Source: Cladosporium sp. IMV 00045
Lineage: Eukaryota > Ascomycota > Dothideomycetes > Cladosporiales > Cladosporiaceae
DNA: 64,000 nucleotides
NCBI GenBank assembly: GCA_001931905.2
Contig: MSJI02000775.1
Span: 18,185 to 82,184 of the forward strand
Direction: 5' to 3'
Part shown: piece by piece, positions 1 through 64,000 of the stretch
Layout: every line of letters starts with the position of its first letter
Position numbering within the stretch: the first letter of the stretch is position 1
The notes under the pieces: model-generated
Database searches by the model: none
Told to the model about the DNA's origin: nothing
Seen by the model: only the letters and a program-made list of their open reading frames with translations
Translations under genes and position numbers: made by a program

Positions 1-8
1 AGGCTTAC

Positions 9-46
9 TTTGAGAGGTGTTGCTTGCTCTCTTTACCTGAATCCAT
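9..46 (-). CDS. BTB/POZ protein, first exon only (block A copy of BTB1)
   Basis: A 13-codon first exon (ATG at 46 reading left, MDSGKESKQHLSK) ends at a GTAAGC donor at positions 8-3. It is recognised only by comparison with the complete block B gene at 14913-15669, whose first exon is also 38 nt, ends in the same phase and encodes a similar peptide (MYSDKDSKQRLVE). The rest of the gene, including the BTB fold, lies left of the window. The exon is too short to be recognised on its own; confidence rests on the repeat alignment. Confidence 0.7.
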
Positions 47-406
47 GACTGATTTTCTTTGATGCTGAGATGATAGGAAAATTGCGGGTGTTGATGAGTA
101 GAGTTGATCTGTGTCTGTGAGATGACAGAAAGCTTCAGTACAGGAGTGAGATGTATATATAGAGGGACTGACAAGTGAATGAAGCTTCAACTGGCAATCA
201 TTGACAGGCAGAGAGCAAGCAGCAATGACATGGTGAACACAAAGAGAGATGGGTGCAGACAAACGGTCAACTTCATTCTCTTCATACGCGTTCACTCACT
301 GCTGTGTTTGCTCTCTCAGAAAAGCAGAGCAGCAAAGAGAGACAGCACGAGAAAGAGTGCAACAAAGGTCGGATTCAGAACGACCAAACAAAGCTACAAG
401 CTGGTA

Positions 407-1330
407 CTAATACTCGAAATCACTGTCAAGCTGCTTCTCATCCGGATCCACGCCGAAAAGCTCGTTCAACCAATGCCTTGTCGCCTCGCCCCGGACTGGC
501 CTAGGAGCGTTCTTGCGTACTGCCAAATCTGGCCTTTTCCGCTTCCTGTATGGTCCTTCAGCCGAGCCTAATAGCTTAGTTCTCAGGTCAGGCAAGTCGC
601 AGAACAGCTTCTTGAAGGACTCGTTGGAAATCAAGGTTGCAATGTGTCTGTCAATGATCGGCAAAACCAATTTCCATAGCGTCTGATCGTGTGTAACCGC
701 GTCGATGTCTCGTAGCAACTCGACAAGCTTATGAGGTAACGGGTGGTTTCCGCATCGGATTCTTCCTGGTACTCAGTGTAGAGCAACTCATCGAGCGTTT
801 CCTTCTTCTCCCAGGACTCGAGGGCAAGTTTGCGCATAGAGGCGACATCGTATTTGTCAGCCATGGCGTACATGCGGGTGGAGAAAATAAGCTCCTCGAT
901 GCCGTTGGCAACGTCGTCTTCTTTGTCGCGGAAACGAAGATGGTACAGGTAGTGCACGAAATCGTAGAGGTCTTCTGGGTCGTCATCAGGTAAGTCGATA
1001 ACGCTTGCGCTGGACTCCTATTACAGCTGTCAGTAAAGACCTCTGTAGAAAGAGCTACTCTGGTCAGATCCTTCGCACCTTGAAAGGGCCCAGTAGCACT
1101 TTGCGAAAGTACTCAGACCGAGCATAGAGGATGGCCTTGTGAACTTTGATCTCGCATCCATGGCATGTCAGCGTGAGGTCGGAAAAGGCGCTCGTTTCCA
1201 GAAGAATGCAGCTCTAGTTATCTTGGCAATGGGTCTTGTGTGACGGCATTCGACTGGTAACATACACTCCGAGCGTGGAAGTAGCATTTTTGATGGAACC
1301 GGACTCGTCAGAATCTGACAAGTCCGGCAT
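407..1330 (-). pseudogene. BTB/POZ-domain gene, disabled (block A copy of BTB2)
   Basis: Homologue of the intact gene at 16237-17093. Exon 1 would be 1330-1079 and exon 2 1017-407, with the same intron position (phase 0, after a PFK tripeptide). The BTB core is still readable: FSDLTLTCHG, KVHKAILYARSEYFRK and, in exon 2, MYAMADKYDVASMRK. Two lesions are visible. An in-frame TAG stands at 1216-1214 where block B has CAG (a C-to-T change in a CpA context). A one-base deletion near 724 shifts the frame before the LLRDID segment that continues in the other copy. The C-terminal tail after the KKLFCDLPDL segment also differs in sequence and length. A sequencing error could explain the frameshift but is a less likely cause of the nonsense codon. 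The gene may still be transcribed. BTB proteins of this small fungal type have no assigned function. Confidence 0.8.
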
Positions 1331-2303
1331 GTTGACGAAGGCTTTTTTGTGCCAGGCACTGTTTCCACGCGTAGTGTGGTAGAAAGCCGGCTGTTGTTTG
1401 CAAAAGTGGAAGCGAGGGGGTTAGGTCAGTTGGAAGGAAGCGAGTGCAATTAAACGCCGTTCGGCGACTCACATGCAAGCAGCCGATTGCAAACGCCAAA
1501 GAGTGAAGTCTGTTTTGTGCGACATTGGCAATCAATCAAGTTGTCGGCATGGTGAGCTCACGTCTAGACGTAGCAAGATTCAAAAGGCCAGACGTTGGTA
1601 GCTTGTAATAACAGAAGGAAAACATCTTCTCCTACTACCACCTTAGGTCAACTCGTACACGTCAATCATCATTCTCCAGCCGTGGCCGCGGTGCTGCAAC
1701 GCACCAGCGAAAAGTCTGATGTGACAGCTCAGAAACAGAGGTGTGATGTTGCAAAGGAGTCTAGGGCAGGAAATCCTAGCCATTCAGGATGGAAGCATTG
1801 GACAATCACGGAGATGTCAGTACATCTTTCGTCACATGATCCTTATTCCAGACAGCGATTCATGATACCATTATATGTTATTTGTTGGTTTGGTTCAACG
1901 AAGAGACTCAGACGATGAAGACGGGTTCCAAACGATCGATGGGGTTACACAATAGGTGGTCCGAGAGTCCCCTGTCAGGCTAAACAAGCGAGCTGTGCAG
2001 CACCCCAGTATTCCCAGCCCTCCAGTTGCTGCTCTTTTACTCATTTTGGGGCACATCCGGTCCTGCTGCAGCTTAGCTTCACAAATGCAATGCAATGCAA
2101 TGCAGATGAACCCTGTAGTTGTTTTCAGCCCCCCTGCTACCACGATGCCGAGTTCTCGTTGGCTCTTTGCAATTGCATTAATGCTTATGGAGCTTTTTTC
2201 TTTCTGCTCATGACCTTGAACGTGTCTGTTCAATGCTTCAAGACTCCTCTGCCATTCACCTGGACTTCCCATCCGTGAAACAAGGCATAGCAACACCGGC
2301 GCC
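1331..2303. other. Gene-free stretch upstream of P450-A
   Basis: No coding region can be supported. The distal part (about 1331-1950) is poorly conserved against block B. The proximal ~350 bases are well conserved against 17704-18073 and include a short ATGCA iteration near 2085-2105 that is present in both copies. The proximal part is therefore the probable promoter and 5' UTR of the P450. The P450 ATG at 2304 lies in a GCCATGGCG context. Confidence 0.5.
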
Positions 2304-4036
2304 ATGGCGAACATTTTTCCAGGCCTTTGCGTGTCTTTAGCCACCATGATTGCGATTTACACATTCGCAAAGTGGCTCCGTGGCCCGGACACAAGTCACC
2401 TCCTGCCTCTTCCTCCAGGTCCCAAAGGCCTGCCGCTAATAGGCAATTTGAGAGACTTGCCTCCCAATGACGTCCCAGAACACGAGCGCTGGCTTCCATT
2501 CAAGGACCGCTACGGCCCTCTCAGCTCCATCACAGTCCCGGGCCAGACGATGATCCTCATCCATGATAGAGAAGTGGCCGTCGAGCTGATGGAGAAGCGC
2601 GCGAATAGGTACTCCGAGAGGATGCATTTGAAGTTTGGCAATGATATGTGAGTGTTAAGACCCTTTTCATAGATGTGTTAGTTTTGACGTGGGAATGAAA
2701 TAGGTGTGGATGGGGCAACATCTTAGCAAGCCTGCCGTACGGCGCATCTCATCGCCTGTACAGGAAGTATACCTACCGGCAGATCGGTACCAAGGCTGCC
2801 CTGTCCAGCTACCAAAGGCTACAGGAAGGGGCTGTGGGCCGCTTCTTGTCGAGGCTAAGTCGTGATGATGGATCCAATTTGGTGCATCATCTCAACAGGT
2901 AAGCAGAATTGTAATGCTAGCCAATTGGTGATCGCTGAACCATTCCTAGCGAGACTGCGGAGATTATCCTCGAGATCGTCTATGGATACACCGTCGATGC
3001 TGAAGGAGGAGACCCGCTCCTCCACAAAATCAACGAAGCTTTGAGGCAAGTCTCGGCCGCTTTTGTGCCTGGCAGGTGGGCGGTTGACATGTTCCCCATG
3101 CTGGAGCATATTCCAGATTGGTTCCCGGGAGCCGGATTCAAGCAAACCGCACGCTACTGGAATCAGACACTCATGTACGTGATCAACGTCCCCTTCGAGC
3201 TGGTCAAGACCCAGATGTCGCTTGGCCATGCCCGGACTTCGTTTGTCTCCAAGTCCATTGGGCAAGCTCGTCATGAAGGCCAATTTGGGCCAGACGACGA
3301 ACACGCGATCAAGTGGGCTGCAGGATCAATGTACGCTGCTGGCGCGGATACTTCTGTCTCGATCATGACTGCTTTCTTCTTGGCAATGAGCATGTTCCCA
3401 GACGTTCAAAAGAAAGCCCAAGAGGAAATTGAAAGAGTCGTTGGCACGTCCAGACTCCCAACTTTCAGTGACCGGGAGAACTTACCTTATATCAATGCCG
3501 TGGTGGAAGAAGCGCAAAGGTGGCATCCCATTCTTCCCTTAGGATTGCCACACGTAGCGTCTCGCGAAGACTCGATCAACGGAGTCCGCATTCCAACTGG
3601 CGCTATTCTTCTCCCTGCAGTCTGGTGGTTTACTCGGGACCCTACAGCGCACCACAAACCGGAGGAATTCAAGCCAGAGAGATTCCTTGAACCATACAAT
3701 GAGCCTTCCGCGACGAATGTCATCTTTGGTTTTGGAAGGCGGATCTGTCCCGGGAAGACTCTGGCTGATGCGACGCTTTTTATCACTATTGCTCAATCAT
3801 TAGCGGCTCTGAGTATAAAGAAGGCTGTGGATGAGAACGGCCAAGAGATAGAGCCGGATCATGTCTTTGGGAATGGTATTATTGCCCTTCCTGGACCGTT
3901 CAAGGCAATGATTGCACCGCGAAGCAAGAAGTACGAAGACCTGATCGAAAAGGCTGGGGAGCAATTTGCTCTCAAGCAGAAAGGTGCTGAGTCGCTGAAG
4001 GATTTGGGGTCAGGTGGCAAAGATGGAGCCTGGTGA
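2304..4036 (+). CDS. Cytochrome P450 monooxygenase (block A copy)
   Basis: Microsomal class II P450 of 541 residues. Exons are 2304-2647, 2704-2898 and 2950-4036, with introns of 56 and 51 nt. An N-terminal hydrophobic anchor (about residues 5-24) precedes a proline-rich hinge, LPPGPKGLPLIGN. The I-helix oxygen-binding motif AGADT is near residues 310-314, the K-helix ExxR is EAQR near 367-370, and the haem loop FGFGRRICPG places the cysteine ligand near 446. All catalytic landmarks are present, so the enzyme should be functional. Overall sequence style resembles the fungal O-methylsterigmatocystin-oxidoreductase-like families often found in secondary metabolism, but the substrate cannot be told. 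It converges on the SDR gene, with 182 bp between stop codons, and the pair is repeated in block B. The two P450 copies differ at about 28 of 541 residues by eye. Confidence 0.95.
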
Positions 4037-4218
4037 TAGCGTTTCAAGTGTCTGAAACGTCCATTTGAACGCCTCAAATTTTCGCCAGCGTGTTTCACAG
4101 CGAGAGCATACCATACTGTCGCCAACTCAATCCGGATGAAATGGTCATAGGCGAGCTCTCTTGAATATTTGGTGAATACCCATTCATACAATCAACCCAT
4201 TACGTACCAGCATTCTCA

Positions 4219-5085
4219 TCACTTTCCCTGCTTGTCGCCCAAATTCATTCCCTCCATCGTCTTCGTCGCCTCATCCTTGTATTCTTCCCTCCACCGGCTC
4301 TGCGGCATGCGCTCATAGACAACGTCACCCATAGTCCACATCATGCGCTTGCGGTCCGTCTCCCAGTCGACATCGTTGTCAGGACACATGACATAGAACT
4401 TACCCTCGCCCATCTTCTTGTACAGATGGTCAGCGACTTGCTCAGCCGACCAGGCGCCATCCGGTTTTGTCGCCGTGCTGCCGCCGCCGGTCATGCCCGT
4501 GAAGGTCCAGCCGGGCACGAGGAGGTGCACACTGGTCGCTGGGGATGATTTGGCAAGGTCGAACGAGAGATGCTCAGTGGTTGTTTTGATGGCCGATTTG
4601 GACGCATTGTATGCCGGGTTGCCCGGAGGGTTGGTGATGCCTTGTTTCGAGCCCGTGATGACAATGGCCTTCGGGTCGGAAGTGTTCGACTCAAAGTGTG
4701 GGAAGAAGGTGTTGATGCCGTTGATAACGCCGAAGAAGTTCACGTCGAAGATCTTGTGGAAGTATGCCGAGTCTGTCCAATCGCCTTTCGCACCTATGCC
4801 GGCGTTCAGGTGCATGAAATCGAGCTTTGTGTGGGAGACTTGCAGATGGGATTGCAAGACAGCCCAATCCTCGTGTCTGGCCACATCCATTGGGTGAGCT
4901 TCGAGAGAGGCATTGGTGGAGATTTTAGATTTGGCTTCTTCGAGAAGAGAAGCATTGTTATCGACAAGATAGAGGTTCATGCCTTTCGAAGCGCACAGTT
5001 TGGCCACCGCGAGACCAACGCCTGAGGCGGCGCCAGTGATCAAGGCGTTCTTGCCAGCTGAAAAGACTGCTGTAGGAGACGACAT
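4219..5085 (-). CDS. Classical short-chain dehydrogenase/reductase (block A copy)
   Basis: Single-exon NAD(P)-dependent oxidoreductase of 288 residues with a Rossmann fold. The cofactor motif TGAASGVG is at residues 17-24, the structural NAG at 94-96, the catalytic serine at about 146 (ITGSKQG) and the YxxxK pair at Tyr159/Lys163 (AYNASK). An aspartate after beta-2 (YLVDNN) would favour NAD over NADP. The product is probably soluble, since no signal peptide or membrane segment is seen. It sits tail to tail with the P450 and head to head with the GBD-FH3 gene (529 bp between start codons). A joint role with the P450, for example oxidising a hydroxyl the P450 installs, is inference from context only. 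The block B copy differs at roughly ten residues. Confidence 0.94.
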   Translation of the reverse strand: MSSPTAVFSAGKNALITGAASGVGLAVAKLCASKGMNLYLVDNNASLLEEAKSKISTNASLEAHPMDVARHEDWAVLQSHLQVSHTKLDFMHLNAGIGAKGDWTDSAYFHKIFDVNFFGVINGINTFFPHFESNTSDPKAIVITGSKQGITNPPGNPAYNASKSAIKTTTEHLSFDLAKSSPATSVHLLVPGWTFTGMTGGGSTATKPDGAWSAEQVADHLYKKMGEGKFYVMCPDNDVDWETDRKRMMWTMGDVVYERMPQSRWREEYKDEATKTMEGMNLGDKQGK

Positions 5086-5613
5086 TTTATGGTATACTGG
5101 GATTCCAGATGAAGACTATTCCAATTTATTCATTCAAAGACGAAATTAATCTGCTGTGTGCGTGGGATGTCGCTGTTATGGCAGCAGAATGACGTTGATA
5201 TAGGCTTAGGCGGCCTTGCTGAGGAAGGTTTGGAGCTACTCCACCGGCCATAAACACGGAGATAAGAAAAGCATTGGTAGAGAGCATCGGGGAGAGCACA
5301 TGTCAAAGCGTGCTGCGGAACACTTCACCTCAGAACGGCAATGCTCTAATTTGGTATCTCAGATACATGCAAGTGACGTCCTTCGCCATGTTCAACAGGC
5401 ATGTGGCTTGTAGGGAGAAATGCACGGCCGGAAAAGGCGAGAAATGGAGCAGCGTTGCTGGGCAACCTCTGCTAGCGTAAACAACAATCTGGAGAGCAAC
5501 ATTCACCTTCACACTCGACGCTAAAGACGAATGACCCAAGGCAGATCAAAAGCATACATTGACTTGTATAGCTTGGTTCTTCGAGATAGATATATACTGA
5601 CCGACAGCTCAGC

Positions 5614-8344
5614 ATGGCCGCGATTTCAGATCAACATGGCCAAACAAACGTCGAGGGGCGTCCGCAGCAACAGCAACAACAACAACCACAACACCGCCGC
5701 AACAAGTCCTCCAAGTTCCTCAAGTCGTTGGTCTCTTCCAAGTCTCGCCCGGTTTCTCCTGAAACCACTCCCTCAAGCTCAGCACACGTAGTGCAGACCA
5801 CCGGCCGAACACAGACAGTTCCTCTACTCCCACCAGACCACCCACACGCTTCCACTTCTCGAGTCCTCGGCGAGCGACAATCTAATGTGCAGTCTCCGCC
5901 CGCCTCGCCATCCAAAAGGGAAGACAAGCCCACTGTTACAGGCAGGTACCGATCACGTTCTCCCACCAAGCCCGAGAACAACCTGCCAAAGAAGACAAAA
6001 TCCACAACAAGCTTATCTGCTATGTTCGGCAAGGTAAACCGCTCCAGTCGCGACCTTACTTCCTACGCACCTCAAGTACAGCAATTTCAGGGACAAGAGA
6101 AGGAAAATACCACACCGCCGGATTCGGCAATTGACCCAGTGGACACTCCGATCTGGGCACAATTCGTGTCCCCAAGCAGCAACAACTTGCTAGAGTCGGA
6201 AGAAGGCAGGAACTCGTCTACCATAAAAGAAGAAATCTCTCGATACACACCTCAAGACTACTCCCCTGGCAAGCAACGGAACTTCAACGGTGGAACCACA
6301 GACCAGCCCAGTCTGAGACCGACCATGAGAAGCCGTCCGCAAAGCACTGTGATAACTCCCACTGACGGCTTTATGGGAGGTCTCGGGCGCAAAGTCAGCA
6401 ACGCAAGAGCGAGCATCGACACACGAAGGTCCGAGGACAGTTCTGGTAGAATGAGCAAAGAGGAATTCCAGCGTGCTTCGGTTGAGAGACCGAAGCTTCT
6501 ACACCGCCATTCAGATCGCCAGGTCAGTGGCAGCAGTGCGGAGCAGCCGGCTCCCAAAGAAAGACTCACTATTTCGAAGAGAGGCACAAGGGTCATGGCT
6601 GCCGTGGCTGCTCTCCAAGGCAAGGCTAAAGGCACGCCTGTCAAAGAGGAGGCTGCACTCGACGAAAAGACCGTGGACGCGGAGTTCGAAGCCGTTCTGG
6701 CTTCTCGAAATGTACCAGAGGCGATGAGGGAAAGGATGAGGACGTTGACCCTCAGAGTCAAGGCGGACTTCGTGAGGCAAGATCAAGGCGCTTCGAAGAA
6801 TGCGGACGGATCCGCAGCTCAAACACCAGCAGCAGCAGGAACGCAAGATGAGGCGGAGCAGCGACAACAGATCGAAGACGACCCCAAAATGTCTAAACGA
6901 TCCAGAAGCCGGACTTTTACCTTCTCGAAGGGCGACAAGAAGGGTAGCGACAGATCACCATCGAAGAAGCCTCGTTCCAGGAGCAAGGGCCGATCCCTTG
7001 CTATCAACATCCCAATGGGTCGCTCGTCGACGGATTTGACCACGCCGACGACGCCTACAGGCAGCTCATGGGGAAGAAAACACGCTGCGCCCGCTGTTGG
7101 CGAGTACATTACATATTTGAAGAAAAACCAAGACCCAAGGCAAGTCGAAGTTGGAAGGCTGCACAAATTGCGCATCTTGCTGCGCAATGAGACAGTGGCG
7201 TGGGTTGATGGCTTCATCTCTCAAGGCGGAATGGCAGAGGTGGTGGGCTTGCTGCACCGGCTCATGGACATTGAATGGCGAGAGGAGCATGAAGATCAAC
7301 TTTTGCATGAGACTTTGTTGTGTTTGAAGGGCTTGTGCACTACTGAAAGAGCATTGGCAGAACTCGCGCAGGTTGCGGATCGACTTTTTCCAGCCTTGTT
7401 TGGGATGCTCTTCGATCAGGAGAAGAAGGGACCGGCCGAGTACACCACTCGGACGATCATTGTGAATGTTCTTTGTAAGTTTTGGTGCCTAACACTGACA
7501 TTTCAAGCGCCAGCTAACAATCACAATAGTCACATACCTTGCAGCTCCACTCAACTCTCCAGCCATCGAGCTGGAAGAGCGCGCTCGCAAGATCCTCACA
7601 TATCTTGCAGAACCCCAGAAGGCAGAGACCGATAGGCCTGTCGCCTTCGTATTGGGCATGCATGTGCCTCGTCCCTACAAGTCGTGGTGCCAGGAAGTCT
7701 CGAATGTCACTAAGGAGGTCTTCTGGATCTTCCTGCACCACCTCAATGTCGTGCCACAACCCAAGCGCCCTGGCAGCGCTGGCTCGGACACGAATGCGCC
7801 ACTCAACGCAGAAGCATCTGCAGAGCGCAAGCGCACACTGGCGGCAACCTACACCCAGCGCCACTTTCCAGGTCTGAGGCCCCCCGTTCCTGCCGCACCA
7901 TACATCGGTGGCGTGGAATGGGACGCAACGACGTATCTCGCCGCACACCTCGACCTGCTGAACGGTCTAATCGCCTCGCTACCTACGGCTTCAGCCCGTA
8001 ACCTCCTGCGTGAGGAGCTGCAGGCAAGTGGTTTCGAAAAGACCATGGGCACCACGCTCCGCACGTGCAAGGAGAAATTCTACTCGGGCGTACACGACGG
8101 CTTGCGCGCCTGGGTCGCCGCCGCCGCCGAAGATGGATGGGAGACCAGACTCGTCCGCGAGGGCCCCGCTCAGGAAGAGCAGGCCGCCAGGGCTAGGAGT
8201 GCGAGCCCGAATAAGAAGAACAAGAAGAAGGACGCGCCGCCTCAGCTGACGACTGAGGTGGGAGTCGAGGCCTTGCCGAGGCTGGATGTCGATCTCGGCG
8301 GGAAGAAGAGTAATGTCGATGATGATGATGGATGGCTCGGATGA
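5614..8344 (+). CDS. GBD-FH3 (diaphanous-type) domain protein without FH2 (block A copy)
   Basis: Protein of 891 residues in two exons (5614-7474, 7530-8344; 55-nt intron, phase 1). The N-terminal ~480 residues are low complexity: a glutamine run near residue 20, many SP and RSxS sites, and basic patches, typical of a disordered phospho-regulated region. From about residue 490 an all-helical armadillo-like region begins (VGEYITYLKKNQDPRQ, then LHKLRILLRNETVAWVDGF), matching the GTPase-binding/FH3 half of formins. It continues through exon 2 (YKSWCQEVSNVTKEVFWIFL) to about 860. No proline-rich FH1 or actin-binding FH2 follows; the protein ends in a charged tail. This suggests a Rho-GTPase-responsive scaffold in polarity or septation, not an actin nucleator. 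Domain assignment is by pattern recognition. Confidence 0.85.
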
Positions 8345-8784
8345 TTGATATGACCACATTTTGATGTTTGTTTCTAAATTTCCTTTGAATGGCGTTTTTG
8401 TCGTTTTACTGGCATGGGATGGGATGGGATGGATTGGGTTGAAATTGGGATTGGGATTGGGCATGGCATTTTCGTTTTTCTTTGAACTCTCTCATTATAA
8501 CGGCAGTCACACAGTCTTCGTAACATGAAAAAAATTACAACGAAGTTTTCCTTTCGATATTCGTGTCAAGATTTACAACATTGGAAGATTCGTGTCTCGT
8601 TTTCTTTTGGCGTTCAGGAAGTCGCGTTCGGCTGTGGTCGATGCTTTCTCCGCGAAAGTCGCAGCGCGGCCGATGTCGTGGACTTTTGCATCGCCCTTTT
8701 GAATTGAGTATCAATACTCTAAACTTTGTTTCATTGTACAAATTGCCCTTCAATTAGTTTTGTAGAAGCGTATCAACCACTGCA

Positions 8785-10178
8785 ATGCGAAGAGTAGTAG
8801 TCACAGGCCTCGGCGCCGTAACGCCGCTCGCAGCCGGCATCAAACAAACATGGCGGAGGCTCATCGACTCCCAATCCGGCATCGTATCAACAACAATCAA
8901 GGGACCACAATTCGACTCTCTCCCCAGCCGCGTCGCCGGACTCGTCCCCCAAGGCAGCCGTGACGATGGCCGCTGGCAAGCGAAAGACTGGCTGCCCGCC
9001 AGCGAGGAGCGGCAAATGGCTCTCTTCGCCCAATACGCCGTGGCGTCTGCGCACGAAGCCCTGCAAGACGCCGGCTGGCATCCAACCAAGCAGGAGGATC
9101 TGGAGATGACGGGCGTCACGCTGGGCTCTGGGATTGGGAATCTCGACGAGGCTTATAATACTTCCGTGGCTTTTGACAAGGGCGGCTATCGTAAGGTTTC
9201 GCCTTTGTTCGTGCCCAGACTGCTCATCAATCTGGCTGCTGGGCATGTCTCGATTCGCTATGGTTTCAAGGGACCCAATCACGCTGCTACTACTGCTTGT
9301 ACCACCGGGTTGCATGCCATTGGCGATGCTTCGCGTATGATTGCTTTTGGGGATGCGAATGTTATGGTTGCTGGTGGAGCGGAGTCTTGCATTCATCCTC
9401 TTGCCATTGCTGGGTTCGCGAGAGCAAGGAGTCTGTCTACGGACTGGAATGATGAGCCTACCCTGTCTTCTCGCCCGTTCGATCGTCAGCGGGCTGGCTT
9501 TGTTATTGGCGAAGGTGCGGGTGTTGTCATTCTGGAGGTTCGTATATCATGATATCACCTATGTCGCTGAATTACTACTAACAATGGTCTAGGAGCTGGA
9601 ACATGCCAAAGCCCGCGGAGCCAAAATCTACGCCGAAGTCAAGGGCTATGGCCTTTCCTCTGACGCTCACCACATGACGGCACCGCGTGAGGATGGCGAA
9701 GGCCCGTATTTGGCTATGAGAAGCGCTTTGCGACACTCGAAGATTGAGCCACGAGCGGTAGACTATGTCAACGCGCATGCTACATCTACCGCCTTGGGTG
9801 ACGCATCCGAGAACCGAGCCATCAAGCGATTGATGCTTGAGGGCAACGGCAAGAAGAACGCCTCAGACATCAATATCAGCAGTACCAAGGGTGCTGTGGG
9901 ACATTTGTTGGGCGCTGCCGGTGCTGTCGAGGCAATCTTCACCATCATGGCCATCCGAGATGTGAGTTCCTTGAGGCCATGCCTTGATACCTTTTCTGAC
10001 AATTCTCTAGGGCATCCTACCACCAACTCTCAATCTCGACCAGCCAGGCGATCCCGCAGAAGACTTCGACTGCAATTACGTGCCCAAAGTCGCCCAAGAC
10101 CACGACGTAAAAGTGGCGCTGACCAACAGCTTCGGGTTTGGCGGCACGAACGCCAGTTTGTGTTTGGTGAAGTATTGA
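8785..10178 (+). CDS. CEM1: Mitochondrial 3-oxoacyl-[ACP] synthase, type II (block A copy)
   Basis: Beta-ketoacyl-ACP synthase of 429 residues from exons 8785-9537, 9593-9961 and 10011-10178 (introns 55 and 49 nt; an ACTAAC branch site is visible in the first). It catalyses the condensation step of type II fatty acid synthesis, which in fungi is the mitochondrial pathway supplying octanoyl-ACP for lipoate. The Cys-His-His triad is complete: Cys172 in TTACTTG, His313 in [11 protein letters not shown] and His355 in [13 protein letters not shown]. The C-terminal GFGGTNAS loop is present. The protein starts directly with [10 protein letters not shown], so a mitochondrial presequence is not obvious; an upstream start or dual targeting should be kept in mind. 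Length fits single-domain FabF/Cem1 enzymes and excludes a polyketide synthase. About eight residues differ from the block B copy. Confidence 0.94.
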
Positions 10179-10457
10179 TAATTGCTAATATCATCAATCA
10201 ACTCGAAAACACAGGACGTTCGGCGAATCTGCGTCTCTTATCTTCGCCGAACGAAATGGCTTGCCCCGCACCCTTGAAGCTGGTGTCCGCAGCCCCACCA
10301 TCGGACTTGATTTATGAGAAGGATTCCAATTGCTGTTCATGACGATGCCCGAGGAATACCTATTGATATAGCAAAAGCTTCTTTTAGAGAAGCCTTTACC
10401 AAGTTCGGGACTCGTTGTAGGTGCTTTGGCGAGCAGCCCACCTTGAGCTACAGCATC

Positions 10458-11735
10458 ATGGACAACATGGACGGAGCGAAGCAACCACTGCTCAGACGCA
10501 TGCGCAAGCAGGCGACTGCATACCATGAGCGAACTCCCTATTTACGCCGCCTACCTGGGCCTGCGATCGCCATAATCCTCCTCTTGATCCTGGTCAACAT
10601 CCTCGTCTGGATCGCCTGTGCAATCGTACTGCACTTCCATACTTCTTTGGTCTCCACCGCCGTCTTAGCATATACCCTCGGGCTCCGCCACGCCCTGGAC
10701 GCCGACCACATATCAGCCATCGACCTGATGACGCGCCGTCTGGTCGCCTCGGGCCAAAGACCAGTGACAGTCGGCACATTCTTCTCGCTCGGCCACAGCA
10801 CGATCGTCTTCGTCACCGCCATCGTCGTCGCCGCCAGCTCCGCCGCCATCAGCGACCGCTTCGACTCCTTCGCCAACGTCGGCGGCATCATCGGCTCCTC
10901 CATCTCCTCCGCCTTCCTCATCATCCTCGGCGCCATGAACGCCTGGATTCTATACAAACTCCTCCATGCCCTGCGCACCGCCATCCACTCCCCCCACGGC
11001 CACTCCCAACCGGACTCCAGCACCCTCTTCACCGGCGGGGGATGCATGCTGCACCTTCTCAAAAAACTCTTCCACCTCATCGACCGTCCCTGGAAAATGT
11101 ACCCTCTCGGCGTCCTCTTCGGCCTCGGCTTCGACACGTCTTCCGAGATAGCCCTGCTCGGCATCTCATCCATCCAAGCGGCCCACGGCACGTCCATGTG
11201 GCTCATCCTGATTTTCCCCCTCCTCTTCACCGCCGCCATGTGCCTCCTCGACACCACTGACGGCGCCGCCATGATGAGCCTGTACAGCTCCGCGCGCCTG
11301 GCCAGCGACGCCATCGCCGTCCTGTACTACCAGAGCGTTCTCACGGCCATCACGGTCGCTGTCGCTCTCGCCATCGGAACGCTGCAGTTGCTCAGCATGA
11401 TTCTTGCTGTGAAGCCGGAGTTGAGCGGGCCTTTCTGGGATGGTGTGCAGGTTGCTGGGGACCATTATGATGTTATCGGTGGGGCGGTTTGTGGCGCTTT
11501 TGTCGTTTTTGGGGGGTTGGCGTTTTGCTTTTATGGCGTTTGGAGGAGGCGCGTGGATCGTTGGCGCTTGGTGCATGCGGCGCCGGGGGTGGAGGGGTAT
11601 GCGGATGAGGGAGAGGGGGGACGGGAGGGAAGTGGGGATGATGGTGGGGAGGCTGGGAAGGCTGTTGGTGAGAGTGGAAAGGGAGGTGTTGTGGTGAGTG
11701 TGAGCGGGGAAGGTAGTGCTGGTGGGAGAGCTTGA
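10458..11735 (+). CDS. NicO-family high-affinity nickel/cobalt transporter (block A copy)
   Basis: Intronless integral membrane protein of 425 residues with about eight hydrophobic segments. The NiCoT signature is complete: HALDADHISAID in the second transmembrane helix (residues 78-89), SLGHSTIVF near 110-118 and LGFDTSSEIALL near 222-233. These carry the histidines and acidic residues that select Ni2+ or Co2+. Expected role is uptake across the plasma membrane (or organelle export) to supply nickel, for example to urease. The frame is open upstream to an ATG at 10314, but the start at 10458 (MDNMDGAKQPLL) is preferred because the block B copy is conserved only from there. The C-terminal tail is glycine-rich, hydrophilic and variable between copies. 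Confidence 0.93.
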   Translation: MDNMDGAKQPLLRRMRKQATAYHERTPYLRRLPGPAIAIILLLILVNILVWIACAIVLHFHTSLVSTAVLAYTLGLRHALDADHISAIDLMTRRLVASGQRPVTVGTFFSLGHSTIVFVTAIVVAASSAAISDRFDSFANVGGIIGSSISSAFLIILGAMNAWILYKLLHALRTAIHSPHGHSQPDSSTLFTGGGCMLHLLKKLFHLIDRPWKMYPLGVLFGLGFDTSSEIALLGISSIQAAHGTSMWLILIFPLLFTAAMCLLDTTDGAAMMSLYSSARLASDAIAVLYYQSVLTAITVAVALAIGTLQLLSMILAVKPELSGPFWDGVQVAGDHYDVIGGAVCGAFVVFGGLAFCFYGVWRRRVDRWRLVHAAPGVEGYADEGEGGREGSGDDGGEAGKAVGESGKGGVVVSVSGEGSAGGRA

Positions 11736-12479
11736 AGATAGAGGTCGGCAAAGAAATCCTTGAATTGCAAAAGCAGCAAATGAATGTAAGAGAGATGAGA
11801 TGGGGATAGAAAGTAGAGTAGAGAGTAGAGTAGAATATCTCGCAGCAACAGCATGATACAACTGCGCTTGCTCGTGGTATGTATTGTCTATATAAGATAA
11901 GAATCTAGCCGACAGGACATAAGGACATCGGAGATGTATTCCACAGACCGATCGTGACAGCAGGTTTGGATCTGTATAGGTATATATATAAAAGACACAT
12001 AAGAAAAACAGCCTGGAATCTCCTGGGCGTATTCAAAAGATAAAAACAAAAGACAAAAAACGTGACACCCTGAAAATGCCGCTGCGCAGTAAATTTTTGG
12101 TGAAGGACTGGTGGCGTTGTTGGAGTACCAGCCAGCCAAGCTTCGTAAGATCAAAAACAGAAAAGGTCGTGATCTCGTTTCCCCTCGCGTCCTTGCAAGT
12201 GGTCTGGGGTTTGATGTTCCCTGATCAGACATTGCAGGAGATGTGTTTTGTGTGTTCCGCCACCCCTTTTTGCAGGGAAATAACTCCAGAGGAAAATTCA
12301 GAGACCAATAAAGACAAGATAAAACCAAAAACAAGCGGAGATGCGTATAGCCCAGTTTCCCGATTTCCAGTGCAGTTGAGATCCTTCTTTGCGTTTTTTT
12401 GGATTTGAACGCGTTTCAGCCTTTCCAACGAAGACTCGCAGCTACCACCAAAGTACTACCCTTGGAACTTCCATGCAAA
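11736..12479. other. Gene-free intergenic region between convergent genes, block A
   Basis: No coding region is supported. The sequence separates the 3' ends of the nickel transporter and the Ecl1-like gene and should hold both 3' UTRs. It contains short iterations of TAGAG near 11815-11835. At 12235-12260 it lacks the long poly-T tract that block B has at the matching place. Confidence 0.5.
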
Positions 12480-13461
12480 TCACACACGGCTCGTTCTCCT
12501 CTTCGACGCACAGCGGATCGCATCGTGGTTGAAAAGCTGCCTCAAACTCCCCATAGCGGCACCAGATGCACCCTGCGTGCTGTCGCGGCGAAAAGCTTTC
12601 TCCAGACTCGGACGTCTGGCTTCGTCGTGGTGGGCGGTGTTGCTGCCCTCGGCGATGCGGAGGCTGGTGAGAGTGCTCGCCTGGCTTTTCAGGCTGGCGT
12701 CTTGCTGGCTGACGAGAGTGGGGCTGGGAGGCGCCGTGAGGGGGATGACAAGATCGATGCTTTTTGTTGTTGAGTTGCGGGTTGGTGCGTGATGGTGGAA
12801 GTGCGAGGCGGTGGTGCCGTAGGAGCTTGAGGGGGAGTGGATGAGCGATGGGACGTCTGTTGCGGTCGAGGCTCGCTTGGTAGACGGGCGGCGGGGTGCG
12901 AGGGTCTCGCAGGTCGGGTAGCCGGGGAGGTCGAGGACGTGAGGGTCCAGGCTGTCGGGTTCGAAGTCGTCGTAGTGGTTGTGCGAGGGATCTTCGTCGG
13001 GAGCGTAATTTGATGAGGTTGTTGATGAGTTGGAGGAAATGCGGGTGAGGTTCAGCTCAGAAAAGGTGTTTGAAAGAGGGCGGAGGACGGTTGGTGAGCG
13101 CATGGGGAGGATGTCAATAGGAGGGTGTTCTGAGTAGGCGTGTGTTGTAGGGCTGATTGGAGGTGATTGGGGTTGTTGAGGGGTGCATGTTGTGGAGTCT
13201 CTGCGGCGGCAACTAGTGGCGAGTCAGTATGGGGATGCATTGGAATATATTTCGTTATCAAGGATTGGAATACTTACGCCTCGGAGCAGTAGAGAATGCT
13301 GAAACTAGGAGTAACGATCTGCTTCTCGCAAGTCGCGCTGCAAAGTAGAAAGTTGATCAGCACAAGGGTCTCGAGGACAAGACGAGAGATGATCGACAGG
13401 AACATACCAGAATTGCAAAAAGCTAGCAGCCATGTCTTCGCCGTCTGCGTCGGACGTATTT
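12480..13461 (-). CDS. ECL1: Ecl1-like zinc-binding lifespan/stress factor, 5' truncated by gap (block A)
   Basis: Block A copy of the gene described at 28229-29386. Exon 3 is 13212-12480, exon 2 13337-13278 (60 nt) and exon 1 is present only from 13461 to 13408. The first ~59 codons are replaced by the assembly gap at 13462-13481. The cysteine-rich core encoded across exons 1-3 (FCATCEK, then LYCSEACRRRD) is intact, so the truncation is an assembly effect, not decay. The serine-rich C-terminal region differs from block B by only a few residues. Confidence 0.85.
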
Positions 13462-13481
13462 NNNNNNNNNNNNNNNNNNNN
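13462..13481. other. Assembly gap (20 N) joining two unrelated partial genes
   Basis: Twenty N bases. Left of the gap the sequence is exon 1 of the Ecl1-like gene read toward its 5' end. Right of the gap it is the middle of an NRAMP transporter on the other strand. Neither gene is completed across the gap. The fixed length of 20 suggests a placeholder of unknown true size. Confidence 0.99.
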
Positions 13482-13483
13482 GG

Positions 13484-14506
13484 TGTGCAATTTCTATCGT
13501 CGATGTGATGGTTATCCTAGTCTTCTATCGCCCCAACAGAAGCACCATGCGTGGCCTTCGCCTTTTTGAGCTCTTCGTTTCGCTTCTCGTCGTTGGCGTG
13601 GTGATTTGTTTCTGCTTCCAACTCTCCCTCATTCGCGACACGTCTGTCGGAGAAGTCTTCCGCGGATACCTCCCTTCCAAAGCCATCGTGCAAGGACAGG
13701 GTCTCTATCAAGCCTGCGGAATCCTTGGAGCAACCGTGATGCCTCATTCTCTGTATCTCGGTAGCGGACTGATCCAAGCCCGCCTTAAGGATTTTGACAA
13801 GATTAACAACAACTACGTCGAGCCTGCCGAGAGCGAAGACGGCGAAGAAGAAGTCAAGTACCGTCCTTCCGTCTCCGCCATTCGCTCTTGCCTTTCTTAT
13901 TCCATTGCTGAGCAGGCGATCAGCCTCTTCACATTTGCCCTTTTTGTCAACAGCGCCATTCTCATCACAGCCGGCGCGGCCCTGTATGGTGTCTCCGGTG
14001 CTGACGAGGCCGATCTGTTCGGCATTCACGACTTGTTGTCACGTACCATGGCTCCAGTCGCCGGAACCATCTACGCACTCGCCCTGCTCCTTTCCGGCAT
14101 CAGCGCTGGCATCGTCTGCACGATCGCCGGTCAAATGGTCTCTGAAGGTCAGCTATCTCTGAAGATGAAACCCTGGGTGCGCAGACTCTTCACGCGATCC
14201 ATCTCCGTCACTCCTTCAATCATCATCGCCGGTGCCGTCGGACGCGAGGGTTTGAACGCCGCGCTGGAAGGTTCGCAGGTTGCTTTGTCCGTGATTCTGC
14301 CTTTCGTCACTGCGCCGTTGATCTACCTGACTTGTCGCAACAAATTCATGACTGTCGCTACGCGTGAGGGAGAGGGTGGAGAAGAGGGTATCAAAATGCG
14401 CAACAATTGGCTCACGGGTACGATTGCTGTGTTGCTTTGGCTTCTCATCTGTGTCATGAATGTGGCGCTGCTGGTGCTGGTTGGACTTGGTCTTGCCAGT
14501 GCTTAA
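13484..14506 (+). CDS. NRAMP-family divalent metal transporter, 5' truncated by gap
   Basis: C-terminal ~340 residues of a Smf-type manganese/iron:proton symporter. The reading frame is open right up to the gap; its first codons (CAISIVDVMVILVFYRP) belong to an internal transmembrane helix, so the natural start and the DPGN metal-binding helix are missing. The TM6 signature GATVMPHSLYLGSG is present; MPHS in place of MPHN is usual in fungal Smf proteins. Six to seven further hydrophobic helices follow to the stop at 14506. Full-length fungal homologues are roughly 550-650 residues. No second NRAMP sequence is seen after block B, so its link to the Ecl1 neighbour exists only through the gap. 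Confidence 0.92.
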   Translation, partial: CAISIVDVMVILVFYRPNRSTMRGLRLFELFVSLLVVGVVICFCFQLSLIRDTSVGEVFRGYLPSKAIVQGQGLYQACGILGATVMPHSLYLGSGLIQARLKDFDKINNNYVEPAESEDGEEEVKYRPSVSAIRSCLSYSIAEQAISLFTFALFVNSAILITAGAALYGVSGADEADLFGIHDLLSRTMAPVAGTIYALALLLSGISAGIVCTIAGQMVSEGQLSLKMKPWVRRLFTRSISVTPSIIIAGAVGREGLNAALEGSQVALSVILPFVTAPLIYLTCRNKFMTVATREGEGGEEGIKMRNNWLTGTIAVLLWLLICVMNVALLVLVGLGLASA

Positions 14507-14912
14507 GAACTTTCAAGGAAATAAATGGAAGGAGGGAGAGATGATGAAGAGATAGAGGAGGGAGAAAGTGAGGGATGTGCTTGCGCCGAGTTTCTACTTG
14601 TAGCTGTGGGAGCTTGCACGCAGGGTTGATGTGGAAGTTCAGCCAACTGATTCGAGAAAAATAGTGATCCACTAGAAAATGCCTCGATGCCGTTGTTGAC
14701 TCTATCTTGTCCAAATTCTCAGGCTCTAAGACCCCAAACGATCTGGACCATAACGCTGATGCACAGCGATTTCCCAAGAACTCAGCTAATCGACCTAATC
14801 ATGTGCCATCTGCCAGCCGCATTCGCAGTAACCGTCCGACCTCTGTTCTCAAGACTACGAGTTCATGGTGAGCAGCCCATTCTGGCGTCCGAGCGAGCTC
14901 ATCTGCATGCAC
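14507..14912. other. Short intergenic region between NRAMP and BTB1-B
   Basis: It lies between the 3' ends of two convergent genes. No open frame with coding character is seen; it probably holds both 3' UTRs. Confidence 0.5.
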
Positions 14913-15669
14913 TTACCCAGCAACATGACGCTCACTCTGCCAGTCATGACCCAAACAATCCAGTAAGAGTACATTCACCCATGGGTGCTCGACCAAAATC
15001 CTCTTGAACTCGTCTTGTATGGTCAGGGCCAGCAAAATGTGTCTGGCAGAAGAGAGAAATAAGCACCAGAAGTCGGCGTCCGTCTCGCGAACCAACTCGA
15101 CCGCGGTACTGAGGACGTTGACGTAGTCTCGATAGTACGTTGAAGTCCTCGGGTCGCTGTCCAGAGCGGACGCTATGTGCAAGCAAAGTGCAGGCACGTC
15201 GTATTTGTCTGCAAGAGCGTACACGCGGACGATGAAGTCGTCGGAGCGCGAAGGGTCGTCGCGCTGAGGACAGGGGAGTTTGGCTTGGTAGAACCAGTCG
15301 ATGACACACTTGAGGCAGTCCAGGTCGTCGTCGGAAAAGTCAACGGTGTTCGTTTCGGCTTCCTGTGTAAGGTACCGTTAGCTGAATTGTCACGCAAGCA
15401 ACAATCTTGATCGAGAGAAGTCTTGGATCACGAAAACTTACCTTGAAGGAGCTGGTGAGCATTGTACGAAAGTACTCCGACTGGGTGTAGAGGACGATCT
15501 TATGCATTTTGAAGACGTGGCCCTTGCACGTGATGGTGAAGTCAGAGAAGAGCCCCGTCTCTTGTAGTCTGCGAGTGTTTTTGTCAGTGTAAGTGAACGG
15601 CAAATACTTGGAGTTTGATGAGATGGCTTACTCTACGAGGCGTTGCTTGCTGTCTTTGTCCGAATACAT
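14913..15669 (-). CDS. BTB/POZ-domain protein (BTB1, block B)
   Basis: Three exons: 15669-15632 (38 nt), 15568-15442 and 15362-14913, with introns of 63 and 79 nt. The product is about 204 residues. The BTB core is typical: LFSDFTITCKGHVFKMHKIV, then LYTQSEYFRTMLTSSFK, an acidic segment, CVIDWFYQAKLPCPQ, and the YALADKYDVPALC helix seen in many fungal BTB proteins. BTB folds dimerise and often act as adaptors for cullin-3 ubiquitin ligases or in transcription; no second domain is present to decide the role here. The first exon matches the only part of BTB1-A inside the window (9-46). A second, related BTB gene follows upstream on the same strand. Confidence 0.85.
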
Positions 15670-16236
15670 GATGATTTTCTTCTTCTGAAAGTTGTGGATG
15701 TGAGAGAAAAGTTGCTGATGTTGATGGGAAGGGTCGATCTGTGTGTCTGAGATGAGAACACTTCAGCTCGGCAGTGAGATGTATATATATAAGAACTGAT
15801 AAATGAATGAAGCTTCGATTGGCAGTCATGGACAAGCAGACAGCAAGCAGCAACGACATGGGAACATAAAGAAAGATGAGGACTGACTGATTCGTTTTCG
15901 TATCCCCTGATGCACACTCTATCATTGCCCTGTTTGCCCTCTCAAGGAAACAAAGGGGAACATGAGATCACACGAGGAGGAAAGGAACAACGTCGGTCTC
16001 AGAACGATTAGACAAAGCTAGAATCTGGCACTTTAATAAAGCTAGAAGCTAGCACTGTACTCTCATTTTCCGTGATGTCGGTTCCGATTCTTACTTCATC
16101 CTCCAAGCTCAATCCATGCCTTATCTGCTTGTTTGCTACTCGATATCGTAGTCTCTGGCGGCTGCTGACACCTTGACATCAGTCCTGCCATAATCTCACG
16201 CTCCACTTCTCCGGACACATACAAGTGATACGGCGT

Positions 16237-17093
16237 TCATCGCAATTCGGCGCGACGCTCAGCCATTTCTAAAGCAATCAGCTGATAGCCGGAGTATCTT
16301 CCCTGCTTCCGGGCGAGCCGGGGTGTACATCTGTTCCATCCCAGTAGCTTGAGATTTAGGTCGGGCAAGTCGCACAGCAGCTTCTTGAAGGCCTCGTTTA
16401 AAAGGAAAGTCTCAATGTGTCTCGCAATGATCGGCACAGCCAACTCCCACAGCGTACCATTGTGTGGATGTGCGTCGATGTCCCGTAGCATCTCGACGAT
16501 TCTGTCGAGGGCAGGAATGCCGTCCCCTTTGGGCTCATCCTGACACTCCCCGTAGAGCAAGTCATCGAACGCTCCTCGATCCTTCCAGAGCTTGAGGCTG
16601 CGTTCGCGCATTGAGGCGACGTTGTACTTGTCAGCCATGACGTACATGCGGAATAACAACAAAACGTTTTCGACACCGTCGTGTTTGTTGCGAAATTCCA
16701 AATGGTAGAGGTAGTGGATGAAATCGTAGAGTTCTTCCGGGTCGTCCTCAGGGAAATCGATGACACTCGCGCTGGATTCCTATCAATGCTGTCAGTAAAC
16801 GTCTTCGCAAAATGAGCTACTCTGATCAGTTTCTTGCACACCTTGAAAGGGCCTATGAGCATTTTGCGAAAGTACTCGGATTGAGCATAGAGGATGTTCT
16901 TATGGACTTTGATTTCGCGCCCATGGCACGTAAGCGTGAGGTCGGAGAATGCGCTCGTTTTCAGAAGACTACGCTTCTGATTAGCTGGGTGATAGGTCTT
17001 GTGTGACGGGACTCGACTGGTAACATACACTCCGAGCGGGGAGGTAGTATTTGTGGTGGATCCGCTCTCGTCGGAATCTGATGTGTCCGACAT
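16237..17093 (-). CDS. BTB/POZ-domain protein (BTB2, block B), intact
   Basis: Two exons (17093-16842 and 16779-16237, 62-nt intron, phase 0) give 264 residues. The start chosen, MSDTSDSDESGS, agrees with the block A relic; an in-frame ATG eight codons upstream (17117) is possible. After an acidic serine-rich leader comes the BTB fold: FSDLTLTCHGREIKVHK, ILYAQSEYFRKMLIGPFK, FPEDDPEELYDFIHYLYHL and MYVMADKYNVASMRE, then a helical C-terminal region ending in AERRAELR. It is the functional counterpart of the pseudogene at 407-1330. BTB1 and BTB2 share the same arrangement and probably arose by an older local duplication. Confidence 0.88.
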
Positions 17094-18073
17094 GTTGGCG
17101 AAGGTGTTTTGCGTCAAGCACCACTCCTATGTTTGGTGTTGTTGATGAATGTTTGCAAAGTTGTAAGCTAGAGGAGCAGGTCAGTTGGAGAAATGAGCGA
17201 TCGCAATTTAACGCTGTTTGGCAAGTCACATGCAAGCAGCTGATTGGAAAGACAAGAGAGTGAGGTCTGTTGTGCGCGGCGGGGAAGAGTGGTACTTGCA
17301 ACTACGTCGCTCCGATAAAGAGCTTATATCTAGTAGTAGCGAGATTCAAAATCTTGAGCATTGATAGCTTGTAACAACAGAAGAATGACATGTCCTCCTC
17401 CTGTCTTAGGTCAGCCAGGACATTCCTAGAATTGTCCGGACATACCTCCAATGCCGCAGAATCAAAGCAAGCATTTCTACGTAACCGCTCACAGTTTGAG
17501 GCGTGATTTGGCAAAAGAGTCCAGAGCAGGTAATCCTAGACGTACGACAACTGATTTCTTGGATATTCAATGAACAGACGAGTGATCCATCTTCGATGTA
17601 AGATTCCGCATTTCGAGCGGCGATGGATAGCACTGAGGTAAATGTCGACTGCTTGTGAGCAGTGAAGAGAGTTGATTGATGAAGACAGTGGTTCGGAAGA
17701 TCGATGGAGTCACAGAAGAAAGAGGTGGTCCGAGAGCGCCCTGTCAGTCTAAACAAGCGAGCTGCGCAACACCCCAGTATTCCTGACCCTCTAGTTGCTG
17801 CTCTTTTACTCATGTTGGGGCACGTCCGGTCCTGCTGCAGCTTAGCTTCACAAATGCAATGCAATGCAATGCAGATGAACCCTGTAGCTGTATTCAGCCC
17901 CCCTGCTACCACGATGCCGAGTTTTCGTTGGCTCTTTGCAATTGCATTAATGCTTATGAAGCTTTTTTCCCTCCTGCTTATGACTTCGAACCTGTCTGTT
18001 CAATGCTTCAAGACACCTCTGCCTGTCACCTGGCCTTACCATCCGTAAGAGAAGGCACGACAATACCGACGCC
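17094..18073. other. Gene-free stretch upstream of P450-B
   Basis: No supported gene. From about 17704 to 18073 it is strongly similar to 1956-2303, including the ATGCA iteration near 17855-17875; more distal sequence diverges. It is the likely promoter region of the P450. Confidence 0.5.
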
Positions 18074-19806
18074 ATGGCGAATATTCTTCCAGCCTTTTGC
18101 GTGTCTTTAGCCACCATGATGGCGATATATACATTCGCAAGATGGCTTCGTGGCCAGGACACCAGCCATCTCCTGCCCCTTCCTCCAGGTCCCAAAGGCC
18201 TGCCGCTAATAGGCAACTTGAGAGACTTGCCTCCCAATGACGTGCCAGAACACGAGCGCTGGCTTCCGTTCAAGGACCGCTATGGCCCTCTCAGCTCCAT
18301 CACAGTCCCAGGCCAGACGATGATCCTCATCCATGACAGAGAAGTGGCCGTCGAGCTGATGGAGAAGCGCGCGAACAGGTACTCCGAGAGGATGTATTTG
18401 AGATTTGGCAATGATATGTGAGTACCGAGGCCGTTTTGTAGACCGCTTGATTTTGACGAGGGCATGAAATAGGTGCGGATGGGGAAACATCTTAGCAAGC
18501 CTGCCGTACGGCGCTTCTCATCGCCTGTATAGGAAGTATACCTACCGGCAGATCGGTACCAAGGCTGCCCTATCCAACTATCAGAGGCTGCAGGAAGGGG
18601 CTGTGGGCCGCTTCTTATCGAGGCTTAGTCGTGATGACGGATCCAATCTGGTGCATCACCTAAACAGGTAGGCAGAAATGTGATGCTAGAAAGAAGGGTG
18701 ATTGCTGAACCAGTCCTAGTGAGACCGCAGAAATCATTCTCGAGATCGTCTATGGGTACACGGTCGATGCTGAAGGAGGAGACCCGCTCCTCCACACAAT
18801 CAACGAAGCCTTGAGACAAGTCTCGGCCGCTTTTGTGCCTGGCAAGTGGGCGGTCGACATGTTTCCAGCGCTGGAATATATTCCAGATCGGTTCCCGGGC
18901 GCCGGGTTCAAGAAAACCGCACGCTACTGGAGAGAGACACTCATGTACGTGATCAACGTCCCCTTCGAGCTGGTCAAGACTCAAATGTCGCTCGGCCATG
19001 CGCGGACCTCGTTCGTCTCCAAGTCCATCGAGCAAGCCCGTCATGAAGGCCAATTCGGGCCAGACGACGAACACGCGATCAAATGGGCCGCGGGTTCGAT
19101 GTACGCTGCTGGCGCGGATACTTCCGTCTCGATCATGACTGCTTTCTTCTTAGCGATGAGCATGTTCCCAGACGTTCAAAAGAAAGCCCAAGAGGAAATT
19201 GAAAGAGTCGTTGGAACGTCCCGACTCCCAACTTTTAGCGATCGCGAGAACCTGCCTTACATCAATGCCGTGGTGGAAGAAGCGCAACGGTGGCATCCCA
19301 TTCTTCCCTTGGGACTGCCACACGTAGCTTCTCGCGAAGATTCGATAAACGGCTTCCGCATTCCGGCCGGTGCTATCCTTCTCCCCGCAGTTTGGTGGTT
19401 TACTCGAGATCCCGCAACACACCACGAACCTGAGGAATTCAAGCCGGAGAGATTTCTTGAACCATACAACGAGCCTTCCGCGACGAATGTCATCTTTGGT
19501 TTTGGAAGGCGGATCTGTCCCGGGAAGACTTTGGCTGATGCGACGCTCTTCATGACTATTGCTCAATCGTTAGCAGCGCTGAGTATACAGAAGGCTGTGG
19601 ATGAGAACGGCCAAGAGATAGTGCCAGATCATGTCTTCGGACACGGTATTATTGCCCTTCCTGGACCTTTCAAGACTAGGATTGCACCACGAAGCAAGAA
19701 GTACGAAGACCTGATCGAAAAGGCTGGGGAGCAGTTTGCTCTCAAGCAGAAAGGTGCTGAATCACTGAAGGATTTGGGGTCAAGCGGAGAGGATGGAGCC
19801 TGGTGA
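18074..19806 (+). CDS. Cytochrome P450 monooxygenase (block B copy)
   Basis: Exons 18074-18417, 18473-18667 and 18720-19806, each the same length as in the block A copy, giving 541 residues. The anchor helix, proline hinge, AGADT, EAQR and the FGFGRRICPG haem loop are all conserved. Differences from the A copy cluster in the N-terminal anchor (for example FPG/LPA), in the stretch after VDMFP (PMLEHIPDW against PALEYIPDR) and near the C-terminus. Both copies look active; substrate unknown. As in block A it converges on an SDR gene. Confidence 0.95.
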
Positions 19807-19913
19807 TAGCGTTGCAAGTCCTGAGGATGTCGATTTAACTTTCAAATAGCGTCTGTTTGACAGCTGTCGAATTTGCATTCATACGACCAACCCATTACGT
19901 ACCAGCAGCCTCA

Positions 19914-20780
19914 TCACTTTCCCTGCCTGTCGCCCAAATTCATTCCCTCCATCGTCTTCGTCGCCTCGTCCTTGTATTCTTCCCTCCAACGGCTCTGCGG
20001 CATGCGCTCGTAGACAACGTCTCCCATAGTCCACATCATGCGCTTGCGGTCCGTCTCCCAGTCGACATCGTTGTCGGGACACATGACGTAGAATTTACCC
20101 TCGCCCATCTTCTTGTACATATGGTCGGCCACTTGTTCAGCCGACCAGGCGCCATCCGGCTTTGTCGCCGTGCTGCCGCCACCAGTCATGCCGGTGAAAG
20201 TCCAGCCGGGCACGAGGAGGTGCACACTGGTTGCTGGGGATGATTTGGCAAGGTCGAATGAGAGGTGCTCAGTGGTTGTTTTGATAGCCGATTTGGACGC
20301 ATTGTATGCCGGGTTGCCTGGAGGGTTTGTGATGCCTTGTTTCGAGCCCGTAATGACAATGGCTTTCGGGTCGGAAGAGTTCGACTCGAAGTGCGGAAAG
20401 AAAGTGTTGATGCCGTTGATGACGCCGAAGAAGTTCACGTCGAAGATCTTGTGAAAGTATGCCGAGTCTGTCCAATCCCCTTTTGCGCCTATGCCGGCGT
20501 TCAGGTGCAGGAAATCGAGCTTGGTGTGCGAGACTTGCAGATGAGATTGCAAGACAGCCCAGTCCTCGTGTCTGGCCACATCCATTGGGTGGGTTTCGAG
20601 GAAACCTTTAGTCGAGATCTTTGATTTGGCCTCATTGAGGAGGGAGGCATTATTATCGACGAGATAGAGGTTCATGCCTTTCGAGGCGCATAGTTTGGCC
20701 ACCGCGAGACCAACGCCTGAGGCGGCGCCAGTAATCAAGGCGTTCTTGCCAGATGAGAAGACTGCTGTAGGAGACGACAT
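19914..20780 (-). CDS. Classical short-chain dehydrogenase/reductase (block B copy)
   Basis: 288 residues, single exon. TGAASGVG (17-24), NAG (94-96), Ser146 and Tyr159/Lys163 are all unchanged from block A. The few substitutions lie outside the active site, notably in the segment KISTKGFLETH where block A has KISTNASLEAH. The stop codon lies 107 bp from the P450-B stop, closer than in block A (182 bp). Confidence 0.94.
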   Translation of the reverse strand: MSSPTAVFSSGKNALITGAASGVGLAVAKLCASKGMNLYLVDNNASLLNEAKSKISTKGFLETHPMDVARHEDWAVLQSHLQVSHTKLDFLHLNAGIGAKGDWTDSAYFHKIFDVNFFGVINGINTFFPHFESNSSDPKAIVITGSKQGITNPPGNPAYNASKSAIKTTTEHLSFDLAKSSPATSVHLLVPGWTFTGMTGGGSTATKPDGAWSAEQVADHMYKKMGEGKFYVMCPDNDVDWETDRKRMMWTMGDVVYERMPQSRWREEYKDEATKTMEGMNLGDRQGK

Positions 20781-21307
20781 TTTATGGTATACTGGATTTT
20801 CAGATGAGGACTATTCCACTTTATTCATTCAGAGAAGAAATCGATCTGCTGCGTGCGTGTGATGTCGCTGTTATGGCAGCAGAATGACGTTGATATATGC
20901 TTAGGCGGCCTTGCTGAGGAAAGTTTGAAGCTACTCCACCGGCCATAAACACGGAGATAAGAAGAGCATTGGTAGAGAGCATCGGGGAGAGCACATGTCA
21001 AAGCGTGCTGCGAACACTTCACCTCAGAACGGTAATGGTCTAATTTCGTATCTCAGATATATGCAAGTGACGTCCTTTGCCATGTTCAACAGGCATGTGG
21101 CTTGTAGGGAGAGACGCACGGGCGGGAAGGGCGAGAAATGGAGCAGCGTTGCTGGGCAACCTCTGCTAGCGTAAACAACAATCTGGAGAGCAACATTCAC
21201 CTTCACACTCGACGCTAAAGACGAATGACCCAAGGCAGATCAAAAGCATACATTGACTTGTATAGCTTGGTTCCTCGAGATAGATATATACTAACCGACA
21301 GCTCAGC

Positions 21308-24038
21308 ATGGCCGCGATTTCAGATCAACATGGTCAAACAAAAGTCGAGGGGCGTCCCCAGCAACAGCAACAACAGCAACCACAACACCGCCGCAACAAG
21401 TCCTCCAAGTTTCTCAAGTCGTTGGTCTCTTCCAAGTCTCGCCCGGTTTCTCCTGAAACCACTCCATCAAGCTCAGCACATGTAGTGCAGGCCACCGGCC
21501 GAACACAAACCGTCCCTCTACTTCCACCAGACCACCCACACGCTTCCACTTCTCGAGTCCTCGGCGAGCGACAATCTAATGTGCAGTCTCCGCCCGCCTC
21601 GCCATCCAAAAGAGGAGACAAGTCCACTGCCACAGGCAGGTACCGATCACGTTCTCCCACCAAGCCCGAGAACAACCTGCCAAAGAAGACAAAATCCACA
21701 ACCAGCTTGTCTGCTATGTTCGGCAAGATAAACCGCTCCAGTCGCGATCTTACTTCCTACGCACCTCAAGTACAGCAGTTTCAGGGACAAGAGAAGGAAA
21801 ACACCACACCGCCGGATTCGGCAGTTGATCCAGTGGACACTCCAATCTGGGCACAATTCGTGTCTCCAAGCAGCAACAACTTGCCAGAGTCGGAAGAAGG
21901 AAGGAACTCATCTACCATAAAAGAAGAGATCTCCCGATACACCCCTCAAGACTACTTCCCCGGCAAGCAACGGAACTTCAACGGTGGAACCACAGACCAG
22001 CCCAGTCTGAGACCGACCATGAGAAGTCGTCCGCAAAGCACGGTGATAACTCCCACCGACGGCTTTATGGGAGGTCTCGGGCGCAAAGTCAGCAACGCAA
22101 GAGCGAGCATAGACACACGAAGGTCCGAAGACAGTTCTGGTAGAATGAGCAAAGAGGATTTCCAGCGTGCTTCGGTTGAGAGACCGAAGCTGCTACACCG
22201 CCATTCAGATCGCCAGGTCAGTGGCAGCAGTGCCGAGCAGCCGGCTCCCAAAGAAAGACTCACTATCTCGAAGAGAGGCACAAGAGTCATGGCTGCCGTG
22301 GCTGCTCTCCAAGGCAAGGCTAAAGGCACGCCTGTCAAAGAGGAGGCTGTACTCGACGAAAGGACCGTGGATGCGGAGTTCGAGGCCGTTCTGGCTTCTC
22401 GAAATGTGCCAGAGGCGATGAGGGAAAGGATGAGGACGTTGACCCTCAGAGTCAAGGCGGACTTCGTGAGGCAAGATCAAGGCGCTTCGAAGAATGCGGA
22501 CGGATCCGCTGCTCAAACACCTGCAGCAGCGGCAACCCAAGACGAGGCGGAGCAAAGACAACAGATCGAAGACGACCCCAAGATGTCTAAACGATCAAGA
22601 AGTCGGACTTTTACCTTCTCCAAAGGCGACAAGAAGGGCAGTGACAGATCGCCATCGAAGAAGCCTCGTTCCAGGAGCAAGGGCCGTTCACTTGCTATCA
22701 ACATCCCAATGGGTCGCTCGTCAACGGATCTGACCACACCTACAACGCCCACAGGCAGCTCGTGGGGAAGGAAACACGCTGCGCCAGCCGTTGGCGAGTA
22801 TATCACATATTTGAAGAAGAACCAAGACCCAAGGCAAGTCGAAGTTGGAAGATTGCACAAATTGCGCATCTTGCTGCGCAATGAGACAGTGGCGTGGGTT
22901 GATGGCTTCATCTCTCAAGGCGGAATGGCAGAGGTGGTGGGCTTGCTGCACCGTCTCATGGACATTGAATGGCGAGAGGAGCATGAAGATCAGCTTTTGC
23001 ATGAGACTTTGCTGTGCTTGAAGGGGCTGTGCACCACTGAAAGAGCATTGGCAGAACTTGCACAAGTTGCGGATCGTCTTTTCCCGGCCTTGTTTGGGAT
23101 GCTCTTCGATCAGGAGAAGAAAGGACCGGCCGAGTACACCACTCGGACAATTATTGTGAATGTCCTTTGTGAGTATTGACGCCTCGCGGTGACCATGGGA
23201 CCCTCAGCTAACGATCATGACAGTCACATACCTTGCAGCTCCACTCAACTCTCCAGCCATCGAGCTGGAAGAGCGCGCTCGCAAGATTCTCACATATCTT
23301 GCCGAGCCCCAGAAGGCAGAGACCGATAGGCCTGTCGCTTTCGTATTGGGCATGCATGTACCTCGCCCCTACAAGTCTTGGTGCCAGGAAGTCTCGAATG
23401 TCACTAAGGAAGTCTTCTGGATCTTCCTGCACCACCTCAATGTCGTGCCACAACCCAAGCGCCCTGGCAGCGCTGGCTCGGACACAAACGCGCCACTCAG
23501 CGCAGAAGCATCCAAGGAGCGCGAGCGCACACTGGCAGCAACCTACACCCAGCGCCATTTCCCAGGTCTGAGGCCTCCTGTTCCTGCCGCACCGTACATT
23601 GGTGGCGTAGAATGGGATGCAACGACGTATCTCGCTGCACACCTCGACCTGCTGAATGGCCTGATCGCCTCACTACCTACGGCTCCAGCCCGGAACCTTC
23701 TGCGTGAAGAGCTGCAGGCAAGTGGATTCGAAAAGACCATGGGCACCACGCTCCGCACCTGCAAGGAGAAATTCTACTCGGGCGTACACGACGGCCTGCG
23801 CGCCTGGGTCGCCGCCGCCGCCGAAGATGGATGGGAGACCAGGCTCGTCCGCGAGGGCCCTGCCCAGGAAGAGCAGGCCGCCAGGGCTAGGAGCGCGAGC
23901 CCGAATAAGAAGAACAAGAAGAAGGACGCGCCGCCTCAGCTGACAACTGAGGTGGGAGTCGAAGCCTTGCCGAGGCTGGATGTCGATCTCGGCGGGAAGA
24001 AGAGTAATGTCGATGATGATGATGGATGGCTAGGATGA
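21308..24038 (+). CDS. GBD-FH3 domain protein without FH2 (block B copy)
   Basis: Exons 21308-23168 and 23224-24038 (891 residues, same exon lengths as block A). The disordered N-terminal half carries scattered substitutions; the helical GBD-FH3 part (residues ~490-860) is almost invariant between copies. That pattern indicates both copies have been under purifying selection on the folded part. Role inferred as a Rho-type GTPase-binding scaffold. Confidence 0.85.
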
Positions 24039-24469
24039 TTGATATGACCACATTTTGAATGTTTTTTTCTCAAATTTTCTTTGGGTGGCGTTTTTGTCGT
24101 TTTACTGGCATGGGATGGGTTGGGAAGGAAATTGGGGATTGGGGATTGGGATTGGGCAAGGCATTTTCGTTTTTCTTTGAACCCTCTCATTATAACGGCA
24201 GTCACACAGTCTTCGTAACATGAAAAAAATTGCAACGAAGTTTTTTCTTTTTGATATTCATGTCAAGATTTACAATATTGAAAGATTCATGTCTCGTTTT
24301 CTTTCGGCGTTCAGGATGTGTCGTTCGGCTGTGGTCGATGCTTTCTCCGCGAAAGTCGCAGCGCGGCCGATCTCTTAGACTTCTGCAGCGCCCTTTTGAT
24401 AGGAATACAGCTTTCTAAACTCAATTCTATTGAACATATCATTGTTTTGAAAGTATTCCGATAGCTGTC

Positions 24470-25866
24470 ATGCGAAGAGTAGTAGTAACAGGCCTCGGTG
24501 CCGTGACGCCGCTTGCAGCCGGCATCAAGCAAACATGGCGGAGGCTCATCGACTCCCAATCCGGCATCGTATCAACAACAACCAAAGGACCACAATTCGA
24601 CTCGCTTCCCAGCCGCGTCGCCGGACTCGTCCCACAAGGCAGTCGAGATGACGGCCGCTGGCAAGCAAAAGACTGGCTGCCCGCCAGCGAGGAGCGGCAA
24701 ATGGCTCTCTTCGCCCAGTACGCCGTGGCGTCTGCGCACGAAGCCCTGCAAGACGCCGGCTGGCATCCGACCAAGCAGGAGGATCTGGAGATGACGGGCG
24801 TCACGCTGGGCTCTGGGATTGGGAATCTCGACGAGGCTTATAATACTTCCGTTGCGTTTGACAAGGGCGGCTATCGTAAGGTTTCGCCCTTGTTCGTGCC
24901 CAGACTGCTCATCAATCTGGCCGCTGGGCATGTTTCTATTCGATATGGCTTCAAAGGTCCGAATCACGCTGCTACTACTGCCTGCACGACTGGGTTGCAC
25001 GCGATTGGCGATGCTTCGCGTATGATTGCCTTTGGGGATGCGAATGTTATGGTTGCTGGTGGAGCGGAGTCTTGCATTCATCCTCTTGCTATTGCTGGGT
25101 TCGCCAGAGCGAGGAGTCTGTCTACGGACTGGAATGATGAGCCTACCCTGTCTTCTCGCCCGTTCGATCGTCAGCGGGCTGGCTTTGTTATTGGCGAGGG
25201 TGCGGGTGTTGTCATTCTAGAGGTCAGTATATCATGATATCGTTTATCGCGCTGAAACACTACTAACGACGGTCTAGGAGCTGGAACATGCCAAAGCCCG
25301 TGGAGCCAAAATCTACGCCGAAGTCAAGGGCTATGGTCTTTCTTCTGACGCTCACCACATGACAGCACCGCGTGAAAATGGCGAAGGCCCATATTTGGCT
25401 ATGAGAAGCGCTTTGAGACACTCGAAGATTGAGCCACGAGCGGTAGACTATATCAACGCGCATGCCACTTCCACCGCTTTGGGTGATGCTTCTGAAAACC
25501 GAGCTATCAAGCGGTTGCTGCTTGAAGGTGAAGGCAAGAAGAAAGCGTCGGATATCAATGTGAGCAGCACTAAAGGTGCTGTGGGACATTTGTTAGGCGC
25601 TGCTGGTGCTGTCGAGGCTATCTTCACTATCATGGCCATCCGAGATGTGAGTTTTGCGTGACTCCATGTTTAGGGTGCATTTTCTGACGATACTCTAGGG
25701 CACCCTACCACCAACTCTCAATCTCGACCAGCCAGGCGATCCCCCAGAGGACTTCGACTGCAATTACGTGCCCAAAGTTGCCCAAGATCACGACGTAAAA
25801 GTGGCGCTGACCAACAGCTTCGGGTTTGGCGGCACGAACGCCAGTCTGTGTTTGGTGAAGTATTGA
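24470..25866 (+). CDS. CEM1: Mitochondrial 3-oxoacyl-[ACP] synthase, type II (block B copy)
   Basis: Exons 24470-25222, 25278-25646 and 25699-25866 (753, 369 and 168 nt, as in block A) encode 429 residues. Cys172, His313 and His355 and the GFGGTNAS loop are present. Substitutions are conservative and mostly in the variable loop before the second active-site histidine ([11 protein letters not shown] against [11 protein letters not shown]). The introns differ far more than the exons. Confidence 0.94.
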
Positions 25867-26146
25867 TAATTGCTAATATCATCGAACAATTTGAAAACAC
25901 AGGACGTTCGGCGAATCTGCATCTCTTATCTTCGCCGAACGAAATGCCTTGCCCCGCACCCTTGAAGCTGGTATCCGCAGCCCCACCATGGGGCTTGATT
26001 TATGAGAAGGATTCCCTTTGCTCTTCATGACGATGCCCGAGGAGTAGTGATATAGCAAAAGCTTCTTTTGGAGAAGCCTTTCCCAAGCCACGGACTCGAC
26101 GTTGGTGCTTTGACTAGCGAAGCACTTCGAGCTGAAGCATTTCTCC

Positions 26147-27442
26147 ATGGACAGCATGGACGGAGCAAAGCAACCACTGCTCAGACGCATGCGCAAGCAG
26201 GCGACTGCATACCATGAGCGGACTCCATACCTACGCCGTCTGCCCGGGCCTGCGATTGCGATAATCCTCCTCTTGGTCCTGGTCAACATCCTCGTCTGGA
26301 TCGCCTGTGCAATCGTACTGCACTTCCATACTTCCTTGGTCTCGACAGCCGTCCTAGCCTACACCCTCGGCCTCCGCCATGCCCTAGACGCCGACCACAT
26401 ATCCGCCATCGACCTGATGACGCGCCGTCTCGTCGCCTCGGGGCAAAGACCAGTGACAGTCGGCACATTCTTCTCGCTCGGCCACAGCACGATAGTGTTC
26501 GTCACCGCCATCGTCGTCGCCGCCAGCTCCGCCGCCATCAGCGACCGCTTCGACTCCTTCGCCAACGTCGGCGGCATCATCGGCTCCTCCATCTCCTCCG
26601 CCTTCCTCATCATCCTCGGCGCCATGAACGCCTGGATCCTGTACAAACTCCTCCACTCCCTGCGCACCGCCATCCACTCCCCCCACGGCCACACCCAACC
26701 GGACTCCAGCACCCTCTTCACCGGCGGGGGATGCATGCTTCACCTCCTCAAAAAACTCTTCCACCTCATCGACCGGCCCTGGAAAATGTACCCGCTCGGC
26801 GTCCTCTTCGGCCTCGGCTTCGACACCTCCTCCGAAATCGCCCTGCTGGGCATCTCCTCCATCCAAGCCGCCCACGGCACTTCCATGTGGCTCATCCTGA
26901 TTTTCCCCCTCCTCTTCACCGCCGCCATGTGCCTGCTGGACACCACCGACGGCGCCGCCATGATGAGCCTGTACAGCTCCGCGCGCCTGGCCAGCGACGC
27001 CATCGCGGTCCTGTACTACCAGAGCGTGCTCACGGCCATCACCGTCGCGGTGGCGCTGGCCATCGGAACGCTGCAGTTGCTCAGCATGATTCTCGCGGTA
27101 CGCCCGGAGTTGCACGGGCCTTTCTGGGACGGCGTGCAGGTTACGGGCGATCATTATGATGTTATCGGGGGCGCGGTTTGTGGCGCTTTTGTTGTTTTTG
27201 GCGGGTTGGCGTTTTGCTGCTATGGGGCTTGGAGGAGACGCGTGGATCGTTGGCGTTTGGTGCATGCGGCGCCGGGGGTGGAGGGGGAGGGATATGCGGA
27301 TGAAGGGGAGGCGGAAGGGCGGGGAGGCGGTGCCGATGTTGGAGAGGCTGGGAAGGCTTTTGATGGGAGGGGTGGGAATGGGAAGGGAGGTGTTGTGGTG
27401 AGTGTGAGCGGAGAAGGGGTTAGTGCTGGTGGCAGATCTTGA
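26147..27442 (+). CDS. NicO-family nickel/cobalt transporter (block B copy)
   Basis: 431 residues, intronless, starting MDSMDGAKQPLL. HALDADHISAID, SLGHSTIVF and LGFDTSSEIALL are all intact. The transmembrane core is nearly identical to the block A copy; the glycine-rich C-terminal tail is six residues longer and divergent. No ATG upstream in frame is conserved, which supports this start in both copies. Confidence 0.93.
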   Translation: MDSMDGAKQPLLRRMRKQATAYHERTPYLRRLPGPAIAIILLLVLVNILVWIACAIVLHFHTSLVSTAVLAYTLGLRHALDADHISAIDLMTRRLVASGQRPVTVGTFFSLGHSTIVFVTAIVVAASSAAISDRFDSFANVGGIIGSSISSAFLIILGAMNAWILYKLLHSLRTAIHSPHGHTQPDSSTLFTGGGCMLHLLKKLFHLIDRPWKMYPLGVLFGLGFDTSSEIALLGISSIQAAHGTSMWLILIFPLLFTAAMCLLDTTDGAAMMSLYSSARLASDAIAVLYYQSVLTAITVAVALAIGTLQLLSMILAVRPELHGPFWDGVQVTGDHYDVIGGAVCGAFVVFGGLAFCCYGAWRRRVDRWRLVHAAPGVEGEGYADEGEAEGRGGGADVGEAGKAFDGRGGNGKGGVVVSVSGEGVSAGGRS

Positions 27443-27935
27443 GAAGATAGGAAGTTGGTAAAGAAGTCCTGAAAGCGTAAAGCAGCAAGGAAATGTAAAG
27501 AGAAATTTGGATTGAAAGTAGAGTAGAGGATCTCGCAACGGCAGCTTGATCAAACTGCGCCTGCTCGTGGTGTGGATTGTCTATATAATAAAAAGATCTA
27601 GCCGACGGGAAAAAGGACATTGGATGGGAGATGTATTCCACAGACCGATGGTGATGGCAGAATTTGGATCTGTATAGGTATATATACAAAAGACACATAA
27701 AAAAGCAGCCTGGAATCTCCTGGGCGTACTCAAAAAGATAAAGACAAAAAAACGTGACACCCTGGAAATGCCGCTGCGCAGTAATTTTTTGGTGAAGGAC
27801 TGATGGCGTTGGTATTTCCCAGCCAGCCAGCCAAGCCTTCGAAAGATCAAAAACAGAAATGGTCGTTATCTCGTTTCCCTCGCGTCCATGCAAGTGGTCT
27901 GGGATGTGGGTTTTCCTCAGACATTGCAGGATGAT

Positions 27936-27967
<32 letters not shown>

Positions 27968-28228
27968 NNNNNNNNNNNNNNNNNNNNTTTTTTTTTTTTG
28001 TGTGTTCCGCGCCACCCTTTTTGCAAGGCAAATAACTCCAGAGGAAAACAATCAGAGACAAATAAAGACAAATAGAACAGAAACAAGCAGAGAGATGCGT
28101 ATAGCCCAGTTTCCCGATTCCAGTGCAGTTGATATCCTTTTTTGGCGTTCATAATTGAACCCACTCTAGTCTTCTTCCTAAAGACTCGCCACCACCAAAG
28201 AGCTCCCTTTGAGAAATCACCGGGCGAA
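27443..28228. other. Intergenic region with poly-T tract and assembly gap (27968-27987)
   Basis: A run of about 30 T (from about 27937) leads into 20 N and then 11 more T. The matching block A sequence near 12235-12260 has only a short T-rich stretch, so the tract is an insertion or expansion specific to block B. The gap is most simply an assembler failure in a homopolymer. No gene is seen. The region lies between two convergent genes. Confidence 0.85.
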
Positions 28229-29386
28229 TCACACACGGCTCGTTCTCCTCTTCGACGCACAGCGAATCGCATCGTGGTTGAAAAGCTGCCTCAAACTCCC
28301 CATAGCGGCACCCGAAGCGCCCTGCGTGCTGTCGCGACGGAAAGCCTTCTCCAGGCTCGGACGTCTGGTCTCGTCGTGGTGGGCGGTGTTGCTGCCCTCG
28401 GCGATGCGGAGGCTGGTCAGAGTGCTGGCCTGGCTTTTCAGGCTGGCGTCTTGCTGGCTGACGAGAGTAGGGCTGGGAGGCGCCGTGAGGGGAATGACAA
28501 GGTCGATGCTTTTTGTTGTTGAGTTGCGGGTTGGTGCGTGGTGGTGGAAGTGTGAGGCGGTTGTGCCGTAGGAGCTAGAGGGGGAGTGGATGAGGGAGGG
28601 GACGTCTGTTGCGGTCGAGGCTCGTTTGGTGGACGGGTGGCGGGGCGCGAGGGTTTCGCAGGTCGGGTAGCCGGGGAGGTCGAGGACGTGAGGGTCCAGG
28701 CTTTCGGGCTCGAAGTCGTCGTAGTGGTTGTGCGAGGGATCTTCGTCGGGGGCGTAATTTGATGAGGTCGTTGATGAGTTGGAAGAAATGCGGGTGAGGT
28801 TCAGCTCAGAGAAGGTGTTTGAAAGAGGGCGGAGGACGGTTGGTGAGCGCATGGGGAGGATGTCGACTGGAGGGTGGTCTGAGTAGGCGTGTGTTGTAGG
28901 GCTGATTGGAGGTGATTGGGGTTGTTGAGGGGTGCATGTTGTGGAGTCTCTGCGGCGGCAACTAGTAACGAGTCAGTATGGGGATGCATTGGAATATATT
29001 TCGTTATCAAGGATTGGAATACTTACGCCTCGGAGCAGTAGAGAATGCTGAAACTAGGAGTAACGATCTGCTTCTCGCAAGTCGCGCTGCAAAGTAGAAA
29101 GTTGATCAGCACAAGGGTCTCGAGGACAAGACGAGAGATGATCGACAGGAACATACCAGAATTGCAAAAAGCTAGCAGCCATGTCTTCGCCGTCTGCGTC
29201 GGACGTATTTACGACCTCACCACGGGACTTTTGCCTTCGAAGAGCTGTCGATGGGTTGTTGGCAGCGGCGTTGTTGTAGCTTGGGCTACGCCTCGATGAG
29301 AGAGCTGGTCTGCCGGAGCGAGCGTGGGCGGCTTGAGGCTTGAGGCCATTGGATTGGGAACGCTTGTGAGGGGGACGGGCGTTCAT
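28229..29386 (-). CDS. ECL1: Ecl1-like zinc-binding lifespan/stress factor (block B, complete)
   Basis: Three exons, 29386-29157, 29086-29027 (60 nt) and 28961-28229, give 340 residues. The exons were joined by splice signals and by the protein they produce: a compact cysteine motif across all three, FCATCEK (Cys77, Cys80) followed by ILYCSEACRRRD (Cys94, Cys98). This is the pattern of the Ecl1/life-span regulatory family, small fungal zinc-binding proteins that extend chronological lifespan and respond to nutrient and metal stress. The N-terminal ~70 residues are basic and serine/proline rich; the long C-terminal region is disordered with many SP/TP sites. Probably nuclear, by analogy with the yeast proteins. 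The family match is by motif only. Confidence 0.78.
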
Positions 29387-32300
29387 GATGGTTTATGTAT
29401 AGTTCACAGGGTCGAAGGGCCGTGTGAGCGGGCGTGCAGGATTGGCTGTGGAGAGAGAGAGAGAGACGGTGGTGAGTCGATAACAGACGGTCCCAGTTAG
29501 AGGTCCAAACACTCGGTTATCCGCGCGATTTGAAGACCAGAGTTGACTTTGCGGTCAGAGCAGCGAGCTGAATGTCGCGCAAACGAACGGCGCGATTTAA
29601 GGGGAGAGTGCGAAGCTTAAGCACAACAATGGCAATGAGTGGTAGAGTGAATGCGATATTTTGCTGGGAGATTGCATCAGCATGCCATGTTTCACGGTTG
29701 GCGGAGCACGACATGTGGTGCTGGATGATGATACATACCCAAGAGACAGCGCCTATCCTCGGCTAGACTTAGCACTACGGACAGCCAGCAAGCAGATGAG
29801 TCGTGTTAGATGGGCGATAGCGAGCGATAAGACGATACCAGAGCGATAGACGATAGGTAGCGATAGTGAGTGGATAGTGGTTGGTAGGCTCGTAGTGTTG
29901 GTTCGAGGCTGCAGGCAGGCAGACCAGAAGAATGAATGATAAGCAATCGTAAGAGCCAAACAAAGACAAGAGACGAGTTCTGGCGAAAGAGGCGGTGATG
30001 ATATTATTATCCTCTGCCCTACGGCAAGGGAAGGTAACCACACGATTAAAATAAATTGACTCACGGGGCGATCTGATTTTCCCACACACACACGACAGAC
30101 ATACACGCACACACACACAACACTCACGCCCGGCTTGCCTGCTGCTACCTCGATGGCCACCACATCGAAGGCGTGCGCACCAAGGCCGTTGATGCGCGAG
30201 CCAGAAATATGGGTCTCTGCGGCGTCACGAACCACGCCCGCCCTTGTGCAACACCGACTGGCCTCACCACCCACTGCTACTACTTCTCCCATGTCCGCCC
30301 CATTTCGCAGCGCCAGCCCATACCGTGCGTGCATGCCTACTCTGCTCGTCCTCCCCCCGTCCAATGCCTGCCCACCGCCTGAGACACGCCGGTAGCCCAC
30401 CCAATGCAATCATCATCATGGCCACGCACGTTCGCCGCAACCCGCCTTGCCGTCAGCGTCCGTCGTGAAGCTCCACCCAACTAATCGCAACAATGATGTG
30501 CGAGGCGCCCGGGCGGGCACTCCCTCCCCTTGCTCGCCCCTCCGCAACCCGGGCCGTGTGCAGAGAGACGCAGTTTCTAGACCGCCCATGGAACAAAGGC
30601 CCTGTGGGCACTCGGCGCGCGTGAAATCGGCCTTTGCTCCTTGTCCCGCGGGGACTTGCTGTGGTGCGGACTCTTGACCTTGTCGCCAGCGTCCGATTGC
30701 CCAATCGGGCCCGTGTACGGCGGCCAACGTGGGCCAGGGCCAAAGGCCGCGTGTGTTGTGTTGGACTTAACAGGTTTTCGAAAGGCTCTCAAGACACCAG
30801 CAGCCCAAGTACCATATACAGAGTTACAGACCGCAACGCACACACAGGAGAGATCGAGAGCCAGAAAAATATGAGAAAACAGCGCAAACGACGACGCGTC
30901 CTTTCCCGCTGCACAGCCTTGAAACCGTCACGCATAGGAGAAATTTTCTTTCCTCAAATAATAATAATAATCATAATAACAACGTTATTTTGCAAGCCTT
31001 CTACGCAACTGAAGATCCAACCGTTTTGATCTCCAGGAACAGGAAAGAAAATGAAAAGGGTGTCCGTTCCCCTGCTCCTGACTTGCTGGTGCGCGCGTTT
31101 GTGCGTGTACGTATGCAAATTCCAGGTAGATCGAAGATGGGCAAAAAGCCAGAACACACTCCCCAAAGCATGCCATTCTTAGACAAAATGCCACCTTTTC
31201 TCTTTTTCCCTTTCCCGTACGGCACACGGCAAAGGAGAGGCAGGGCAGCGGCGAGCAGAGTTTAGAAACGTCGTACAAAGTACCTAGGTAGGTTTCCGTG
31301 CAACCTGCGGCATGCTTACACGCATTCGATTACACTTGCTCCTCCCCTCGTAAACGACCCTGCCATCTATTACCAAATGCTTCTCATCTACCCGCAGCAC
31401 CTGCCATCAATGTCACGCACCCCGCTCTCTCTATTTGCATCAACCACCTCTCGCCTCGGCTCCGTTATGGCACACATCCGCTTCATAGCACAAAAGAACT
31501 GCAAAGGGCGATCGAAGATCCGCAGAAACGTCGGAATCCCTCTTCCGCTTCTCGGCGGTCTTTCTGGAGTAGACTCCGTCTGATCATCAGCGAGAAGCGC
31601 TCCACGGACTTCGCACCGCACCGCGACTGCGGTCTTTGACACGACGATCATTAAAGTACCGTTAGGACGTAGCCAAGCGTAGTATTTTCTGTGGGTTCTA
31701 CATAAATCCTTCGAAATTTTTGCCGAGGAGCTGGCTGGGTTGGCGGGAAGAAGAGAGAGCCTGTGGCCTTTTCCTGTCCATCTACCTGAAACGCAAATCC
31801 CCTGTTTTCCCGATACTTCCGTGCCAGGGAGGCAGTGAAGGTGTTAGTAGGTAGCAAAGTGACGAACAAACCCAAACCCTCGTAACGAGACAGACAGAGC
31901 ATCATGTAAGATTCTAGACCACCCTTGCTCTTTGCACTTTTCTCCACATCTCGGCATGGGATGGAATTCACACGCCGGCTTTGGTCGGGTAGCGACTCTT
32001 TTTCCCCGGAGGAGTTCGTTACGTTATTCACGTTTCAAGCTCCCCTGCACTGCCGAGCTGCTGCTTATGACGGATACGAGGTCAATGTTTGAGACGAACG
32101 CGGACCGCTGCTGCATTCTTGCTATTTGCGGTCTGCGAGGCATGTTTCAAGGTGTCACTTCCCCGCGAGAAAGAGAGCATCAAGCGATCGAGTGCCATAC
32201 GTGCCGTGTGATAATTCAAGTCGTGCGTGTAATGGCGTTCGATGCCCGAGCTATCACCGCGTGCCAGGGCGTCTTGAAACAAGGTACATGTGCTGTGCTG

Positions 32301-33244
32301 TGCTGTGCTGTGCAGACTACCTACTTTTTGCTTGGGTGATGTATTACTAGTACTTGCACACCATCACAGCCTCGAGCACATACACTCCACAAACCAACAA
32401 CGCATCATCAGGCTGCAGGAGAATGCCGAGACGAAACCAGGCCAGCAATTGGTCGCGGCAGAGGAAAGCAGCACGATGATGAGCAGGTACATGTATTGCG
32501 GGCTTTTGCGGTACTTTGATACCTCCTACCTAATGAGCTTTGTTGTGGAGACATAAAACCTTCCTTTCTTTTGCGTAAACACAGTCCTGATTTGCTGAAG
32601 GCTACCTCCATACGATGATGTTACATACTCGTCGAACCTGCTTGTCGGTTGGGCTTCTGCACAGCTTTTGCGCTCTTTCTCTCTCCACCGGCCGACACGA
32701 GTATCATGTATCACACTGTAAATGTAATGATAAGACCTCATCACCACCCGCCCTTCGGAAACTTCCACGCTGGACGAAGGAAACTTGATACACAGGTTCC
32801 AACCGTGCGCGTCTGTCCCTTTGCACTTCTTTCTCCCATCACAGAACGCTCGAGACCTTTTGCTGAGCCTCGAGTTCCACTCCCTATGTCATCGCTCTCC
32901 CTCTCTGTTCCAGGCGGCCCGCGGGCGGATGCTGGGGTTGCTGAGGGAGGTGGAGAGAGTCCCGTGACTTCCTTGCAAGGCTGGTAGTGGAACTGCCTTC
33001 ACTACTTTTTGCTGACGTCTGCTCGCTGACGCTCCAATTGTGGCTCTGCTCTGTGGCTAGACTCTACTCTCGGGATGTTTGGGTTCATCATTGTTGGCTA
33101 TGGTGGGTGGAGCGGGTGGCGCTTGGGTTTGGTTGGTGTTGCTGCTCGCTGCTTGCATGTCCTCCGACTTTTGTTGGAGATGAATGACGAATGGCGTGAA
33201 GGATAATCGCGCAGAAAATGGCGCATCCTCACACGTCACTTCCA
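29387..33244. other. Gene-free region of ~3.9 kb with simple repeats
   Basis: No reading frame with convincing coding character, splice structure or family resemblance was found on either strand. It contains a GA run near 29451-29465, CA-rich microsatellite sequence at about 30085-30125, a TAA-type run at 30957-30975 and a TGCTG iteration near 32290-32313. The part next to 29386 must hold the promoter and 5' UTR of the Ecl1-like gene. Non-coding RNA cannot be excluded. Confidence 0.55.
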
Positions 33245-33484
33245 TCACTTCTCGGCCAGTGGTCTTGCGCTCTTCCACGGCTCGGTGTAGCGTCTGCAGC
33301 GCGCCAGAAGGCTGGCTTTGCGGTCTTTTTCGCTCATGTTGAAGTTATCCTCGCGAGGGGCCATGGGCAGAGTGGCTTCGAGGACTTCGGAGGGGAGGTC
33401 GCTGCTTGAAGTTGATGATGAGGATGAGGTGCTGAGCGCGCTGGAGCGGCGGCGTGGGTGTGGTAGGGAGTGGAGGAAGTGCAT
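33245..33484 (-). CDS. Small basic hypothetical protein
   Basis: 79 residues. A serine-rich N-terminal half (with a run of serines and threonines) is followed by a compact charged segment, MSEKDRKASLLARCRRYTEP, and ends in WKSARPLAEK. The second half looks like a conserved folded or interaction motif, the first half is low complexity. No known domain is recognised. It stands alone in an otherwise gene-poor stretch. Could be a genuine small protein or the last exon of a larger one; no supporting upstream exon was found. Confidence 0.42.
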   Translation of the reverse strand: MHFLHSLPHPRRRSSALSTSSSSSTSSSDLPSEVLEATLPMAPREDNFNMSEKDRKASLLARCRRYTEPWKSARPLAEK

Positions 33485-34342
33485 TTTTGAGATCTTTGGA
33501 GTTGTGTTAGAGCTATGTAGCGGTGTTGTTAGTGTTTTGGTATGGTCATCCGTAGGGTCGAGTGTTTCCTAGGCCAGGAGGCAGGCTGATATTCTTTGGT
33601 GAGGTATGGGTACTCTTATGGAGTGATGTTGATGTTGTTTTTGATGACTACCAGTGTAAAGATATATCAATCTCAAGAGGCCAGTCACATACGTATCACC
33701 AGAGCAGACAGTCAGAAGCTATCTCGGATGTTCGGCGACAGGAGGGAGCTATCACGCCTTTTACTACTAATCACCGAATGTAATACACGGATGACGCACA
33801 AAAAGAAATGTCAGCGGCGGTATCGGTCGGTTCGGTCGAGACAAAGGAATCGCGCGGAAAGGCTAAATGGGGCGTGACTCTTATCTTTTTGATTGGGAAG
33901 CGGGCGTCGGACTTTACGATACGGCCGACTCCTTTGGGTGACGTGCTTTGAGGGCTTTCTTCGAGGCTGAAAGGATTCGCATTTTTAATGCAGCAAGACA
34001 CGTGGTTGTTGAAGGTGGAGACCAAATCATGGAAGAGGGATAACAAAAGCAACACGAAGGGCAGTAGATCTATGAAGCACGAAGCGTGCCTGCCTACATG
34101 ATTATGGAACATGTCGTTGATGTTGATTGACTTCATCTAGGGTTAGGGTTGGGGTATACTGTTGCGTACCCCGTCGTTTTCTAGTATCTGTCTCTTTGTG
34201 CTCCAACAAGGTATTCAAGACAACATGGTAAGGTAGCATTTGAATGCTCCATTTGCTTATATGCACGAATGGCGATGGTGTCTAATCGTGTCATGAATCG
34301 TTGACCTCACTACTAAAAGTCAGATGAACATCAGAAGCTACC

Positions 34343-34890
<548 letters not shown>

Positions 34891-35258
34891 TCATGAAGTA
34901 GCTGATCAGCACCTACAGCTCACTCGTTCTCTATTGCTAGGCGGAAGATTGGCAAGTCCGGCGGGGTAGAGTGTCTTGTCATCAGGTGGGGTTTTGAGAT
35001 GCAAGATCGTGATCCTGCGATCGCAACTGATGAGCAATACATGTAGTCGTGTGGTCCCTTGCGATACGGCATTGATGCATCACAATAGCCGAAGCCCCTC
35101 ATGGGACCGACGAAGACTGTGCTATCACTACAAATGGTCTGCCACTGCTGACAAACACACGAAACTATCATCAATTCATTAAGTAGAGCTTTTCTGTAGA
35201 GTGGTTATTATCCTCATCGTCGCTTGTATTCCACACAGAGTGGTCAACATCGCCCAAA

Positions 35259-36518
35259 ATGCCACAAAAACAACAAGTCCAATCCAAAGGCATTTTCCAC
35301 GGCCTCCCCGTCTATCCCCCAGAAGCCTCCGGTCTGACAGCTATAATCACCGGCGCCAACGGCATCAGCGGACATTACATGCTGCGCGTCCTCGCAGAAT
35401 CACCGCAACGCTGGAAGAAAATCTACTGCCTGTCCCGCCGCCCTCCAGCCATCTCAGGAGGCCTGCCCGCAAACGCTGAGCACATCGCTCTCGACTTCCT
35501 CAGCGATCCCAAATCCATCGCCGCCACCCTCAAGGACAAGGGTGTCACCGCCGACCATGTCTTCTTCTTCTCATACGTCCAGCCTCCCCCCAAACCAGGC
35601 CAAGGCCTCTGGTCCGACGCCGAGGAAATGGTGCGCGTGAACACCGATCTCTTGAGCAATTTCCTGCAAGCCCTTCAGCAAGCCGCCATCACGCCGAAGC
35701 GCTTCATGCTCCAAACCGGCGCGAAGAAGTACGGCATCCACCTTGGCCCTACCAAACTGCCGCAGCATGAATCCGACCCGCGCGTCGAGCTGGAACCCAA
35801 TTTCTATTACCCGCAAGAAGACTTGCTGTTCGAGTACAGCAAGACCACAGGCTGTGGCTGGAACATAGCGATGCCCGGCCCGATCACGGGCGCCGTCCCG
35901 GATGCGGCGATGAACTACGCTTACCCGCTGGCCGTGTACGCGAGTGTTTGCAAGTGGCTTGGGAAACCTTTCGAGTTTCCCGGTGATGAGGCGAGTTGGC
36001 AGATGAATCAGAGTATGAGCTATGCCAAAATGAACGCTTACCTGGAAGAGTGGTCAGTTCTGCAGGGCCCGGCTGATGAAATGTTCAACGCTTTCGATGG
36101 GAGCGCTTTCACGTGGGAGGCCGCGTGGCCGGAGATAGCGTCTTGGTATGGTCTTGAATCGAAGGGGCCGCACGCAGATGAGGAGTACGCGGAGCGTCAG
36201 ACGCGGTTCGCGCCTCGTGGCTATGGGGGGAAAGGCGTTACAAGGAGCAAGTTCAGCATGGTTGATTGGGCTAAGCGGCAGGATGTCCAAGACGCCTGGA
36301 GTAAGATGGCGGCTGAGAACGGACTTTCGATGCCGGAAAAGAGTGAGCTGGATCGTATCTTTGCCTTCTTGGACGGCACGCTTTGTCGGCCTGCACCTTT
36401 GCTCTACAGCCCAGACAAGGGGCGGAAATGTGGTTGGCATGGATATGTGGATTCATGTGAGGCTTTGAAAGAGACTTTTGAGGACCTGGCGAAGTTGAAG
36501 ATGGTGCCGCCTATTTAA
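35259..36518 (+). CDS. PRISE-like NAD(P)H-dependent reductase (extended/atypical SDR)
   Basis: Intronless, 419 residues. The N-terminal Rossmann motif TGANGISG (about residues 31-38) is followed by LSRRPP, ALDFLSD, HVFFFSYVQP, LQTGAKKYGIHLGP and FYYPQEDLLFEY. This series is characteristic of the progesterone-5beta-reductase/iridoid-synthase-like (PRISE) SDRs, whose catalytic Lys and Tyr sit in the TGxKxY and FYYxxED segments. Fungal members reduce enones or act in secondary-metabolite pathways; substrate unknown. Cytosolic by absence of targeting signals. The neighbours do not form an obvious biosynthetic cluster. Confidence 0.88.
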   Translation: MPQKQQVQSKGIFHGLPVYPPEASGLTAIITGANGISGHYMLRVLAESPQRWKKIYCLSRRPPAISGGLPANAEHIALDFLSDPKSIAATLKDKGVTADHVFFFSYVQPPPKPGQGLWSDAEEMVRVNTDLLSNFLQALQQAAITPKRFMLQTGAKKYGIHLGPTKLPQHESDPRVELEPNFYYPQEDLLFEYSKTTGCGWNIAMPGPITGAVPDAAMNYAYPLAVYASVCKWLGKPFEFPGDEASWQMNQSMSYAKMNAYLEEWSVLQGPADEMFNAFDGSAFTWEAAWPEIASWYGLESKGPHADEEYAERQTRFAPRGYGGKGVTRSKFSMVDWAKRQDVQDAWSKMAAENGLSMPEKSELDRIFAFLDGTLCRPAPLLYSPDKGRKCGWHGYVDSCEALKETFEDLAKLKMVPPI

Positions 36519-36985
36519 CATACTGCCTAGGCTGGCGTAGAATACAGATTATGTATGTGGAAATTCATTGACTCGTGTCGAATCTGGTTATCTTACACAC
36601 TGAGCACAGCTCCGTCCAGGAGTAGAGAAACTGAAGAAAGCATGTCAGCACTTCATACTTTGCAACTTGATATCCACGCGATCCCATGGCTGAAATAAGA
36701 TAAAGTCGAGACAAAGACAGGTACTAGTGTGATCTTGGGCGTTTGTAATTGATACGAGCCGGTCATTAAGCAAAAGCCCAGCTCGCCGTCCTGAAAGCAT
36801 CCCGTGGTGGAGTTTTTGAACAGAATTCGTGGAAAGAAAGGAGAAGTGAGATGAGTCTGATCGACTTACGTGTTCATGCCTTCGATAGGGGTCATCTGAA
36901 GGCTGAGATAATGTTTTTGCAAGCAGTCCTGGCGGTCATCCTGAGCAAGGAAGGAATTATGATAGAGTCACAGGAGAAGAAATTC

Positions 36986-38168
36986 TCAACCTTGTGCCTC
37001 TCTCGCAGCCTTTCTAGCGAGATACCTCGCCTTAGCATCACCAACATCCTTCTCAGTCTTCTTGCTCTTCGCTTCCCGTTCTTCTTTGGCTCGCTGCTCA
37101 GCCTCTTCTTCACGCTTACGCTTCGCGCTAGCCTCCAGCTGCTCCTCAACCATGCGACTCTGCCTCTCACGCTGCGCGTCACGGCTACCGGCGTCTCTGC
37201 GAGTGAAGGCGGACTGAGCAGGTCGATTCGAAGAGCGAAGGTGATCGGCCGAGCGTCCGTCTTTCGACTTCTCGGAAGGAGCAACGTTCAATCCGGCAGT
37301 CAGTAGCTCGCGCTTGTCCGTGATCTGGCCGTCCTCGTTGACGTGAACGTTAACGCCCTTCGCTTTCAGCTCAGCAGCAAGCTCAGCATCGCTGCGTTTC
37401 TTCTCCTCATCGACGTTCTTGACACCGCCTTCTCTTTCGAGTTTCATAGCGGCGTCAATTTCCTGCTGGCGAGCGGTCTCACTCTGGTCCATCATGTTGC
37501 GGTAGAAGTTCTGCATGCCCCCGCCCATCTTCTGCTTCCTCTTCTCCTCTTCCTCTGCCTTCTTCTTCTCTTCTTCCTCGAGTCGACGAGTCTCCTCTTG
37601 CTGCTGCTTGTACGCGCCCGTCACGAACTTCTCCTTATCAGCAAACTCATCGCCTTCATTCTCTCGCTCGCGCTGCAATTGCTTCTCGCGCGCGACTTGC
37701 TGATCCTGCTTTCGCCGCGCAGCGGCGTCGAGGAGGTTGTTGATGTACTTCGGCTTGCGGTCGATGGCATCCTGACGCGCAGCTTCCTTCTTCGCTTCGT
37801 TGACGGTGGATTTTGCGTCGTGGAAAGAGTCGTAGTCGAAGATGGACGCGTCGACTTCCTCGGCGGCTTTCACCGCGACTCGAGAAGCCGCCATGGCCGA
37901 AGCATCTTGCCTTTCCTCTTCGTCTTCAAGATTGAAGCGTTTGCTAGGTGGCTTGGGATGGGATGCCTTGCTTTGGTTTCGACCTTGAAGGCACGCTCAG
38001 CCCGTGTTTGGGCAGTCCGCTGGGCCCGCCGAAGCTGTCGATGGATTCGACCGCTTCGCTCTGGAGAGCACCATCGTCCTGCTCGTCCTCGTCCGGTTCG
38101 TCGTCGAGGATGGTCTTCTTCTTCGGAGGCGCCGCTTTCTTGAGATTCAAGCCGTATTTCAAGGACAT
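36986..38168 (-). CDS. NSRP1/CCDC55-like nuclear speckle splicing regulator
   Basis: The protein starts MSLKYGLNLKK, the hallmark N-terminus of the NSRP1/CCDC55 family, followed by an acidic linker, then AEEVDASIFDYDSFHD, PKYINNLLDAAARRKQDQ and a long charged coiled coil (roughly residues 110-200 and 310-375). The first part (38168-37984) and the rest (37943-36986) lie in different frames. A 40-nt GT..AG intron (37983-37944) joins them in phase and gives 380 residues; its GTCGAA donor is weak, so a one-base sequence error is the alternative. Expected role: nuclear RNA-binding regulator of alternative splicing. Disorder and low complexity make finer claims unsafe. Confidence 0.82.
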
Positions 38169-38365
38169 GGTGGGAACTAGTTGTGTTAGCGGGGCTGCGG
38201 CGATCGGGAGTGAGTGAACGTCCTTGTATATCGCTTGGCGTCACGTGACAATTTACCTTAATGCCACCTCGCGTCTGACATACCAAAGAACATAAATATA
38301 CCAATTAATCAACTCTTGCCTAATTTCCTCCTTGAATAAAGTAGATCAATAGTCATCCGATCGCC

Positions 38366-39274
38366 ATGTCCGAAAACACAGCCCGCGCCCTCCGCGGCGA
38401 ACTCTACTACGCCTTCACGCCCGAACTGATTAAAGCTCGACGACGATGCGCGATCGCCTGCACGAGATACAACAACGAAGGGCTCACGACACGCAGAAAG
38501 CAAGCCGAGTTGTGGAAAGCGTGAGTCGTCGTCGTTGCACATCCCTGGAATCGAAAATAATCAACATCGCCGAACCCACTCCTAACCTCTCATCTCTCCT
38601 CCCAGCATCGTAGCAGACGAAACTCCCCTCCCACCCCCTGCCGCCACCGAAGAAGAAGACGAAGCCCTCTTCGCCAACGACGCCTGGGTTGAACCACCGA
38701 TTCGTAAATCTCCCCTTCCAGCATTCAATCCTCCCCCCAAAACCCAACTAACCCCTCCCTCCCTCAAAGACATAGACTACGGCACCAACCTCTCCCTCGG
38801 CCGCGGAGTCTTCATCAACTTCAACTGCACGATCCTGGACACCTGCCAGGTCAGCATCGGAGCACGCACGCTCATCGCATCAAACGTCTCCATCTACAGC
38901 GGCACGCACCCCCTCGATCCGGAAGTGCGCAATGGCACAAACGGACCGGAATTGGGCAAGGAAGTCGTCATCGAGGAGGACTGCTGGATCGGTGGGAATG
39001 TGGTGATTTTGCCTGGTGTGAGGGTGGGTAGGGGGAGCACGGTGGGGGCGGGGAGTGTGGTTACGAAGGTATGTGTTTCGTTTTGCGTTTTTGGTTTGGG
39101 GTTGGGGGTTTTGGAGGTTGTGGGCTGATGTTGACTGCACAGGACGTGCCGCCTTATAAAGTCGTGGCGGGCAATCCGGCGAGGATCATCAAAGACGTGC
39201 CGCGGAATACCAATGCAGCTGAGACGAGTGGTGCTGTTGCTGCGCTTGAGAGGGATCAAGCAGCAGGCAAGTAA
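38366..39274 (+). CDS. Maltose/galactoside O-acetyltransferase-type enzyme (left-handed beta-helix)
   Basis: Three exons (38366-38520, 38606-39068, 39143-39274) encode 249 residues. The N-terminal Mac domain is seen (RALRGELYYAFTPEL, then RRRCAIACTRYN), followed by a linker and hexapeptide repeats that build the left-handed beta-helix: FINFNCTILDT, IGARTLIASNVSIYSGTHPL with the likely catalytic histidine, IEEDCWIGGNVVILPGVRVG, GSTVGAGSVVTKDVPPY and VVAGNPARIIK. It should transfer acetyl from acetyl-CoA to a sugar hydroxyl. An insertion rich in Pro/Glu between the Mac domain and the helix is longer than in bacterial enzymes. Introns have consensus borders and keep the frame. Confidence 0.93.
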
Positions 39275-39679
39275 TGAGTGATTCTGCCTCTTGATATGAG
39301 TGAAGCGAGGAGGTGGAAACGAGAGAGAAGACGTGATTATGAACGAGCTTTTTTGAAGTGCTAGCGATGCTGACATGAATGCTTACGAAAACCAAACGAA
39401 AGAAAAAAGCAGGCGCTGAACAAGCGAAGATATGTATAGCCTTGCGTTCCCTTTTCCTTGAACTCCATCCTTGTCCCCGTATCCCATTCCGCCAAAGAGA
39501 AGAAAGAAAGAAGAAACTCCAGTATCATACAACAATAGGAAAACGAAAGGTTCGTCGCATCGTCATTATCCTGCATTAGAGGAGCAGCAAAGAAGAGAAG
39601 GCTCGGGAATCGTCCAAGGTTCCACGAGCGAATTGCCGAAACGGACAGAGCATTAAAAGAATAAAGTTCGTCAAGTCGA

Positions 39680-42600
39680 TCAGAAGATCATGCTCTTCAC
39701 TGCATCGCGGCTGCGGTGTCCGGTCCTTGGGGCAAGTGGTGGCGTCCCGGGTCTGTTGCCCACGGGAATGGTACCAGGGACGTAGGCGGATTGCCTGTTA
39801 GGGTGGCCGCCGACAGGCTTGCGATCGCTGGGCTGCCTCGATGGCCATCCCGCAAGTGGGCCATCTTTGGGTTGCTGCTGTTGCTGACTGAAATCCTTGA
39901 CACTGGTGCCGCTTGCAGCAGAACCCTCAAGAAGAGGCCTGTCGATCGCCTCACGCTCGCTGGCAGCTTGTTTGGCGTTTTCGGCGCGCTCATGCGCAAA
40001 GACCAGGTCAGTCCAGCCCTTCTTCCTCACGCCAATGTCGGCCTTGCCCACGACCTGAGCGAGGTTGCTCATCCATTCTTCCTTGCTCTCTTTCGAGTCT
40101 GCGTAGAAGTCGATGGTCTCGCCATTGGCAAAGCGGATGCGGAAGCCCTCCTCAACGTATTGGTAGCCCTCGTCTTCTTCGGCGAAAGCACTCTTGCGAC
40201 GGTTGCTGCCACCTGCAGGCTTGGCGGGCGAAGACGCGGAGACTGGGTCAGCGAGGAGAGTGCGGCGGTCATCGACCACGCGGACGGCTTTGCTGAGGTT
40301 GATCACGGCACGCTTCTGGTGGGTGTGTTCGTGGTATGCGGTCAAGCGAGGACCTTGGAGACGGAAGAAGCGGCGACGCCAGTGCTAAAAGAATTGTCAG
40401 TACGGAGCTTTCGTAGGTCTGGCAGAGACGAGAAGTAAAAACTTACAGTGCAATCGCCACCCTGCTGGCTCAGGTGGCCCTCATAGCTGACCTCCTGGAT
40501 TTCGTGGGCGCGGTTCATTTCACGGATCGCCGAGCTCATGCTCTTGGGCATCTCCTCATCCGTCGCACCATTGGGCTTGGGAACGTACAGCAGCTGCAAT
40601 TCCAGGGCACCAATGATGTATGGGGGCTTCCTGACCGGGCCTGCGTGCGCACCGCGCTTGCTGCGGACGCTATTAACGACCATAGAGTTCTTCTCGAGCG
40701 CCCATTCGTTGTAGCAAGGCACGTCGACAGTAAACGGGCGACCATAGCAACGCTGTTCGTGCGCAGAAAGGTTGACGTAGGATCTGGCAAAAGATCCGTC
40801 GGAAGCGTTGACGAGATCGTGAAGAAGATCCCAGGCAGTTGGGTGCATGGCAGCACGCTTGCGTTGCGCTTCTTGTTGCTGGCGACGTTGTTCTGCCTCC
40901 TGAGCCTCGCGCTCTTGACGCTCACGCTCAGCACGCTTCTTCGGGCTTGAGAGAAGACGAGAGAAACCGGATTGCTTCTGCGCCTTGCTGGGAGAGAGGG
41001 GCACAGACGAAGGAGCTGCTGGTGGAGCAGGCTTTGGCGGCAGCTTCGTGTTAAGGGTGAGCTGGAACTCGAGGTCGTCGTGAACAACCAACTCAAACTC
41101 CTGGCCGATCGGTGCGCTCTTGCCCAACTCAAGCGGTGCGGTAGTGACGCAGTGCAAACCGTTGTCAAGGGTAAGTTTGAAGTAGACGCGGTCGTTGCGA
41201 GGCATGGGCAGATCAAGGCTCTTCACGCCAACAACCTTTACGAACAGACGTCCCCTCTCAGCACCTTCCGGAGAGTCGTCTGCGTTTGCGTTGGTGGCCT
41301 GGTCCTCCGAAACAACACCCAAAGCGCCCTCGTGGCCGGGCATCGGCGGTGCAGCATCGCTTCGGATACGTTGCGCGCTTGAGTTACGCTTGCTCTTGCG
41401 CCTCTGCTTGCCCGTCCAGGGCTCAGTCTTGATGTATTGCTCTGCACTAGGTTTGCGCATGCTGCCTCGGGCGCCGCGCTGCGAAGGTCGAGATGCCACT
41501 GAAGCGGATCTCTCTGGCTCGTGAGATCTGTTTGTGCCGTTGCTAGAGCCTGAGAAGTTGCGGTTGGAGGCGACGACCAGCTTGTCATTCTCGCGCATAG
41601 TGTACCCCTTCTTTGTACGAGAAGTACCGTTAGCATCGACCCCCTGGGAAGTGTAAGATACGGGTGGGCACACCTTTTGGTTCTGGATGACACGGTCGAA
41701 CTCTTGCTCAAGACCCCAATCCTCATGCTCAACGGCTGGGATATCGATGCTGAGCGCGACCTTGCCACCATCACGTTGCTGTTGCAGCTTCTCGACAGCC
41801 TGGCTATCACCGTCAATGCCAGAGTCGACCTTGCTGTTGTCTCCCTCGGAGGACTCGAAAGATGCGTCGGCGTTTTCGATCTGCGCTTGAAATCCTTGAG
41901 GGATAGCCGGCACAGGGAACTCGTCGCTGACATCTTCAAACGCATTGCCAAAATCTGCGGGCGTTCCTGAAGGACGGGCCTTCAGCTTGCCACCGGTCTT
42001 GATCGTGGCCCTACGCTCGGGAATTTCCTGGCGGGGAGGAGTCGGCTCATGGTCGAGCTCGTTGTCGAGCTCGGTCTCAAAGTCTTCATCCTGTTCAGCC
42101 TGAGCATCTTCGAACTCTTCATCGTCCATGTCAGTAGAGTGATGAATCACAGAGTCGGGCGTTCTCGGCGGCGATGGCTCAGCCTGAGTTTGCTCTTGCA
42201 GTTCAGTGGGCATCCATTGAGCTGTCGTGGATGATTCCAATTTAGGAACATTGTCCGCATCAAGCTTGCGCGTAGTCTCGGTAGAAGGGGGCGGAGACGG
42301 CGTGATGTAGTTCTTCATGCCGAAGTCATAGTCGTCTTCCGCATGCAGGTACTCGGGAAGACCCATGAATCCCTTGCTGGGCTGGTGAGCTTCCTGAGAC
42401 GGCTCTGTGTAGTCCTTGACAGTGAGAAGCTGCATGGCATCCTGCAAGGTCTCCTTGCCATCTGCAGGCTCGTCGTCCGCCTGCTGCTGTTCGAGCATCG
42501 TGCTCTCAAGCTCAGGCTCCTCCAGAGAGTACATGCTGCCCTCGGTTTCCTCGGCAGAGTCGGCACCAATATCGTGGTGAAGGACCGAGGTGTCGGGATC

Positions 42601-44567
42601 TTGTTCCTCCATTCTGGACGGGGATTTGGGCGTTGACATGCGCGTCTCATCCATGGTAGGAATTGCAGACATGTCAATGCTCTCATCGAAAGGCTCCTGT
42701 TTGATGACGACATCTGGCTCATCCTGCTCGTTGTCGATATGTCTGGTAAGTTGGTGGTCGCTTGATTCTCTGCTATTCTCGCGGGAAGGAATAGGGTGGT
42801 CCGGGTCCATGAGTGCCAGCTCAGCGTATGAGGGACGGAACTTGTGTTGCTCGTCCACATACTCAGACTCGTCCACTGCACCCTCTTCGTCCTCATCTTC
42901 GAAATCGTACTTGGTGTTTCTAACCTTCCTCAAGATGGACTCGCGGCTGATGCGTGGTGGTGCACCCGTGTAGTCGGCTAGGTCTGCCAGCTCAGAGTTG
43001 TCCTCTGCACCTCCATCTTCCGGCTGCTCCTGGCCGTCACCAGTGATGGTATTTTCAGCGTGATGTTGAGAATCGCTAGAGCCAGGGCGCTCCGCCAGTG
43101 ACTTCGGTTCCTGCTCATGGGCGCGCTCGACAAGTGGAGACGACTCGGCATGTGGCACTTCGTTCTCCTCGGTCTGACGCTTCGCAGGAGGGGGAAGGTT
43201 GCGTGCGGCTTCCGAGGCACGCTCCGCGGCAGCGGCGACAATAGCAGACTCACGGCGCTTCTGGTCGCTCAAGCCAGGCAGAGGAGGCAGAGGCCTTGAC
43301 GATCCATCCGAAGTAATACTTTCAGAACGGGAGAAGGTGGGACGCTGTTGCGCCGGGGAGTGGCTGTCAAAAACATCATCCTCATCGTTTGTCAACTCGT
43401 TTCTGGCCTCATCTGGTGACATGCGCGACCAGACCTCAGGCAGGACTACCGGCGTCTTGTCGGCATTCTCGAGGTCATCATCAAAGCTGTCTTCCCTCTC
43501 GTGGTCGAGAGAGCTTCCACGCTCGAAGCTCAGGTCTTGATCATAGTAGTAGTCGTCCGAGTCGTAGCTACCCTCGCGAGATCCGGAGGTTGCAGACACG
43601 GAAGGCTCCGGAGTTTGCAATTCGTACTCGTTGATAACTGGTGGAGATGTCTGGAAGGTGACACTCTTGTTGTGGCGGTGCAGAGCACGGGGAGTCTGAG
43701 CGCATTCGTCGTTGTCTGACCACGACCCCATCTCTGGGTCGAAGGTAGCTCTGGGCAGGCTGCCAAACTGGCTGATGCGAGCGAATGAAGACTTGGTAGG
43801 AGATGGTGACCCCTCCTTCTCGGGAGACTCGGGCAACGCGATGTCAGCGGCCAGCTTTGTCGGGCTAATGGTTGGAATAGTGTTCTCGCTCTCTGAGCGT
43901 TGATGGAAAGGCCTCTCAGGGCTCATCGACTTGGACACAGTCATCTCGCTTTCCGACCGCTGGTGGCCGGGTCTCTGTGGGGTGCTGGGGCGAATTGGGC
44001 TGTTCTCCTTGCGCATAGTGTCGAAGCGCGAACGAATTGATCGCTGAGCGGGCGGTTCGCACTTGGCCTCTCCACGATGGGCACCGTTTCCGGGTCGTAT
44101 GCGTCCTTGTTTTCGAGCGAGAAGATCTTGCTGCTCTTAACCCGACCAGCGGATTGGAGCTTCTCGATGCTAGCGCGGCGCTTAGCAGACATGGCGGAGG
44201 GTGATTGAGAGCGGTCTGGTGTAGATTCTCCTTCGAGACGAGAAGGCGACATGCCTTGCCGTGTTGACCAGAAGTCTCTGGGAGACGGCTTTGCGGGGGA
44301 CGGTGGTGTGGGAGATGCGTTCTCGTTGAAAGGTGAAGGTTCGAGCGAAGCAACGGGTTTCTGAGACGAGTCATGTCAGCTGAATGGCATTCTTGGAAAG
44401 AGATCAGAGTCATGTCCTACTCTGGTGGTCTGGTTGTAGCTGGGAGAGTTGCGTCTCATGGAGCCCGAGCTGATTTCTGCCAGTGGGCGGGACATGGCAG
44501 GCGACTTTTCTGGCGAGGCAGTAGTCGCCGGTTTGCTGATGCGCAGCGGCTGGACCTGGCGTACCAT
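39680..44567 (-). CDS. BUD4: Bud4/anillin-like septum-organising protein
   Basis: Large protein of about 1574 residues. Exons: 44567-44421, 44360-44085, 44043-40447 and 40384-39680; introns of 60, 41 and 62 nt, all phase 0. The first ~1060 residues are disordered and rich in SP/TP, acidic patches and repeats of the RSESE type (GHQRSESEM, FHQRSESEN). The anillin-homology (C2-like) region starts near residue 1070 (GRLFVKVVGVKSLDLP) and runs to about 1320; a PH domain follows, spanning the last intron (HWRRRFFRLQGPRLTAYHEH, then FRIRFANGETIDFYADSKE). Such proteins bind septins and membrane at the bud neck or septation site. The N-terminus is uncertain: ATG 44567 is used, but a longer start with the frame open upstream is possible. 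The 41-nt intron is inferred from frame. Confidence 0.9.
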
Positions 44568-46331
44568 CTTGTCAGTATGCCCTTGCGGTGGCGATTGTTG
44601 TGGTGGAAGTCGAGAGACTGGGAGTCTCGTGACTGGGAGGAAGTTCCTACAGTGTCCATTGTCATGCGCCGCTCAGACGGGCGCGGGGATTGTTATGGAA
44701 TGCGCGCTTGTCCTCGGGGAGACACAAGCGGCGCAATGAATCAGGTGAAGCAGGTGAAGCGGTGAGTGAATGCTCGATGTGATTATCGCATAGTCCAGGA
44801 GAAGCGAACGCAGCGAAGGAGAGCGCGGGAGAGTGCGCGAGAGAATGCAAGATGGATGTTGTGTGATGAGGCGGTGGTGGTGGTAAGAGGTGATGTCGGA
44901 AGGATGAATGGTTTTGCTGGCACGACGGGTTTGTAGTTGATTCAGGCCGGGCCCCAGTCTCCAAAACACAACGGTGGCTGCCATCAACGGCAAGCGTGGG
45001 CCATAGCTTGCAGCGTGTTGACCGGGCAACGCCAAACTCAACACGTTCAAACCAGGACTTCGCACCGGGTTTTCTGGAGTAGCTGGGAAAGCATGGCTCA
45101 ACGGCCGGCCATGTGGATATGCCATTGCGAGCATTGTCACTATATTCGGACGGCCATCCTTGCAGCTGAGCAGCTGCACAGGCTGGATCTTCTCGCTGTG
45201 TTGCCAGGTAGCAGCATCTCATCACACAAGGCAGCTGGAGATATGTCCAGGCAATCAATACTTGGGATCACGATACAAAGCACTATCAACAACCAGTGTT
45301 TTGAATAGACCAACCAATACATGACGACGGTACACCTCAAGCCATCGCCTTCGCCTATACGTCCCCGCTCACGAGCCGCTATTCCAAGCTACCACAAAGT
45401 CGATAACATTCGTTACCATGGGCCACTGGCCTTGTCCGAGTAGTTAACCCCACCTCTCTTACGCCATCTACGCCGTGCCACCTGCTCTCGTGCTATCTCA
45501 AGTAGGAGATAGTGTTGTGATCCTTCGACCATTCGCCTCGGCAATACCACTGTATTCTTGCTTTCAAAAAAGAGATCGTGTGATCTGTGGCCCCGTAACT
45601 CCACGCCGCGTTTCATCAATGCTTGCTCGCGGCCTATCTCTCGCGGCCTGCATCTCACGCAAGAGGAACATGCCGATACGCATGATCGTCTTCGATCTCC
45701 GACGCTACTTGGATCGGCCATTGCCCGCAAATGCATATTCTCGCATCTTACATGCGTGAAAATCTGCTCTCCAGCTTCATGGGGTAGGCCACACCTTGAT
45801 GCGCGAGTCGAGTATACTTGTCCTTGTGAAAATCGTATGGAGCCAGAGAAACATGGAACTCGTCCGAGCTCTCACATTGAGCTCATGGTTCCCTTCACTC
45901 AGTTATCACACTGAAAACATGATCAATGATACCACCAATTTCGCTGTCTTGACGTCTGGCATATCAAAGTTCTTTGACAGCTCTCTCAATAGTATTACAT
46001 CGCTACATTAAAACGACAAGAGAGAAAATGACCACCATCGACGCAGCAGCCATGTTGTGCCTGCATATTCATCAACTGTAAGGGTACTCGCATCCCTATC
46101 AGGACCAGCTGAGACCGAGTAAGCTTCAATTTACCTTCAGGTAAACAACATTCATCCAATGTTTTGGTCCCTGATGAGACGAGTTTCATCAAGTCTTGCA
46201 TCTCAACCCATGCAAAGTTCGGGCAACTTACCCGATGACTTCCCAATTTGGTAAACGAAACTTTAGAGATCTCCATCGACATGTGAAAGCACGTGAAGAC
46301 ACCTCTCACAACCCAACACCATCCCAACATC
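44568..46331. other. Gene-free divergent intergenic region (Bud4/Mrh4)
   Basis: About 1.75 kb between two divergently transcribed genes, so both promoters lie here. Open frames on both strands lack coding character. A C/A-rich stretch near 44830-44900 is the only compositional feature noted. Confidence 0.5.
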
Positions 46332-48176
46332 ATGCTCCGGCTCAAGTCTACCTCGCTGTGCCCTTTCTGCGAGGTTCAGGCCTTCTCCAAGGCGCTGATC
46401 GCGCCATGGCAACAGGCGCGTGGCGTGGCGAGCTTCCAGAAACGCCAACCAGCTCGCATGGATCTATCGTCTCGAGTGTCGCAAGGACCCAAGAAGGCCA
46501 CGCCTGATGGCAAACCCATCAAGAAGAGTCGCAACAGCCCTTTCAACAGCATGAATACCACAAAAGTTCCCAGAGAGCTCCAACAAAAAGCTGCACAACA
46601 CGTGGCGGCGGCTGAAGAGAAGCGGGTGGCGCGGCATGTAAAAGGAGGCAGGGGGAGAGAGACGAAGACGAAAGAGCCCATGAAGGCGCTGAAGATGCAG
46701 AGGGCTTTGGCGAATGTGTCGTATGAGAAGCGCAGTAAGGTAAAGCTTGAGCTTGCGCAGAGGGATAGATTTGAGGAATTCGATCTGTTGTCGCAGATCA
46801 AGGAGGCAGTCCCTGTACAAGCACTGAAAGACTTGAGCGATATTGCACCGACGCCGATTCAGCGACTTGCCATTCCGGCTTTGCTTGGTACGGAGGATGG
46901 GAAGAGACGGAGAGGGAATGGACCTCCATCAAAGAAGGAGATGCAGCAGTTCTTGCTTGCTGCTGAGACAGGCTCGGGAAAGACGCTGGCATACACACTC
47001 CCAATTATCGATGCGCTCAAGCGAGCGGAGTTGTTCGAAGCAGAGCAAGAGGCCGAAGCGGCCAAGAACGCAGAAAACAGCAAGATCGCTCCTGGTCAAG
47101 GCTACGAGCTCCCTTCGCCAGATGTCGATGAACCACACCACACCACTGGCCGCCCACGCGCGATCATCCTTGTGCCAACCGCCGAGCTGGTCTCCCAAGT
47201 TGGCGCACTTCTCAAATCACTCTCACACACTGTCAAGTTCCGCGCGGCCATGATCAGCGCGAACTACACCAGCACAGTCATCCGCAACCGCCTCTTTTCC
47301 CCTCAAGGCATCGACGTCGTAATTAGCACTCCCCATCTTCTCAACAGCATCACGGAGTCCGACCCCAACGTTCTCTCGCGCGTTTCTCATCTCGTGATCG
47401 ATGAGGCAGATTCCCTGCTCGACCGATCATTCTCCCCTCTCACATCCTCAATCATCGACCGCGCCACCCCATCTCTGCAACAGCTCGTCCTCTGCTCTGC
47501 CACCATCCCCCGTTCGCTCGACACCTACCTCCACAAGCGCTACCCAGCAATCCGCCGCCTCACCACGCCCAACCTCCACGCTATCCCCCGCCGCGTCCAG
47601 CTCAGCGTCGTCGACATCGACAAGATCCCCTACCAAGGCAACCGCGACCTCACCTGCGCGCAAGTAATCTGGGACCTGGGCAAAGAAACCGACGAGCACG
47701 CCGCCCCCGGAGCCGAAAAGCGCATCATTGTCTTCGTCAACGAGCGCGAGAAAGCCGACGAACTGGCCACATACCTCCAATCCAAGGGAGTCGACGCCAC
47801 CGCCCTCTCGCGCGACAGCACCGACCGCCTTTCGACCGCCACTCTCGCCGCTTTCACCGGCACCTCCACTGCTGCGCAGATCGAGAAGCAGCAGAAAGAA
47901 GAGGCCAAGAAAAGCGACTCCTCGGCGCGCCGTTTGCGTGGCGTCAAGGTCCTTGTCACGACTGATATCGCCTCTCGCGGAATCGACACCACGTCCGCCA
48001 AGACCGTGATTCTCTACACGGTGCCGCATACTTCGATCGATTTCATTCATCGTCTTGGTCGTGTGGGACGCATGGGTCGTAGAGGACGCGGTATTGTTCT
48101 TGTTGGACGGGGTGATAGGAAGGATGTTGTTAGGGAGGTCAGGGAGGGTATGTTTAAGGGTATGGCTCTGATTTAG
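46332..48176 (+). CDS. MRH4: Mitochondrial DEAD-box ATP-dependent RNA helicase Mrh4
   Basis: 614 residues from ATG 46332, intronless. This start is preferred over the in-frame ATG at 46293 because MLRLKSTSLCPF begins a basic, hydroxylated presequence suited to mitochondrial import. Helicase motifs are in order: Q-like segment IAPTPIQRLAIPALL, Walker A AAETGSGKT near 211-219, PTAELVSQVG, VIDEADSL near 355, SAT near 390, then VFVNEREKADEL, TDIASRGIDT and HRLGRVGRMGRRGRG near 571. Mrh4 acts in late assembly of the large mitochondrial ribosomal subunit. The assignment over other DEAD-box families rests on the presequence, the long basic N-terminal region with SPFNSMN, and overall layout. Confidence 0.9.
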   Translation: MLRLKSTSLCPFCEVQAFSKALIAPWQQARGVASFQKRQPARMDLSSRVSQGPKKATPDGKPIKKSRNSPFNSMNTTKVPRELQQKAAQHVAAAEEKRVARHVKGGRGRETKTKEPMKALKMQRALANVSYEKRSKVKLELAQRDRFEEFDLLSQIKEAVPVQALKDLSDIAPTPIQRLAIPALLGTEDGKRRRGNGPPSKKEMQQFLLAAETGSGKTLAYTLPIIDALKRAELFEAEQEAEAAKNAENSKIAPGQGYELPSPDVDEPHHTTGRPRAIILVPTAELVSQVGALLKSLSHTVKFRAAMISANYTSTVIRNRLFSPQGIDVVISTPHLLNSITESDPNVLSRVSHLVIDEADSLLDRSFSPLTSSIIDRATPSLQQLVLCSATIPRSLDTYLHKRYPAIRRLTTPNLHAIPRRVQLSVVDIDKIPYQGNRDLTCAQVIWDLGKETDEHAAPGAEKRIIVFVNEREKADELATYLQSKGVDATALSRDSTDRLSTATLAAFTGTSTAAQIEKQQKEEAKKSDSSARRLRGVKVLVTTDIASRGIDTTSAKTVILYTVPHTSIDFIHRLGRVGRMGRRGRGIVLVGRGDRKDVVREVREGMFKGMALI

Positions 48177-49077
48177 AGAAATTGAGCTTTTTGATGTTGT
48201 TTTGTATTATATGTAGAAGAGGAACGCTTTCATGAGGAGAGGGCGTTGTAAGATATAGATTTTTGCTTGTCTCGTGGATTGGGTCGTGTACAATTATGTG
48301 GGAATCACAAGTTGAAGACAGAAAATCGAGCATTTTAAATATCATTTCTGTACAATCTATCATCCAACCTATCAAAAATACTTCCTCGCATTTCCCTCAC
48401 AATATTCACAAACCACAGTCATCAATTACCCAAACCTACAAGCACAAGTCCCCTACCCACCAGCCAGCGGCCTCCGGAGCCGGGCCTCAGCGCCGTCACA
48501 TCTCCTCGCATGTCAAGCTTCATCAACCATCGGTCGATCGCACAACGCTAGGCTGTTTCGTCCGCCGCGTTCTCGACCCTTCGACCCTTTAACACCCGCC
48601 GCCCTAACTCAGGACACTCAGCGGAAAATTGTGAGATCGACTCAAACTCCTCGCCAGCTCTTTCTTGAGGACGACGATATCTGCTTGCTGACTGACTGCT
48701 TCGTTTGAGGATTGTTTTGGACTGAGATTTGGGCCTGAGGACTTGACTGGACACATAAGAAATTTGGCATTGCGAGGACGCTACGATTGGTATCCGGTTG
48801 AGGGATTTGTTGCGTTTTGAGAACTCTGCGACGGGCTCGGTGTGAGCAAGGTCGTTTGGCACGGATTCGTTTCTCTACCATCAACACATTTCTTCGGATT
48901 CTCTGTTGGAGTTCAAAAATACTGGCACTGCACTGGACGTCCTGATCGCCGAGCTGGTCTTGCATCGGCGAGGAAACCCAGTCGCTGGGTGGATTTACAC
49001 CGCACAGTCACCAATCTCACACTCCTCCACAGAGTCGACCAGGCATCGCAACCTGTCCGCATCTCCCAACGACCAAA
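48177..49077. other. Intergenic region, no gene seen
   Basis: About 0.9 kb between Mrh4 and the small gene at 49078. No supported reading frame; probably the Mrh4 3' UTR and the next promoter. Confidence 0.45.
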
Positions 49078-49626
49078 ATGTCCACATCCACCACTTCATC
49101 TCAAACAACGTCGCCATCCCCCGTCTACGACCAAGCCTCACCGCACCTCCCTCTCCAAACCAAAACCCGATCCAGCACCTCCAACAACCCACCAGCACAA
49201 CAAATCGACCCTCGCCTCCCCCCCTCACCCTCCCCAAGCGAAACCCGCAAAACCCGGCGCTCAACGCCCACAAAATCCACCCGCCGCGCCCTCATAGACA
49301 CCTTAAGCTCCAGCGAACCGTGCGAACTCTTCAGCCGCGGTCTGCACACGTCGCCTTCTATTTCCAGATCTCAGCTCACGGAAGAAGAAGAAGGCGACTC
49401 TTCGAAGCCGGCGAAGAAAGTCACCTTTTCTTCTCCGCCAGAGACGCCGGGCAGTGAGGAGCTTTCGCCCGCCAGACGGCTTTCAACAGCACAGGATGGC
49501 GATGGGCTGCTTCCGCGGCATGTGAGGGGGCCGTCGTCGGAGTTGAGTGAGGCTTTGGTGGTGGGGAGGAATGATGTTACGATTAAACATCGGGATCGCA
49601 TGTTGGTTGTTAGGGAGGCGGATTGA
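49078..49626 (+). CDS. Disordered Ser/Pro-rich hypothetical protein
   Basis: 182 residues, single exon. It is rich in Ser, Thr, Pro and Lys in the first half (KTRSSTSNN, RLPPSPSPSE) and has a more conserved-looking second half: EPCELFSRGLHTSPSIS, KKVTFSSPPETPGSEELSP and a C-terminal segment VVGRNDVTIKHRDRMLVVRE. The KKVTFSSPPETPG stretch resembles a phosphatase-docking or kinase-substrate linear motif (VTF, an RVxF-like sequence), which is suggestive only. No domain is recognised. Confidence is moderate because the frame is long for this GC content and ends in an ordered-looking tail. Confidence 0.5.
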   Translation: MSTSTTSSQTTSPSPVYDQASPHLPLQTKTRSSTSNNPPAQQIDPRLPPSPSPSETRKTRRSTPTKSTRRALIDTLSSSEPCELFSRGLHTSPSISRSQLTEEEEGDSSKPAKKVTFSSPPETPGSEELSPARRLSTAQDGDGLLPRHVRGPSSELSEALVVGRNDVTIKHRDRMLVVREAD

Positions 49627-50207
49627 GGGGGTTTTTCGTTTGGGTTAGGGTTTGGTTTGGAATGGATTTTTTGGTCTGGTTTGGTATGGGTGGTTTGGGC
49701 ATGGCATGGCGAGGTGGCATTGGCATATACGACTTACGAATTTACATATCAGCATGCATGTTCCACCAGGTGGGAACCTTGTCTCACGGACCCATCGAAT
49801 GAACGTGAGGGATACAGCACGAGAGCCTCGATTTCTACTTGAACCATGGAGAGTCGTCAGGCCTGGTCGCATGGTGATGTATCGACGCGGCCTTACCTTT
49901 GTCCATCTGGATCTTTTAATCGATCAGCGACGAATTTCATGGAGTCAGCAAGCAGCGTGGTTTAGTCCACAGTTCGTCTGTACAAGCGACGCGGGTTTCG
50001 AGAGCAGCACAGCAACCGGCTGCCCTGAGTTCGATTAAAAAAAGGATCTGTAGTTGCGCTCGCCAGCGGTACATTTGTGCCCAGAGTCATTGGGAAAATT
50101 TGTAGTCGAGCAGATTGGTCAAGAATCGAACATGATCATTTACTCATTTACAAAAATACTTGAAAATCATTATCAAACATCCCCCAAAACTTTCAAGAAC
50201 TCTCCAA

Positions 50208-51314
50208 TCAGTGCGAGCCAGGTGAAGGGTAGCTCATAGCGAAGACGTCCTTGATCTTCTCATTATCATAGCCCTCATTGATAGCGAGCTGCAACAGAAT
50301 CCTCGCCTTCTGCGGATTGTAAAAGCCGCCGGCAATGACGAAATTTTGGCTTCCCGGAGGCACGAAACCATCCGCGCTGCGGTGGCTGGCCACGAATGGA
50401 ATGCCGGTAGCGTTGTAGACGGACGAGGCAGCCTCCTCGGCGTCGGTGGAGATACCGCCGGATCCAAGACCGGCCCAGACGATTCCCTCCGCGCCGGCGA
50501 TAACGGCGGATTCGAACATCTGCGGGTCCATGTCCTGGTATGCGTAGATGACGTCGACCTGGGGCAGGTCGGTGGCGTTGCCCAGTATGAAGTGAGTCTT
50601 GCCCATGGGCTGCGCGGGGCTGAAGTAGAAGTAGGGGACCTGGTTGATGAGGGTGCCGAGCTGGCCCATCTCGGTGCTGGAGAAGGTGTCCAGCGTGTTG
50701 GCGTTGTTCTTGGTCGTGTAGAAGGCGCTGCCGATGCGGTCGTTGAGCACGATCATGGCACCGCGGTCGCGGGCGTTGGGCGAGGAGGCGAGCGTGACGG
50801 CCTGGAGCAGGTTGAGAGGACCGTCGGCGCTCAAGGCCGTGGCGGGACGCATGGCGCCGGCGCATACGACGGGCTTGGAAGAGTTGACGACAAGGTCGAG
50901 GAAGAAGCAGGTCTCTTCGAGAGTGTCGGTGCCGTGAGTGATGACAACGCCGTCGGTCTCGGACTTGGCGAGCTCGGTGTTGACCTGGGATGCGAGATCG
51001 AGCAGAATCGATGCATTGACGGAACCGCTGTCAACGTTGGAGACCTGGTAACCATTGATGTTGGAGATGTTCAGGATCTCTGGCACCGCATCAATGAGAG
51101 CCTCAACGCCAAGGCCGACGGAGTAGCCAATGGTCTGAGTGTTGGAACCGCCCTGGCTGGCGATTGTACCACCAGTAGCGAAGATGGTGACATTGGGAAG
51201 GCTGGCATTGACGGGCGAGGACACATCCGAACGGATCATGTGAGGAAAGGAAGAAGCCAGAGGTGCCACCGCAAGAGCGGCCATGGACGAGAGGATCGTG
51301 CGAGGCGATGTCAT
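50208..51314 (-). CDS. Secreted type II L-asparaginase
   Basis: 368 residues from ATG 51314, which opens a signal peptide (MTSPRTILSSMAALAVAPLA, cleavage likely near residue 22). The frame is open to 51455, but the upstream extension lacks any targeting feature. Both active-site signatures are present: ATGGTIAS with the nucleophile threonine at 50, and ITHGTDTLEET with Thr129/Asp130. VCAGAMRPATALSADGP and the C-terminal GGISTDAEEA segments complete the fold. It hydrolyses asparagine to aspartate and ammonia outside the plasma membrane, a nitrogen-scavenging role. Several NxS/T sites fit secretion. Confidence 0.94.
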   Translation of the reverse strand: MTSPRTILSSMAALAVAPLASSFPHMIRSDVSSPVNASLPNVTIFATGGTIASQGGSNTQTIGYSVGLGVEALIDAVPEILNISNINGYQVSNVDSGSVNASILLDLASQVNTELAKSETDGVVITHGTDTLEETCFFLDLVVNSSKPVVCAGAMRPATALSADGPLNLLQAVTLASSPNARDRGAMIVLNDRIGSAFYTTKNNANTLDTFSSTEMGQLGTLINQVPYFYFSPAQPMGKTHFILGNATDLPQVDVIYAYQDMDPQMFESAVIAGAEGIVWAGLGSGGISTDAEEAASSVYNATGIPFVASHRSADGFVPPGSQNFVIAGGFYNPQKARILLQLAINEGYDNEKIKDVFAMSYPSPGSH

Positions 51315-52444
51315 GATGTGAGAAGGAAGCGATAGCGATGCTTGATCTTCCTTCCGACATCCTTCACAGCAAGCCTTTATATACCATTGAGAGTGGTTGT
51401 GATCCGTGCAAGTCTTGGGTATCGAACGACGAACGACGTGGTCCCGATCCACCACGATGGAGAGAATCTGATAGCGTTACGTACATGCCGTTATCTGCCC
51501 AGCATGATGGTTTGGTGCATGAGTTGCGATTGTCGAGGGCCAAGGCGATAAAGTCGGTTTACTTTGCTACCGCTTGGGGCTGTTGGCCAAGCATTATGTA
51601 AAAGTCTGATCGTTAGATGCAGGCGCAGCAATGCTTGTCGACTTTGGCATGACGATCTCTCTGCCAATGCACAGCTGGAGCGATAGTCGTTCTCGTCCTT
51701 CCGTGGTCGTTGTCCCGATTCTACGCGAGGTTTTTAGTCAAAGTTGTCGGTGATGTGCAAACAAAAGTACCGCAAGACGTTTGAGTTAGCAATTGATGCC
51801 AGAGGACCGTGCCAATCTGCTTCACCGAGCGAAGTCGGAACAAGCTTGAGGGATTCGGTTGCCGATCTGCGCCGATTGGCGACATGTGGGCCCTCATGCA
51901 GTACCTCCAGATTCCTCACGACTTGACTACCTCTACCGCTCCTCAGCTCTCATTCTTGTGTACCATGAGATACACCGTTGCTGGGCAGTGTATTGATTGG
52001 TGCCATACAGTCATTGTTGTTGAGCGGGTGCCCCCGATTTCTAGGAGTATGAGGTAAGTGCTCGATATGGATCTCAGCTCTCGTTCGAGTGCCGCCAATT
52101 GGCAGCTTGTCATGCCTGAATACACGTGAACAGCCTGCGAACATGGCTTGTGGGATTGCTGACGATGTGAAATTGTGCATGATGCCAGCCGCACATACCC
52201 AAGCGAGGTGAGCCACTTACCGCATGCGCGAATCACGCCCGCCGTGACATCGTTACGCGGACTGTTGCCAGCTGGCACTGGTAGCCTTCGCAATCTGCAT
52301 ATATCTCAACCAATCTACCGGCATGGCTTGAAGTCTCTACACTCAGGTAAGGGCATCTTGCCGATGAGGACACCTTGATTGCGCACCGGAAACATCATAC
52401 GGAAGCCTTGTTCGCCAAAGCCACACTCACCCAAGCCTCACAAC
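51315..52444. other. Intergenic region, no gene seen
   Basis: About 1.1 kb between the divergent asparaginase and CorA-like genes; both promoters must lie here. Open frames are short and show no coding character. Confidence 0.45.
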
Positions 52445-54857
52445 ATGTCCGACGTGGACGCTCTGACTGCAGCTGAAACAATTGCGTCCGCCGTCGCACT
52501 ATGCATCAAGGCTTTGGGGATCTTGCGTGTCTCTGAGCACTCCACTAGAGATCCCACAAAGGAACGCCAGATATCTTCTAGGCTTGAGTTGATTTCCACT
52601 ATGCTTTCGAGCCTGGGCGACTTTATCAGCATTTACAAGCCCAATACGACTTCAAAAGATGTCGTTCTCACGATATTGAAGCGGTCGCATGGCAACCTTC
52701 AAGTCGTCGCTCAGACTGTCGAACGGATATGGCAACCTCGTCCAGAACAGAAGGCTCGCTTCTTCTGGCTCCTGCCCGAAATGGAGAACCTATCATCCCT
52801 CTTAGAAAAGACACAGCTTGATCTTTCATTGATGGCCTCACTCCTCAGTCACATGACAAATCAACAGAGCCTCGAACTTCTCCAGACCCTTGAACCTGAG
52901 TTGCAGGCATTTTTCGGCACATCTGAGGAACAACAGCTCCGAGCCAAAAGCCGGGCAACAATTGAAGCGGGCCTTAGAAGAGCAACCTCTACAAATTCCC
53001 TACTTTCACCAGACACTCCAAAAATATGGACCAAAGAAGTGCTGCAACGTATCTTGTCCGAAACGCTGCCCGCTCAGGTCAAAGTTATTACAAATTCCTT
53101 GCAGGTAAGATCCAAGCCACGAGTATTGTTTCTAGATCATGGAACTGGGACCGATATCTCTGACAAAGAATACCCTGATGCAAGCCACAGGCAATGATCT
53201 ACATATTGGGAGGTCTTACAAGGCGGAGGAGCTCATTCCCTGGGTTTCCACGAAGGTGAAGCTCACTACTAGACGCTTTCCTGCTGTATTGACTGTTACA
53301 GAATTCCAAACCCCTTCATGACCGAGATGACAGAAGCTTCCAAACGAAGTTAATGTAAGTGGATTGTGCGAGCCAATTATTGCCTCAACACTGACCGATC
53401 AGTTTTGTGGATTCTGGTGACGACAACGGGCAAAGCGACTTGACTGTACCTTTTGCTGAAGATACATATTTGCAGCTAGCAGAGCGTCTCAGTATACCTT
53501 CAGGTATGGCGGCTGCACTTGAACAGCCTATGCCAAGGGTCGAGACTTGGACATCTACGCATGAGACTTTATCCGAGGGTAAGTAGGTTTTTGGATCAGA
53601 TTTGCTGTCTCCGTTAATTGCTGTCAGGCATCATTATTCGGGCTCCAGTGTCAAATCGGAAAACAACGGAGAACTGGGCAATGAGCCTGGGCTGGAACAA
53701 ACAACATTCGACTGCGAGTGGCCTGGTCGTGAGCTTCGTGGAATCTGACTACGCTTTCTTGCAACGCCATCAAGCCCGATTCGACAGCATGCACCATCCT
53801 CTGCAAATCCATCTCATCTTAATAGAGGCCATCATTGCGCGCGATGGTACTGAACTCCGCAAGTGGGGCGAGTCATTGGTCATGGTCGAAACTAAGATGA
53901 CGTTGAGTGATTTGGGATCGGACAATATCCTAAGCAAGATCGACTTTGATGATCTGATCAGAAGGCTTACATCGGCAATGTCGAAGCTAGCATTTCTAGA
54001 AATGCGCATCCAGCGGCTTAGCTTCCATGATGCATCGCATACGCCAGTGCGCACGAAAAGCGAACGAGGCCAACCCGAAAGACACCCAGGACGTCCATAC
54101 TCCGCTTGAGGAGAACATTACAATGCTGTGCGAACATGCAGATTCGCTTGCAAGCGTCGTGGCCTATCAGAAGCAGCACTCTCAACTTTTGGCTGATTTG
54201 GTAGGTTGGATGTAGATAGCGTGTACATCGGTACATTTGCTGAGGCAGTACATAGGTGTACACGATGCTTCAACAGCGCGACAACAAACTAAGCCACGGG
54301 CTGGCGGAGAGCTCGAATGCTCTGGCGGATCGAGCCAAAGCTGACAGCACTGCAATGAAGGCCCTTGGGATTGTGAGTGCCATATTCCTACCGGGCACTT
54401 TCATGTCGGTAAGTCCAACACCTTGAGAGTGCATCATCTTCTGGATCTGAACACTCATCGATAGGCACTCTTCTCAATGGGCATGTTTGACTGGCACACC
54501 GCACCTGGCAACAGAGTCGTCAGTGATCGGTTTTGGATATACTGGGCTTTCACGACCCCAATCACTGTCCTGCTACTCGTTTGCTTCTTCAGTTTTGTAT
54601 GGGTTCGAAACAAAACGAAAGAAGAAGGGATTGGGCTGAAGTACGGCGCTGATCGACGGTTCGGTGACGGCCAAGGCCTCGAAACGCCGTTTCAGTCACT
54701 CAAGAGACGACACACTTTGAGGCAATCAGAGAAAGCAGCGCACGCGATCAGTGAGGAAAGCAGACCACGGATAAGGCGCTTTTGGAGAACATCGAGGCAG
54801 AATGGAGAGGCAGAATCTCACGGTCCAGATGGACGAGAAGGCGTTGGCGTTTTATGA
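52445..54857 (+). CDS. CorA-like membrane protein with helical N-terminal domain
   Basis: Eight exons reconstructed by frame and splice signals: 52445-53104, 53169-53255, 53302-53354, 53403-53578, 53628-54046, 54090-54200, 54256-54408 and 54465-54857; introns of 43-64 nt; 683 residues. The N-terminal ~220 residues are helical (AETIASAVALCIKALGIL, then LISTMLSSLGDFISIYKP), in the style of the fungal PigL-N/Helo-like domains found on STAND and CorA-like proteins. The C-terminal part is CorA-like: VYTMLQQRDNKL, IVSAIFLPGTFMSALFSMGM at the first membrane helix (near residue 545), then FWIYWAFTTPITVLLLVCFF as the second. The GMN ion-selectivity motif of true CorA channels is absent (SMGMFDW instead), so magnesium transport is doubtful. 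Function unknown; possibly a signalling or incompatibility-type membrane protein. Confidence 0.8.
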
Positions 54858-54988
54858 GCGAAACTCTCATTGGCTTTGTCAGGTGTTCCTCGGAGTATTG
54901 AAAGGACGGATCATTTTACATTCTACTTTCTGATCTATTGCTGATGACCTGCCTGATAATGCACCTTACTCCTCACATACTTGATGTA

Positions 54989-56877
54989 CTACACAGCAGG
55001 ATTCGCTGCAATCGCCTGGCCCGCAGGACCCGGAACACCCTGCGACTTTCTGACCGAGCTCCACCTTGGTCCAGACCCACTCGAGTTCTTCCTCTGCGCC
55101 TTCGAACTTGCGGTGCTGTTGCGACGATTCTCCGCCTCCTCTTCGTCATACGTGCTCTCGGACATAAATGGCGACCGGGCACGAATGTCTGGACCTTTCA
55201 GCAAGAGGATGACAGGGACGACACTCAGTGCCAGACCAATGAATCCGAGCAGACTGGAAGCCCATTGGAATCCAAGATTGGTGTAAAGCGCTTGCGAAGC
55301 GAGCGGCAAGAATGCACCGAAAGTATTGCGGCCCAGCGATGCTGCGGAGAGGGCGGAAGCTGCGTATTTCTCGTAGGCATCGGCGAGGTAGTTGACGACG
55401 GCCATGTAGATCTCGTAGATGCCCAAGCCCACGCATCCAATGCCGAGGGTTGGTACAATCCAGTGGACGTGGGGATATGAAGACCATCCGTACCAGAACA
55501 AACCAGCAGTGAAAATGAGGGATCCGGGGACTGCGAAGTACAAGCGAGCCTCTGGTACTGGCTTTCCAGGTCTTTCTTTATTGTTTCGGGACGAACGCAA
55601 GTACAGAATGTCTTGTACCGGGTTGATAATCGTTCCAACGACAGCACCAGCAGACAGAGCGAGTTGGACTAGGTTTGTTTGGAACGTGCCGAAACCATAC
55701 AGCGATGTGAAGACCTGAGTAACACTGCTCTGGAACAAGAACAGGATGCCCCAGGCGAAGCTGACCCACAGAGTGAACGAGATGACAACGAACTCCGTGA
55801 CCAGCATCTTCGTCGGTCGCTTGAAAGAAATCTTAAGCATCTCTATGACATTGGCCTTGTTGAGTTCTGACTTGGCATAAGCATTTCGGCCTTGCTTGCG
55901 AAGCTGCTTCGCCTTGCGGGCGAGGATGACATCGCCTCGAGTCTCCTTCAAGATGAACCAGAAGACTGGCAGGAGTGCAGCGTCAGAGATCAACTGCACC
56001 CAATAGATCCAACGCCAGTTGAGGTGCGTCTGCGCAGCACCACCGACAAAGGGACCAAGAGCGATGCCGATGACACTGGTCATTCCGAAGATGGACATAG
56101 GGATGCTGCGGTCCTTCTCTCCTCGCCAGATATCGGTAATTGTGCCGCCTACGATATTGATACTGACTGAACTTGCGCCTCCACCGAAGAAACGAGTGAC
56201 AATCAAGGTTGCGAAGTTGGGCGCGGTAGCTGAGGGGATAAGCCAGATGAGGAAGAGGATGTAGCTCGCAAAGTATCCGGGCATGCGGCCAGTGTTCTCG
56301 GTGAGTGGCACGAAGAGCAGCGGCCAAACAGCAGCTCCCACGTTCCAGGAAGCGGTCGCCCAGTATAGCCATGGAAAGTTGTCCTGGCTAATGCCAAACT
56401 CTGCCTCCATTTGAACATTGCCAGAGCCGTATGCACCAGCGGGAAGACCAGTCAAGATGGAGCTGAGGATGGTCAGCAACCGAACTGTGAACTTCATGGA
56501 GTTCAACTTACATAAAGCATGTCGTGATGGTGATAATCCATTTACGCTTTACTGACCAGTTGAAGCTAGAGAAAGTCAGCATGGCAGCCATCAAATCAGT
56601 ATCGCTCATCTTACGGATTTTCCGGGTCATTGGGACCATCCCATTCTACGATTTCCACATCTTGCTGCTTCTCGAGCCCATCGCTCGTCTTCGATGACTG
56701 TCTTGTATCGGGATCCTGGTCTGCCGCAGATGAATCAGCCGGATGAGCTTCAAATCACTCAAGAGTGGTATGCATACCTCGGTTATTCACCCCGGTGTTG
56801 CCCGTTTCCAAGTCGACATCATCTGCTGGAAGACTCTCCACCTCTTCTCGTCCGGTTTGATGATTATTGGGATTCAT
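54989..56877 (-). CDS. MFS drug/polyamine:proton antiporter (DHA1 type)
   Basis: Four exons: 56877-56778, 56720-56615, 56565-56512 and 56462-54989; 577 residues. The short 5' exons restore the usual start of this family: a hydrophilic acidic leader (MNPNNHQTGREEVESLPADD), then WDGPNDPENPFNWSVKRKW, the DPENPxNWS motif that precedes TM1 in fungal DHA1 exporters. About twelve membrane helices follow. The long loop between TM6 and TM7 is basic. The C-terminal tail is serine-rich and soluble. Expected substrates are polyamines, azoles or natural toxins (Tpo1/Flr1-like); the specific one is not visible. It is convergent with the CorA-like gene, with 131 bp between stop codons. Confidence 0.92.
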
Positions 56878-57784
56878 GTTGGGTGGCAGCTGATGGAGGC
56901 ATACAGTAAGCCGTTCGCAGGATGAAGAAGGATGAAAAGGAAAGGGAATACTGCAACATCAAAAGACGATAATCAGAGCAGCATTCGCGATGAGGTCACG
57001 CACAGAGCTTACAAAGGCACTTGCCTCGCTATGTACTGGTATCAAACTCTTTGCACCGGATCCACGGCTGCTTCTCATTCGGTGTCACTCGCTGAAGGGC
57101 TCAGAGTTTGATATGTTTACGGATATGTGATGTCAGAGCTCAGAGATGAGGTGCCGGCGACGGGCGGATACAAAGATCTATACCACCGTACAAGGACCGA
57201 TTGCAGCAACGAACCCACATTGCTCCAGTCTGGAGAGATGCCGGATGCTGTCAGGTAACTGCCGTGGAGTCACGACTTGATAATACAAACATAAAAACGC
57301 GTTTACTGTGTGGTCTTTCCAAGGTGATAATGATGGTTTCGGAGCCGCGGGCGTGGTATGCTGTCAGAGCATGCTGATCCTATACATGGGGAAGCACAAA
57401 TAAGGTCTGAATCCTGGGATCCCGCGAAACCTTATCGACGTGCCAAATTGACTTCGGCAATGACAACATCAATGTCTCGCCTTGCTATCGAATTTTGATG
57501 CATTTCACAGTGCACACGCACAGGCCATCGTAAAATTGGCAATTGGCAGACTTCTTATTAGTACAGGTCTGGAGACTGTGTTCATGAAGAGTCAAGTACC
57601 TAACTGTTGCTCGTTTCGTCAAAAGTATGATTGTGCGGTAAGAAGTCTCATTATACTAGGGACAAAACTGGAATTGGGAGAGTTGATATTTGCTAATGAT
57701 CGCTTTTTGCTGAAAACATAAATGAGAATGCGTACATGCAACATGCATAAGGAAAATGAACCTGTCCAACAAAGCCCATCGTCA
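56878..57784. other. Intergenic region, no gene seen
   Basis: About 0.9 kb upstream of the MFS gene and downstream of the lipase gene. No coding signal is found on either strand. Confidence 0.45.
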
Positions 57785-59227
57785 TTAAGCAACCGTGCCA
57801 TTTGAGGTCACGACAGTCTTGTTCAAGTTCGAAACATCCTCAAGGATGTTTACATCCTGCTTGCCGGCGACCGCAAGGCCGTTGAGGAGACCGACCAGGA
57901 TAGGCTCGAGGTCAAGACCAAGCGCCAATGGGTTCAGTGTTTCGTTCAGAACCGTCTTCTCTGAGCAACCTTTGCCAACCTTGCCCTCGAAAGCGTCTTG
58001 CACGAATGCGAAGGCTCCAGGGAAACCGATGATTTCGGTAGTAGCGTGCCCTCCGGCGGCGATGGTGACGAACTCTACGTCTGCGCCGTAGCCACACCAA
58101 TCGTCACGAAGCGTGGTGGCGTTGGCGTACGGAATGATCTCGTCGTCGGGAGCATGGAACATGTATACGGGTACGCTTGGGGTTTCGTCTTCGTTTTGAC
58201 CCATGAGGTTTCTGTTCAATACAGAAGAAATGGTTGGGTCGTAGAAGACTTGGTCCCCGAGTGTCTGAACATCGGTCGACTGAATCGACTGGAAAGCGAA
58301 AGTGACAATGTTTTGGATGCTGCAAATCTGTTCTGCAACGTCGATAACCGTCTGACCGTAAGGCGTAAGGATCTCGTCATATACTGGCAAGAGCTCGGCG
58401 GCGTATGCACTGGGCGCGCTCAGTCCAGCCAGGGCCTGAGGAAGGAATCCACTGAAAAGTGTGCCGTCCACGAGAACAGCAGTACCGGTAAGGTTAGCGG
58501 GTGTGCCACCATGTGCCCATCCCTTGATGTTGATCCCAGGAGCATATTTAGGCTGGAGCGAAGCGGCCCAGCCTGTTGCGATGGCACCACCGCTGTATCC
58601 ATATCCCACGACTGACGGGTTGTCTGTTTTGAATCCAAGGGTAGACCTGAAATTGGCGACCGCCTTCATACTGTCCAGAACACCCATTCCGGAGACCCTT
58701 CCGGCGCCAAAGGCCGCGTCGGGGCCCTCATAATCTGGCGACGAAACAATGTTTCCGTCCAGAACAAAGGCCTGCAGGAGCAAGAACTCAACGGAAGAGA
58801 TCAAACTGGCCTGGGGCGCAAGGAATCTGTAGCCGTAGCTTGGATCGCAGATGCCGCTCCTTGCAGCTCCATCATAGGCTGTGTGGAAAGACACAAATCG
58901 ATCTGTCTTTGCCAGAAGCGGTTTGAAGACGGTCGTGACGGAGGCAATCGCAGAGCCGTTGGCAGCCGTAGTACGGTAAAGCAATTGCCAGGACTGTACT
59001 GTGTTGATGACCAGTCCAAAGTACGCTGTTGTGATTTGGCGACTTCGGAGGATTGAACCCGGCGCCTCATCTTCAAAGCCAGCAGGAGGTTGATAGAATG
59101 GGTCTACATTCGGAGGAAGCGGCGGGTCTGAAGCGGTTGAAAGGAGCGGCAGTTTGAGTAATTGCGTCGTACCAGATGTGGTAAAGAAAGCCAAAAGAAC
59201 TAGAAACGAAGGGAGATATTTGAGCAT
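57785..59227 (-). CDS. Secretory triacylglycerol lipase (LIP family)
   Basis: 480 residues, single exon, with a signal peptide at the start (MLKYLPSFLVLLAFFTTSG). It belongs to the Candida-LIP/LipA-type secretory lipases: the opening DPFYQPPAGFEDEAPGSILR, VSSPDYEGPDAAFGAGR, the nucleophile elbow GYGYSGGAIATG with Ser212, WAHGGTPANL, and the acid and base regions MFHAPDDEIIPYANA and AAGGHATTE. Length (usual ~440-480) and all motifs argue for a functional extracellular lipase. Several NxS/T glycosylation sites are present. It has no functional link visible to its neighbours. Confidence 0.95.
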   Translation of the reverse strand: MLKYLPSFLVLLAFFTTSGTTQLLKLPLLSTASDPPLPPNVDPFYQPPAGFEDEAPGSILRSRQITTAYFGLVINTVQSWQLLYRTTAANGSAIASVTTVFKPLLAKTDRFVSFHTAYDGAARSGICDPSYGYRFLAPQASLISSVEFLLLQAFVLDGNIVSSPDYEGPDAAFGAGRVSGMGVLDSMKAVANFRSTLGFKTDNPSVVGYGYSGGAIATGWAASLQPKYAPGINIKGWAHGGTPANLTGTAVLVDGTLFSGFLPQALAGLSAPSAYAAELLPVYDEILTPYGQTVIDVAEQICSIQNIVTFAFQSIQSTDVQTLGDQVFYDPTISSVLNRNLMGQNEDETPSVPVYMFHAPDDEIIPYANATTLRDDWCGYGADVEFVTIAAGGHATTEIIGFPGAFAFVQDAFEGKVGKGCSEKTVLNETLNPLALGLDLEPILVGLLNGLAVAGKQDVNILEDVSNLNKTVVTSNGTVA

Positions 59228-60204
59228 GATGGGCGGTGGTTGCTCTGAGCAAAGCGAATGTCGGACCGTAGGGGTTGATGATATTGAGACCTGGCGATTG
59301 CCTGCAACAACACCTCAGGGAGGCCAGTTGGAGTCTGCAGACACTCCCATTATCAAACAGGATTGCACCACCATACTTGTAGTTTTTGGAGGTTTTGCTA
59401 GTATCGCAAGCGCTGTGTTCGCGCAACGTTCGCAACGGTTGTCATTAAAGTGCCTCGGCACGGGATGCGATTCTGAAGCTATCGAAAGCTTCGTACCTGC
59501 GTCCCGTGATCTTAGGTGTCCTTCTATCCAATATTGACTCGCGGCGCATAGGACTATAAGAGTAGTAAGCATGTAGATCGCGCGAATACGACTGCATTAT
59601 GCGTGCAAGCGATGCATTTACGTAGACCGAGGAACGGAGGTGTGCACCGTAAGGGCGATGCTTCGTTCAAAAGAATCCACCTACGCGAATATGGAAGCAG
59701 TACGAAGGGTACTATACTATACTCTTCACATTTGATTGGAGGTCTTGTTCAGCTCCGCGCTCGAGTTAGCAATAGCGGTTGCAAGCCTGGGAATAAGACG
59801 ACAGCCGAGCCTGCATGTGACGAGAGGTTCAGCCAACCTGCGATGTCATCATGGCATTGCCGCGACCTTCTCGATGTCCTCGTTGGATCTTTGATGGTTC
59901 AATACCTCACTAAGTGTAGGCTTTATAAGCTGAAAGTGTTAACTGCGATGGACGTTCATTCATCATGAAACACGACCGGGAAAGGATTTGTCTCCGCAGA
60001 GAGTCATGTCCATGGTTGGTGTCCCCGAGACCCGGGCGGATGGAAAATGAGCCGACGATGCGGAGACGAGAACGCCAAGGATGGCCATGGTCGGAGTTGG
60101 AGTCTGCATAGCACGCAAGAACAAGACTAACAAAGACAACAATCAACAAGGAGACCTTTCATATTGTTAATATCACACGTTGTTCCAACTATTCATATGG
60201 CAGC
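59228..60204. other. Intergenic region, no gene seen
   Basis: About 1 kb between the divergent lipase gene and the small gene at 60205. It should contain both promoters. No supported coding frame or repeat. Confidence 0.45.
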
Positions 60205-60678
60205 ATGGCTCAGTCACATACACTTCAGGCTTTTCTAAACGAATACTCCTCTCGCCTTACGTTCTCCAGTGCCTCCAAGATCCTCTGCCTCGAGCCGTCA
60301 ACCGGCACAGCTGTGACGAACTGGTGCAAGGAGAATCTATCCCATGTCGACCAGCCTACAATAACCACCGCTGATTCTGACAACCCACCTTCAAATACCG
60401 CCTGGCCCTACAAGGAAGCCAGCTTCACGCATATCTTCGCCACGCTGTCACCAGAGCTCAAGACGTCCGTCAAAGGGTTAAAGTTCGTGCACTATTCGCT
60501 GCTCTGGAAGGGCATTGCGGTGATTCTGCCACCAGAGGGCGGCCAGGTGGCAGGCGAGAGTGTGAATTTAAGTCGCCTGGTGGAGTTGGGCGGTTTTGAG
60601 CCCGGGAAAGTCAGGGCTGTTGAGATTGAGGGGAGCGAAATTTGTTTCGCGATGAAGTGGGACATGTTGACTGCGTAA
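60205..60678 (+). CDS. Small conserved-looking hypothetical protein
   Basis: 157 residues, intronless. The pattern SASKILCLEPSTGTAVTNWC, then SFTHIFATLSPELKTSVKGL and SLLWKGIAVILPPEGGQV, vaguely recalls the core of a class I methyltransferase (strand, helix, then an FxHIxA strand), but the glycine-rich SAM motif is not convincing and the protein is too short for a complete fold. The C-terminus (GKVRAVEIEGSEICFAMKWD) is beta-rich. No signal peptide or membrane segment. It may be a reduced paralogue. It is the last cellular gene before the transposon-rich end. Confidence 0.6.
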   Translation: MAQSHTLQAFLNEYSSRLTFSSASKILCLEPSTGTAVTNWCKENLSHVDQPTITTADSDNPPSNTAWPYKEASFTHIFATLSPELKTSVKGLKFVHYSLLWKGIAVILPPEGGQVAGESVNLSRLVELGGFEPGKVRAVEIEGSEICFAMKWDMLTA

Positions 60679-60885
60679 ACCAACTGTATGCATAAACAGC
60701 ATGTCGTAACTAGTTCGATGAATGCAGCTGAGTGATCAGCGGCAGTAACGTTCGTTAAGTAGTCAGCTAGAAGACGAAGCTATCAATCACCACCATGATG
60801 TTTTTCCCATCAAGCTGCCTCTTAAAGGTTTTCCTTCTCTGGATTGTGAGTCAAATCGTGTGATGGTCATTCCTGCTTCTTTGTA

Positions 60886-61064
60886 CCGTCACTGACGGGG
60901 AAGTGGGCCAGTACGGGGAAATGGGCCAGTCGTAGTAGACTTCATCCTGCACGACGTATCTATGATACCTAGTCACGTGTGTGACGGGTAGAATTCAGAA
61001 CGCTTGCGTATATCAGCAAGTGGCCCATTTCCCCGTACTGGCCCACTTCCCCGTCAGTGACGGG
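60886..61064. mobile_element. MITE (179 bp) with perfect 42-bp terminal inverted repeats
   Basis: Positions 60887-60928 and 61021-61062 are exact reverse complements of each other over 42 bases (starting CGTCACTGACGGGGAAGTGG). The outer one or two bases do not pair exactly. TA dinucleotides flank both ends (60884-60885 and 61065-61066), as expected for a Tc1/mariner/pogo target site. Inside each terminal repeat the unit CGGGGAAxTGGGCCAGT occurs twice in tandem. The interior of about 90 bp has no coding capacity. The terminal-repeat plan matches that of the two pogo-like elements at 61794 and 63673, which marks this as a non-autonomous relative. Confidence 0.9.
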
Positions 61065-61066
61065 TA

Positions 61067-61791
61067 TGGTATGTTAATCGACGGTATGTTAATCGACAGT
61101 TCGAGTTTTTAATTGACACTGGAAAGACAACTTTGCCATTGTTAGTGCTGACCAAGGGGAGATGGCCACTGTCCAGCTGGTGATGAGGATGACTCACGAG
61201 TCGGCAATGACAAGATAATTTGCTAGCTTGAAATATTCTCATTTTGTGCAACGTTGACATGAAAGGCGACGAGTTGAATGCGTGCGATGATGTTTGTGCA
61301 ATCAGACACTTGTGAAAGATGCTCACATTAGTGGTGTAGCCTCCAATAACTTAAACGGTTATTTAATGGTATTTCTACATCTAGAATGATATGATAACTT
61401 AACAAAATCTGAACAGACTGATCACAATTATGGAATATATACAGCTGATCAAATGAGAAGACACTTATTAGTGTGCATAGAATGAAGCAAAAGTTCACAT
61501 CACATGTTTATTGCAGTGACTTGTTCGGTTCAGATCATTAAGTTATAAGATATTGAACGCGCCTGAGTCATCTTCATTTTTTGAGAGTAATTTTAATGAG
61601 CTAAACAAGCAAGCTACACTAAGCCTTCAAGAGCAGCACTGATACATCACTTCAAGTGATTAATAGCTTTTTTAAGTCCTAGTTCTGATCAAATTGTTCT
61701 TACTAGAGGGGTTTCATTCTATCTTCTATAGACATGTTTGCATTTTGATTAGCATTCCTTATGACTCTTATGCTACTCACTCAATTTGAGC
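61067..61791. other. AT-rich gene-free spacer between MITE and pogo-like element
   Basis: About 0.7 kb. It starts with a 14-base direct repeat (GTATGTTAATCGAC twice, near 61069-61097). The part from about 61330 is AT-rich. No coding frame. Confidence 0.5.
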
Positions 61792-61793
61792 TA

Positions 61794-63640
61794 ACGTCAT
61801 CCACCGGGAAGCGGTTCATACGGGGAAGCGGTTCACGAATTCTATTATCTTAACTTCCAAAAATCATATCTCTACAAATAATGGTCGTAACTAGATGAAA
61901 TTAAGCGAGCTTATCGGCGCTATCTAGTTCTATATCCTCCTCAATATTAGGCGTAGGGGTAAGCGATTTACGTCTCTTACCCTTCTTTTTTCGTAATATC
62001 TCTTTTTCGGCTTTTTCGACTTCCTCGAGGATTTACTACGTATTTAGGACGTACTTCCCTTTTAGGGCAACACGCTTACCTATCTTACGTTCTCGGCGTA
62101 TCGAGAGTCGGCCCCGGGTCTCGTTTAACTCGTGCTCTAAAAGAGTAGTTCGAGATCTTAGCTTTTCAAGTTCGGTTTGTGATCGCTTTATGAATCGCTT
62201 CGAAGGAGTCGAAATCGAAGAGTGATCGATCACTCGAGTGATCGCATCTCGAACGTGACGAGGCTCCGTGCCCTGGGGAGGTCGGGTATCGAGGACACGA
62301 AAGTCAGGGGACCCCCTATCGTCGAGAATAGGAGGCGGAGTCCGAGGGGGGGAGGGAGGGGGTCCGAGGCGTAGGAGGGGTCTATCTCTCGAGATAGGCC
62401 ATATTCCGGTCGATTCAAAGCCTGATCCGATAGTACCGACCCGGAAGGTCCTATTCCTAGCGATCGCATAGGCCGTAGTCCACTCGGAGCGGTGTAATCG
62501 AATCGTAGAGTAAAAAAAGATTAAATCAAGTTAGAAAGTTAGATTCCTTTTTAGGGGTCCGAAACAAGTTAAATCTAAAGGTTGTAATAGATGAGACGAA
62601 TGGGGTGGTAAACAGACAGGATCAATATCGTGTCGAAGGCAGTAGGATAGGAATCGGGCCGTAATATGACTCCCGTGGCCGTCGAATAGTAGGAGACGTC
62701 TTTTATCGTCGTTTCGTCTCGTTTCGGGCTCGAATAAGGTCGATAACCACTCGTACGCAATCTGATCACTCGTCCATCCTGAAGTCGACGTCGTATATCG
62801 CCATTCTGATCGAATCTCGGGAGGTATCCACGAAGAATTCAGGTTTTAGCCCTTAAAGATGATTAGGGGAGGTAAAGCCCTACCCGAGGCCCCTACGCAT
62901 TCGATCGCAGTTATCCATTCCTGCGGGCCAGGTATCTTCTTAAAATTTGTCTTATCTTCTTTCGTAACGAGGACTTTCGTAGACTGCGACGTGCCTAGCG
63001 CGTAGCCTGTCTCGTCAAAGTTCCAGATCGAGTCGGAGTCGTATAAACGGGTCCCGTAGAGAGTCGCAAGCTGATCAAAAAAGGAGCTTATGCGATCACG
63101 CGAGGTTCCTTCGAAGCGAGCCGCTTCGAGTGATCGCGAGGTAATCGTAGCTACCTCTGGATGCCGAGAACGAAACCTATCGAGCCACCGTTTGCCTATA
63201 GGCTCGGTAGGCGTAGAGGGCGAGGGTAGGAAGCGTCCGGGTACGTCGGATTTCAAAGGCGAGTTCTTTCGTAAACGATAAGGTGATCGGGTTCCCGAGG
63301 TTTGCGAGTCGTTTAATCCAGCCTATGAGTTCATTTTCCTCGGCGATAGATAAAGCCTGCTGCCGTTCGTGGGCCATACGACGTGGTTGCGTTCCTAGGA
63401 GTCGGTTTTGAAGCGTAGTATTCGGAATCCCCGTCGCGTTCGAACACGCCTGAATTGACGTATATTCGTGGTTTCGATAGTCGAATATAGCCTTCTCGAG
63501 AGCCTCGTTCGAATAGGAAGTTATAGAAAAGATAAGATGAAAAAGGACACGTAAAAATTCAGATTATTCACGAAAGTAATGCGTATCAAATTTCGGGCTG
63601 ACCCGCTTCCCCATCTGACTCGCTTCCCCGTCATTAACGT
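61794..63640 (-). mobile_element. Pogo/Fot1-like DNA transposon, complete ends, 1847 bp
   Basis: The terminal sequences are imperfect inverted repeats: ACGTCATCCACCGGGAAGCG at the left and, reverse complemented, ACGTTAATGACGGGGAAGCG at the right. Each carries a second subterminal GGGAAGCG unit, and TA flanks both ends (61792-61793, 63641-63642). Length is typical of Fot1-type elements (~1.9 kb). It encodes a broken transposase on the minus strand. The element is therefore defective but may still be mobilised in trans if its ends are recognised. Confidence 0.92.
61901..63524 (-). pseudogene. Pogo-like transposase relic (HTH-psq, CENP-B-type HTH, DDE/DDD domain)
   Basis: Reading right to left: a psq-like helix-turn-helix (EALEKAIFDYRNHEYTSI, IPNTTLQNRLLG), a CENP-B-type HTH (EENELIGWIKRLANLGNPIT), a frameshift near 63250, then GKRWLDRFRSRHPE and the catalytic region with WNFDETGYALG, LLLFDGHGSHIT and QPLDLTCFGPLKR as the three acidic positions. 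A GSGFESTGIWP motif and a basic coiled-coil tail follow. In-frame stops are at 62848-62846, 62533-62531 and 62038-62033 (two adjacent). A region between the third acidic residue and GSGFESTGIWP appears shortened. No intact start: an ATA stands where the ATG would be expected (63524). Clearly non-functional. Confidence 0.88.
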
Positions 63641-63672
63641 TAGTTTAGATAATAACATATTGTTATATAATA

Positions 63673-64000
63673 ACGTCACCGACGGGGAAGCGAGCCAGAC
63701 GGTGAAGCGAGCCACCTATACTAACTTCTCAACTTCAAAACGTCATATCTTAACGAATAATGGTTCGAATTAAATGAAATTAAGCAAGCTCGTCCTCACT
63801 ATCTAGCTCTATCTCCTCTTCGATTTCAGGCGTAGGAGTAGGCGATTTACGTCCCTTACCCTTCTTTTTTCGTAAAGTCTCTTTTTCGGCTTTTTCGACC
63901 TCCTCGAGGATTTCCTGCGTATTAAGGACATATTTCCCTTTTAGGGCAACGCGTTTACCTGTCTTACGTTCTCGGCGTATCGATAATCGACTCCGGGTCT
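63673..64000 (-). mobile_element. Second pogo/Fot1-like element, left end only
   Basis: It begins ACGTCACCGACGGGGAAGCG after a TA (63671-63672) and is collinear with 61794 onward in the same orientation, with clear but incomplete similarity (roughly 80-85 percent by eye). The transposase C-terminus is open on the minus strand from the edge of the window to a stop at 63782-63780 and reads through the two stops found in the neighbouring element (VLNTQEILEEVEKAEKE). This copy is therefore less decayed, at least in this part. The rest is outside the window. Confidence 0.85.
63780..64000 (-). CDS. Pogo-like transposase, C-terminal fragment (5' part outside window)
   Basis: About 73 codons of the transposase tail: a basic segment (RERKTGKRVALKGKYV), then a charged coiled coil (EILEEVEKAEKETLRKKKGK) and an acidic end (PTPEIEEEIELDSEDELA). 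No stop or frameshift occurs in the visible part. Whether the catalytic domain is intact cannot be judged here. Confidence 0.7.
   Translation of the reverse strand, partial: TRSRLSIRRERKTGKRVALKGKYVLNTQEILEEVEKAEKETLRKKKGKGRKSPTPTPEIEEEIELDSEDELA

What the first reader, a model, noticed from the sequence alone, without database searches (positions are those of the whole stretch)
1..29386. Eight-gene ~13.5-kb block present twice in direct orientation with gene-by-gene collinearity
Two BTB genes, P450, SDR, GBD-FH3, mitochondrial KAS, NicO transporter and Ecl1-like gene are repeated with identical order, strand and exon lengths. Divergence is a few percent in proteins (about 28 of 541 residues in the P450, about ten of 288 in the SDR, about eight of 429 in the KAS) and higher in introns. 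That is too much for recent tandem duplication and too much for ordinary alleles. It fits homeologous chromosomes of a hybrid or diploid fungus placed in one scaffold (known, for example, in Hortaea werneckii), or an old segmental duplication.
Basis: partly seen in the sequence, partly recalled or inferred. Interest (0 to 1): 0.75.

Follow-up and report, generated by a model that had tools for sequence, protein, structure and literature searches.

The report
Two parental copies misassembled end-to-end
The doubled gene block is most likely not a tandem duplication: it is two diverged versions of one chromosome region, from a Cladosporium-like mould that appears to carry two genomes, which the assembly program laid one after the other across an artificial gap.

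Summary
The repeat is really in the sequence, and larger than described: block A (contig C772 16033-31645) and block B (31666-47394) share 89.2% of aligned bases; the NRAMP "spacer" belongs to it. The blocks meet only at a run of exactly 20 N (window 13462-13481), and both touch it. At the gap, A's last 242 and B's first 262 bases match the other copy exactly, the two longest of 105 exact runs. B's NRAMP starts mid-frame. This is the known "duplicated overlapping contigs" error: two haplotype contigs placed in series.

In four conserved families 17 of 41 genes are paired. Four pairs lie on one contig in one orientation, three of them across a 20-N gap. RIP marks an rDNA copy and a repeat element but not A or B.

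By one protein the nearest named relatives are Cladosporium, not Hortaea; Cladosporium genomes I saw listed are 28-34 Mb, this assembly 49.9 Mb. Hybrid, heterozygous diploid, heterokaryon and mixed culture need reads to separate.

The parts
1..13461 (+). Block A (version 1); its left end lies outside the window at C772:16033; its right end is the base before the N gap
13462..13481 (.). Run of exactly 20 N; the only junction between A and B
13482..29210 (+). Block B (version 2); begins at the base after the gap
13220..13461 (+). 242-bp exact match of A's end to B 28969-29210; second longest of 105 exact runs between the blocks
13482..13743 (+). 262-bp exact match of B's start to C772:16033-16294 (outside the window); longest of 105 exact runs
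28969..29210 (+). B counterpart of A's terminal exact run; after 29210 no second long copy was found
13482..14506 (+). NRAMP-family transporter, B copy, cut off by the gap (about 247 codons of the open frame missing); the A copy is an open frame of 588 codons at C772:15291-17055
27968..27987 (.). Second 20-N run, inside B, flanked by poly-T on both sides; probably an ordinary low-complexity break
16398..17126 (-). BTB/POZ-domain ORF, B copy
   Evidence: Pfam PF00651
2939..4036 (+). Cytochrome P450 exon, A copy
   Evidence: aligned with the B copy
18709..19806 (+). Cytochrome P450 exon, B copy
   Evidence: PF00067
4219..5115 (-). Short-chain dehydrogenase, A copy
   Evidence: aligned with the B copy
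19914..20810 (-). Short-chain dehydrogenase, B copy
   Evidence: PF00106
5590..8344 (+). Formin-type GTPase-binding-domain gene, A copy (two open frames)
   Evidence: PF06371
21284..24038 (+). Formin-type GTPase-binding-domain gene, B copy (two open frames)
   Evidence: PF06371
8758..10342 (+). Beta-ketoacyl synthase, A copy (two open frames)
   Evidence: PF02801 in the second frame; first frame aligned with B
24434..25237 (+). Beta-ketoacyl synthase N-terminal exon, B copy
   Evidence: PF00109
10311..11735 (+). NicO nickel/cobalt transporter, A copy
   Evidence: PF03824
26114..27442 (+). NicO nickel/cobalt transporter, B copy
   Evidence: PF03824
12480..13223 (-). Ecl1-like ORF, A copy
   Evidence: aligned with the B copy
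28229..28972 (-). Ecl1-like ORF, B copy
   Evidence: PF12855, just below cut-off
29211..60882 (.). Flank continuous with B, no second long copy found; read as a collapsed or single-version stretch (from 47000 on the search was only partly scored)

Best explanation
A and B are the two diverged versions (alleles or homeologues) of one chromosome region in a strain or culture that holds two related genomes. The assembler followed one version rightwards from the left flank (contig X: flank + A) and the other leftwards from the right flank (contig Y: B + flank). Each contig ran a short way into sequence identical in both versions and stopped. Paired reads told the scaffolder that X and Y belong together; the implied overlap was not merged because the sequences differ by about 11%. 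They were therefore written end to end with a 20-N placeholder, which made a false tandem duplication. Inferred: the paired-read step, the meaning of the 20 N, and that the two genomes are parental subgenomes of a hybrid or heterozygous diploid.
For: 20-N gap with A ending at the base before it and B starting at the base after it. Terminal exact runs of 242 and 262 bp are the two longest of 105 exact matches of 30 bp or more; the next is 144. If run lengths were randomly placed, the chance that these two are the longest is 2/(105x104), about 2e-4. B's NRAMP starts inside the frame while A's frame is open. C772 6283-16032 and window 29300-47000 have no second long copy. C772 1-6282 has its partner on a separate contig, C41, which also starts with the longest exact run of that pair (161 bp, longest of 107). 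Related arrangements on C761, C546 and C603. 17 of 41 genes of four conserved families are paired. A/B differences lack RIP context (153 of 829 C/T-type transitions lie before A, the rarest of four contexts), although RIP marks an rDNA copy and a repeat element. The layout matches Kelley and Salzberg's 'duplicated overlapping contigs' (PMC2864568, passages).
Against: No reads, depth or mate pairs were available. Not every other case shows the clean signature: on C761 the right contig's start finds no match in the held left sequence; on C603 the left contig's last 562 bp are unmatched and the right start has only a 71-bp exact run; on C846 no gap was seen in the part read (83001-92764). MCM genes are 0 of 6 paired, so the assembly does not show a fully doubled genome. 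For the last 17 kb of the window only 38 of 77 candidates were scored.
Confidence: 0.9

Rival explanations
1. True old tandem segmental duplication of a 15.6-kb unit, with an assembly gap at the junction.
For: Collinear direct repeat on one contig; both copies under purifying selection (Ka/Ks 0.045-0.11).
Against: No sequence supports the junction. The two longest exact runs sit at the two gap ends. Genes on other contigs are paired at comparable divergence (Ks 0.10-0.27), which a local event does not explain. RIP marks are absent from A and B though present in an rDNA copy and a repeat element.
Confidence: 0.05
2. The series placement is an artefact as above, but the two versions come from a mixed culture of two related Cladosporium-like strains or species.
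For: Would give two diverged copies of many genes; patchiness could reflect uneven abundance.
Against: Contig A ends in sequence identical to B and no further A-type sequence was found for window 29300-47000; two well covered organisms should leave both versions. The two 5.8S loci found (39 of 1671 candidates scored) differ only by RIP-type changes over 492 aligned bp, so one ITS type was seen. This is weak, because rDNA often collapses in assemblies.
Confidence: 0.15
3. The series placement is an artefact as above, but the two versions are nuclei of a heterokaryon or alleles of an outbred diploid, and the single-copy part is merely lower-divergence sequence collapsed by the assembler, without hybridisation or loss of heterozygosity.
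For: Divergence between versions varies: about 87-96% identity by pair and about 65-97% by 500-bp bin inside the block.
Against: About 11% mean nucleotide divergence and Ks 0.2-0.4 is high for alleles of one species (general knowledge); it is comparable to the 88-92% identity between H. werneckii subgenomes (PMC5952469, passages).
Confidence: 0.3

Closest known systems
Duplicated overlapping contigs (false segmental duplication), Kelley and Salzberg 2010, PMC2864568 (passages)
   Same: Two neighbouring contigs overlap at their facing ends; each carries homozygous sequence on the opposite side and a heterozygous part in common; they are laid in series
   Different: Their cases are vertebrate haplotypes of higher identity (96% or more required in their step for unplaced contigs); here divergence is about 11%; mate pairs could not be checked here
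Diploid hybrid Hortaea werneckii (PMC5952469 and PMC9535773, passages)
   Same: Assemblies of about 50 Mb, two subgenomes with 88-92% nucleotide identity in aligned regions, many core genes in two copies, fragmented assemblies
   Different: The organism here is nearest to Cladosporium by one protein; 17 of 41 genes tested are paired, against an average of 65.5% duplicated BUSCOs in diploid H. werneckii (different gene sets); loss of heterozygosity is described as relatively scarce in H. werneckii
Cryomyces antarcticus with alternative-haplotype contigs (PMC11412873, passages)
   Same: Dothideomycete believed haploid whose assembly holds a partial second set of contigs
   Different: Heterozygosity there at most 1.15%, far below the divergence here

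Membership tests
False segmental duplication (duplicated overlapping contigs) | Facing contig ends separated by a gap and overlapping in sequence | tested here: met
   20 N at window 13462-13481; A and B touch it
False segmental duplication (duplicated overlapping contigs) | Contigs carry shared (homozygous) sequence at the ends of the overlap | tested here: met
   242- and 262-bp exact terminal runs, the longest two of 105
False segmental duplication (duplicated overlapping contigs) | Mate pairs more consistent when the copies are merged | not testable with these tools
   no reads available
True tandem segmental duplication | Sequence-resolved junction between copy 1 and copy 2 | tested here: not met
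   only N at the junction
Hybrid or heterozygous diploid fungal genome | Many unlinked single-copy genes present in two diverged copies | tested here: inconclusive
   17 of 41 genes paired, but MCM 0 of 6; 9 of the 17 pairings rest on score and open-frame length only
Hybrid or heterozygous diploid fungal genome | Two k-mer or read-depth peaks, half depth in heterozygous blocks | not testable with these tools
   no reads
Hortaea werneckii | Proteins near-identical to H. werneckii | tested here: not met
   one protein tested: NicO 69.8% (A) and 69.3% (B) identical to P0031, named H. werneckii
Cladosporium | Closest named proteins and ITS belong to the genus | tested here: inconclusive
   one protein tested: NicO 87% to C. 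fusiforme, 79-81% to Cladosporium sp. NU13, 77-78% to C. halotolerans; the ITS likeness of L041 is from memory only

The most novel reading that the evidence does not exclude
A Cladosporium-like mould, from a genus whose listed genomes are haploid-sized (28-34 Mb in the rows I saw), exists as a hybrid or highly heterozygous diploid with about 35 Mb per set, in which more than half of the genome has already lost one parental version. The heterozygous blocks would then alternate with homozygous tracts whose borders (such as C772:16033 and C772:31645/47394) are mitotic recombination breakpoints.
Probability: 0.35. Interest if true: 0.5.

Novelty: not a real feature. Interest (0 to 1): 0.27.

Why it matters
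Read literally, the window would support a 15.6-kb tandem duplication of a transporter, P450 and KAS block, and false gene gains. Gene counts from this assembly are probably inflated: 4 of the 17 gene pairs found here sit on one contig in one orientation. The true signal is ploidy. If reads confirm it, this would be a heterozygous or hybrid genome in a common genus whose listed genomes are haploid-sized, with borders of heterozygous tracts that can be mapped to the base.

Tried and rejected
Hortaea werneckii as the source was my first guess, from genome size and GC; rejected on one protein's identity. RIP as the source of A/B differences: rejected (153 of 829 C/T-type transitions lie before A, the rarest of four contexts; direction balanced, 426 to 403; dinucleotide indices of both copies like the gene-rich rest of the window). 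A third copy of the block elsewhere: none for window 4181-8180 (only A and B); the rest of the block was not searched successfully for a third copy (one search was not scored), apart from the part inside. A uniform doubling of the genome: contradicted by MCM (0 of 6). A gap in C846 between the two kinesin copies: none in 83001-92764; the rest of the interval was not read. C603 was meant as a full second test; it is only a half match. Assembler gap convention: one paper search gave two listings, neither opened; that 20 N marks an unmerged negative gap in Celera-type assemblers is recalled. Paper searches for a diploid or hybrid Cladosporium: the titles and abstract starts listed named none (12 of 18 papers listed, 9 of 9, 10 of 41); this covers only the held library, those terms and those listings.
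Full report
OBSERVATION. The window is C772:18185-82184 of a 49,867,185-base, 954-contig assembly. Self-comparison confirms two direct collinear copies. With the 18,184 bases upstream added, the repeat is block A = C772 16033-31645 and block B = C772 31666-47394 (window 13482-29210), with 89.2% identity over aligned bases, 1672 substitutions and 488 gap columns. Identity by 500-bp bin runs from about 65% near the BTB region to about 97% in the first bin. Two runs of exactly 20 N lie at window 13462-13481 and 27968-27987. The NRAMP gene described as sitting between the blocks is part of the repeat: its A copy lies upstream of the window.

THE JUNCTION. A ends at the last base before the first N run and B starts at the first base after it. 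Going outward from the gap, A's last 242 bases equal B's last 242 (C772 47153-47394), and B's first 262 bases equal C772 16033-16294. Of 105 exact matches of 30 bp or more between the blocks, these are the longest two; the next is 144. B's NRAMP begins inside the reading frame, about 247 codons in, while A's frame is open for 588 codons through the matching point. The second N run has poly-T on both sides, with only a short T-rich stretch in A at that place, and looks like an ordinary homopolymer break. This is the picture expected if two contigs, each following one version of a heterozygous region and ending just inside sequence common to both, were placed in series. Kelley and Salzberg describe this case as duplicated overlapping contigs (PMC2864568, passages seen). 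That a fixed 20 N stands for an unmerged overlap in Celera-type assemblers is recalled, not found in a call.

FLANKS. C772 6283-16032 has no second long copy: one search covers 1-10000 (4 candidates, 3 scored: C41 matches only 1-6282; two 68% relatives match 8151-9455), and one search covers 10001-18184 (2 of 2 candidates scored: the stretch itself and B). Window 29300-47000 has no second copy beyond one 247-bp stretch (2 candidates, 1 scored, the other presumably the query's own place). In 47000-64000 the listed matches lie from 60883 on, in repeats; 38 of 77 candidates were scored, so this is weaker. The partner of C772 1-6282 is contig C41, 94.5% identical, which starts with a 161-bp exact run, the longest of 107. 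So doubled and single-copy stretches alternate along the contig. A 4-kb piece of the block has no third copy.

GENOME-WIDE. Chaperonin family: 18 matches make 8 pairs and 2 singles by BLASTN, the pairs at about 87-96% identity. MCM: 6 matches, all single (9 of 9 candidates scored). Kinesin: 21 matches (19 over the cut-off), which I read as 5 pairs and 6 singles. Proteasome: 34 exon matches, which I read as 14 genes with 4 pairs, leaving out a fragment at C910:124494. Kinesin and proteasome genes were paired by score and open-frame length, not by sequence. Together 17 of 41 genes are paired. Taken as representative, that implies a single set of about 35 Mb (49.87/1.41). Cladosporium genomes in the rows I saw are 28.3-33.8 Mb (PMC12843665, passages; some table rows were cut from view) and 32.2 Mb, GC 52.8%, for Cladosporium sp. 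NU13 (PMC13064199, passages).

OTHER CASES. Four of the 17 pairs lie on one contig in the same orientation: C761, C546, C846, C603. C761 has a 20-N gap at 51987-52006; its left contig ends in a 179-bp exact run, the longest of 5, but no match for the right contig's start was found in the held sequence. C546 has a gap at 102573-102592; the right contig starts with a 191-bp exact run to 77660, the longest of 17 in the loci compared, and the stretch 110895-119942 at the contig end is still collinear with 87001-96148 at 87.7%, so the other end cannot be tested. C603 has a gap at 30842-30861; B starts at the gap and matches from 25707, the place expected from the offset, but with only a 71-bp exact run, and A's last 562 bp are unmatched. 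C846: no gap in the part read. Counting C772, C761, C546 and C603, homology reaches the gap at 5 of 7 testable contig ends, and 4 of these 7 end in the longest or second longest exact run of their pair.

DIVERGENCE AND RIP. Ks in the block is 0.20-0.43, Ka/Ks 0.045-0.11; for seven of the eight chaperonin-family pairs (the C761 pair was not computed) Ks is 0.10-0.27; for C41 the two longest frames give 0.30 and 0.20. The third C41 frame, with Ka/Ks above 3, is probably not a coding frame. A/B differences show no RIP bias. RIP has acted in this lineage: an rDNA copy on C220 differs from the C517 copy at 33 of 492 aligned bases, all C to T before A or G to A after T, and a repeat element in the window has RIP-like dinucleotide indices. 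A real duplicate that had passed through a RIP-competent cycle should be marked; A and B are not. This supports copies on separate homologues, but it depends on when RIP last acted.

ORGANISM. For the B-copy NicO protein the best match is an unnamed cluster, P0001 (A 98.7%, B 96.8% over 377 residues). Named Cladosporium follow: C. fusiforme 87%, NU13 79-81%, C. halotolerans 77-78%. H. werneckii is 69-70%. P0001 lies nearer A than B, which hints that A and B belong to different lineages; one protein is thin evidence. The ITS in L041 looks like Cladosporium to me from memory only.

VERDICT. The tandem arrangement is most likely an assembly artefact; the two versions are real DNA from two diverged genomes. 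Whether this is a hybrid with loss of heterozygosity, an outbred diploid, a heterokaryon or a mixed culture needs reads.

Noticed in passing
L042 (C220:35811 region): An 18S-ITS-LSU rDNA copy whose 33 differences from the L041 rDNA over 492 aligned bp are all of RIP type (C to T before A, G to A after T).
   Followed up: partly
window 61792-63643: A roughly 1.85-kb repeated element with about 50-bp imperfect terminal inverted repeats and RIP-like dinucleotide indices, with full or partial matches on more than 15 other contigs; contig C772 ends inside a second copy (63671-64000).
   Followed up: partly
window 60883-61064: A 180-bp palindromic, MITE-like element with 43-bp perfect arms, seven copies at 99-100% identity listed elsewhere, sharing terminal motifs with the larger element.
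   Followed up: partly
C846:63990 and C846:92765: Two kinesin copies with near-equal scores on one contig, same strand, 28.8 kb apart; probably another series placement, gap not located.
   Followed up: partly
C910:124494-124664 and C910:133648-134100: A partial proteasome-subunit match 9 kb upstream of a fuller one on the same strand; possibly another series placement.
   Followed up: no
L041 (C517): rDNA is joined to unrelated upstream sequence containing what looks, from memory, like a 5S rRNA gene; most of the 18S is missing, so this may be a misjoin.
   Followed up: no
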